Shown: positions 1 to 64,000 of the stretch, piece by piece
Position numbering within the stretch: position 1 is the first letter of the stretch
Layout of the letters: every line of letters begins with the position of its first letter
DNA from: Amphirosellinia nigrospora
Lineage: Eukaryota > Ascomycota > Sordariomycetes > Xylariales > Xylariaceae
Direction: 5' to 3'
Assembly (NCBI GenBank): GCA_004123355.1
Contig: SCHM01000005.1
Location: forward strand, 1,426,001 to 1,490,000
DNA length: 64,000 nt
Position numbers and translations under genes: made by a program
The notes under the pieces: model-generated
What the model was told of the DNA's origin: nothing
Database searches by the model: none
Seen by the model: the letters and a program-made list of their open reading frames with translations, nothing else

Positions 1-74
1 TTAATAGTAATAAAAACTACTAAATTATTATTATTTATTTAAAAATAATTACGCTATAAAATATATATATCGAA
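1..74 (-). repeat. Z3 repeat, left fragment (split by E0)
   Basis: This stretch matches the reverse complement of the Z2 repeat near 54262-54340, including a shared run that reads TTACGCTATAAAATATAT. The same Z copy resumes at 34705, on the far side of the retrotransposon E0. The last five bases (TCGAA, 70-74) pair with TTAAA at 34705-34709 as the probable target duplication of E0; the two differ only by C-to-T and G-to-A changes. Z3 continues to the left beyond the window. No coding capacity is visible. Confidence 0.7.
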
Positions 75-206
75 GAAAAAAAAAACGAAGGAGAAATAGT
101 TGTTATATTAAAAGTACGAAGTATTTGTTTGTTTTATTTAAATATGTTTAGCTATAGCTAGCTTTGCTAGCTATTAATAGCTATTAACGGACCGACGGCC
201 TATTTA
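75..206 (-). repeat. E0 LTR, low-coordinate copy (3' LTR)
   Basis: This is a 132-bp LTR matching those at 16380, 26444, 22800, 32897 and 34575 and the solo copy at 43506. It keeps the blocks for the inner hairpins (AGCTAGC repeats, ACGGACCGACGGCC). It continues at 207 into internal sequence (GTCCGGGGCAAATATTAGCG) also found beside the low LTRs of E1 and E2. Confidence 0.8.
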
Positions 207-543
207 GTCCGGGGCAAATATTAGCGCGCTTTTGCGCTTTTTTTAAGTTATTTAAGTTATTTAGATTTATTTAGGTTTATATATAAATTGTTTTAAAAGT
301 AGTATATATTTTTTATTTTTTTCGTTTATAAATAATTATTTTTTAATATAAATAATTTTAATAAATTTTTATAAAATTTAGTTTTTTTTATAACTTTTAA
401 TTTATTTAAGTTTTTTAGTATATAATTTTTTTTTATTATAATATAATTTAAAATAGTTTTTTTTATTTAGGTTTTAATTTCGGTTGTTTTTATTTTAATA
501 TATAAAAACTAGGTTTTAATTTTAAGCTATAATTTATAGTTAT

Positions 544-861
544 TATAAAATAGTGTTAATACTAGGGGGCAATACTAGGTTGGTTAGCTTAATTAGTATA
601 TTTATGCTATTATATATTTTTAGTTTTTTAGTTATAAACTAAGTAGGCTATTTTTTTATTAAATACTAAAGAATTTGCCTAAGCAGCTATAATAGCTTAA
701 TATTCCTTTTATCTTGCGTAAAAAAGGCTTTTTTATATATGCTACGCAATATTTAGCGCACATATAAATTACGTACTATATATTATATAGCTATTTAAGT
801 ATTAATAATTATATAATTTATTATTAAGAATCTAATTAAGTATTAAATTTATATACTAATA
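544..861 (-). repeat. G1 LTR, 3' copy
   Basis: This LTR pairs with 7556-7867 and with the LTRs of G2 and G3. On the plus strand it reads from TATAAAATAGTGTTAATACT to a RIP-altered form of ATACTGACA. It contains the conserved core around CCTAAGCAGCTATAATAG. It is strongly altered compared with its partner at 7556. Confidence 0.85.
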
Positions 862-871
862 TTTTTTCTAG
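862..871 (-). other. G1 polypurine tract
   Basis: On the minus strand this reads CTAGAAAAAA directly before the 3' LTR. The matching place in G2 (52154-52165) reads AGCTAAAAAAAA. Such a tract primes plus-strand synthesis in LTR elements and fixes the reading direction of G1. Confidence 0.6.
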
Positions 872-3800
872 CTATAATATATATAATATTATAAGTTTCA
901 GTCGAAAAATAATAAAAATTTTAAATTAACTTAATATTATAATTAAACTTTTTTTTATAACTAAAAATATATAATTAATTAATTAAACTAAACGTAATAT
1001 TATATATATATATAAGCTATATATTTTATTTTAAAACGGACTTATTTTTTATTTAGCTTAAAATTATTATTTATAAACGTTTTTATTGCTATTATAATTC
1101 TAGTATAATTTTTATTTATTTTAAAGTTTAAAAAAAAACTTTTAAAAATTTTATTTTTTTATATTTATCTAGGTATTTATTAAATAAGCAATTAAATAGT
1201 GCTATTTTTTAAAACCCCGGACTTTTTTTAAATTTAAACCTTTAGGACTTTTTTAGATCTAAAAAATAAATAAATAATATTAGTTATTTTTAACTAAATA
1301 TTATTTTTTTAATATTTAATAAGTTTATTAATTATAATAAAATAAATCGAATTAGTTATATATAAAATTTATAAGTTTTAAAATATTATAAATATTAAAA
1401 TATTAAATTAATTATTTTTTAAAAAATTAATATATTAATAATTTTTTTTTTAATAGTAATAAATAAGCTTAAGCTATTAATAATTATTATATAAAGTTTT
1501 AAAGAAATTTAGCTTTATTTTTTTTTTTACTAATTTTTTAATTTATAAATTAAATAAAATAAAAACTTTTAATATTTAGTTTTTTTAGTAGTTTAGTTAA
1601 CTTATTAGCTAAATTATTTTTAACTTTATATATATTAATTTAATATAGTTAGCTTATATTTTTTAGTTAATATAATAATATTTTTTATATACTTTTTTGT
1701 TTTAATATAGCTATATATTTAAACTAATTTATAGTTTTTATATTATTATATAAAAGTAATAAAACTATTTAATAATATTTTAAATTTATTTAAAAAGTTT
1801 TTATTTATGCTAGATTATTTGCTACTTTATTTATTGCGATATATTTATTTTTAATAAAGTTTTTCGCTATAACTAATTATAGTTTAAAATATTATAATAT
1901 TAGCGCGTTATTTAAAAATATAATATATTTTATTAATAATTTATATTTTTATAAGTTTAATATTAAAATAATATTAATAATAGCAAATAAATTTATATTA
2001 TTATAAATTTTATATAAATAGCTTTTTTTTAGCTTATTATATTTAATATATATATTTAAAATGCTTTTTATATATTTAGCTAATTATTTTATACTTTTAA
2101 CGTACTTATTAAAAAAATTTACTATAAATTTTATTTAAATAAAAATAATAAAGTTATATTAAACTATATAATTTAAGCAAAAAAACTTAACTTATTAAAT
2201 AAAAAAATATAATTAAATATTTTATTTTAAAAGCAAGCTTTTTTATATTTTATAAAAGTTATTTTTTAATATTTATAAGTATAAAATATTTATATATTAA
2301 ACTTAAGCTAATAAAATTAAATATTTTAATTATATATTATTTTTAATTAAAGCTTACGTTATTATTAATTTTATTTTTTATAATTTATATATTAAAAACT
2401 AATTAGTTTAGCTTAAATTATTTGCTAAACTATTTTATTAATTTTATAATAATATTTTTTAAATAATTTAAATTAAGTTTTATAATTAAAAAATTATTTA
2501 TATAAAATATAACTTTTTTTATTTTATAATTAATATATATAACGTTATTAAAATTATAAGTTTAAATTTAATTTTATTTATAATTTTTTAGCTTTAATTT
2601 ATTATTTATATTTAATTATTTAAAGCTATATAAAAGCTTTATTAGTTTAATAATTTTTTAACTAGCTAATTATATTTTTTATTTTAACTTAAAAGTTTTA
2701 AAATATTTTTTAATATTTTAAACTATTTTATAAATATTTTTTTATAAAAAGTTTTATTAAAGTATACTATTATAAATCGATTTAAATAATAATTATTTTT
2801 AAATAATTATTAAAGCTATTAAAATCTTTTATAATATATTCGGCTATAAAACAAAAGTTTTATTATAGTTAATATTTTTGCGCTAAATAAACTTATAAAT
2901 ATAGATTTTAGTTTTATATTTATTTAGTTTATTTATTAATAAATATTTTTTTTAAATATTTATATAAAGTTAATAAAATAGTATAAATAGTTTATATATT
3001 TTGCGAATTTTAAAATATTATATTTAAACAAACTACGTATTTTTTAAATATAGCTTTAAGTATTTTTTTTTTTTTTTTTATAAATGTTTTTTTAAAATAA
3101 GTTTATTAAAAATAAATATTTTTACTATAAACTTTTTTAGCAATTTTTATAAATAATCTATATAAAAGTAGCTTTTTAAAAATATAAAAATAATTTAGTT
3201 TATTTAATTTAGCTTTTTATAAGCTATAAATATTATATTAATTTTTTAAGTTTTAAATTATTTATTTTAGCTTTATATTTTAAATCGTTATAGAATTATA
3301 TATATATTTTGCTTTTTTAGCTTAATATTATATTTAGAATATAAATTATATTAAAATAATTTTATTTGTTTTATATAATAAATATAAACTTTTAATTAGG
3401 TTTTTTTAAAGTTTTTTTTTATTATGCTTAATAATAAAAGTTAGTTTTATTATTTGTTTTTACGGTTAGTTATATTTTTTTAGTTTGTTTTATTATTTAT
3501 AATATTATTTTCGACAATATTATAATCGTAATTTTATATTTAAATAAAATTTTAATTTTTTAATAACGTTATTTAAGTTTACGTTATATTTTAAAAATAA
3601 TAAACGTATAATATTTTTAAAATTATAAGCGTTATTTATATTTTAATACTTTTATAGAAAATTATATATAGTATATATAATATTTTGCTATTTTTAATAA
3701 ATTAAATTATATAGTTAAATATATTTATAATTTAAAAATATAATATTAGTTTTTTAGCTTTTAGTTTTTTAGCTAATATATATATAGATTTATTAATAAA

Positions 3801-5003
3801 TATTATATAGTATATATTTTTATTTATAAATTATTAAAGTTAAGTTTGTTATTTTTTTTTTAATTTAAATAATTAAATATTTTTTAGCTAAAGTTATTTT
3901 TTTACTATAAATTAATTAGTTTTATTAAAAATATAATAGTTATTAAAATTTATATATTTAAAATATAATTAGTAATTTAGTTTATAAAAATAAAGCTTTA
4001 GTTTTATTTTAAATAAAATTTATTAATTTTTTAATTATATTATTTTAGTATTAATTTATAAATAATAAAATAATAATAATTATTTTTATTTTATTATAAA
4101 ATGTTTTTAAATTTTTATGCCGAACTTTTATTACTATTTATATATAAAACATAATATTTTTTAATAGTTTTTATTAGGTTAAAATATTTAAAATATTAAT
4201 TTTTATTTATTTATTATAAATATATTTTAATAGTATTTTTTTTATTTTTTGTTTTATATGTTTTAAAAATATAATATTTATTATTATTATTACTATAAAT
4301 AAAAAATATTTATGTTTTTCGATTAAAACTAGTTTAATTTAGCTAAATTTATTTAAGTTATTTTTTTAAATAATTAATTTTTTAATAGTTTTTTTTAAAA
4401 TATATTTTTTAATTTTAGCTCAATTATAAATAAAATAAAAAAATATTTAACTTTTTTAAGTTTAATATTAATATTATAATATATTTAATTATTATATTAA
4501 CTTTTTAATGTTAAAATAATATAGCTAATAATACTAAAAAATTAGTTTATTTTAAATTTTAAAAGTTATTTTTACTTTTTTTTTTAATAATAATTTAAAT
4601 AATAATTTTTTAACGTTTTAATTTTGTTTGCTATATTTAGCGCGAATTTTTATAGCTTTTTTTAAAATTAATATATTATATAAAGTTTTTTTTTTTATAT
4701 ATTTATAAAAAAAACTACGCCGTTAAATATTAAAATTTATAATAGCTATTTTACGGCTATTTTTTATAGTATTTATTTAAATAACTTTTTGCTTTATATA
4801 GTTATTTTTTTAAAAATATATTTAATAAAAATAATAAAATAAATAAAATATTTTATATTATATTATGTTTATTTTTATTAAAAGTTTTAAAGTTTTTATA
4901 ACGGTGCTAATTTTTTTAATTTATATAAGTTTATTTTTTATATAAACTATATATTTTTTCGTTTTTTTAATTAGATTTATTATTAACTTTTTTTCGAAGT
5001 TAG

Positions 5004-5171
5004 TGTCACAGGTTAGCCAGGCTGGTAAGCCTGTAACCTGGGTTATGGCTCCGGCCCCGCCGGAGCCACTATATAGCAGCCCCTCCGCACACGCTAGCGC
5101 GCACAGATTTCTCTCTTCTTCATCGCAGTTAAAAACAGTATTTCCTAGCCTCAAGGCTACAACCCATCACA
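5004..5171 (+). repeat. Solo LTR H, unmutated, inside G1
   Basis: This is a GC-rich 168-bp island in RIP-saturated DNA. It begins TGTCACAGG, ends CCCATCACA, and is flanked by a perfect 5-bp duplication, GTTAG (4999-5003 and 5172-5176). These are textbook ends of a solo LTR. A TATA-like box (CACTATATAGCAG) lies about 90 bp in. It holds two strong hairpins: GGCTCCGGC/GCCGGAGCC with a 3-base loop, and an outer CAGGTTA/TAACCTG pair enclosing CAGGCT/AGCCTG. No other copy is in the window. It arrived after G1 had decayed, or is too short and too rare to be hit by RIP. The small minus-strand open frame across it is not a gene. Confidence 0.92.
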
Positions 5172-5684
5172 GTTAGCTTTATTATTATATATTTTTATAT
5201 TTAACTTTATATTAAATAAAATATAACGTTTATAGGCCGAAATATAATCATTTTTTAAAATATAAGTATATTTTAAGGTATTATTATTTTTTTATATAAT
5301 AATTTTAATATTTAGTCCGTTATTACTAGTAATTTTAATATTTAGTACGTTTTTTTAACTTAAATTATATAAAATTGCTATTAAAAGCAAAATATAAAAA
5401 TAAATATAGTTAAAAGTACTACTATTAGTTTTTTGCTTAATAATTAGTTTAATAATTAGCTTTAAATTATTAATAATAATTAGTTTTAAATTATTTTTAG
5501 ATTTATTATATTAGCTAGCTTTTATTTAATAAAAAATCCGTTATTTTTTAATTAATAAATAAGCTTGCTATAATAAATAAATTTATAGTTGTTTTTTTTA
5601 TAAAAAGTTTATAATAATTTTCTTATAAATAGGTTTATTATTGTTTTTTTTAGTTTAGTATAATTATCGAAGCTAAAGCTATTT

Positions 5685-5790
5685 TTAAATTAGGATTTTT
5701 TAAATTAAAATTTTTAAGTTAAAGTTTTTTAAGTTAAAGTTTTTTAAATTAAAGTTTTTTAAATTAAAGTTTTTTAAGCTATAATAATTT
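5685..5790 (-). repeat. 15-bp tandem repeats inside G1
   Basis: Around five copies of a 15-bp unit (TTAAAGTTTTTTAAR on the plus strand) follow one another. The same array occurs in G2 near 47430-47520 on the other strand. A 15-bp period equals five codons, so this was probably a pentapeptide repeat between the gag part and the pol part of the element. Confidence 0.65.
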
Positions 5791-7555
5791 TTTAGCTTAA
5801 AGTTATTACGTATAATATAGTTTTATTTATAATTAATAATATTATAGTTATTTAAAGTAAAAAAAAATAAACTAAATATAATAAAAAAAAAATTAATATT
5901 TATAGTTATAAAAATTTATTAAATTTTATAAAATATTTATATTTATATAAGCAAAATAATTAAAGTTATTTTAAAGCTTATAAGTAGTTTTTAATTTTTA
6001 ATAAACTTGTTATAAATATTATAAGTTTTAATCGTTTAAAGTTTTAATTCTAGTTATTATTATTTTATTAAAGCAATTTTTAATAATATAACTTATTAGC
6101 TGTATTTAAAATATTTAAGCTTTTTTTTTATTATAGTTTTTTTTTTTAAAGTTAAATTTAAAGTTTAATTTATAATTTTTGCTTTTATTATTATTTTATT
6201 ATAACTTTTATTTTTATTAATAACGTTATTATTAGATTTTTTTTTTTTATAGTTTTTAATTCGGGTTTTTTATATAGTTTTTAAAATTATTATTAAATTT
6301 ATCGATTAAATTTTAAATATAATATTTTTATATTTTATAATTTTAATAATATTATATTAATTATTGTTTTATTTTTATTATAATAATATTATAATTTATT
6401 AGTTTATGCTTATTTTTTTTAGTTTTTTATATTGTTTTATATTTTTAAAAAATTTAAATATAAAAAATAAGATTTTTTTTATATTTATAATTAATAATAT
6501 TATTTTATATATTTTTTAATATATTTAGTTATTATATATAAGTTTTACTAAAGATTTTTAATATATATAATTTTTTTTAATATTTTAATTAAGTTTAAAA
6601 AAGTTAGTTTTAATATATATAATTATTTATATTAGTATTAGTTTTTTACGAACTAATAAAGTTTTTAAAATTATATTTAATAGTTTTATAATAAAATATA
6701 AATTATATTAATATATTAATTAATTTAAGCTTTTTTTAAATAGTTTTTTTTATTAAGCTTTAGTTTAAATTTATATTATTTTAGTTTAATTTTATTATAA
6801 ATAAAAGTTTTTTTAAGTTTTTTATAAAAATAATATTTATATTTAATATAAATATTATTAAATTTTTTAAATTTAACGATAATAATAATAAATTAACGAA
6901 TTTAAATTAAATTTAAAATAAAAGTAATTTTTTTTTTTTTTTTGCTTTTAAACTTTTTTTAGTAAAATTACGTTTCGGTTTTTTTTTTTAAAATTAATCG
7001 ATTTAAACTTTTTAAAAACTTATTTATTTTTTTTTGCCGCTTTATTTAAAAAGCTTAATATTTTTAATTATTTTTTAATAATATTATTTATTATTAAATA
7101 TTTTAAATATATTTTTACTAGCTAAATTAATTTAATTAATTAAATTAACTAAATTAATTAAAACTAATTTTTTATTTAATTATTTAATTTTTTTAAATTG
7201 TTAATAATTTTATTAAATTATTTTTATAAGTTTATTTATATTTATAATTAATAAATTATTTTTCGATTTTTTTTTTAAAATCTTTAATAATTTTATTATA
7301 TTTTTTTTTTTTTATAGTTTATTTTATATATTTTAAAGTTATATATTATTACTTAATTATATTAAGCGTTAATTTATTAATTAGTTATTTTATTAAATAA
7401 GTATTAATATTTTGTTATTTTAATTTTAAATTATAATAATTTTTTTAACTTTTTTTTAATTAATATTTATTAATTTAAATTAATAATTAAAATAGTTAAA
7501 ATACGCTAATTAAACGTTTTAAAAGTTAATTAATCGTAAAAATATACTAATTATA

Positions 7556-7867
7556 TATAAAAATAATATTAATACTAAAAACAATACTAAATTAATTAGC
7601 TTAATTAATATATTATACTATTATATATTTTAGTTTTTTAGTTATAAACTAAATAAGTTATTTTTTATTAAATACTAAAAAATTTGCTTAAGCAGCTATA
7701 ATAGCCTAACATTCCTTTTATCCGCGTAAAAGGGCTCTTTCTACGCGTGCCGCGCAATATCTAGCGCATACACAAAACCACGTACTACTATGCCACACAG
7801 CCACCCAGGCACCAGTAATTACATAATCTATTACTAGGCTAATTAGGTACTAGATCATATACTGACA
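7556..7867 (-). repeat. G1 LTR, 5' copy, partly spared by RIP
   Basis: This is the partner of 544-861, ending in a perfect ATACTGACA next to the GTTAT duplication. From about 7690 onward it is far less altered than the rest of G1; GTAAAAGGGCTC and CCACACAGCCACCCAGGCACC are still legible. It shows what the G LTR looked like before decay. It contains the palindrome-like core TTGCTTAAGCAGC. Confidence 0.88.
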
Positions 7868-10180
7868 GTTATAAAAGTTTGCTTTTTACTTGGATATTTT
7901 TATATATTTGTTTAATTTTTTAAATAAATATTAAAATATCCGATATATTATATAGCTAAATTTATTTATAACTTTATTTAGTAATTTAAACTTATTTATA
8001 ATTAAATAATTTTAGCTCGATAATATTAAATAGTAAATATATTTATTTAAATATTTTTTATAATAATATTTATATAATAATTAATTAAGCTATATTTAAT
8101 AGTTTTTATATATTTAAAGTTTAAATGTTTTATTAATAGTAAAATTTTTTATTTATAATTTATTATTTTATATTTTAAGTTATTTATTTAAACTATAAAA
8201 TAAACTATTATTTTATTAAATATTATTTACGCTATTTTATTAAATATTTTATTAGTTTAATATTTTAATATAAAGTTAATAAAACGTTAGTTATTTTTAT
8301 TTTTTTTTTTTATACGATTTTAGAAGTTTTATAAAATAAAAGCGCTTTTAAGTCGGCGTATAATATAATAATAAAATGCCCGTTTTATTAGTTTAATATT
8401 TTGTTTTAATAAATATTATTTTAGTTATATAATCGATCGTAAAATAATATTAGCTATATTAACTAAAATAGTTATATATAATAAATATATTAATTTTTAT
8501 ATAAATATTAAAAACAGTTTAATAAAGTTTATTATTAATTTAAAATAGTTTATAAATAATAATAAATAAATTAAGCGCTACTATTTTTTTAAAGTTAAAT
8601 AAGCGTACTATAAGTATTAATATATATTTAATAGCGTTTATAGTTATAATAAGCTAATATATTAATTAGTTTATTTTTTTAAAATAATTAAAATATAATA
8701 ATAATTTAATAAGTTATATGTTTATTATAATATATTTAATACTTTTTTTTATATAAATATTATTTTTAATAGTTTTTAAAATAATATTTTAATTAACTGT
8801 TTTATATTTTAAAATTTTTAGCTTTATATACTAGTGCTATATATTTTAGCTTTTTTTAATTATTAGGTTTTTTAATTTATATAAGTATTTTTATATATTT
8901 AAATATTAAAAAAAATAAATAAACTTACTTTTTAATATATTATTTAACATTAAATTATTATTAAAATAATATAGCAATAAATCCGGGATAAAATTAATAT
9001 TATTAGCGTTATTAAATAATACGTTATATTAAGCTTTATATGTTTTTTAAAGTTATTTAATTAATTTTATAGTTTATTAGTTTAAACGTTATAACGTATT
9101 TTTATATAGTTTATTAATAAATGTTTTTTTTTCTATAAGTTATATATTAATAATATTTGTTAATATTGTTTATTTTGTTTTTTTAAATTTATTTTTTTAA
9201 ATTTTATTAATATTTTATAATATAATAAGTTATTTAAATAATTATTTAAAAAAAATATAATATATAATAATATGTATTATTATATTTTTTAAGCTTATAA
9301 TATAAATAATATAAACGTTAAAAAGTTATAGCTTATTTGTTTATTTTATATAAATATTTTCGATGTTTAATAATATTAAAAAAAAAAAATAGCTTAAATC
9401 TATATAAATAATAAATATATTTTTAAACTTAAAATATATTTTATATTTTTAGTAGAATTTTATAATAGCGTATAGTTTTTTTTATAAATGCTATAATTTT
9501 TTTATATTAAAATAAATAAAAAACTATTATATAATATAAACTTAAATATTTTTTTTAGTATTATAAATATAATATTTTTTTATAAGCAAATATATTAAAG
9601 TATATTTAATAAATTAATTTATAATATAATTATATATTTTATACTAATAGCTATTAATAAGCTTAATAATTTAAAAATAAATATTTTATTAAGCTTTTAT
9701 TATTATAGTACGTTTTTTAAAAATATATTAAAAATTAAATTATTTTAAAATAATTTTTATTTATTTATAAATAAAACTTATAATTTTTATAAACTTTTTT
9801 ATTTTATTTAGTTTTTTAATATTAATTAGTTTTAAAAACGTTTAGTTTTATTTTTTTAATTATTATTTTATTATAAATTTTATAAATTATTTTTAAAGTT
9901 TTTATTTATTATATTTAATTAATACTTTTTTAAATAATAGTTTTAGTTTTAATTATAATATTTTAGCAGAAAATAATATTTAATTTATTTTAGTTATTTT
10001 TTAACTATTTTATATAAATTAATATATTATTAATATATTTTACGGTATAAAAAAAAAACGTTTAAAGTTTTTAAAACAATAAAAAATAGTTCGGGTTAAA
10101 AGTTAAATATAAATTTAAACATAATTTTATTTTTAATATAAAATATATAATTAATTAAATATTTTATAATATTTTTATAA

Positions 10181-13100
10181 ATAAGTAGTTTTATAGGCTT
10201 ATAAGGCTTACTATATAATTTTACTATTATATTATATTTTCGGTATATTTAAGCTATATATATAATACGTTATTTTACGCGTTTATTTATTATATAAATA
10301 AAAAAAAAATATTAGTTTTAAATTAAACGATAATAATATATAAATACGTAGTAAAAATTATCTAAAAATACCTTTAGTATAAAATAAAAACAAAAACCCG
10401 GCGAAAAACTTTATATTTAACTTGTTTTTATTAATTTTAAGTACTGAAAAATATATTAGAAAACTTATTAGTTTAGCTACTAATAAATAATACTAATAAT
10501 AAGTAAAAAATTAATTATAATTTTAAATATTATGCTTTTAAAAACGTACGTTAGCTTACTGAACTTATTAAAAAAATAAACTAAAGCTAATATAGCAAAA
10601 ATAATATTCTTATCGGAAAAAAATATATAAAATATAATTAATATATATTTACGTTGTTTTAAAAATAATAAAGCTAAAAAAAAACTATAAATAAAAAGCG
10701 GCTATAAAATAAAGCTTAAACGACTAATAAGCGCTAGTAAAACTAGGTTTTAAATTTTAAAAAATTTATAAATATTTTTTTATTATAATAAAAATAGCGA
10801 AAAAGTTTTTAATATTAAGCCGAAATATATTTTAATAATATATAAAAATAAACTAAACTTAATAAATTTAATTAAATTATAAACAAGTAATTATATTAAT
10901 AGTAACTTTATAGCTATATGTAAACTAAATAACTAGTTAAATATTAATAGTTATTTTAATAATAAAGCTAAAATTATATAGTTTAAATATTAGTTTATAA
11001 ATATATTATTTTACGATATATATAACGATTTATAAATATTTATTTAAATAATATTATATATAGTATATATAATAAATAAGTTTGTTTGTTAAATTTTTAA
11101 GCTAGCTATAGCGTATAATATTTAAGCTATTTTTTAGTTTATAGCAAACATATATAGTTTTTTAATATTATTTTTTAAACGTTAAGCTATAAGTAAAAAA
11201 AAACTAGTTATAAAATTAATTTTTTTTATGCTTTAATTTAAAAAAAAGCGAAAATATTTTATTAAAGCTATTTGTTTAATATAAAAAAACAAAAGGTAAA
11301 TAAGAACAAGGTTTATTACTGCTAAAATAAATCGAATTATATTTATAATATAGGCTTAAAGCGTTATTATTATAAATATATATATAAAATATAGCTTTAA
11401 AAATATAAAGTTTAACGTATTAAATATAAAATAAAAAATAAAGCTAGCGGAAAAACAAGTAATGTTTATAAAATACCCGAAATAAACTGTTAGCTTAAAA
11501 AAAAAGCTAGCTAGATATTTTTTAATATTATAGCAAAAAATAGCTTTACTTTTAAAACTAAAATAAAATATTTGTTTTTTTTTTAATTTTTAGCGAAAAA
11601 AACTTTTATTAAAATAATTTTTATTTTTTTAATAGCAAATAAATAAAAAAATATTATATAACTATTTATTCGGTTAAATAAAATATTAACGGATATTTTT
11701 TAGTTCGGTACGTATAGCTATAATTTAAAATTATAGCTTAAAACTTTTTAAACTTAAAATTTATTAATATAAACTATATAATAATTAAAGCTTAAATTAA
11801 ATAAAATTTAGTTTTTATTAGATAACTATAATTAAGCTAAAAAAAAAGCTTTTAAGCTTTTATTAAGTTTAGTTTTAAAATTAAATAATAATTAATAAAA
11901 AATATACTATTATTATACTTAATAAATAAATCGGTTAATAATTAAATAAAGCTAAATTTAAAACGTTAAAATATATAATAGTTTAAAATTTATTCGATAT
12001 AGTTTATAAAATAAAGCAAAGTTTATATTTAATTAAAAAAACTTAAAAAATATATTTTAGATTATTTTAATAATAATATTATAGTAGTAGCTATTTAGGT
12101 TTACGTAAAAAAAAGTCCGCTACTATAAAAATTATTTATTGTTTAGCTATATAATACTGTATTTATTTAACTTTTTTATAGAAAGTTTTATTAGCTTTAT
12201 AAATTATACTATAGCTAGTATAAATAGTTTATTATTTAAATAATTTTATATTTATTATTTTGCTAAAAAAATTTTAAATAAAAAGTATATATTTTAAGTA
12301 CGGCTGCTTAATAAACGTTTTAAATATAATTTAAAACTTAAAAAAAAACAGCGAAAATATATTTCGAATTTTTAAAAATTAAAATTAATACGGAAATAAT
12401 AATAATAAACTATTTAAAGCTAAATTTTAAAAAATAGTTTATTTAGTAAAAAAATATTAAAAATATTATCTGTTTTTTATTATAATATCGAACGTATAAT
12501 AAGCTATTTAAGTTTTTATTTAATAGTAATTTATTTAATAAAGTGTTTTTAATAAACTTTTAAAACTATTAGCTTATTTTAGCTTTTTTTTGTTTTATTT
12601 ACTATTATAAAATAATAATAAATTATAGTAATAGCGCGATTTATTAAATAAATTTAATAAAAATTCTTATAGTTAATTCGGATAGTATTATTTATTTATT
12701 ATAAACGCGTTAAATATAAAGCTTAAAAGCTTTTAATATGAAGCTTTTTATCCGAAAAAAATTAAATTAAAAATCTTTTAGTTTTAAAAGCTAAATATAT
12801 AGCTAGCGTTAAAAAAAACAAAAACTATTAATATATATTAATACGGCCGAAATTATAATATTTAAATTGTATTTTATTATTAATAAAACGTTTAAACGTT
12901 AAATAATTATTATTTATATAAATAATAATAGCCGAAAATAAGTTTATTAACGTATTAACGTAGAATTTATTATTATTAAAAATTATATAAAATTTTAATT
13001 TTAGCAGTTAATAAAAATATCTGTTTTTAAATTTGCTATATAATTTTGTTAAAAAATAGCTTTATAAATGTTTTATTATAGTTTAATATTAAAACGGTTA

Positions 13101-15941
13101 TTAATTTATATTTATATTAATAGAACTTTTTATAAAATATTTGCTAGATAATTTTTAGTAATAATAAAAAATAATAAATAATTTAAATTATATCCGGCTA
13201 TTTTAAGCGGGTATTATTAAATAAACTTGCCGAACATATAAATTAGCTATTAAAAAATATAAAAATTAATATTAAATTTATAAAGTTAATTTATAGCTAG
13301 TAAAAAAATAGTACTAGCTTAATATTTTTTAATAAAATATTCGGAAAAATAAAAAAAAGTTTAAAAGTTAATTTTTTATTATATATATTATATTATAGTT
13401 AATCTATATAATTTAATATTTAAAAATATAGTTTTTAAAAGTTTATATATTGCTGCTTTATTTAAAGGGTTATATATTTATTTTATATTTAGTTTAAAAT
13501 TTAAAAAAATAATTAATATTAGTTTTTTTTTAAACCGTTTATTATTTTCTAAAGCTATAAAAAAAGAACAACTTTAAAATATAGTAATAATAAACGTAAC
13601 GTTTTTAATAATATAATATAAATTTTACGCTTTAAAGAATAATTTATATAAATTATAAAATTGCTAATATATATAAGTTTTAAATTAAAAACTTATAAAA
13701 TTTTATATATAGCTATTAAAAATAAGTAACTATTTTAAGCTTTTTTATATATAAATAAAATAAATAAAACTTATGTTAAAATAAATATTATATTAAGCGT
13801 AATTAATAATTATTCGTACTTAATATAAAATATAGGTAAACTATTAAAATAAAACAAAAGCTATTAATATATAGCAAGCAGCACGCTTTTATTTTATTTT
13901 TAGTTAAAAACGTTTTTAAAAGTTAAAATAATAGCTATATTATAAAATTGGCTCGTAAACTTTAAAATATTTAAAAATATATTTAGGCTATAGCTTCTAA
14001 AAAAATATAGCGTATAATTATAATATTAATATAAATAAAAAAAAATAAAATTATTAAACAAATAATTATTTAATATAATAAAACGTTATTATAAATTTTT
14101 ATTAATAAGCTTATTATAGCTATAAAAACGGTTATAATAAAAGTAATAAAATAAATAATATAATAAAATTTAAAAAATTTAAAAGCATTATAAAAAAAAC
14201 AAATTATTATTAGTTTAATAAATTAAATTAATTTATAAAAGCTATAAAAAAGCAGCTAAATTAAAAAAACTTAAAGGTTTAATATAAAAAAAATATTTTA
14301 TTAAATAATAAATTAAAATTAATTTATAAAAGCTATAAAAAACTTATAGCCGAAAAAAATAATAATTAGTTTATAAACTAAAAACGTGTTTTATAAATTA
14401 TACGCGAAGATTTTTCGACTTATAAATAACTTGGAAAAAAACGGGCTATAAATAAATAATATATTAACGACCTAAAAATAAGCTATATATAATTTATAAA
14501 ATTAGCTAAAACTTTATAATTTTTTTAGTTATAGTTTTTATTTAGAATTATTTATTTATTATTTTTATTTTTGCTATATATAGTATTATTTTTAATTTCC
14601 GAACTTTTACGTTTTTACCTAGGTTAGCGTTATTTAAAATAATAATCGTAGTTTTATAAATTATAGCTATATTATTTTTGTTTATAAAATTAGTTCTTTT
14701 ATAGTTTAATAAAACGTTTTATGTTTTAATAATTAGTTTATATACGTTATAAACGAAAATAATTATAAAACGATCGTAGAATTTATTAGTAATATATTTA
14801 AACTTTCGTTTAATTTTTAGGTTATATCGAAACGTATAATAAAATAAATAGTAATAAATTTTCGTAAGTTTTTTTTACGTTATATTTAAGTTTAAGCTTT
14901 TAATAAAATATTAGTAAAGCGCTAATAAAATAAATTTAACGTATTAATAAAGCGTAATTAATTTATAAAACTTAAAAAATTTATAAAAATAGCCGTTATT
15001 TTTATTATTTTATAGGATTTATAATATATATATATTTTTAGAAGTAAAAAAGTAAATTAGCGTAAAATTTATTTATATTTTAAGTTTAACGAATTATTAG
15101 CGGGCTGTGTAAAAATATAAAATTAATATATTTATTTAAGTTATAGTTAAAATAATAATAATATATAACGTTTTTTTTATTATAATTTAACGATTTTTAG
15201 TTTATAAGCTATTAGCGAACTAAAGGCGCTATATTTATAAATTATTAGCAAATTATAAATAATTTATAAATAATTTATAAAAATAAAAAATATATATATT
15301 AGCTATAAGTTTATTAAATAATTAAAATTTCTTTTTAGGAAAAAAAAGTAGCGGGAATAAAGGCAGAATAAAAGCAGCTTAAACCGCGCTTTTATAATAA
15401 GCTATAATAAAAGCTTCGATAATACGTTAATAACTTGCTTATAATTTATAATAAATTTATAGAACTTATAAAAATTATAACTTATTAAGTAGGCGTTAGT
15501 AGTAAGCGTTTAATATATAAGGGCGATATATAGCTAAAAGCGGGGAAAGCTTAGTTTTATAAATTATTAATATTTTAAAAGTAATTTATTATTTAGGTTA
15601 TATTTTAAAGGAAAAAGGGGTACGTAAGGATTAATAAAGCGAAAAATAGTAGGAATAGTAAAGAAAATATTTATACTTAAAATATTACTGGCAAAAAGCC
15701 TTACTGCCCCTGTATACTATTTTCTTACGCTTGCTTATTGCTTTTTTTTTATACTATTAAAAAAATACGAATAATAAATAAGCGTAAGTATAATAAGTAT
15801 AAGCTAATATTTAAAGCTTTTAAATATATATAAAACGTATATAATTTATTAAAGCTATAATTATTAATCGAAACTAGTTTATATTGTTTATATTTTTTAA
15901 TACTAGTATTTTTTTACTAAAACAAATGTTTTAAAATATAT
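10181..15941. mobile_element. F1: unclassified 5.8-kb mobile element in E0
   Basis: This 5761-bp insert interrupts E0 and is flanked by the 5-bp repeat TATAA (10176-10180 and 15942-15946). Its left end begins ATAAGTAGTTTTATAGGC and its right end finishes near ACTAAAACAAATG..AAAATATAT. Both ends recur in the 327-bp F2 that follows directly. Long terminal repeats are not seen, and no clear terminal inverted repeat was found, only weak similarity between the ends. The plus strand is purine-rich from about 10300 to 14500, which may mark the former coding strand. A less altered segment lies at 15340-15720. I could not recognise a transposase, integrase or reverse transcriptase motif. A DNA transposon or a Crypton-like tyrosine-recombinase element fits the end structure better than a LINE. 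Confidence 0.65.
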
Positions 15942-15946
15942 TATAA

Positions 15947-16273
15947 ATAAGTGGTTTTATAGGCTTATAGGGCTTATTATATAATTTTATTATTTATATT
16001 ATATTTTCGGTATATTTAAACTACGTATATAATACGTTATTTTTTATTTATTATTTTATTTTTTAAGTAGTTAAATAGTTAGTGTTAGCTATTTTTGTTT
16101 GTTTTTGTTTTTTAGTTAATATAAGCAAGTATAAGCTATTCGAAGCTTTTACGAGGTATATAAGGCGTAATAACTTGTTAAAGCTATAACTACTAATCGA
16201 AAACTAGCTTATACCGCTTACGCTCCCCTAATATTAATACTTTCCCTACTAAAACAAGTGCCCTAAAATATGC
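15947..16273. mobile_element. F2: 327-bp deletion derivative of F1
   Basis: F2 joins the left end of F1 (ATAAGTGGTTTTATAGGC..., matching 10181-10290) to its right end (matching about 15780-15941), with the middle missing. It is flanked by TATAA on both sides (15942-15946, shared with F1, and 16274-16278). It is therefore a short internally deleted form lying head to tail with the full element. Its right half is nearly free of RIP (TACCGCTTACGCTCCCCTAA), so it preserves the original right terminus, ending CTAAAATATGC. Confidence 0.7.
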
Positions 16274-16379
16274 TATAAATTATAATTAAAAAAACTTAAA
16301 TATTTTAAATATTAAATTAATATAATCTAAAATATTATAATTAATTAATATTTATATTTTAAATTAAACTTATAATATA

Positions 16380-16507
16380 AAAAAAAAGCAAGGAAAGTGG
16401 TTGTTATATTAAAGGTGCGTAACACCTGTTTATTTTATCTAGATATGCTTAGCTACAGCTAGCTCTGCCAGCTATTAATAACTATTGTTAGGCCGGTAGC
16501 TTATCTA
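16380..16507 (-). repeat. E1 LTR, 3' copy
   Basis: This is the low-coordinate LTR of E1, moderately altered but still showing GTGGTTGTTATATTAAAGG, the near-palindrome GGTGCGTAACACC and ATCTAGTCCGGGGCAAAC at its inner junction. It pairs with 22800-22931, which is almost clean, so the two LTRs of one element have decayed very unequally. Confidence 0.85.
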
Positions 16508-19500
16508 GTCCGGGGCAAACATTAGCGCGCCCCTACGCTTTTTTTAAATATTTAAATCTATTTAAATCTACGTACAAACTATTTTAAAAGTAATATATAC
16601 TTTTTTTTTTTCGTTTATAAATAGCTACTTTTTAATATAAATAATTTTAATGAATTTTATAAAATTTAGTTTTTTTTATAACTTTTAATCTATTTAAATT
16701 TTTTAGTATATAATTTTTTTTTTTATTATAACGTAAGTTTAAATAGCTTTTTTATTTAAATTTTAATTTTAGCTATTTTTTGTTTTAATAAATAAAAACT
16801 AAATTTTAACTTTAAATTATAATTTATAACTATAAAAGCTTATTTTTTTGTGAACGTTTTTATATATTTATTTAATTTTTTTAAATAAATTAAAGCTAGC
16901 TAATACGTTAAACTACTAAGTTTATTTATATTTATTATTTAATAATTTAAACTTATATAATTAAAATAGTTTTAGCTTAATAATATTAAATAGCAAATAT
17001 ATTTGTTTAAACGTTTTTTAGGCAATATTATATAATAATTTAGCTAAGCTATATTTAATAGTTTTATATATTTAAAGTTAAATATTTTATTAATAATAAA
17101 ATCTTTATATTTTATAATTGCTATTTTTATATTTTAGGTCGTTTATTTAAGCTATAAAATAAACTATTATTTTATTAAGCATTATTTACTATTTTATTAA
17201 ATATTTATTAATTTAATATTTAATATAAAGCTAATAAAGCATTAATTATTTTATCCTTTTGTTTTTTATACGATTTTAAAAATTTTATATAAATAAAAAT
17301 ATTTTTTAGATCGGTTATAATATTAATAATAAAATTTATTTTATTAATCTAACGTTTTATTTTAACGAATATTATTTAGCTATATAATTAATTATAAAAT
17401 ATTAGTTATATTAACTAAATAGTTTACTATATAGTAAATATATTAATTTTTTTATATAAATATTAAAAAAGTTTAATAAAATTTACTATTATATTAAAAT
17501 AGTTCGCAAATAATAATAAATAAATCGGGCGCTATTATTTTTCTAAGGTTAAAACGGGCGTACTATAAGTATTTTAATATATTTATAGTATATAGCTATA
17601 ATAAACTAATATATTAATTAGTTTATTTTTTTAAAATAATTAAAACGTAATAATAACTAATAAATTATATGTTTATTGTAATATTTTAATATTTTTTTTA
17701 TACGAAATATTATTTCTAGCAATTTTTAAATAATATTTTAATTAACTGTTTTATATTTTAAAGTTTTAGCCTTGTGTATTAATATTATATACTTTAGTTT
17801 TCTTTTATTTGTTAAATTTTTAACTTATATAAGTATTATACGTTTAAATATTAAAAAAAATATAAACTTGCTTTTTAATATATTGTTTAATATTAAATTA
17901 TTATTAAAATAGCGTAATAATAAATCCGGGGCAAAATTAATATTATTAGCGTTGTTAAATAATATATTATTAAGCTTTATATTTTTTTTTAGGGTTATCT
18001 GACTAGTTTTATAATCTTATTAGTTTAAACGTTATAATATATTCTTATATAATTTATTAATAAACGTTTTTTTTTATAAGTTATATATTTAATAATATTT
18101 GTTAATATTTGTTTATTTTGTTTTTTTAAATCTATTTTTTTAAATTTTTATTGATATTTTATAATATAATAATTATTTAAATAATTATTAAAAAGAATAG
18201 TATGTAATAATATGTTTGCTATTATATTTTTTAAGCTTATAATATAAATAATATAAACGTTAAAAAGCCGTAGCTTATTTGTTTATTTTATGTAAATATT
18301 TTTGACGTTCGGTAATATTAAAAAAAAATAAATAGCTTATAATTGTATAAATAATAAACGTATTTTTAAACTTAAAATATTTTTTATATTTTCGGCAAAA
18401 TTTTATAATAGTGTATAGTTTTTTTATAAATATTATAATTTTTTTACGTTAAAATAAATAAAAAACTATTATATAGTATAAGTTTAAATATTTTTTTTAG
18501 TATTATAAAATATAATATTTTTTTTATAAGTAAATATGTTAGAATATATTTTAATAGGTTAATTTATAATATAATTATATATCTTTATAATAGCGGCTAT
18601 TAATAAGTTTAATAATTTAAAAGCGAATATTTTGCTAAAGCTTTATTGTTATAGTATTTTTTTAAAACGTATTAAAAATCGAGCTATTTAAAATAATTTT
18701 TATTTATTTATAAATAAAGCTTATAATTTTTATAAATTTTTTATTTTTATTTAATTTTTAGTACTAGCTAGTTTTAAAAGCGTTTAGTTTATTTTTTTTA
18801 ATTGTTATTTTGCTATATATTTTATAAATTTTTTTAAGGCTTTTATTTTGTTATATAATAAATATTTTTTAAATAATAGTTTTAGTTTTAATTATAATAT
18901 TTTTGGCAAAAATAATATTCGATTTATTTTAGTTGTTTTTTATTATTTTATAGGCTAAATATATTGTTAATATATTTATAATATAAAAAAACGTCCGAAG
19001 TTTTTAAAGCTATAAAAAATAGTTTAGGTTAAAAGTTAAATATAAGTTTAAATATAATTTTTATTATTTTTAATATAAATATATAGCTAATTAAATATTT
19101 TATAGTATTTTTATAAACTGTAGCTAAAAAACTTAAATATTTTAAATGCTAGTATATAATAATTTAAATATATTATAATTAATTAGTATTATGCTTTAAA
19201 TCAAACTTATAATATAGCTAATAATAAAAGTGCTTAGTTTTTTATATATATTATAAATAAAAGGAAACTAGTATTTAAAAAGTTTTTTTTTATTTTATTA
19301 TAGTTTAATATAATTGGGGCTTTTTTATAGTTTGTATTATAGCGTCTCTATTTTTATTAACTAATATTAGTATAGCTGCTTAAAAAAACCTTTATTAATT
19401 ATTATAGTAAATTTAAATATATTTACGTTAATATATTGTTTAATTAAAATATTAACTAATATAATTTAAGTATAACTAGATTGTTTAGTTAATCTATTTT

Positions 19501-21239
19501 ATAGTTTTACCCTTTTTTTAGCCTTATTTATATATAAAAAGTTGGTTAGTTTATTATATTTTCGATATTTATTACGCTATAATCTTTATATATATACTAA
19601 ACGCGTATATAATGTTTTATTGCCTATTTAGTACTAAAAGCCGAATTGTAGTTCTACGGTTAATTATTATTTATATTATTTTATTGGACGTTTTTTTTTT
19701 AATATAATTAATTAACGCGTTATTTTCGATCGGTAGGAAATTTAACTTTTAGTTTCTCTTCTATACGTTGTATAACTTATTCTTCTCCTAATATAATAAA
19801 TTAATTTAGATATAGTATATTAGAAACTAACGTAGTTAATAAACTATAAAGCTATTTATATATTTATTTTTCCGGATATTATGTTTAAATATAGCGCGTA
19901 TGCTTTTAATTAAACGTAATCTAAAAAAATAAATAGTATTCTTATACTAGCCGATTTAATAACCCGGCTAAGTTAAAGCTAATAATTTAGTTTAATAACT
20001 CGTATTTAAAGTATTTGTGTTTATATAATTTTACTGCTATTATACTTTTTGTATTAGATTTTAATATGTTTTTATATGTTTTTTTATGATATTAGTGTTT
20101 TTTTGTATAAGAAAATTAGCTTATAAGTATTTCTTAATAATTATTGGCCTTTTTAACGTTATTGGTTTTTTTTTTAGCGCTAAGGTTTTTATAATAAAGG
20201 ACGAACTTTGGATGTTGAATGACGCTATAATATCCTATAGCTACGGTAATCTTAATAGCAGAAAAATATTTTTTTTACTTTTTAGTAGTTATATTATTGT
20301 TTATATAAAGCGAATAATACTTATAACTGTTATATTAAATATTACGAACTTATTTATTTTTTCGGTTCGTTTGTTTAAATCTAATAAAGTGGTAGATTTA
20401 TTTTTAATAGATAATTAGCGGATCGGGATATTAAGGTTTTTAATAACGTTAGGATAAATAAAGTTAACGTTATTTTTTTAATTTGTTTAACTAGAGTTTT
20501 TTTTATAGTATTTATTATAATTTTTTTTAATAGTAAATTTAATAACTAGGGTTATTTTATACGCGTTTAACGGTATAATAATTGACGCTTTTGTTGTAGG
20601 GATTATGGTTTTATTTTAGTATATTTTTAGCTGTATTTTTAGCTTTTTTTTAATTTGCGTCGATAGGTATTTAAGATTACGAAAAATCTGGGCTTAATTA
20701 GAGAAAGTTTATAAAGGATATAGGTATTCTGGTTTGTTGTAAGAGGGTTTTGTAGTTTATTGTACTTTTCCTTTTCTGGCCTTTGATTTTTTTAGTGGCT
20801 GTGGTAGTGTGTCTGGGTTATGTACTTTGCGCGGTTTAGACACGCGTTCGGTTATTTTATTTGCTAAGTTTGCAACCGGAACGCTGTCTGGGGCTTATGT
20901 TTTTTGGTGGCTGGTCCTGCTGTAGTATTGAGCATGGTCTAGAGTATAGCTATAGAGTTTTGTAGATTTTGTTTTAGGGTTATGTTATCGTTTATTATTT
21001 ATATAGCAAATGGCTTGGTGTTTTGAAGGGATTTTATCGTGATTAGACTGTTATAGGTGTTAAACGCCTTATATATTAAATATACCGCTTATAAGGTGAG
21101 TGTTTTTTCTACCTCCTTAACAAACGCGTTATAGTATAACTAGGCTAACTTGGATTAAACTTTTTAAAGATAAAGCTCTATAGATATAAACTTACGCACC
21201 GGCAGTACTTTCGTTTTAAGTAGGCTTGTTCCTACTACT

Positions 21240-22700
21240 GTAGCTATTTATTATTCCGATGTGCACTGCGGCTGTGTATGGCCTCTTTTACTACAGCGAA
21301 AACAGACTTTTTACCTTCTCTTAATGTTTCGGAGCTATTGACCAGTAGATGACTTGAGGACTCTATGGGTGGAAGTTGCTTCGAAGATAGCCTATTATAA
21401 CCTTAGTAACCTCCTCGGTTGTATGAGCCGTAGCTTCTATATCCTCTCTGCTTGCATAGCTATTGCTGTAACCGTTGTTGCTGTTGTATGAGTTACTTCG
21501 CCAATTTCCACAGATCTTAACTGGTGTGCGTGAGGGCAATCTCTCGATATATGCCCGTCCGGTGACAATTATAACACTTAACAGCTAATTGGTCCGTTCG
21601 ATCTCCCTAGTATACTTGCTTTTGTATAGGGTGTACTGCGTTATAAGGTCGACTGAGGGGTGACTTCGGACGTGGTGGATTAGAGACGGTTGGAGGTCTA
21701 GTAATCGGCGGGAGCGGTTGGGTTGTTTGTTTCGACAGAGCGAGGTCGTCGATACTCTTGACAGCCTGTCTGACGGAGATGTCTGGGGTTTCGTATAGGA
21801 TCTTGCGAATTGCCTCTACTTCTGTCGTTCTACGTGCTTAGCCTCTGCCTAGCCTTGTTAGCAATTGTTTTCGAGGCGTTTTGGATAACTCGAGGCATTC
21901 TCTCAGTGTTTTAACTCTAGTAGCTCTCTGCGACAGGCTTCCTGACGTAGATTATAGTTTCTGAGACCATTGACGAATCCGGAGATGATTATTCGCAGAA
22001 AGGTGTTCTCCACTGAAGATCCGGCTGCGGCCCTGCCGTCCGGTGTAGTACTAGTCCTAGGCGTGTCTCGGATCCCTGTTGTCTTACGGCTCTTAATACG
22101 GTTGCAGTACTAGGTAAAGGACTCGTCTTCCTTTGATTGATACGTGTCAGGTCTCAGTCTTAAGATTTTACTGTTTACCAGGCGGCCTGGGTATTAGTCC
22201 TGAGGAGTTGTTGCAGTTTTAGCAGGTCCTCTGCTGTAGCGGTATTATCAGCACCTCTTTTTGCAATCTCTTGCAGTCTAGTATCCGAATCTATAAAGGT
22301 AGTAGCTTCTTTAATACAAAGTAGATGGCACGGATAACTCTAGATAGGGGCAATGTCTCCCGGGTGTACCTAACTTTTTCAAACTGCTAGATAAGTTGCT
22401 GAAGCTATCTAGACGATGACTTAGTGCTACAAAGTGTCTATATGGACTGAGGTCAGGCATTGCCCGCGCTGGTTCTGCATACTTACAGAGGCTAGACGAT
22501 CGACCAGTTGTTGGAATGATCGCTCCTGGGTAGGTGTCAGGGGCTTTGTGGCGAACTGTCTGGGTCTGAGTAGTATCCTCGAAGGTTAGGTCTCGGAGGC
22601 GTCTCCGGATGGGACGCCTATGGGTAACTGCCCTAGCTTTATTCACTTCAATCAAGCAAACAGTCAACAAGTAAGGCAGGTACAACAATGTCAATCGTCA
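21240..22700 (-). pseudogene. E1 gag remnant with two CCHC zinc knuckles
   Basis: This is the decayed gag region of E1, read from high to low coordinates. It is broken, with several interruptions. Parts that can still be recognised, in order, are: an N-terminal stretch; a segment near 22200-22320 reading DTRLQEIAKRGADNTATAED in part; a proline-rich linker (PLPPITRPPT) near 21690-21720; a first CX2CX4HX4C knuckle (CYNCHRTGHISRDC) near 21533-21577; and a second (CFRCSKRGHTQPQC) at 21263-21304. Gag packages element RNA into virus-like particles, and the knuckles bind RNA. The overlapping open frames at 22311-22694 and 22620-22937 are not separate genes. The corresponding parts of E0 and E2 are too altered to read. 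Confidence 0.75.
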
Positions 22701-22780
22701 CGTAGGGTGCCTTCCACAAAGGCTATCAGGCTTCAATTCTTAGGCGTACTTGCCGCTTCGCAAAGATTTCTTTCCCTCAG

Positions 22781-22799
22781 TGTCCCATTCTTGTTACCA
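22781..22799 (-). other. E1 primer-binding site
   Basis: Read on the minus strand, TGGTAACAAGAATGGGACA begins immediately after the 5' LTR. A TGG start directly at the LTR edge is what a tRNA 3' CCA end would pair with. The tRNA was not identified. It supports both the LTR boundary and the minus-strand direction of the E family. E0 and E2 carry altered versions at 34574 and 32896. Confidence 0.6.
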
Positions 22800-22931
22800 G
22801 AAAGAAGGAGCGAGGGAGAAGTGGTTGTTGTATTGAAGGTGCGTAGCACCTGTTTGTCCTGTCTAGATATGCCTGGCTGCAGCTGGCTCCGCCAGCTGTT
22901 AACAGCTGTCGTCGGGCCGGTGGCTCATCTA
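22800..22931 (-). repeat. E1 LTR, 5' copy, nearly unmutated
   Basis: This 132-bp LTR is rich in palindromes: GGTGC/GCACC with loop GTA, CAGCTGGC/GCCAGCTG with loop TCC, the perfect palindrome CAGCTGTTAACAGCTG, and GGGCC/GGCTC-type arms near the edge. In the sense direction it starts TAGATGAGCC and ends CTTCTTTC, so it lacks the usual TG...CA ends. The solo copy at 43506-43638 is almost identical. Confidence 0.85.
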
Positions 22932-22936
22932 ATATA

Positions 22937-25900
22937 AACTAATTATAAAAATATTTAGTTTTTATATATATTTAAAAAAAAAAAAACTAATATTTAAAAA
23001 GTTTTTTTTTATTTTACTATAGTTTAATATAAATTAAAGCTTTTTTATAATTTTTATAAGTTTTTATTTTATTAATTAAAACTAGTATAGCTACTTAGTT
23101 AAAAAACTTTTATTAGCTATAATAAATTTAAATATATTTATATAATATTTAATTAAAATATTAGCTAATATAAATTTAATATAATTAAATTATTTAGCTA
23201 ATTTGTTTATAGTTTTATTTTTTTTTTTTAGTTTTTTTATATATAAAAAAATTAGTTAGTATTATATTTTAATATTATTACGTTATAAAATATATTAAAT
23301 ATATATAATATTTTATTTATTTAGTATTAAAAAGCTAAACCGTAGTTTTACGGATAATTTATTATATATATTATTTTATTAAATATTTTTTAATATAATT
23401 AATTAATATATTTTTTAATCGGTAAAAAATTTAATTTTTAGTTTTTTTTTACGCGTTATATAATTTTTTTTTTTTTAATAACGAACTAATCGGAATATAT
23501 TATTAAAAGCTAATATAATTAATAAACTATAAAACTATTTATATATTTGTTTTTCCGGGCGCGTTATATTTAAACGTAATATATATTTTTAATTAAACGT
23601 AATTTAAAAAAAAAATTATATTTTATATTAGCCGATTTAATAATTTAATTAAATCGAAACTAATAATTTAGTTTAATAAGTTATATTTAAAATATTTTAT
23701 ATTAATATAATTTTTACTATTATTATTATTTTTTATATTAAATTTTAATATATTTTATACGTTTTTTTATAATATTAATATTTTTATTATAAAAAAATTT
23801 TATAAATATTTTTAATATTAATAGCTTTTTTAACGTTATTAGTTTTTTTTTAGCGTTTAAATTTTTTATAATAAAAAAAAAGCTTTAAATATTAATAACG
23901 CTATAATATTTTAAAGCTATAACAATTTTAATAATAAAAAGTATTTTTTTATTTTAGTAATTATTATTATTATTATATAAAATAAATAATATTAAATTAA
24001 TTATATTAAATATTACGAATTTATTAATTTTTTTAGTTCGTCCGTTTAAATTTAATAAAAGCAAACTTTTTTTTATAATAAATAATTAATAAATTAAAAT
24101 ACTAAAGTTTTTAATAACGTTAAAATAAATAAAATTAATATTTTTTTTAATCTATTTAATTAAAGTTTTTTTTTATAATATTTATTATTATCTTTTTTTA
24201 ATAATAAACTTAATAACTAAAATTATTTTATATATATTTAATAATATATAATTAATATTTTATTATTAAAATTATAATTTTTATTTTTATATATTTTTTA
24301 GCTATATTTTTAGCTTTTTTTTAATTCGCGTTAATAAGTATTTAAAATTATAAATAAAATTTAAACTTATTAAAAAAATCTATAAAAAATATAAATATTC
24401 TAGTTTATTATAAAAAATCTTATAGTTTATTTATTTATTTTTTTTTTTAGCTTTTAATTTTTTTTAATAACTATAATAATACGTTTAAATTATATATTTT
24501 ATATAGTTAAATATACGTTCGGTTATTTTATTATTTATTAAATTTATAACTAAAACGTTATTTAAAGTTTTATGTTTTTTAATAGCTAGTTTTATTATAA
24601 TATTAAATATAGTTTAAAATATAGCTATAAAGTTTTATAAATTTTATTTTAAAGTTATATTATTATTTATTATTTTTATAATAAATAGCTTAATATTTCG
24701 AAAAAATTTTTATTATAATTAAATTATTATAAATATTAAACGTTTTATATAAATTAAATATTTTACTTATAAAATAAATATTGTTTTTTATTTTTTTAAT
24801 AAACGTATTATAATATAACTAAACTAATTTAAATTAAACTTTTTAAAAATAAAGCTTTATAAATATAAACTTATATACTAATAATTTTTATTTTTAAATA
24901 AGCTTATTTTTATTATTTATTATTTATTTTATTTTTATATATTATAGCTATATATAGCTTTTTTTATTATAGCAAAAATAAACTTTTTTAATTTTTTTTA
25001 AAGTTTTAAAGCTATTAATTAATAAATAATTTAATAATTTATAAATAAAAATTGCTTTAAAAATAGCTTATTATAACTTTAGTAATTTTTCGGTTATATA
25101 AGCTATAATTTTATATTTTTTCTATTATATAGCTATTATTATAACTATTATTACTATTATATAAATTATTTCGCTAATTTTTATTAAATTTTAGCTAGTA
25201 TGCATAAAAACAATTTTTTAATATATATTTTATTTAATAATAATTATAATATTTAATAGCTAATTAGTTTATTCGATTTTTTTAATATATTTATTTTTAT
25301 ATAAAATATATTATATTATAATAAATTAACTAAAAAATAATTTTATATATAATAAATTAAAAGCAATTAAAAATAAAAGTTTAATTATTAATAAAAACAA
25401 GTAAGTTATTTATTTTAATAAAGTAAAATTATTAATATTTTTAATAACTTATTTAATAAAAATATTTAAAGTTTTATATAAGATTTTATAAATCGTTTTT
25501 ATTTTTATTGCTTTATATATTCGGCTTTTATTTTAGCTTTATTAATATTATTTTTAAAATATTTTAAATAATTTTAAAATTTTTTTTAACGTTTTAACTT
25601 TAGTAGCTTTTATAATAAAGCTTTTTAATATAAATTATAGTTTTTAAAACTATTAATAAATCTAAAAATAATTATTTATAAAAAAATATTTTTTATTAAA
25701 AATTTAATAATAGTTTTACTATTTAATTAATATTAATTTTAAGCATATTTTAAATTTTTATTTATTTTATAGCTTTTTAAATATAGTTATAATATTAATA
25801 AAACTTATTTTTTTTTTTAATTAATATATATTAATTTTTAGTTTTATAAATTTTTATTATTATTAAGCGGCTTAAATATTAATTTTTAAAAAGTTATTAT

Positions 25901-26139
25901 AGTTTTAGCAATTTTTTATTATAGCGGTATTATTAATACTTTTTTTTATAATTTTTATAATTTAATATTTAAATCTAAAAATAGCAGTTTTAATATAAAG
26001 TATATTAATAGTATAAATAATTTTAAATAAAAATAATTTTTTAAGTATATTTAACTTTTTAAATTATTAAATAAATTATTAAAACTATTTAAATAATAAC
26101 TTATATTATTAAAATATTTATATAAATTAAAATTAAATA
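22937..26139 (-). mobile_element. E0 internal segment (gag and pol part)
   Basis: This stretch belongs to E0 and aligns colinearly with 19205-22290 of E1 and about 29290-32540 of E2. It begins just after the E1 target duplication and ends where Y-a is inserted (AAATA at 26139). It is saturated by RIP, so none of the gag features readable in E1 survives. No open frame of note is present. Confidence 0.8.
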
Positions 26140-26443
26140 CTAAAGGCTTTTTAATTTAGGGGTAAAAATGCTTAAGTTTTTAAGAACTATATATTTAGGT
26201 TAGTAAATAAGTTATAGTTGCCGGTTATGCTAGTTTGCTTTTTTTTAATAAGTTATATATAATAGAATTTATTATTTTATTTTAATTTATTAATTATAAT
26301 ATTTGTTTTTTACGTAATTATATAATATATATTAAAAAATATTTGGCTATTTAATTAATAATAATAATAAATTTACTTATAAGTATAAACGTTAATATAT
26401 AATATTTTTATATTTGTTTTATTAATAATAATAATATACGCTA

Positions 26444-26573
26444 GAAAAAAGGGGCAAAGGAGAAGTAGTTATTATATTAAAGGTGCGTAGCACCTATTTT
26501 TTGTCTAGATATGCCTAGCTGCAGCTAGCTTTACTAGCTATTAATAGCTATTATCGGGCCAACGGCCTATCTA
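26444..26573 (-). repeat. E2 LTR, 3' copy
   Basis: This 130-bp LTR starts GAAAAAAGGGGCAAAGG on the plus strand and ends CGGCCTATCTA. The hairpin GGTGCGTAGCACC is intact. It directly follows the CGCTA duplication. Confidence 0.88.
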
Positions 26574-29500
26574 GTCCAGAGTAAACATTAGCGCGCTTTT
26601 ACGCTTTTTCTAAATATTTAGATCTATTTAAGTTTACGTATAAATTGTTTTAAAAATAGTATATATTTTTATTTTTTTTCGTTTATAAATAATTATTTTT
26701 AGAATAATTTTAATAAATTTTATAAAACTTAGTTTTTTTTACGATTTTTAATTTATTTAAGTTTTTTAGTATATAATTTTTTTTTTATTATAGTATAAAT
26801 TAAAATAGCTTTTTTATTTAGGTTTTAATTTTAGCTATTTTTGTTTAATAAATAAAAACTAAATTTTAACTTTAAGTTATAATTTATAACTATAAAAGCT
26901 TGCTTTTTTGTTCGAGCGTTTTTATATACTTGTTTAATTTTTTAAATTAATATTAAAACTAGCTAATATATTAAATTGCTAAGTTTATTTATAATTTATT
27001 ACTTAGTAATTTAAACTTATTTATAATTAAAGTATTTTTAGCTCGATAGTATTAAATAATAAATATATTTATTTAAACGTTTTTTATAAGCAATTTATAT
27101 AATAATTTAGCTAAGCTATATTTAATAGTTTATATATTTAAAGTTTAAATGCTTTATTAATAATAAAATTTTTATATTTTATAATTTATTATTTTTATTT
27201 TAGGTTATTTATTTAAATTATAAAATAGATTATTATTTATTAAATATTATTTGCGTTATTTTATTAAAAACTTTATTAGTTTAATATTTTAATATAAAGC
27301 TAATAAAGCGTTAATTATTTTATTTTTTTTTTTATATAATTTAAAAGTTTTATAAAATAAAAACATTTTTTAAATTAGTATATAATACTAGTAATAAAAT
27401 GCTTATTTTATTAGTTTAATGTTTTATTTTAGCAAATATTATTTTAATTATATAATCGATCGTAAAATAATATTAGCTATATTAATTAAAATAGTTTATT
27501 ATATAATAAATATATTAATTTTTTTATATAAATATTAAAAAAGTTTAATAAAGTTTATTATTATAACTTAAAATAGTTTATAAATAATAATAAATAAATT
27601 AAGCGCTATTATTTTTTTAAAGTTAAAATAATATATTATAAATATTTTAATATATATTTAATAGCGTTTATAGTTATAATAAGCTAATATATAATTAGTT
27701 TATTTTTTTTAAAATAATTAAAATATATAATAACTTAATAAATTATATATTTATTATAATTTTTAATATTTTTTTATATAAAATATTATTTTAGTAGTTT
27801 TTAAAATAATATTCTAGCTAACTGTTTTATATTTTAAAGTTTTTAGCTTTATATACTAACGCTAATATTTTAGTTTTTTTTATTTATTAGATTTTTTAAT
27901 TTATATAATATTTTTATATATTAAATATTAAAAAAATATATAAACTTATTTTTAATATATTATTTAATACTAAATTATTATTAAATAAATATAATAAGTT
28001 TAAAATAAATTAATATTATTAGCATTATTAAATAATATATTATATTAAGTTTTATATTTTTTTAAAGTTATTTAACTAGTTTTATAGTTTTATTAGTTTA
28101 AACGTTATAACTTTTTTATATAGTTTATTAATAAACGTTTTTTTTTTTATAAGTTATATATTTAAATATTCGCTAATATTTGTTTATTTTATTTTTTAAA
28201 TTTATTTTTTAATTTTTATTAATATTTTATAATATAATAAATTATTTAAATAGTTATTTAAAAAAATATAATATATAATAATACGTCCGTTATTATATTT
28301 TTTAAGCTTATAATATAAATAATATAAACGTTAAAAAACTATAGTTTATTTATTTATTTTATATAAATATTTTAATATTTAATAATATTAAAAAAAAAAA
28401 AAATAGCTTATAATTTATATAAATAAAAATATATTTTTAAACTTAAAATATTTTTTATATTTTCGGTAGAATTTTAATAATATATAGTTTTTTTTTATAA
28501 ATATTATAATTTTTTTATTAAATAAATAAAAAACTATTATATAATATAAGTTTAAGTATTTTTTTTAATATTATAAATATAATATTTTTTCTGTAAATAA
28601 ATATATTAAAATATATTTCGATAGGTTAATTTATAACGTAATTATATTTTTATAGTAATAGCTACTAATAAGCTTAATAATTTAAAAGTAAATATTTCGC
28701 TAAACTTTTATTATTATATATATATTTTTTTAAAAACGTATTAAAAATCGAGCTATTTTAAAATAATTTTTTATTTATTTATAGGTAAAGTTTATAGTTT
28801 TTATAAACTTTTTTATTTTTATTTAATTTTTAATATTAATTAGTTTTAAAAGCGTTCGGTTTTATTTTTTAATTATTATTTTATTATATATTTTATAAAT
28901 TATTTTTAAAGCTTTTATTTTATTATATTAATAGATTTTTTTAAATAATAGTTTTAATTTTAATTATAATATTTTTAGCAAAAAATAATATTCGATTTAT
29001 TTTAATTGTTTTTTTATTATTTATATAGGCTAAATATATTATTAATATATTTTACGGCGTAAGAAAAACATTTAAAGCTTTTAAAGCTAAAAAAATAGTT
29101 TAAATTAAAAGTTAAATATAAGTTTAAATATAATTTTTATTATTTTTAATATAAAATATACGGCTAATTAAATATTTATAGTATTTTTATAAGCTATAAT
29201 TAAAAAACCTAAATATTTTAAATATTAATATATAATAATAATTTAAATATACTATAATTAACTAATATTATATTTTAAGTTAAACTTATAATATAAATTA
29301 ATTATAAAAATTTAGTTTTTTATATATTTATAAATAAAAAAAAGTTAATATTTAAAAAGTTTTTTTTTTTATTATAATTTAATATAAGTTAGGGTTTTTT
29401 TATAGTTTTATATTATAACTTTTATTTTTATTAATTAAACTAATATAGCTGCTTAATTTAAAAAACTTTTATTAATTATAATAGTAGATTTAAATATGCT

Positions 29501-32500
29501 TATATTAATATATTATTTAATTAAAATATTTAATTAATATAAATTTAAATATAATTAAAATCGTTTAGCTAATTTATTTTATAGTTTTATTTTTTTTTAG
29601 TTTTATTTTATATATAAAAAAATTAATTAGTTTTATTATATTTTTAATATTTATTACGTTATAATTTTTATATATATATTAAATATATATAAATATTTTA
29701 TTATTTTTAATATTAAAAAGCTAAACTACGGTTTTACGGATAATTATTATTTATATATTATTTTATTAAGTATTTTTTTTTTTAATATAATTAGTTAATA
29801 TATTATTTTTTAATCGGTAGGAAATTTAATTTTTAGTTTTTTTTTATATATTATATAATTTTTTTTTTTTAATATAATAAACTAATCGGGATAAATATAT
29901 TAAAAGCTAACATAGTTAATAAACTATAAAGCTGTTTATATATTTACTTTTTTAAACGTATTATATTTAAACGTAATATATATGCTTTTAATTAAATATA
30001 ATTTAAAAAAATAAATAATATTTTATATTAGCCGATTTAATAACCCGGCTAAATTAAAGCTAATAATTTAGTTTAATAATTTATATTTAAAATATTTATA
30101 TTTATATAATTTTTATTACTATTATTATTATTTTTATATTAAATTTTAATATATTTTATATATTTTTTTATAATATTAGTAATTTTTTATATAAAAAAGT
30201 TAGTTTATAAATACTTTTTAATAATATTATTAGTTTTTTTAACATTATTAGCTTTTTTTAGCGCTAAAACTTTTTATAATAAAAAATAAACTTTAGATAT
30301 TAAATAACGTTATAACGTTTTAAAACTATAATAATTTTAATAATAAAAAAATATTTTTTTTATTTTTAATAATTATACTATTATTTATATAAAGTAAATA
30401 ATTTATAACTATTATATTAAATATTATAACTTATTAACTTTTATAGTTTTTTGTTTAAATTTAATAAAGTAGCAGATTTTATTTTTATAGTAAATAATTA
30501 ACGGATTAAAATATTAAAGTTTTTAATAACGTTAGAATAATAAAATTAATATTATTTTTTTAATTTATTTAATTAAAGTTTTTTTTATAATATTTATTAT
30601 AATTTTTTTTCGACAATAAACTTAATAACTAAAGTTATTTTATACGTATTTAATAATATAATAATTAATGCTTTATTATAAAAATTATATTTATTTTAAT
30701 ATTTTTTAGCTATATTTTTAGCTTTTTTTTAATTTATATTAATAAATATTTAAAATTATAAATAAAATTTAAGCTTAATTAAAAAAGTTTATAAAAAATA
30801 TAAATATTTTAATTTATTATAAAAAAGTTTTATAATTTATTATATTTTTTTTTTTTAGCTTTTAATTTTTTAATAGTTATAATAATATTTAAATTATATA
30901 TTTTACGTAGTTTAAATACGCGTTTATTATTTTATTATTTACTAAGTTTATAATTAAAACATTATTTAAAACTTTATGTTTTTAATAGCTAGTTTTATTA
31001 TAGTATTAAATATAGTTTAAAATATAGCTATAAAGTTTTATAAATTTTATTTTAAAGTTATATTATTATTATTATTTTTATATAATAAATAGCTTAATAT
31101 TTTAAAAGGATTTTATTATAATTAAACTATTATAAATATTAAATATTTTATATATATTAAATACTTTATTTATAAAGTAAGCGTTTTTTTTATTTTTTTA
31201 ATAAATATATTATAGTATAACTAAACTAATTTAAATTAAACTTTTTAAAATAAAGCTTTATAAATATAAACTTATATATTAATATATTTTATTTTTAAAT
31301 AAGCTTTTTTTATTATTATAGTTATTTATATTATTTTAATATATATTATAGCTATATATAGTTTTTTTATTATAGTAAAAATAGATTTTTTTACTTTTTT
31401 TTAAAGTTTTAAAGCTATTAATTAATAAATAATTTAATAATTTATAAATAAAAATTATTTTAAAAATAGTTTATTATATTTTAATAACTTTTTTAATTAT
31501 ATAAGCTATAGCTTTTATATTTTTTTTATTTATATAGCTATTATTATAATTATTATTATTATTACTATTATATAAATTATTTTATTAATTTTTATTTAAT
31601 TTTAATTAATATATATAAAAGCAATTTTTAATATATGTTTTATTTAGTAATAATTATAATATTTAATAGCTAATTAGTTTATTTAATTTTTTTAATATAT
31701 TTATTTTTATATAAAATATATTATATTATAATAAATTAACTAAAAAAGTAATTTCGGATATAATAAATTAAAAACAATTAAAAGTAAAAGTTTAATAATC
31801 GATAAAAATAGTTAAGTTATTTATTTAATAAAAAAATTATTAATATTTTTAATAGCTTATTTAATAAAAATATTTAAAGTTTTATATAAAATTTTATAAA
31901 TTATTTTTATTTTTTATTTTTATATATTTAGCTTTATTTTAGCTTTATTAGCTATTATTTTTAAAGCGTTTTAAATAATTTTAAAATATTTTTTTAGCGT
32001 TTTAATTTTAGTAGTTTTTATAATAAAGCTTTTTAATATAAATTATAGTTTTTAAAACTATTAATAAATTTAAAATAATTATTCGTAAAAAAATATTTTT
32101 ATTAAAGATTTAGCTATAGCTTTATTATTTAATATAATATTTATTTTAAATATATTTTAAATTTTATTTATTTTATAGCTTTTTAAATATAGTTATAATA
32201 TTAAATAAAAACTTATTTTTTTTTTAATTAATATATATTAAGTTTTTAGTTTTATAAATTTTATGTTTATTAAGCGGCCTAAATATTAGTTTTTAAAAAT
32301 TATTATAGTTTTAATAAGTTTTTATTATAGCGGTATTATTAATACTTTTTTTATAATTTTTTATAGTTTAATATTTAAATTTATAAAATAATAGCTTTTT
32401 TAATATAAAATATATTAATAATATAAATAACTTTAAATAAAAGCAATATTTTTAAATATATTTAACTTTTTTAAACTATTAAATAAGTTATTAAAGCTAT

Positions 32501-32896
32501 TTAAATAATAATTTAATATTATTAAAGTATTTATATAAACTAAAGTTAAATATTATTTATACTAGTTTTATTATATTTATAAAAGCTAAACAATCGATTA
32601 ATTATTAAAATAATTACTTTTAAATAAATATTAAAGGCTTTATTAGCGAACTGTTTAAATTTAAGTAATATTTTCGAAGGTTAAGTTTTAAAAAGCGTTT
32701 TTAAATAAAACGCCTATAAGTAACTGCTTTAGGTTTTATTTATTTTAATTAAGCAAATAGTTAATAAATAAAATAAATATAATAATATTAATTATTATAT
32801 AAAGTGTTTTTTATAAAAAGCTATTAAGCTTTAATTTTTAAGCGTATTTACTGCTTATAAAAGATTTCTTTTTTTTATATCTTATTCTTATTATTA

Positions 32897-33028
32897 AAAA
32901 AAAAGGGCGAGGGAAAAATAGTTATTATATTAAAGGTGCGTAGTACTTATTTATTCTATTTAAATATGCCTAGCTATAGCTAGCTCCGCTAGCTATTAAT
33001 AGCTATTATTAAACCAACGGCTTATTTA
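32897..33028 (-). repeat. E2 LTR, 5' copy
   Basis: This 132-bp LTR is the partner of 26444-26573. It keeps GGGCGAGGGAAAAATAG and GCTAGCTCCGCTAGC. An altered primer-binding site (TAATAATAAG on the minus strand) adjoins it at 32896. It ends at the CGCTA duplication. Confidence 0.85.
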
Positions 33029-34223
33029 CGCTAAAGTTATATTATTATTTTATAATTAGATTATAATTTTAAGCTATAAAATAAAATTAAAAAGTTAAAT
33101 ATTATAATAAATAATTAATTTTTACTTTAAGTAAAAAAGATTTATTATAATATTAAGATTTTTAAAACGATTTTTAACCTAAATAAAATTAAAAAACTTT
33201 TCTAGTATAAAATATTATTTTAAATTTTAAATATAACTATAAGCTATTTTTAATTTTAAATATAACTATAAACTTTATATTTTAAATAATAACGCTATTT
33301 AAAATATATTAATTTTATAACGTATTAGATTTTTATTTTTTTCGAAAAAAGCTTAAGTTTGCTAATAAGTTTAAAAAAACTTTATAAGCTAGCTAAAACG
33401 TTTAAAAAAAAAAAACTTTTTAAAAAAAGCTTAAGTTTATTAATAAGTTTAAAAAAAACTTTATAAGTTAATTAAAACGTTTAAAAAAGAAAAATTCGAA
33501 CACTTAAAAAATACGTTTATTATAATTAATTTAAAGCTTTAAAGTTTTTAAAGATTTAAAAACTATATTTAAAATATTATAATAAAAAATAAAAAAATAA
33601 GCAAAAAAATTATAAACGAATATTTTATAAAAAATATTGCTATATTTATTATATTAATATAACGGCTAATTTTATAATAATTATAGTTTTTTTAAAAAAT
33701 AGTTTAATAAAAATTATATTTAAGTAAAATTATATAATAATATTAGTTTATAACTTAAAAATAATAAATATTTAAATTAATATTAAATTAAAAAAATAAA
33801 AAAATAAAATAATTATAAATATAATTAAACAAATAATATTAAATAATTATATTTAATATAAAATATAACTATTAAATAATCGGGTTTAATAAAACGTATA
33901 ATTATTAAATAATTAGATTTAAATAAAATTAGATTTAGTATAACTTATAAAAAAAAAAAATTAAAAATAAAATTTTATAATTTATTTATATTATATTATT
34001 ATTTTTAATATAAATATTTAATTTTAAATTATTTTATTAAATTTATAATTATCCGGATAAAAAAATAAATATTAAAAACTAAATATATATAATAATAAAT
34101 AAAAATAAAAAAGTTCTTAATTCGGGTAAAAAAATTTTTATTTAAAATATAAAAATAAAAAATTTTTTATCGATAAAAAAACTTTTTTTTTATTTAATTA
34201 TACTTTTTTATAAAACTTAAACA

Positions 34224-34704
34224 TTATTTACGTTAGTTTTGCTATATTTATAAAAACTAAACGATTAATTAGTTATTAAAATAATTGCTTTTATGTAAAA
34301 ATTAAAAGCTTTATTAATAAACTATTTAAGTTTAAATTTAAATAGTATTTTTAAAGGTTAAGTTTTAAAAAGCGTTTTTAAATAAAACGCCTATAAATAA
34401 CTGCCCTAGGCTTTATTTATTTTAATTAAATAAATAATTAATAAATAAAATAAATATAATAATATTAACGTTATATAAAGTATTTTTTATAAAAGCTATT
34501 AAAACTTAATTTTTAAGCGTATTTGCTGCTTATAAAAAGATTTCTTTTTTTTCCGTATTTTACTTTTATTACCAAAAAAAAAGCGAAAGAAAAATAGTTA
34601 TTGTATTAAAGGTACGAAGCACTTATTTATTTTATCTAAATATATTTAGCTATAGCTAGCTCTACCAGCTGCTAATAGCTATTAACGGACCGACGGCCTA
34701 TCTA
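34224..34704 (-). mobile_element. E0 terminal segment with 5' LTR (34575-34704)
   Basis: This is the last piece of E0. It starts at the Y-a junction and aligns with 32550-33028 of E2, including the near-unaltered block AAACGCCTATAAATAACTGCC. The 130-bp LTR at 34575-34704 ends GACGGCCTATCTA. The primer-binding site remnant (TGGTAATA on the minus strand) lies at its inner edge. Immediately afterwards the Z3 repeat resumes. Confidence 0.82.
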
Positions 34705-35440
34705 TTAAAACAAAAATAAATAATACTATTAAAACAAAAATATATAATATTATGTTATAAAATATTTTTAATTATTTTTTAAGTTTGTAAATATTTCTTA
34801 AGTTATAAACGTTTTAATTAACGTTTTAAACTAATTTTATTAAAGTAATATTTTTTATAATAATAACAATTTTTTTAATAATAATAATATTTATTTATAT
34901 TTTTATTTTATTTTATAAACGAAAATAAAATCTTTATTTATGCTTTTAAGCAAAAAACGTTAAACTAATACTTTTTAATAGTTTTATTTTTATTTTCTAA
35001 ATAAACCGATATATTTTAAACAATAACGATTTTTATTAACGTTTTTATTTTTACTTTTTAAACGAATATAAGTTTTATATAGCTATAAGGTTATTATTAA
35101 TAAAAATATAAACGATAATAAAAATAATAATAACAATAAAAAAATAAAAATAAAAATAAAACGGAAAAAAATAAAAATTATAGCAATAAAGAAAAAATAT
35201 AAATAATAGTTTAATTAAAAAAACATATAACGATAGTAATAATAAAAATATTATTTTATTTTTTAAAGGGGGGCAAATATAACGCTATTTTAAAAATAGT
35301 ATTTCTAAAATAATATTTAATAAGCTAAATATTATCCGTAGGACGTTATTTTTAAGACAACGTTTAATATAATAAACTTAGCTTAATAATTTAATAATTT
35401 TAAAATTAATAAACTATATATTATTATTTATTATTTAATT
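34705..35440 (-). repeat. Z3 repeat, right fragment with S module
   Basis: This continues fragment 1-74 on the far side of E0 and matches the reverse complement of Z2 (53501-54260). At its right end lies the S module, with an 84-bp palindrome at 35280-35363 whose arms read AACGCTATTTTAAAAATA and its complement. A short less altered run, AAAGGGGGGCAAATATAACG, is at 35263-35283. No coding capacity is visible. Confidence 0.75.
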
Positions 35441-35552
35441 AGTTTTATAAAAAAATATAACTAAGCTTTTTAAATATATTATTAATATATACTAAAAAAT
35501 TAAAAATATTAAAACTATTTAGCAAAATTAGCTAATAAATAAAAAAATTAAT
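35441..35552. other. AT-rich spacer
   Basis: This is short AT-rich sequence between the Z3 repeat and solo LTR K. It is not matched elsewhere in the window. It ends in TTAAT, the left target duplication of K. Confidence 0.5.
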
Positions 35553-35820
35553 AGTTACGGATCTGCAGGCTCTGGTGGCTGTGCCCCACTAGCCACAGCA
35601 CCCGTAATCTCTACTTGCAATAACTGCCACTTACAGTGAATGCAGTTGCAGTGAATGAAGGCAGGCACTGGCAGTGAATGCAGCTGCCCACGCGAGTATT
35701 TAAGCAGCTGCCTGTAACGTAGACTTAGACCTTCCTTCCTTCCTACTTTATCTGTAGATTTTATATGCAATATACCACATATGCTGGAGCCTTGTCTCTT
35801 CAAGTGTGTGAAGCGTAACT
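35553..35820 (+). repeat. Solo LTR K, unmutated
   Basis: This 268-bp GC-rich island begins AGTTACGGATC and ends GAAGCGTAACT, with inverted terminal bases AGTTACG/CGTAACT and a 5-bp duplication, TTAAT (35548-35552 and 35821-35825). A TATA-like box (GAGTATTTAAGCAG) is followed by a pyrimidine-rich run (CCTTCCTTCCTTCC), as in LTR promoters read on the plus strand. Three copies of CAGTGAATG lie upstream of the box. It is the only copy in the window. The open frame across it on the minus strand is not a gene. Confidence 0.88.
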
Positions 35821-35825
35821 TTAAT

Positions 35826-36698
35826 AAAAAAATTAATAAAATTAAAAGCTAAAAATTAAACTTCGAACTAATAAACTTTAATTTATATATATATTAAATA
35901 TATTTTATAAATATATAAATAATTACTATTTACGGATATTATATAATTATTATAAAAAATTTAATAAAATATATAACGTATTATTTATAAATATATTAGC
36001 TATTATAATAATATAATTATAATTTATAAATTTTTAGGTTATAATATTAATAATTAATATTAAAATATATTATAACCGATAAAAAAATCGTAATATTAAA
36101 ATAATTTAGCGATATTACTATAATAAAAATAACCGTAGTTTTAAACTAATAATTTTTAATATATTAATTTTATATTTAAATTATTATTTTTATTATTTTT
36201 ATTTATATATTAACTAGTATTTTATTAAATATATATTAATCGGACTTTAAACGTTTTAAAAATATATATTTTATAATAACTTAGAAATTTTAACGTATAT
36301 AATACTAATAACTTATATAGTATTAAAAGCAATAATATATATTAAAAACTAAAAATATAAAATGTTAACTTTTATATAAATATTTAAAAAATTTTATATT
36401 TAAATATAGTTTATATAATTTATAAAAAATATATACTTAATATTTTTAATACTTTTTGGTATTTTAAAACTTTTATCTAAAAAATAGCTAATATAAAACT
36501 TTAATATATAATTTAATTTATAAGTTTAATAATTAGTAAAAAATCTTTAATTTTAACTTTTTAAATGGTTTAATATAAAAAAACCGAATAAATTCTTTAT
36601 ATTATATTAATAATTTAATAAAGTTTAAAAATAAATAGCTTTTAACGTTTAATGTTTAATTATATTTAAAATTCGTTAAAACGTTTTTATAAAAAATC

Positions 36699-36699
<1 letters not shown>
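35826..36699. other. Unassigned AT-rich, RIP-type sequence
   Basis: This is purine-rich on the plus strand and nearly free of CpA and TpG. I found no match to families E, G, F, Y or Z. It may be the decayed interior of another element. No open frame, tRNA or terminal repeat was seen. Confidence 0.4.
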
Positions 36700-36743
<44 letters not shown>

Positions 36744-36761
36744 TAATAATAATAATAATAA

Positions 36762-36831
<70 letters not shown>
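36700..36831. repeat. (AAT)n microsatellite
   Basis: About 130 bp of AAT/TAA triplets with only three or four interruptions. It is the longest simple repeat in the window. Shorter ATT runs occur inside the Z repeats near 44780-44930. Confidence 0.95.
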
Positions 36832-36832
<1 letters not shown>

Positions 36833-39540
36833 TTAATAAGCTAAAATAATTTAATAATATTAAATAAACTTTATATTAATTATAAAAACTATTTAAATTA
36901 TATTTATTATATAATTTATAAAATTTTCGATATAAAACCTTTATAAAGTTAAATAAAAATATAATAAAATTAATATTTAAAAAGAAATCTATTAATATTT
37001 TATAATATAATAAACTAATAAAACTAAAAAAAAAAATTATTAATTAATTTAACTTAAAATAAAATAATTTTAACAATAAAAATATAATAACTTATAATAA
37101 TAAGCTAATTTTTATAAATATATTTTATTTCGTTAAACGTATTAATTCGTTTTTAAAAAAAAAAATTAATAAAAACTAATAATAAATAATTATTATTTAT
37201 ATTTTAAACGTTTTTATTAAAATTAATTATTATATAATAAAATAATAAACTAATAGCTTTAAAACGAACTATATATAAAAAAAATTAACTATAATTATTA
37301 ATAGCTTTATTAACCGGTTTATTATATAACTTTTTAAACTATAAAATTATTTAATTAATTATATTTTAAGCTAAAATTTTGTTTATAATAAAGTAGCTAT
37401 AATTATTTTTATTTAGTAAAAATTATAATATATTCGAATAATAAAAACGTTAAATAAGAATAATTATAATTAATATAATATTATAGTTTTTATTTAAATT
37501 TATATAAATTTAAATATTAAATAATTTTTACTAGTATTTAAATTTATTATAAAATTAATAAACTATATATTTTAAATTATAAAAATAAAACTAATTTTTT
37601 TAATAACTGCTTATAAAAAATATTTTAAAAATAAATTATATTAAAAATATAATAAACTTAAATATAATTTTAAACAAAATAATTAATTTAGCAAACGTAA
37701 AAATAAAAAATTAAAAGCGTTAAACTGCTAGTTTAAAAAAAATATAAAATATTTTTTAAAATATACTTTTTATATAACTATATATATATAAAATAATTTT
37801 ATTTAAAAATATATTATTTAAATTTAAATATATTATTAAAATACCGGCTATTTATATATTTTTGCTATTTAATTAAAATTTTGCTTTTAAACTTTTATAT
37901 AAAAATAGTATAACTATTATTATTAAATTTATTATATTATTAATAATAGTTATAACTAACTTTTCGCTAAAAAAAAATAATATTAAAAATATTTATATTA
38001 AATCTATTTTTAAACAAACTAATATTAATTTTAAACTTATAATATAAAAAAATGATCTAAAAGTTATAATAATAATTATAGCTATAGCTATAATTAAAAA
38101 ATTAAAATTAAATATAAATATTTTTAATTAATAAATATTAACTTTATTAATAATAAAATCGCTAATATTAAAATATAAATCTTAGCTAATTTAAAAATGC
38201 TTGCTATTTTTAATATTAATAAAAACTTTTTAATAATTTTTATATTTAAAATAATCGTTATTAAAATATATTTAATTGCTTAAAAAAATATAATAGCAAT
38301 TTTAACTAATATAGTTAATATTATTAATATATTAAAAAATATAATATATTTTAAAAAAAAAATTTATTTTATATTAAATATAATTTATTTTATAATTAAA
38401 AATATAATAAAAATAAAGTTCTAGAAAAATATTTAATAATAAATAAAAACTTAAAATTTTTAGTATTATTTTAACTTTTAATATTTATAAATTAATTAAA
38501 ATCGGAAAAATAATTATATTTAATAAATAATCGATTTATATTAAAAATAATTTAAAAATTACTAATATTTTTAAACTAATTAATAATATATTTAAAATTT
38601 AAACTAATTAAAAAATATTAATATATTATTAATAAATTAATAAAGATTTTTTAATAAATAATTAGTAAAAAATAAAGCTAAATAATTATTTATATTTATT
38701 ATTTATTTATAACTAAAAATAATTAACGTTATATTTAATAAATTATATAATTAAAGTTATATAAAATAAGTTAATAGTTTAATTTTTTTTTATATTTTAT
38801 TTTTATTATATAAATTTAAAAAAAAATAACTTTATTTATAACTAGTAATTAATTTATATATTTTAAATAAAATAATAGTTTTAAATAATTATTCGTTTTT
38901 ATTATAATTTAAAATTATTAGGTTTATTTATAGCAAACTTATAAAATAATAATAAATACTATTTTTTTTATTAGTTTAGCGTTTATTTTAACTATTATAA
39001 TTATTTTATAAAATTAATTATTAAAAATTAAACAATTAATAGTTATTTTAATAGGTTTTTATAATTTATTAATATTTAAATAATATTTATAAATAAAAAA
39101 TTTCGACTTTTTAAAAAATTTTATTATATATTCATTAATATTATTATTATTTTTTTAAATTATTAAAAAATATTTATTTTATTTATGTATTATTTTTAAA
39201 ATATTTTGTTTTTATTATATTTTATTATTTCCGAAAAAAAATTTTCGTTTATTTTTTTATTAATTTATTAAATTTCTAAATAAATAAATATTTTTAGCTA
39301 TTTAACTATTATTAAATAATTAGCTATTTTTTAAAATTTAAAGTTTTTAAACTAGTTTAAAATATTAAAATAATATTTTAGTAATAATAAATTTTTATAT
39401 AACTTTTTTTATATTATATATAATATATAAACTTTTATATAAAAAATAAATTATTTATAAAAAATATAAATTAAATTATATATTTATAAGCAATTTTAAA
39501 AAAATAAGTTTATTATTAATTTATTTATTATAAACCGACC
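36832..39540. other. Unassigned AT-rich, RIP-type sequence
   Basis: This is 2.7 kb of strongly AT-rich sequence, A-rich on the plus strand up to about 38600. It does not visibly match the other families here. The composition suggests a former coding element read on the plus strand, but no motif could be recognised. It ends at the LTR of G3. Confidence 0.4.
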
Positions 39541-40050
39541 TATTAATATATAGATTTAGTATTTAATTGGCCTAATAATGGATTATGTAATTATTAGTGC
39601 TTAAGTAGCTGTGTAGCATAATAATACGTGGTTTTATATATGCGTTAGATATTACGTAGTACGTGTAAAAAAAGCCCTTTTTACGCGGGATAAAAAAAAT
39701 ATTAAGCTATTATAGCTGCTTAAGCAGATTTTTTAATATTTAATAAAAAAATAGCTTATTTAGTTTATAATTAAAAAATTAAAAATATATAATAATATAT
39801 ATTAATTAAGCTAATTAATTTAGTATTGTTTTTAATATTATATTATTTTTATATAATAATTAACGTATTTTTATAATTAATTAACCTTTAAAAAGTTTAA
39901 TTAGTATATTTAGCTATTTTAGTTATTAATTTAATTATTTAAATTAATAAATATTAACTAAAAAAAAATTAAAAAAAATTATTATAAATCTAAAATCTAA
40001 AATAATAAATATTAATATTTATTTAATAAAATAATTAATTAATAAATTAA
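39541..40050 (+). mobile_element. G3: truncated LTR retrotransposon, 5' LTR and leader
   Basis: This is the 5' LTR of a G element (39541-39853, 313 bp) followed by about 200 bp of internal sequence that matches G2 at 45636-45825. It then stops abruptly at the Y-b fragment, so the rest of the element is missing. The LTR keeps long clean runs (TTAATTGGCCTAATAATGG, TTTTTACGCGGG). It is a broken remnant. Confidence 0.8.
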
Positions 40051-40814
40051 CGTTTAAAAAAAACCTTATAAGTTAGCTAAAACGTTTAAAAAAAAAAAAC
40101 TCGAAAACTTAAAAAACATATTTATTATAATCGATCTAAAGCCCCAAAATCCTCGGAAACCTAAAAACCGCGCTTAAAATATTATAATAAAAAACAAAAA
40201 AACAAGCAAAAAAATTATAAACGAATACTTTATAAAAAATACTACTATATTTATTACGCTAATATAATAGCTAATTTTATAGCAACTATAATTTTTTTTA
40301 AAAAATAGTTTTAAAAGTTATATTTAAGCAAAGTTTATATAATAATAATATTAGTTTATAACCCGAAAATAATAAATATTTAAATTAATATTAAATTAAA
40401 AAACAAAAAAATAAAATAACTATAAATATAATTAAATAAATAATATTAAATAATTTATTTAATATAACATATAACTATTAAATAATTAGGTTTAATAAAA
40501 CGTATAACTATTAAATAATTAGATTTAATATACTTATAATAAAAAAAAAATTAAAAATAAAACTTTATAATTTATTTATATTATACTATTATTTTTAATA
40601 TAAATATTTAACTTTAAATTATTTTATTAAATTTATAATTATTATATAATAAAAAATAAATACTAAAAACCGAATATATATAATAGTAAATAAAACAAAA
40701 AGGTTTTTAATTTAAGTAAAAAATTTCCTATTTAAAATATAAAAACAAAAAAAATTTTTATTAACAAAAAAACCTTTTTTTACTTAGTCGTACCTCTTTT
40801 ATAAAACTCAAGCA
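40051..40814 (-). mobile_element. Y-b: truncated Helitron-like element
   Basis: This matches the right half of Y-d (55560-56328) and ends with the family terminus CTCAAGCA followed by host TTA. Its CTAG end is missing; the break lies against G3. Compared with other copies it retains many C residues on the plus strand (AAAGCCCCAAAATCCTCGG), so RIP there was lopsided between strands. Confidence 0.7.
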
Positions 40815-41154
40815 TTATATTAATAATATGTTCGAATATATTAAATCGAATAATCGAAAAAAAAAACAAAAAAAATAAAAATATATTAAAATATAAACCG
40901 GGCAAAATATTAACTTATCGGTTAATAGTTTAAAATTATATAATAAAAATAAAACCTTAAAAATTTAAATAATAATATTATTATTATTATCGTTATTATT
41001 ATAATAGTTAAGTTTTAAAACTAGCTAAAATAAATCGGATTTTTATTTGTTTAATTAATTAAAATAAATTGTTGAAAAAATAATTTTTATTTAATAAGCT
41101 AAAAGTTTCGTAATTAAAAAAAAAAAAATTAATAACTATTAATCGCTAGCTATT
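40815..41154. other. Unassigned AT-rich spacer
   Basis: 340 bp between Y-b and the S module that holds Y-c. It contains a short ATT run near 40975 and nothing else that I could recognise. Confidence 0.4.
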
Positions 41155-42807
41155 AAATAATAATATAGAGTTTATTAATTCTAAAATTATTAAACTAAAA
41201 ACCTTTTAATTTAAAACCAAAAATGCTTAAGTTTTTAAAAACCACATATTTAGGTTAATAAATAAGTTATAATTGCTAGTTATATTAGTTTGCTCCTTTT
41301 TAATAAGTTATAACTACTAGTTATACTAGTTTGTTCCTTTTTAATAAATTATATATAATAAAACTTATTATTTTATTTTAATTTATTATTATAATATTTT
41401 GTTTTTTTATATAACTATATAATTATATTATAAAAATATTCGGCCGTTTAATTAATAATAATAATAAATTAATTTATAAATATAAACGTTAATATATAGT
41501 ATTTTTTATATATCCGTTTTATTAATAATAACAATATATATTAAAATTATATTATTATTTTATAATTAAACTATAATTTCGAGCTATAAAAAAAATTAAA
41601 AAGTTAAATATTATAATAAATAATTAATTTTTATTTTAATAAAAAAAACTTACTATAATATTAAAATTTTTAAAACGATTTTTAACTTAAATAAAATTAA
41701 AAAAGTTTTTTAATAAGTATAAATTATTATTTTAAATTTTAAATATAATTATAAGCTATTTTTAATTTTAAATATAATTATAAACTTTATATTTTAAATA
41801 ATAACGCTATTATAAAATATATTAATTTTTATAACGTATTAAACTTTTATTTTTTTTTAAAAAAAGCTTAAATTTATTAATAAATTAAAAAAAACCTTAT
41901 AAACTAGCTAAAACGTTTAAAAAAAAAACCTTTTAAAAACCTAAAAAACGCGTTTATTATAATCTATCTAAAGCTTTAAAGTTTTCGGAAACCTAAAAAC
42001 TTAAAAAACCTAAAAATTATATTTTTATAACCGATTTAAAGCTTTAAAAACCTTAAAAATTTAAAAACCGCGCTTAAAATATTATAATAAAAAATAAAAA
42101 AACAAATAAAAAAAATTATAAATAAACACTTTATAAAAATACTGCTATATTTATTATATTAATATAATAGCTAATTTTATAACAATTATAGTTTTTTTAA
42201 AAATTAGCTTAATAAAAATTATATTTAAATAAAGTTTATAGTAATAATATTAGTTTATAATATAAAAATAATAAATATTTTAATTAATATTAAATTAAAA
42301 AAACAAAAAAGTAAAATAATTATAAATATAATTAAATAAATAATATTAAATAATCGGGTTTAATAAAATATATAATTATTAAATAATTAAATTTAATATA
42401 AAATTAAATTTAATATAACTTATAATAAAAAAAATTAAAAATAAAACGTTATAATTTATTTATTTATATATTATTTTTAATATAAATATTTAACTTTAAA
42501 TTATTTTATTAAATTTATAATTATTTATATAAAAAAATAAATATTAAAAACTAAATATTTATAATAATAAATAAAAACAAAAAAGTTTTTAATTCGGGTA
42601 AAAAAATTTCTTATTTAAAATATAAAAAATTAAAAAAATTTTTATCGATAAAAAACCTTTTTTTTATTTAGTTATACTTTTTTTATAAAATTTAAACATT
42701 ATTAACTTAAGTTTATATTAAACGTTCTTTTAAAATAATATTTTTAAAATAATATTTAGTTTATTAAATATTATTTTAAAAACAATATTTTTAAAGTAGC
42801 GTTATAT
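41155..42807 (+). repeat. S module (short palindromic element) split by Y-c
   Basis: The outer parts, 41155-41194 and 42699-42807, together match the S module found at the start of Z1, Z2 and Z3. The palindrome lies at 42721-42803 (AACGTTCTTTTAAAATAATA and its complement). Here S is not followed by the rest of Z, so it is a free-standing copy, as at 53236-53376. Y-c entered between A and T of its TTAAATTATTAAG segment. Confidence 0.65.
41195..42698 (-). mobile_element. Y-c: Helitron-like element in an S module
   Basis: This is a 1504-bp copy with both ends. Plus strand: CTAAAAACCTTTTAATTTA ... TTTAAACA, then host TTATTAA. The undisturbed site at 53267-53275 and 44640-44650 shows insertion between A and T without duplication. 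A 50-bp unit containing GTTATACTAGTTTG is duplicated in tandem at about 41255-41350, unlike in the other copies. No open frame. Confidence 0.75.
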
Positions 42808-43505
42808 ATTTTATATTTAATTATTTATAGTTTTAAACGTTATTATAAATATTTATACGCTAGTTTATTAAATAAATAATATTTTTTATATAATTTAAAG
42901 TAAATTTAATTTTTAGGTTTAAATTATAAATATTTATATTTATTATTATATTAATGTTTAGCGGTTATTCTCCCGAAGTTTATAATAAAGTAAGCATTTT
43001 TTTAATATATTCTTAGAAAAAATTAATTTTGTTAAGTTTTTATAAATCTTTAGCGTTTATTAAAATATTAAATATATTTAATAGTTTAAATCCAAATAAC
43101 TATTTATATAAAGTTAAATATATAGTTTTAAAATATGTAGTATTTAAGTTTTATTATAAAAATAATATAATATTTATTTAGTTTGCTTTAAAACTTTTAA
43201 ATTATAATATTTTAATATTATTTTAATTTTTAATTTTGTTGTTTAAATAAGCTATTTATTTATAAATAATAAACTATTATTATAAATAGTCTAGTTTTTA
43301 TAGCTTTTTATATATTTTACTAAAATCTAGAAATAAATTTTTTATTTTAGTTAAAAATAATTTTTTTAGTATTTTTTAATTATATAATAATAATTATATT
43401 ATAAATATAATATTTTATTTTTTGCTATATATTTTTTGTTATTAAATATAAATAAAGTACGTTTATTATTTAAATAAATATAAATTATTATTATATTATA
43501 TATTA
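42808..43505. other. Unassigned AT-rich sequence, weaker RIP
   Basis: 700 bp without a visible match in the window. It is somewhat less depleted in CpA and TpG than its surroundings (AGCGGTTATTCTCCCGAAG near 42960), which suggests low-copy DNA or a less affected element. No gene was recognised. Confidence 0.4.
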
Positions 43506-43638
43506 TAGATGGGCCGTCGGCCCGACGACAGCTGTTGGCAGCTGGCGGAGCCAGCTGCAGCCAGGCATATCTAAACAGGACAAACAGGTGCTACGCACCT
43601 TTAAATACAACGACTACTTCTCCCTCGCTCCTTCTTTC
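43506..43638 (+). repeat. E-family solo LTR, unmutated
   Basis: This is a 133-bp clean LTR in the orientation opposite to E0-E2, with a 5-bp duplication TATTA (43501-43505 and 43639-43643). It reads TAGATGGGCCGTCGGCCC ... CTTCTTTC. The duplication fixes both ends and shows that the E LTR does not begin TG or end CA. Hairpins: CGTCGG/CCGACG, CAGCTGGC/GCCAGCTG with loop GGA, and GGTGC/GCACC with loop TAC. A TTTAAATA box lies about 35 bp from the end, followed by a pyrimidine-rich tract. Confidence 0.92.
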
Positions 43639-43643
43639 TATTA

Positions 43644-44606
43644 TATAATAAATTTATTATTGCTAAATTATTATAAAGTATTATTATTTAATATTTTAAA
43701 TAAAACTAAAATAAAATCCATAGCAATAATTTATATTAATAGTAAATTTTTAAGTAAATAAAACAAAGATTTTTAACTAATAATTATTTATTTGTTTTAT
43801 TAAGCTTATATACGCCGTAATACTTAAAATATTTTTTTACTTATTAAATTTTATTCGTAATTATATTAAGTTTAAATATTTATATTATTTTTTATTATTT
43901 TTAATAATATTTTCTATTATATATAAATTTTAATATTTTTATTATTATTTATATAGTATATAAAACGTTATATTTGCGTATATATTATAAATTAATCCGT
44001 TAGTTATTAGGTTAAAAAAATAGCTAGGTTTAAAAAATTACTATATTGTTTTTGTTTATATATTTATTTATTTTTTATCGCGTTTTTTATATTTTCGAAA
44101 ATTCGTACGTATTTTATATTTTTAAATAAATTTATTTAAAATCGATAATATTACGTTACTTATAACTATTTTTAATATTAATATAAAATATAACGTTATA
44201 TTATTTTATATCGTATTTAAAATAGCTATATTTTTCATTTTTTTTAGGTTTTTTTTTAAGTTTTTTTATTAAATATTATTTATAATCGGCTAAATATATT
44301 AAATATATAATTTAAACGTTTTAATAAATAATATATTTATAATTTATATATATTATAAATATATAAAAAATTAATTAAACGTTTATTTATACGGTTTATT
44401 ATTAATATTATAAAAATAATTTAATCGATTATCTTTTTAATAGCTAAATAATTTATTAAAACTATAATTAAATAATTATTTAATTAAATTATAATATATA
44501 CTTTTTTTAATATTTAAACTAAATAAATTATTTTTAATTTAAAAAAATTATATTATATTTTAGCTTTTTTTAAATATTTATTTAAATATAATATTAAAAA
44601 AATCTT
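43644..44606. other. Unassigned AT-rich sequence
   Basis: About 960 bp with no visible match to other families and no credible gene. A run with several CpGs (TTTTCGAAAATTCGTACG near 44093) stands out slightly. It ends where the Z1 repeat starts. Confidence 0.4.
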
Positions 44607-45322
44607 AATAGCGTATAGTTTATTAATTCTAAAGTTGTTAAATTATTAAGCTAAGTTTATATTAAATATTGTTTTAAAAATAACGTTTTACGGATAATAT
44701 TTAGTTTATTAAATATTATTTTTAAAACAATATTTTTAAAATAGCGTTATATTTATTTCTTTTTTAGAAAATAAAATAACATTTTTATTATTATTATTAT
44801 TATATATTTTTTTCGATTAAATTATTATTTATATTATTTTTATTATTATTATAATCTTTATTTTTTTATATTATTTTTATTTTTATATTTTTTATTATTA
44901 TTATTATTTTTATTATTGTTTATATTTTTGTTAGCAATTTTTATCCGTTTTAATATATTATTATTATTTAAATCGGGGATATTAAACCGAACACGGCGTT
45001 TAATTTTATTTTTTTTATTTTTTTATTTTAAGCGTTTTACTGTTATTATTATTTTTTTGTTTTTTATTAGTTTGGCCGGGGAAAGTTCTAAGTTATATAG
45101 TAAAGCTTATTAAAAAGAAATAAAAATATTAATAAAATTATTATTATTTAAAACATTAGTTTATTTATTAAAACGCTTATAAATTTAAAAAATATTTATA
45201 AACTTAAAAAATAATTAAAAATATTTATAACGTAATATTATATATTTTGCTTTAACAATATTGTTTATTTTTATTTTAATGTATATATTTTTAGCGTAAT
45301 TATTTTAAATAATAATAATAAT

Positions 45323-45635
45323 TGTCAGCATATACGTCTAGTACTTAATTGGCCTAATAATAGATTATGTAATTACTAGTGCTTAGGTAGCTGTGTGGCA
45401 TAATAGCACGTAGCTTTATATATGCGCCGGATATTACGTAGCACGCATAAAAAAAGCCTTTTTTACGCGGATAAAAAAATATTAAACTGCTATAGCTGCT
45501 TAAGCAGATTTTTAGTATTTAATAAAAAATAGCTTATTTAGTTTATAATTAAAAAACTAAAATATATAATAGTACGAATATATTAATTAAGCTAACTAAT
45601 TTAATATTGTTTTTAATATTAATATTATTTTTATA
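45323..45635 (+). repeat. G2 LTR, 5' copy
   Basis: 313 bp starting TGTCAGCATATACG, with clean runs CTTAATTGGCCTAATAATAG and AGGTAGCTGTGTGGCATAAT. A possible altered primer-binding site (TAATAACTAGCG) follows directly. Confidence 0.87.
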
Positions 45636-47429
45636 TAATAACTAGCGTATTTTTATAATTAATCGATTTTTAAAACGTTTAATTATGTATTTTAGCTATT
45701 TTTAATTATTAATTTAAATTAATAAATATTAACTAAAAAAAATTAAAAAAATTATTATAAATTTAAAAATTAAAATAATAAAATATTAATATATTTAATA
45801 AAATAACTAATTAATAAATTAATTTAATAATAATTAAAAATAATAATATATAATTTAAAATATATAAAAATAACTATATTAAAAAAAAAAAAATATAATA
45901 AAATTACTAAAATTTTAAAAAAAAATTAAAAAATAATTTATTAATTATAAATATAAAATAAAGCTTATAAAAAAAAGTTTAATAAAATTATTAATAACTT
46001 AAAAAAATTAAATAAATTAAATAAAAAGTTAGTTTTAATTAATTAATTAATTTAATTAATTAAATAATTTAGCTAATAAAAATATATTCGAAATATTTAA
46101 TAATAAATAATATTATTAAAATAATTAAAAAATATTAAGCTTTTTAGATAAAACGGCAAAAAAAATAAATAAGTTTTTTAAAAAGTTTAAATCGATCGAT
46201 TTTAAAAAAAAAAACCGAAGCGTAATTTTACTAAAAAAAGTTTAAAAGTAAAAAAAAAAAAAAATTACTTTTATTTAAATTTAAACTTAAATTTATTAAT
46301 TATTATTATTATCGTTAATTTAAAAAAATTAATAATATTTATATTAAATATAAATATTATTTATTATAAAAAAATTTAAAAAGCTTTTATTTATAAATAA
46401 AATTAATTAAAATAGCGTAAATTTAAACTAAAGTTAATAAAAAAACTATTTAAAAAAAGCTTAAAACTATTAATATATTAATATAATTTATATTTTATTA
46501 TAAAAACTATTAAATATAATTTTAAAATTTTATTAGTTTATAAAAATTATACTAATATAAGCAATTATTAATATTAAAACTAGCTTTTTTAAATTATTAA
46601 AAATATTAAAAAAAATTATATATATTAAAAATTTTTAATAAAACTTATATATAATAAGCTAAATATATTAAAAAAATATATAAAATAATATTATTAATTA
46701 TAAATATAATAAAAAAATTTAATATTTTTTATATTTAAATTTTTTAAAAATATAAAATATAAAAAACTAAAAAAAAAATAAATATAAACTAATAAGTTAT
46801 AATATTTATAGCTATAATAAAAATAAAAATAGTTTAATATAATATTATTATTAAAGTTATAAAGTATAAAAAATATTATATTTAAAATTTAGTTAATAAA
46901 TTTAATAATAATTTTAAAAATATATAAAAAAAACCTAAATTAAAAAACTATAAAAAAAAAAATCTAAATAATATTATTAATAAAAATAAAAGTTATAGCA
47001 AAAATAATAGCAAAAGTAAAAATTATAAATTAAACTTTAAATTAATTTTAAAAAAAAAATTATAAAAAAAAAAAGCCTAAATATTTTAATATAGCTAATA
47101 AATTATATTATTAAAAATTGCTTTAATAAAAATAGTAATAACTAAAATTAAAACTTTAAACGATTAAAAATTTATAATATTTATAGCAAGCTTATTAAAA
47201 GTTAAAACTATTTATAAGCTTCGAAAATAATTTTATTATTTTGCTTATATAAATATAAATATTTTATAAATTTAATAAATTTTTATAATTATAAAATTAA
47301 TTTTTTTTTTTATTATATTTAGTTTATTTTTTTTTATTTTAAATAATTATAATATTATTAATTATAAATAAAACTATATTATAAAATAACTTTAAGCTAA
47401 AAAGTTATTATAGCTTAAAAACTTTAACT

Positions 47430-47525
47430 TAACTAATTTAAAAATTTTAATTTAAAAAATTTTAACTTAAAAACTTTAATTTAAAACTTTAATTTAAAAA
47501 ATTTAATTTAAAAATAATTTAGCTT
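47430..47525 (+). repeat. 15-bp tandem repeats inside G2
   Basis: About six imperfect units (AAAAACTTTAATTTA type), the counterpart of the array at 5685-5790 in G1. They lie at the same relative place in both copies and so belonged to the ancestral element. Confidence 0.6.
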
Positions 47526-50500
47526 TAATAATTATATTAAGCTAAAAAAAAAAATAGATTTATTTATAAAAAAATTATTATAAACTTTTTATAAAAAAAA
47601 AACAACTATAGATTTATTTATTATAGTAAGTTTATTTATTAATTAAAAATAACGGATTTTTTATTAAATAAAACTAGCTTTAATAATAATAAATCTAAAT
47701 AATTCGAAATTAATTATTATTAATAATTTAAAACTAATTATCGAGCTAATTATTAATAAAAAAACTATAATAGTAATATTTTTAATTATATTTATTTTTA
47801 TATTTTTTTTAAAGCAATTTTAAACAATTTAGTTAAAAAAATATATTAATATTAAATTATTAGTAATAATGGACTAAATATTAAATTATTATATAAAAAA
47901 TATAATATTTTTAAATATATTTATATTTTAAAGAATTATTATATTTTATATAAGCGTTATATTTTATTTAATATAAATTAAATATAAAAATATATAATAA
48001 ACTAACTTTAAAAAAAATTAATAGTAAATTTAACTAAAAAAAAAAAAATATATAGTTTATATAAAAAATAAACTATATAAATTAAAAAATTAATACTTAT
48101 AAAAAACTTTAAAACTTTTAATAAAAATAAACGTAATATAAACGTAAAATATATTTTATTTATTTTATTATTTTTATTAAATATATTTTTAAAAAAATAA
48201 CTATATAAAATAAAAAGTTATTTAAATAAATATATTATAAAAAATAGCTATAAAATAGCTATTATAAATTTTAATATATAATAGTATAGTTTTTTTTATA
48301 AATATATAAAAAAAAAAACTTTATATAATATATTAACTTTAAAAAAAGCTATAAAAATTCGCGCTAAATATAATAAATAAAATTAAAACGTTAAAAAAAT
48401 TATTATTTAAATTATTATTAAAAAAAAAATAAAAATAACTTTTAAAATTTAAAATAAATTAATTTTTTAATACTATTAGCTATATTATTTTAGCACTAAA
48501 AAATTAATATAAATAATTAAATATATTATAAATATTAATATTAAACTTAAAAAAGTTAAATATTTTTTTGTTTTATTTACGATTAAATTAAAGCTAAAAA
48601 ATATATTTCGAAAAAAGCTATTAAAAAAGCTAATTATTTAAAAAAAATAACTTAAATAAACTTTAGCTAAATTAAACTAATTTCGATCGAAAAATATAAA
48701 TTTTTTATTTATATAAATAATAATAATAAATATTATATTTTTAAAATATAAAATAAAAATAAAATAAAAAATATTATTAAAATATATTTATAATAAATAA
48801 ATAAAAAATTAATATTTTAAATATTTTAATTTAATAAAAACTATTAAAAAAATATTACGTTTATATATAAATAATAAAAAGTTCGGTATAAAAGATTTAA
48901 AATATTTTATAATAAAATAAAAATAATTATTATTATTTTATTATTTATAAATTAATATTAAAATAATATAATTAAAAAATCGATAGATTTTATTTAAAAT
49001 AAAACTAAAGCTTTATTTTTATAAACTAAATTATTAATTATATTTTAAATATATAAAGTTTTAATAATTATATATATTTTTAATAAAACTATTAATTTAT
49101 AATAAAAAAAGTAACTTTTAAAAAATATTTTAATTATTTAAATTAAAAAAAAAATAATAAACTAACTTTATAATTTATAAATAATAAATATATTATATAA
49201 TATTTATTAAAATTTATATATATATTAGCTAAAAACTAAAAGTTAAAAAAATAATTATATTTTTAATTATAAAATATATTTAATTATATAGTTTAGTTTA
49301 CTAAAAATAATAAAATATTATATATATTATATATAATTTTTTATAAAAATATTAAAAATATAAATAACGTTTATAATTTTAAAATATTATATATTTTATT
49401 TTTTAAAATATAGCGTAAATTTAAGCAGCGTTATTAAAAATTAAAAATTTTATTTAAATATAAAACTACGATTATAATATTATCGAAAATAATATTATAA
49501 ATAGTAAAAACGAACTAAAAAAACGTAGCTAACTAAAAATAATATAAAACTAATTTTATTATTAAACGTAATAAAAAAAACAAAAAAATTAATTAAAAGT
49601 TTATATTTACTATATAAAATAAATAAAAATTATTTTAATATAATTTATATTTTAAATATAATATTAAGCTAAAAAAGCAAAATATATATATAAATAATTT
49701 TATAAGCGATTTAAAATATAAAGCTAAAATAAATAAATTTAAAACTTAAAAATTAATATAATATTTATAGCTTATAAAAACTAAATTAAATAAACTAATT
49801 ATTTTTATATTTTTAAAAAGTTATTTTTATATAAATTATTTATAAAATTATTAAAAAATTTATAGTAAAAATATTTACTTTTAATAAACTTATTTTAAAA
49901 AAATACTTATAAAAAAAAATAAAAAAAATAGCTTAAAGCTATATTTAAAAAAATATATAGTTTATTTAAATAATATTTTAAAATTCGAAAATATATAAAA
50001 CTATTTATAGCTATTTTATTAATTTTATATAAATATTTAAAAAAAATATTTATTAATTAATAAACTAAATAAATATAAAGCTAAAATTTATATTTATAGT
50101 TTATTTAGCGTAAAAATATTAATTATAATAAAACTTTTATTTTTATAGCTTAAATATTATAAAAATTTTAATAGCTTTAATAGCTGTTCGAAAATAATAT
50201 ATTATTTAAATCGATTTTATAGTAGTATATTTTAATAGAAGCTTTTTATAAAAAAATATTTATAAAATAGTTTAAAATATTAAAAAAATTTTAAAACTTT
50301 TAAATTAAAATAAAAAAAATATAACTAGCTAGTTAAAAAAATTATTAAACTAATAAACTTTTATATAGTTTTAAATAATTAAAATATAAATAATAAATTA
50401 AAACTAAAAAAATATAAATAAAATTAAATTTAAGCTTATAATTTTTAATAACGCTATATATATTAACTATAAAATAAAAAAAGTTATAATATTTTATATA

Positions 50501-52153
50501 AATAATTTTTTAATTATAAAACTTAATTTAAATTATTTAAAAATATTGCTATAAAAATTAATAAAATAGTTTTAACGAGCAATTTAACTAAACTAATTAG
50601 TTTTTAAGCGTATAAATCGTAAAAAATAAAATTAATAATAATATAAGCTTTAATTAAAAATAATATATAATTAAAATATTTAATTTTATTAGTTTAAGTT
50701 TAATATATAAATATTTTATATTTATAATATTAAAAAATAATTTATACTATAAAATATAAAAAAAAGCTTATTTTTAAAAATAAAATATTTAATTATATTT
50801 TTTTATTTAATAAATTAAGTTTTTTTGCTTAAATTATAAAGCTTAATATAACTTTATTATTTTTATTTAAATAAAATTTATATAAATTTTTTAATAAATA
50901 TATTAAAATATAAAATAATTAGTTAAATATATAAAAAATATTTTAAATATATAAATTAAATATAATAAGAAAAAAAGCTATTTATATAAAATTTATAATA
51001 ATATAAGTTTATTATTATTATTAATATTATTTTAATATTAAATTTATAAAATAATAAATTATTAATAAAATATATTATATTTTTAAATAAGCGCGTAATA
51101 TTATAATATTTTAAACTATAATTAATTATAGCGAAAAACTTTATTAAAAATAAATATATTATAATAAATAAAGCAATAAATAATTAATATAAATAAAAAA
51201 TTTTTAAATAAATTTAAAATATTATTAAATAGTTTTATTATTTTTTATATAATAATATAAAACTATAAATTAGTTTAAATATATAGCTATATTAAAATAA
51301 AAAAATATATAAAAATAATATATTATTATATTAATTAAAAAATATAAGCTAATTATATTAAACTAATATATATAAAATTAAAAAATAATCTAGTTAATAA
51401 GTTAACTAAACTATTAAAAAAAGCTAAATATTAAAAGTTTTTATTTTTATTTAATTTATAATTAAAAAAATTAGCAAAAAAAAAAATAAAGCTAAGCTTT
51501 TTTAAAACTTTATATAAAATAATTAATAGTTTAAGCTTATTTATTATTATTAAAAAAAAAAATTATAATATATTAACTTTTTAAAAAATAATTAACTTAA
51601 TATTTTAATATTTATAATTTAAAACTTATAATTTTATATATAACGATTTAATTATTTTATTAATAATTAATAAATTTATTAAATATTAAAAAAATAATAT
51701 TTAGCTAAAATAATTAGCGTTATTTGTTTATTTTTTAGATCTAAAAAAGTTAAAGGTTTAAATTTAAAAAAATCTAAAGTTTTAAAAAAATAGCGCTATT
51801 TAATTATTTATTTAATAAATACTTAAATAAGTATAAAAAAACAATATTATTTTTTTTATATATTCCAAAAAATAAAATATTTTAAAAGTTTTTTTTTTAA
51901 ACTTTAAAATAAATAAAAATTATATTAAAATTATAGTATATAAAAGCGTTTATAAATAACGATTTTAAACTAAATAAAAAATAAGTCCGTTTTAAAATAA
52001 AATATATAGCCTATATATATATAAATATTACGTTTAGTTTAATTAGTTAATTATATATTTTTAGTTATAAAAAAAAAGTTTAATTATAGTACTAAATTAA
52101 TTTAAAGTTTTTTATTATTTTTTTTTCGAAGCTTATAATATTATAGTATTTAT

Positions 52154-52165
52154 AGCTAAAAAAAA
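52154..52165 (+). other. G2 polypurine tract
   Basis: AGCTAAAAAAAA directly precedes the 3' LTR. It matches CTAGAAAAAA at the same place in G1 and supports the plus-strand direction of G2. Confidence 0.6.
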
Positions 52166-52478
52166 TATTAATATATACGTTTAATATTTAATTAGCCTAG
52201 TAATAAATTATATAATTATTAATGCTTAAATAGCTATATAGTATAATAGTACATAATTTTATATATACGCATACTACGCGGCACGTATAAAAAAAGCCCT
52301 TTTTACGTAGGATAAAAAGAATATTAAGCTACTATAGCTACTTAAGCAGATTTTTAATATTTATAAAAAAATAGCTTATTTAATTTATAATTAAAAAACT
52401 AAAAGTATATAATAATATAAATATACTAATTAAGCTAACTAACTTAGTATTGCCCCTAATATTAATACTATTTCTATA
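52166..52478 (+). repeat. G2 LTR, 3' copy
   Basis: 313 bp, more strongly altered at its start than the 5' copy but with clean runs such as CTTAGTATTGCCCCTAATAT near its end. The ATAAT duplication follows. Confidence 0.87.
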
Positions 52479-53235
52479 ATAATTTAATAATTTTTACTAC
52501 TATTATAAATTATTATTATTAATCGTTTTTATTTAATAATTCGTAATAGCGTTTAATTATTATTTTAATAGTATATTTATTTAACGTTATTATTATAAAT
52601 AGCTTTTTTATTCGTTTTAATATTATTATTATTATTAGCTTTAATAAAAATAATATTTGCTTATTTAATATAACGTTAATAATTAGTTAAGTTATAGCTT
52701 AAGTTATAATATTTATATTAATTAATCGTTTTAATTATATTATTAATTAATCGTTTTAATTATATTATTAATAAATTATTTCTAAATAATATTATTATTA
52801 ATAAAAAACTAATAATATAATTATTTAGCGGTTTAAAATCCTAGTTATATTTATAAATAATTGTTTTAATTAATAGTTTTATTATTTAAAAATCTTATTT
52901 TTATATTTTAATTATGTTTATTATTTTTTTTTAATTTAAAATTCTAGCTTTTATTATTTTTTAAATAGTTTTTATTATTATTATTTTAATATTATTTTAT
53001 AAAAAGTTTATTTTATTTAGTAAGTTTTTATTTTAGTAATATATTTATTAATTTTAATGTTTAATGTTTTATATTATTTTTTAATTTAATATTTTTAAGT
53101 TTATAGTTTCGATTTTTTTTTAAACTTTTTTATATTTTACTAAACGTTTATTATTTTAATATTTATTAAAAAATATTTTTTATTATTACTAAAAACTTTA
53201 TATATAATATTATTTTAAATTTTTATAACGTTTTT

Positions 53236-53376
53236 AACGTATAGTTTATTAATTCTAAAGTTATTAAATTATTAAGCTAAGTTTATACTAAACGTTATTT
53301 TAAAAATAGTATTTTACGGATAATATTTAGTAAATTAAACACTGTTTTAAAAACAATGTTTTTAAAATAACGTTAT
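53236..53376 (+). mobile_element. S: 141-bp palindromic miniature element inside Z1
   Basis: Z2 at 56570-56590 gives the empty site (ATAACGTTTTTTATATT). In Z1 that site is split by 141 bp and flanked by ACGTTTTT (53228-53235) and ATGTTTTT (53377-53384), an 8-bp duplication apart from one C/T change. Its ends share TAACGTAT-like inverted bases. Its main feature is the imperfect palindrome at 53290-53374. An 8-bp duplication with short inverted ends fits a hAT-type miniature element; this is inference. Confidence 0.65.
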
Positions 53377-53481
53377 ATGTTTTTTATATTATTTAAACTA
53401 AGCAAAATATTATTTTTATTATTATTAAGCAAAAAATTAGTTAAATATAAAATAAAATATTTTTTTTTATATTATTATTAA

Positions 53482-53500
53482 CTAAAAGCCTTTTAATTTA
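53482..53500 (-). repeat. 19-bp Y-type terminus between Z1 and Z2
   Basis: CTAAAAGCCTTTTAATTTA matches the CTAG-side end of Y-d (CTAGAGGCCTTTTAATTTA) and Y-a, differing only by RIP-type changes. It lies exactly between the end of Z1 and the start of Z2, with no other Y sequence attached. Confidence 0.55.
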
Positions 53501-56500
53501 TAATAGCGTATAGTTTGTTGATTTTAATATTGTTAAATTATTAAGCTAAGTTTATACTAGATATTGTTTTAAAAATAACGTTTTGTAGACAATATTTAGT
53601 AAGCTAAATATTATTTTAAAAATAATATTTTTAAAATAACGTTATATTTGTTTTTTTTTTAAAAAATAAAATAACGTTTTTATTGTTATTATTGCTATAT
53701 TTTTTTTCGATTAAACTATTATTTATATTATTTTTTTATTGCTATAATTTTTTTTTATATTATTTTTATTTTTATTTTTTTGTTATTATTTTATTTTTAT
53801 TATTGTTTATATTTTTATCGGTAATTTTTATCCGTTTTAATATTATTATTGTTATTTAAATTAAAGATATTAAACTAAATATAGCGTTTAATTTTATATT
53901 TTTTTTTTGTTATTTTATTGTTATTTTTTTTTGTTAGTTTAGCCGGAGAAAGCTTTAAGTCATATAGTAAAGCTTGTTAGAAAAAAAGCTAGAATATAAA
54001 TAAATATTATTATCGTTATAAAAATATTATTATTATTATAAAATAATTATTATTATTATAAGAAATATTGTTATTATTGTAAAAATATTAGTTTAATAAG
54101 ATTAGTTTAAAACGTTAATTAAAACGTTTGTAAATTTAAAAAATATTTATAAATTTAAAAAAAATAATTAAAAATATTTCGTAACGTAATATTATATATT
54201 TTTGTTTTAATAGTATTATTTATTTTTGTTTTAACGGTATTGTTTATTTTTGTTTTAACGTATATATTTTATAGCGTAGTTATTTTTAAATAAACGATAA
54301 TAATTTAGTAGTTTTTGCTATTTTAATAAATTATTATTAATTAGCTTTTTTTTTATATTTTTTATTAGTTTTAATATTATTATTATTAGCTTTAATAAAA
54401 ATAATATTTTTATAGTTTGTTTATTTAATATAACGTTAATAATTAGTTAAGTTATAGCTTAAGTTATAGCGTTTATATTAATTAGTTATTATAGTTATAT
54501 TATTAATAAATTATTTTTAAATAATATTATTATTAATAAAAAACTAATAATATAATTGTTAAATAAATTAAAATTTTAGTTATATTTTTAAATAGTTATA
54601 TTAATTAGTAGTTTTATTATTTAGAAATTCTATTTTTAGATTTTAATTATATTTATTATTTTTTAATTTAAAATTTTAGCGTTTATTTTTTTTAAATAGT
54701 TTTTTTTATATATTTTAATACTAGAGGCCTTTTAATTTAGGGGTAAAAATGCTTGAGTTTTTAAGAACTACGTATTTAGGTTAGTAAGTAAGTATAGTTA
54801 CCGGTTATACTAGTTCGTTCTTTTTTAATAAATTATATGTAGTAAAATTTATTATTTTATTTTAATTTATTAACTATAATATTTTGTTTTTTTACGTAAT
54901 TATATAACTACGTTATAAAAATATTCGGCCGTTTAATTAATAATAGCAATAAATTTATTTATAAATATAAATATTAGTATATAATATTTTTTATATATTT
55001 GTTTTATTAATAGTAATAATATATGCTAAAATTAATTTTGTTTTATAATTAAATTATAATTTCGAGCTATAAAATAAAATTAAAAAATTAAATATTATAG
55101 CGAATAATTAGTTTTTATTTAAGTAAAAAAAACTTACTACGATATTAAAATCTTTAAAACGATTTTTAACCTAGATAAAATTAAAAAAGTTTTCCGGTAA
55201 GCATAAATTGCTATTTTAAATCTTAAATATAACTACGAACTATTTTTAATTTTAAATATAATTATAAGCTATTTTTAATTTTAAGTATAATTACGAACTT
55301 TATATTTTAAATAATAGCGCTATTATAAAATATATTAATTTTTATAATATATTAAACTTTTATTTTTTCGAAAAAAACTTAAATTTGCCGATAAGTTTAA
55401 AAAAAACTTTATAAATTAGCTAAAACGTTTAAAAAAAAAAACTTTTTAAAAAAAGCTTAAACTTATTAATAAGTTTAAAAAAAACTTTATAAGCTAGCTA
55501 AAACGTTTAAAAAAAAAAACTTTTCGAAAAAAACTTAAGTTTATTAATAAATTTAAAAAAACTTTATAAGCTAGCTAAAACGTTTAAAAAAAAAAACTTA
55601 AAAACTTAAAAAACGCGTTTATTACAATCGATCTAAAGCCTTAAAGTTTTTAAAAACTTAAAAACTACGTTTAAAATATTATAATAAAAATAAAAAAAAT
55701 AATAAAAAAAATTATAAATAAATATTTTATAAAAAATGCCGTTATATTTATTACGCTAATATAATAACTAATTTTGTAGTAATTATAGTTTTTTTAAAAA
55801 ATAGCTTAATAAAAGTTATATTTAAACAAAATTTATAATAGCAATACTAGTTTATAACCTAAAAATAATAAATATTTAAATTAATATTAAATTAAAAAAA
55901 TAAAAAATAAAATAACTATAAATATAATTATAAATAATATTAAATAATTATATTTAATATAACGTATAACTATTAAATAATTAGGTTTAATAAAACATAT
56001 AACTATTAAATAATTAAATTTAATATAAAATTAAATTTAATATAACTTATAATAAAAAAAAAATTAAAAATAAAACTTTATAATTTATTTATATTATACT
56101 ATTATTTTAATATAAATATTTAACTTTAAATTATTTTATTAAATTTATAATTATTTATATAATAAAAAATAAATACTAAAAACTAAATATATATAATAGT
56201 AAGTAAAAAAAAAGGTTTTTAATTCGGGTAAAAGAATTTTTTATTTAAAATATAAAAATAAAAAAATTTTTTATCGATAAAAAAACCTTCTTTTTACTTA
56301 GTTATACCTCTTTTATAAAACTTAAGCATTATTTTATAAAAAATTTATTTTATTTAATAAGTTTTTATTTTAATAATATATTTATTAATTTTAGCGTTTA
56401 ATATTTTATATTATATTTTTTAATTTAATATTTTTAAGTTTTATAACTTCGATTTTTTTTTAAATTTTTTTTATTATTTTATTAAACGTTTATTATTTTA

Positions 56501-56672
56501 ATATTTATTAAAAAATATTTTTTATTACTACTAAGAATTTTATATATAATATTATTTTAAACTTTTATAACGTTTTTTATATTATTTAAGCCGAATAAAA
56601 TATTATTTTTATTATTAAAGCGGAAAATTAATTAAAATATAAAATAAAATATTTTTTTTATATTATTATTAA
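53501..56672 (+). repeat. Z2 repeat, containing Y-d
   Basis: Z2 starts TAATAGCGTATAG with the S module (palindrome 53561-53645), is cut at 54720 by Y-d and resumes at 56329, ending TTATTATTATTAA. Net length is 1564 bp. It supplies the empty sites for G2 and for the S insert of Z1. A threefold 30-bp repeat (ATTTTTGTTTTAACGGTATT type) lies at about 54200-54270. No gene is visible. It is in tandem with Z1, the two being separated by only 19 bp. Confidence 0.72.
54721..56328 (-). mobile_element. Y-d: Helitron-like element, longest copy
   Basis: 1608 bp with both ends. Plus strand: CTAGAGGCCTTTTAATTTAG ... CTTTTATAAAACTTAAGCA. The Z1 sequence at 52990-53015 gives the empty site and shows insertion between A and T with no duplication. 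On the minus strand the element therefore runs TGCTTAAG ... GGCCTCTAG|T, a Helitron-type 3' end with an unusual 5' end. An inverted partner of the 5' terminus (ATGCTTGAGTTTTTAAGAAC) lies about 27 bp inside the CTAG end. Internal tandem units of about 75 bp (three, 55372-55597) and 30 bp (three, 55210-55310) explain its greater length. Non-coding. Confidence 0.75.
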
Positions 56673-57634
56673 ATAATTTAATAAATTTATTATTATTTAT
56701 AATTAAAAATTAATTTATTTTAATTATTAATTTTATAATTAGTTTATTGTTTATAGTTATTATTTTTAAATATTAAAACTAATATTTTAGTATTTTTATA
56801 TATAGTTTTAAACTATAAACTATATAAAACCATTTTAATTAAAAAATATTTTATTATATTTAATAAAAATATTAAATTTATAAATTATATTATTAAATAT
56901 ATATAAAGCTTTAATTTTTTTATGTATTAAAATGTTTAGTTTAATATTAATTATTTTAAAACATATATTTAAACAATAAGCTATAATATTTTTTAATTTT
57001 TTTTAAACTTTTAAATAAACTTTAAATTTTAAAAACTATTAGTTAAAAATAATTTATACTAAATTATTAATTATTTTTAAATATTATTGCTTAATTAAAT
57101 TAAATATTTTAAAAATTAGCTTTTAATAATTTTATAATATTATATATTTAGCAATAATATTTATATTTTTATATAATAATAGTTTATTTTAACGATAAAT
57201 TTAGTTTTTTGTTTAAAGTTTTTTATAAAGTTTTTAAAGTTTTTAATTTTATTAATAATAGCTATATAATTATTATATGTTTTTTTTAGCTTGTTTTTTT
57301 AACTTATTGTTTATATTTATATATATTAAATAGATTTTTTTGCTATAATTAAACGTTAGTTTTAGAATTTTTTTTATTTAATTAAAAAATCGATTATATT
57401 ATAATTAAAATATAGATTTATTTATATAACTTAATCCTAGTTAATAAATATTATTTTAAATATATTTATATAAAGTTATAATTATAATATTTAATTATTA
57501 TTAATATATAATAAAATAATAATATTTTTATTATACATTTGTTTATAAAATATATTATTTGTAATATTTAAATATAATAATATTATTATAGTTATACGTT
57601 TATAATAATAGTATTAGTATATATATAATATAAA

Positions 57635-57684
57635 TAGTATATAAATATAAAAGTGCTTATAGTACTATATAAATATAAAAGTGC
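57635..57684. repeat. 22-bp direct repeat
   Basis: TATATAAATATAAAAGTGC occurs twice, 28 bp apart, each followed by a short GC-containing run (TTATAGTACT and GCAATATT). It resembles a duplicated TATA-type promoter motif, but this is only a resemblance. Confidence 0.7.
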
Positions 57685-60600
57685 GCAATATTATAAAATA
57701 TAAAATAGTATTTTAATAAAATATAACGATAGTATTATTATAAATATTATTTTTAATAAAAAATAGTTTTATATTTTATTTAAATATATATTTATTTTTT
57801 ACGCTAATAATATTTTTAGTAAGATTTATTAGTTATTTTTAATATTATTATATAGTTTTTTAATTTTTAATTTTTTTATAGTTATTTTATTATTTTTAGC
57901 TTTATTTTATTAAACTAATATTTTAATTTAAGCTTTTTAAACTTATTAGATATTTTTTATTATATTTATATATTAAATTAGCAACGTTTTTATTAATAAT
58001 ATTTTTAAATATTATTTATTATATTAAACTTTAAAGCTTTTTTATTTAATTAAATATTTTAGTAATAAATGTTTTTTAAACAATTAATTTTTTTAGCGAA
58101 AATATTATCGATTTTATACGATATTTATTTATTATTGTTTTTTTCGATAAAAATATATTTTAATATTAGTTTTTGCTTTTAAAAAAAGTTAATTTTTTAG
58201 TACTAAATATAATTATACTATAAATATTATTTTATAAACTTTTTAATATTATAAAAAGTTTAGTATATGTTTGTTTATTTTTATTAATATAATAAATAGT
58301 CCGGTTTTTATATAAACTATTTATAAAAAAGTTTTTTAAATAAATAATATTTTTATAAAGTTATAAAAAAATTTTATTTTTAATATTAAATTATATAAAA
58401 TTATATTTAATATTATATTATATTTTAATATTTATTACTATAAATTATATTATAATTTTTATATTTTATTAATATAATTTCTAATATAATTAAAAATTTA
58501 TAATATTATTAAATATTTTTAAAATTAATAGCGCGTTTATATAGCTTAAAATTTAATATTAATTTATTTAATAATATTTTAATAACTATAAATTTAATAT
58601 TATTTATATTATACTATAATATAAATATAATATTTAATTATATTAATTTTAAATTTATTACTATATAGTATTAAATAATAATTTTAATATTTTAATTATA
58701 TTATTTGTTTAATTATTAGTTTACGGATAATAGCTTATTAATATTATTAGTATTATTTTTATTTTTATTTATAATATTTATTATAATTTTAATATAAATT
58801 TAAGATTTCGGTTTAAAATAAACTTATATAATATTTTTTAATTATATAATAATAATATTAATATTAATATAATTGTTTATTTTTTATTATATATTTAATA
58901 TTTTTTAGTATTATATAAAAATTTTTTGCTAAACTTATATATTTATTATTAATAAAATATTAAACATATTATATTTAAATATTTATTAGAACAATTTAAT
59001 AAATAATATTTTAGTAGTTTTATAATAAAGTTTATTATAATTATATAAAATAAATCGATAGTTTTTAGATTAGTTTTAGTTTATTAAATATTTTTTGCTA
59101 ATTTATTATATTATTTAAATATTATAAATAATATTATTAATATTTTTTTATTTATTTAGTTATATATATATTATAAATTTTTAAGTTTATAGTATATTTT
59201 TTTAGCTTAAAATAATATTTTCGTTATATATTATTTTTAAAATATTATTTTAATATATATTTAAAATATATAATTATTTTTATCCGTTTAAATATTAAAA
59301 TATAAAAAGTTATTTATTATTATATATAAAAATATAATTAATAAGTAAAAACGGAGAATTATATTATTTTTTTTTTTTTTTTAGTAAATTTAAAATAGCT
59401 AATTTAATATTTTTAATTTTTGCGATTATTTTTCGCGAATTTTTAATTTATTATATTCTTACTATAGTTTTAATTTTAGTTTTTATTTATATATATTTTT
59501 ATTTTTATAAAATATCTAATTTTATTAATTATATTTTTAAGCGAGCTATAGTTAATATTTTTTACTATTATATTATTATATTACGTTTATAATTATTAAT
59601 AAATATAAAAATATTTAAAACTAAATTTTTTTTTAAAAATATATTTAACGTCGAACTAAAACTATAATAAATATATTAATGCTATTATTAGCTTTATATT
59701 AAGCTTAATAATATTTATTAATTATAAATTTATTTAGTTAATAATTTTTTTTATATTTAATAGTTAATAAATATTATTATTAAAATTATATATAATTATA
59801 TTTAGATTTTAAAATTATAATAATATTTATATTAAATAAAATATTTTTAGTTTTATTATATTATATTAATATTTATTTTTAAATAATATTTTGCTTAAAA
59901 ATAAAATAAACTATATTAAATTAATAGCTAGTTATTATTTGTTTTAGTTTTTATTCGTATAAAAAACTATTATTTTATATTTTTTTTTAAAGCGTTTAAT
60001 TTAAAAAAATATAATTTAAATAAGTTTTAATATATAAAATAATTAATATTTATTAATTATTTTTGCAAATTAAAAAGCTTTATTTTTTTTTTCCGTAAAC
60101 TTAAATATAATTTTGCTGTTTATTTTTTTCGGGCTATAATAATAAAAAAATAGTTTTTATTTAATATATATCGGCTAATAATTTAGTTTTTTTTTTTAAA
60201 AAAAAAAAAAGCTTTTATTAATACTATAAATAAACTTTTTAAAAAATTAACTATACTAATATATATTTTAAAAATTACTAAATTTTAAAGCTATTTTAGT
60301 TTAGTTATTAATTTTATTCGATTATTATTATTAATTTATAATTATTTATTATAAATTTTAATAATTTTATTATTAAATATATTACGAAAATTTTATTAGC
60401 TTTTAGTTAAAATAATTTTATTATATATATTTAAAATAGTTTTTATATATTAGAAATTTTTTAGCTATTTTAAAATAAATAATAATATTATTTATATAAG
60501 CTTTTATATAATATATATAAAATAAAAGCTTTTTATTTATAAATTATTATATATAGCTAAAGTTATTTTTAAATTTTATTAATATTATATATATATATTT

Positions 60601-62589
60601 TTAATTTTTTAAGCGATATAATAATTATTTAATTATAATAATTTAATTATATATTAAAACTAATAATAAAATTTTTTATAATTTATAATTATTATATAAT
60701 AATTTTTTAAATTTATATAATAATAACTTTTAAAATAAATAATAAATAATAATTTAAGATTATTATTTTATTAATAATTATAATATCGATTATTATTTAT
60801 TTTTTACGTTTGTTATTTATTATTTGTTATATTATTAATATTAAATTTAAATAGCGTTAGTTCGTTTTATATACTATTTTACTTTTATAATATATTTTAT
60901 TTAAAACTTTATTTATTAATTTTTAGTTTTTAATTTTTAAGGTATATAGCTAGGCTATAATAATAATTTAATTTTATTAACTTTTAATTAGTTTTATTTA
61001 TATTATATTTTTTTTTTTTATTTTTATAATATTTTATATATTTTATATTTTATATTTTTTAATATTATTTTTAGTTGTTTTATATATATAAAGTTAATTA
61101 TATATATATAAATATTATTTTAGTCCGAATAAAAAAAGATTTTTAAGACGTTAAGCGCTAAAAAAAAATAATTTTTTCGGTATATTATATTTAGGTTTAT
61201 TTTTTATTATTATTGTTTAAACGTTTTTTTAGTAATTTTTTTAAAGCTAATATAGTTATAATATTATTTATTAAGTTAAATTTTATATAAGCTATAAATC
61301 TATATTATTTTTTTAATAATAATATTTTTATTTTTATTAGTTATAATAGCAGTTATAACTATATTAGCTTTATTTTATATTATTAATAAATATTTATTTT
61401 ATTCGTAGTTTTTAATAATATTTATTTTTATTTTATGTTTAACTTAAATTAGCTTATTTATATAGTTAATAAAAAAAATAACTTTTAAGCTTTGTTTAAA
61501 TAGTATTAATTAAAATTATATATTTTAGGTTAAATATATAGTTTTATATAAAACTTTTAATATTTAAATTAAAAAATCTATATATTATATTAATTTATTA
61601 TTATTATATATAATAAAACTATTATTATTATTACTATAATAGCTTTTTATTATATTTGATTTTTTTTTGCTTAATTATAAATAAAATTATTAAATTATTA
61701 TATAATTTTATTATAATAATTTAGCTTAAAAAATTAATATTAATATTATATTTCGCTTAAAACTTTATTTTAAATAGTATATTTAATTAAAATTTATTTA
61801 TAGTTTTTTTTAAAGTTAACGTTAAAATAATATTTTATTAAGCTAACTATTTTACTAATATTATATATATTTAAAGTTTGTTTAGTTTAAATTTATATTT
61901 TTAGTATAAATTTTACGATTTATTTATAGTTCGCTAATATTATCGAATAGCTTATATTAAAATATATTATTATATTTTTTATTTTTTATTTTATTTATAT
62001 ATTTACGTTTATATATAATATAAAATAAATATTTAAAATATATTAAAAGTTATTATTTATAATTATATAATAATAATATTAAATATTTTGTCCGATATAA
62101 AGCGTTTATTTTAAAAAGTTTTGTTTAATATAGTTTATTATTTTTAGCTTTATTTATTAATTTATTTTAAAAATATATATTTTAATAATATTATTATATA
62201 ATATAATAAATAAAAATATTTATATTATTAATTAATTAGTTTTAAATAATTATATTAGTTTTACTTAAATAAGAAAAAATAATAATTAGTTTATTTTTTT
62301 ATTAAAATATTTTATAAAAATTTTTTTTTCGCTTTTTTTTTCGATTTTATTTATTATAATATAGCTTTATTTTTTTAATTTTTATTTTTAAAACTAAATA
62401 TTTTAATTGTTTAATATTAATATTATTTTATTTTTTATTAGTATATATATTATTTAGTATTTATTAGGGCTTAATTTACTAATAATTATTTGTTAAAACG
62501 GGCAATAAATATAATAAAAATATTTATTTTATTGCTACGTTTATAACAGCTTTTATTATTTTTATAATTTTGTTTATTATAAAGTTTTT

Positions 62590-62650
62590 ATAATTACTAT
62601 ATAAACTTTATTATTTTTTATAGCTACTATATAAACTTTATTATTTTCGG
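62590..62650. repeat. 30-bp tandem repeat
   Basis: Two adjacent 30-bp units share CTATATAAACTTTATTATTT. No function can be assigned. Confidence 0.75.
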
Positions 62651-63885
62651 CTATATTTGCCGCGTTATTAATAGTTTATAAAAAATCTTCGGCTGTTTTA
62701 TATACGTTTAATATTATATTTTTAACTATAAAAATAATATTTATTATTTTTACTATAAAAATAATATTTATTTTAATTATTTACGCTTTAATTATATATT
62801 TTATTATATTAATATTAATTGTTTAATTAATTAAAAATTAACTATAAATATTAAATTAATAATTAAAATTTTAAAAAATATAAAAATATTTATTATTTAT
62901 AGAATTAAATAATACGTTAAAATAAAAATAAATTATATTTATTATACCTTAATTTATATTTTATAAGCTATAAATATTATAAATAATTTTTATTTGCTTT
63001 TTAAATACGTTAAAAAAACGTTTAAACTTATAATTATTATTAGTTTATTATAAATTTATTAAAAATTTAAGTATAATATATTTTATATATACGCTATAAA
63101 CTAAAACTTTATATTTATATTATAATTATAATAATTTTAAATTATTTTTATTATTTATATAAAATAAATACGTTTTTTAAGATTTTCGTTTTTATATATA
63201 AATTTTTTAATATATTTTAAAAAACGTTTATAATATTTTAATAATATTTAAAATTAATTTTACGTAGTATAAATTTAAAACTTTATTTTATAGCTGCTTT
63301 TATAACTTTATTAAATATTTTAATATATTATATTTAAGCTTTTTTTAAAAAAATTAAAAAAAATTATTTTATAAAATTTTCTATTTAATAAGATTTAAAT
63401 ATACTATTTTTAAACGTTATAAATAAATAAATATTTTATTAATATATATTATTGCTAAATATATATATTTTTTAGTTTTATAAAACTTTAAAAAATTAAA
63501 ATTAAAATAGCTTACTAATTATATTTTTAGTTATTTTTAAATGCTATTTTTATTATTAAACGTTTAGCTACTATTTTAACCGCGTTTAAAATATTTTTAT
63601 TAATATTTTAATAAAATTTTTAGCTATTATTGTTTTTATAGCTAAAATAATTTTTATAGCTTTTTATTATATTTTTTTATTTAGTAGTATTATTATTTTA
63701 TTTATTAAAGTAAAAAAATATAAAAATAAAATAAAATATTTTAATAAATTTAAAATTAAATTAAAATTAAAAATTAGTTTAAATAATTTAAAAACTATAA
63801 ATAGTATTTTAATTAAATATAAAATATTTTAAATAAAAAAAATAAAAAAGAAATATTTAAAAAATATAAAAATTAGTAATATAAC

Positions 63886-63962
63886 TAGGCGAATTATATA
63901 TAAATTATATATAAATACTATATATAACTAAGCAATTATATATAAATTATATATAAATATTA
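63886..63962. repeat. Tandem repeat of TATATAAATTATATATAAAT type
   Basis: Two units of about 45 bp share AATTATATATAAATTATATA, followed by AATACTATATATAAC and AATATTATTAAA respectively. The array is at the right edge of the window. Confidence 0.75.
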
Positions 63963-64000
63963 TTAAATTTAAAAATTAACGTTTTTAGATTTAAAAATAT

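What the first reader, a model, noticed from the sequence alone, without database searches (positions are those of the whole stretch)
1..35440. A four-level nest of transposons whose lengths close exactly
Z3 is split by E0. E0 is split by G1 (which holds solo LTR H), F1/F2, E1 and Y-a. Y-a is split by E2. Target duplications TCGAA/TTAAA, GTTAT, GTTAG, TATAA, ATATA and CGCTA mark the joints. From the coordinates, E0 minus its inserts is 6562 bp against 6552 (E1) and 6585 (E2), and G1 minus its insert is 7151 bp against 7156 (G2). This gives an unambiguous relative order of events: Z, then E0, then G1/F/E1/Y, then E2 and H.
Basis: seen in the sequence. Interest (0 to 1): 0.75.

Follow-up and report, generated by a model that had tools for sequence, protein, structure and literature searches.

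The report
Nested transposons, one half-erased by RIP
A stack of transposons that jumped into one another lies in a fungal DNA block whose repeats were mutated almost to pure A and T, and one late arrival was mutated along only part of its length, so it preserves the mutation process part-way through.

The parts
1..74 (-). [not shown]
   Evidence: 23-74 aligns to Z copy 45323-45275 (minus), 94% identity, last five bases shared with the right part; upstream sequence also matches Z copies
34705..35427 (-). [not shown]
   Evidence: aligns to 54234-53500 minus, 84%, and to 45279-45129 minus, 91%
75..34704 (.). E0, LTR element broken into five pieces (75-543, 7873-10182, 16281-16379, 22937-26142, 34227-34704); own length 6562
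   Evidence: colinear tiling on E2; LTRs 76-206 and 34574-34704, 131 columns, 18 transitions, 0 transversions
544..7867 (.). G1, LTR element in E0, duplication GTTAT; own length 7151
   Evidence: matches G2 45323-52478 minus, 46 transversions in 6999 columns; LTRs 547-861 and 7560-7867
5004..5171 (.). H, solo LTR in G1, TG...CA, duplication GTTAG, GC-rich
   Evidence: 34 genome matches including itself; six same-strand pairs 6.3-6.9 kb apart, as LTR pairs would be
10183..16280 (+). F, one element with split direct repeats: A1 10183-10293, B1 15784-15948, A2 15949-16054, B2 16115-16280; no target duplication
   Evidence: repeat pairs; same layout at four other loci; ends read at five loci
16380..22931 (-). 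E1, LTR element in E0, duplication ATATA, 6552 bases; sense strand taken as minus from a weak zinc-knuckle match only
   Evidence: full-length match to E2 without a gap of 15 or more; LTR pair 26 of 27 differences are AT on the left and GC on the right; zf-CCHC E=0.01, below Pfam's cut-off
19850..21250 (+). E1 transition zone: CpA scarce on the + strand (8), present on the - strand (71)
21250..22931 (.). E1 almost unmutated end, GC about 47%
   Evidence: at GC sites surviving in E2, E1 mutated 3 of 188 from 21300 to 22931
26143..34226 (.). Y-a, element in E0, split by E2 (26143-26443 and 33029-34226)
   Evidence: both parts match Y 54717-56334
26444..33028 (-). E2, LTR element in Y-a, duplication CGCTA, 6585 bases; strand inferred as for E1

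Best explanation
[not shown]
For: Tiling and duplications. Mutation type: E1 vs E2 has 1258 transitions and 40 transversions in 6434 columns. Where E1 is unmutated, E2 lost 501 of 648 and E0 504 of 643 G or C, on both strands; CpA highest at 146 of 160, CpC lowest at 101 of 148. E1 mutated at E2-surviving sites: 113 of 312 (16.3-19.3 kb), then 11/41, 14/52, 6/39, 2/45, then 3 of 188 (21.3 kb to the end). Strand: using sites surviving in E0 or E2, in 19850-21250 C lost 26 of 85, G lost 12 of 95, p=0.006; CA 8, TG 71 there against 62 and 115 to the right, p=1.8e-5. E0 mutated before E1 came: GC falls from 47% to 9% at E1's right end, although the next 3.2 kb of E0 is homologous to E1 itself. RIP genes: three DNA-methylase loci, one with a BAH domain. 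[quoted passage not shown]
Against: No parent or progeny is at hand, so RIP is inferred from its product. The CA/TG comparison zone is itself skewed (62 against 115), so the natural ratio is unknown. In 16520-19850 the C and G losses do not differ significantly (79 of 172 against 100 of 255, p=0.20) while CA/TG there is 11/53. The organism was not identified. The explanation of why E1's end was spared has no direct test here: no partial partner was found. Classical RIP indices do not help: TpA/ApT is 1.1-1.5 over most of the window and 1.1-1.7 in unmutated E1.
Confidence: 0.85

Rival explanations
1. The low GC is ordinary mutational decay towards AT in old, untranscribed repeats, not RIP.
For: The block is very AT-rich throughout (12.4% GC in the window), and old repeats in many genomes drift to AT.
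Against: E1 and E2 differ by 1258 transitions but only 40 transversions. E1 is unmutated next to E0, which lost 78% of the same sites. The DNA outside the block is about 50% GC with a change over a few hundred bases. E0 and E2 show nearly the same trinucleotide order of loss.
Confidence: 0.03
2. E1 is not half-mutated by RIP but a chimera: gene conversion or recombination joined a mutated left half to an unmutated right half.
For: It would also give a mutated left and unmutated right part in one element.
Against: The change is gradual over about 2 kb rather than a step, and the two strands fall off at different places. A copied patch would carry both strands equally.
Confidence: 0.1
3. E1's end is unmutated because RIP activity in this lineage ceased or became rare while E1 was being mutated, not because its partner was partial.
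For: Five copies of one reverse-transcriptase segment are identical over 459 bases at 51% GC, so a recent burst has not been mutated. H and other short LTRs are also unmutated.
Against: It does not by itself explain why mutation is polar within E1. Short solo LTRs may be spared through shortness.
Confidence: 0.35
4. The left part of E1 was mutated by spreading from mutated neighbours (E0, F), not by homology of E1 itself.
For: Leakage into single-copy DNA with a gradient is described in Leptosphaeria maculans, which also cites at least 930 bp in Neurospora (PMC2973834, passages).
Against: E1's right end, equally close to mutated E0, is untouched. The stretches nearest the left neighbours (left LTR, F tail at 16076-16300) are less mutated than E1's interior. 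Two other edges in this genome change within about 100-400 bases.
Confidence: 0.15
5. The nest is an assembly artefact.
For: AT-rich repeats are hard to assemble; the contig ends within the block and 7 of the 10 contig starts that could be read are AT-rich.
Against: Each insertion is bounded by an intact element end and, F and Y-a apart, a 5-base duplication; piece order and paralogue overlaps are consistent.
Confidence: 0.03

Closest known systems
RIP-degraded nested transposons in AT-rich blocks of filamentous ascomycetes (Leptosphaeria maculans, Neurospora crassa)
   Same: Nested, nearly gene-free, AT-rich repeats with both-strand C-to-T mutation and sharp borders to GC-balanced DNA.
   Different: Here GC falls to 6-10% and about 77% of all G and C were lost where an unmutated reference exists; a preceding G or A protects C unless A follows. 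I did not compare this level systematically with other genomes.
RIP leakage gradient beside L. maculans avirulence genes (PMC2973834, passages)
   Same: Mutation density falls with distance, in one direction.
   Different: There it runs into single-copy DNA beside a repeat; here it runs inside one full-length retroelement and the two strands fall off at different distances.
Ngaro / PAT-type tyrosine-recombinase retrotransposons
   Same: F has the A1 ... B1-A2-B2 split direct repeats (layout as in PMC4157794, passages) and no target duplication.
   Different: No recombinase or reverse-transcriptase domain could be recognised in F copies. Such elements are rarely reported from Ascomycota: one remnant in PMC3783388, one family in Zymoseptoria tritici in PMC4502367 (passages of both).

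Membership tests
Repeat-induced point mutation (RIP) | C-to-T (G-to-A) changes far above other changes, in repeated DNA | tested here: met
   1258 transitions to 40 transversions, E1 vs E2; single-copy DNA was not surveyed beyond its GC
Repeat-induced point mutation (RIP) | CpA preferred | tested here: met
   CpA 146/160 lost, against CpG 100/129, CpT 158/215, CpC 101/148
Repeat-induced point mutation (RIP) | clusters on one strand per round | tested here: met
   19850-21250: CA 8, TG 71; C lost 26/85, G lost 12/95; the reference ratio is uncertain
Repeat-induced point mutation (RIP) | RID-type methylase gene in the genome | tested here: inconclusive
   three PF00145 loci; one ORF carries EQT where most methylases have ENV, which I recall as a RID trait; no RID-specific model was used
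Repeat-induced point mutation (RIP) | acts in the sexual cycle | not testable with these tools
   needs crosses
LTR retrotransposon (E) | terminal direct repeats and fixed-length target duplication | tested here: met
   131-base LTR pairs; 5-base duplications for E0, E1, E2
LTR retrotransposon (E) | TG...CA LTR termini | tested here: not met
   E ends read GAAA... and ...CATCTA between the duplications; such exceptions exist (recalled)
LTR retrotransposon (E) | gag and pol genes | tested here: inconclusive
   zinc knuckle only, E=0.01, below cut-off; pol region mutated
LTR retrotransposon family of H | LTR pairs flanking a constant interior, TG...CA | tested here: met
   six same-strand pairs 6.3-6.9 kb apart among 34 matches; TG...CA with GTTAG duplication
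Tyrosine-recombinase retrotransposon (F) | split direct repeats A1 ... B1-A2-B2 | tested here: met
   window plus four loci; three further loci show B1-A2-B2 without a listed A1
Tyrosine-recombinase retrotransposon (F) | no target-site duplication | tested here: met
   both ends read by eye at five loci
Tyrosine-recombinase retrotransposon (F) | tyrosine recombinase and reverse transcriptase | tested here: inconclusive
   PF00589 no match in the genome; none of 32 RVT_1 matches lies in the five F copies; the window's F is mutated, and the interiors of the other copies were not read
Regional centromere | centromeric histone at this block | not testable with these tools
   only position and composition known

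The most novel reading that the evidence does not exclude
E1 is a natural freeze-frame of RIP moving along a newly arrived retroelement: mutation began at one end, and the + strand was mutated about 0.5-1 kb, possibly up to 2 kb, further than the - strand, so one chromosome copy records direction, reach and strand order of the process in a genome where the two other edges examined are sharp.
Probability: 0.35. Interest if true: 0.6.

Novelty: new member of a known kind. Interest (0 to 1): 0.4.

Why it matters
The nest gives a dated stack (by nesting) in which mutation state can be read element by element. E1 supplies, in the same genome, an almost unmutated reference for copies that lost about 77% of their G and C, so context rules and edge effects of RIP can be measured without any reconstruction. 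If the half-mutated E1 reflects real polarity, it gives a testable picture of how far and on which strand RIP runs past its target. F suggests that tyrosine-recombinase-type elements are present in a RIP-competent fungus, where they are rarely reported.

Tried and rejected
Self-BLAST with permissive settings gave hundreds of 64%-identity matches caused by base composition; a two-letter (purine/pyrimidine) BLAST ran through unrelated sequence. Both were dropped for an alignment that scores C/T and G/A changes mildly (on). No tRNA, no Rfam match, no ORF of 200 aa. Eight stop-free pieces of E1 gave only a weak zinc knuckle and two weak unrelated matches below cut-off. Deaminase editing of the retroelement cDNA was rejected because in E2 and E0 both strands are mutated. 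Solo-LTR status of un-mutated E-type LTRs elsewhere was properly tested in 2 of 7 loci (L005, L008): the other five were aligned in the wrong orientation and not redone; all seven show a GC peak only at the LTR. The whole-E2 genome search scored only 2 of 1401 candidates, so copies of E were not counted.

A centromere reading was considered: the block is at least 119 kb, lies at a contig end without telomere repeats, and 7 of 10 readable contig starts are AT-rich; not testable further.

Full report
Setting. The window is bases 1426001-1490000 of contig C7 (1,533,180 bases) in an unnamed 48.1 Mb genome of 11 contigs. Its GC is 12.4%, it has no ORF of 200 aa, and it lies in an AT-rich block that begins near C7:1414200, where GC falls from about 0.43 to 0.08 over some 400 bases, and runs to the contig end. 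DNA before the block is about 50% GC. Telomere repeats were found at the ends of C1, C4, C5 and C9 only. Three DNA-methylase loci exist, one with a BAH domain. Most likely this is a filamentous ascomycete; that is inference.

F is one element. The 10.2-16.3 kb insert carries A1 at its left end and B1-A2-B2 at its right end. The same spacing occurs at C7:541034-547202, C1:9319761-9325984, C4:4117011-4123096 and C1:11838359-11844555 (6169, 6224, 6086 and 6197 bases), and B1-A2-B2 without a listed A1 at three more. At those four loci and in the window, the bases before A1 and after B2 show no duplication by eye. Split direct repeats with internal repeats downstream are described for PAT and Ngaro elements (PMC4157794, passages). 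No recombinase domain was found in the genome, and none of the 32 reverse-transcriptase matches falls in the five F copies. So: built like such an element, membership not shown.

The mutation. E1 and E2 align over 6434 columns without a gap of 15 or more, with 1258 transitions and 40 transversions. E0 differs from E2 by 73 transversions in 6488 columns and from E1 by 79 in 6343 (summed; one 107-column piece was not compared with E1), so E1 and E2 are the closer pair. In 21400-22790, where E1 is unmutated, E2 lost 501 of 648 and E0 504 of 643 of E1's G and C, on both strands. CpA is lost most, and C after G or A is partly protected unless A follows; E0 and E2 agree in this order. LTRs are hit less than the interior: 34, 24, 37, 34 and 26 lost of 71 or 72, where interior rates predict 51 to 54. 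All five mutated E LTRs in this test behave so.

E1. GC along E1 rises from about 10-13% to 47% towards the right and drops to 9% in E0 beyond 22931. At sites where E2 kept G or C, E1 is mutated at 113 of 312 from 16.3 to 19.3 kb, then 11/41, 14/52, 6/39 and 2/45, and 3 of 188 from 21.3 kb on. Using survivors in E0 or E2, C losses stay near one half from 17.35 to 19.85 kb, then run 10/34, 13/30 and 3/27; G losses fall from about one half near 17 kb to about one third by 19.5 kb, then run 10/35, 2/34 and 0/32. CA is nearly absent on the + strand from 18 to 20.8 kb (0 or 1 per 250 bases) and climbs slowly to 17 per 250 by 22.5 kb, while TG is already 11-26 per 250 from 20.5 kb. In 19850-21250 the counts are 8 and 71, against 62 and 115 further right (p=1.8e-5); the natural ratio is not known, and the region to the right may itself be lightly affected on the + strand. 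In 16520-19850 the C/G survivor difference is not significant (p=0.20). The two LTRs of E1 differ at 27 of 130 columns, 26 of them AT on the left and GC on the right, with no transversion. [quoted passage not shown]

Order. The 3.2 kb of E0 beside E1's right end is homologous to E1 itself. Had it been unmutated when E1 arrived, both should have been hit together; it is saturated and E1's end is not. So E0 was very likely mutated first. H is unmutated within saturated G1; it either came later or was spared as too short. E2, though deeper in the nest, is fully mutated, so E1 is probably younger than E2. Other unmutated pieces are also short: an E-type LTR at 43507-43639 and a 0.3 kb insert at 35.5 kb. 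Five identical copies of a reverse-transcriptase segment at 51% GC suggest that RIP has not acted on the most recent insertions. No unmutated relative of E1's interior (21500-22717) was found: all 27 other matches begin at or beyond 22718 (best candidates only).

Judgement. Nested, RIP-eroded transposons are a known kind of structure. What is uncommon is one element showing untouched, one-strand and both-strand stretches in a row. The phrases 'gradient of RIP', 'RIP gradient', 'partially RIP', 'RIP leakage' and 'incomplete RIP' were searched in the held library; of its 12 listed papers I saw passages of three (PMC2973834, PMC9453070, PMC7296669), and none of those passages describes this within one retroelement. 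That is not proof that it is unpublished.

Noticed in passing
35501-35875: GC-rich (37%) unmutated insert just right of the nest. Its family had 191 first-look candidates in the genome; two of the 40 scored matches (C4:4988194 and 4994746) flank the best reverse-transcriptase match (C4:4991127), so it is probably a solo LTR.
   Followed up: partly
contig C9 of the genome (1.33 Mb): 15 of 32 reverse-transcriptase matches lie on C9, under 3% of the genome, which ends in telomere repeats; it may be an accessory chromosome.
   Followed up: no
52561-53235 and 54319-56577: A Y element with its own empty site in the same window, so Y's ends can be read directly.
   Followed up: partly
43507-43639: Unmutated E-type LTR on the minus strand, 92% identical to E1's right LTR, in AT-rich DNA on both sides.
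   Followed up: partly
16076-16300, 7651-7900 and other element ends: Several of the GC islands in the window sit at element ends; mutation is weaker in the outermost 100-200 bases (quantified for E LTRs only).
   Followed up: partly
C1:5499608, C1:12638343, C4:2326918, C4:7647740, C4:7655988: Five copies of a reverse-transcriptase segment identical over 459 bases at 51% GC: a recent burst not touched by RIP.
   Followed up: partly
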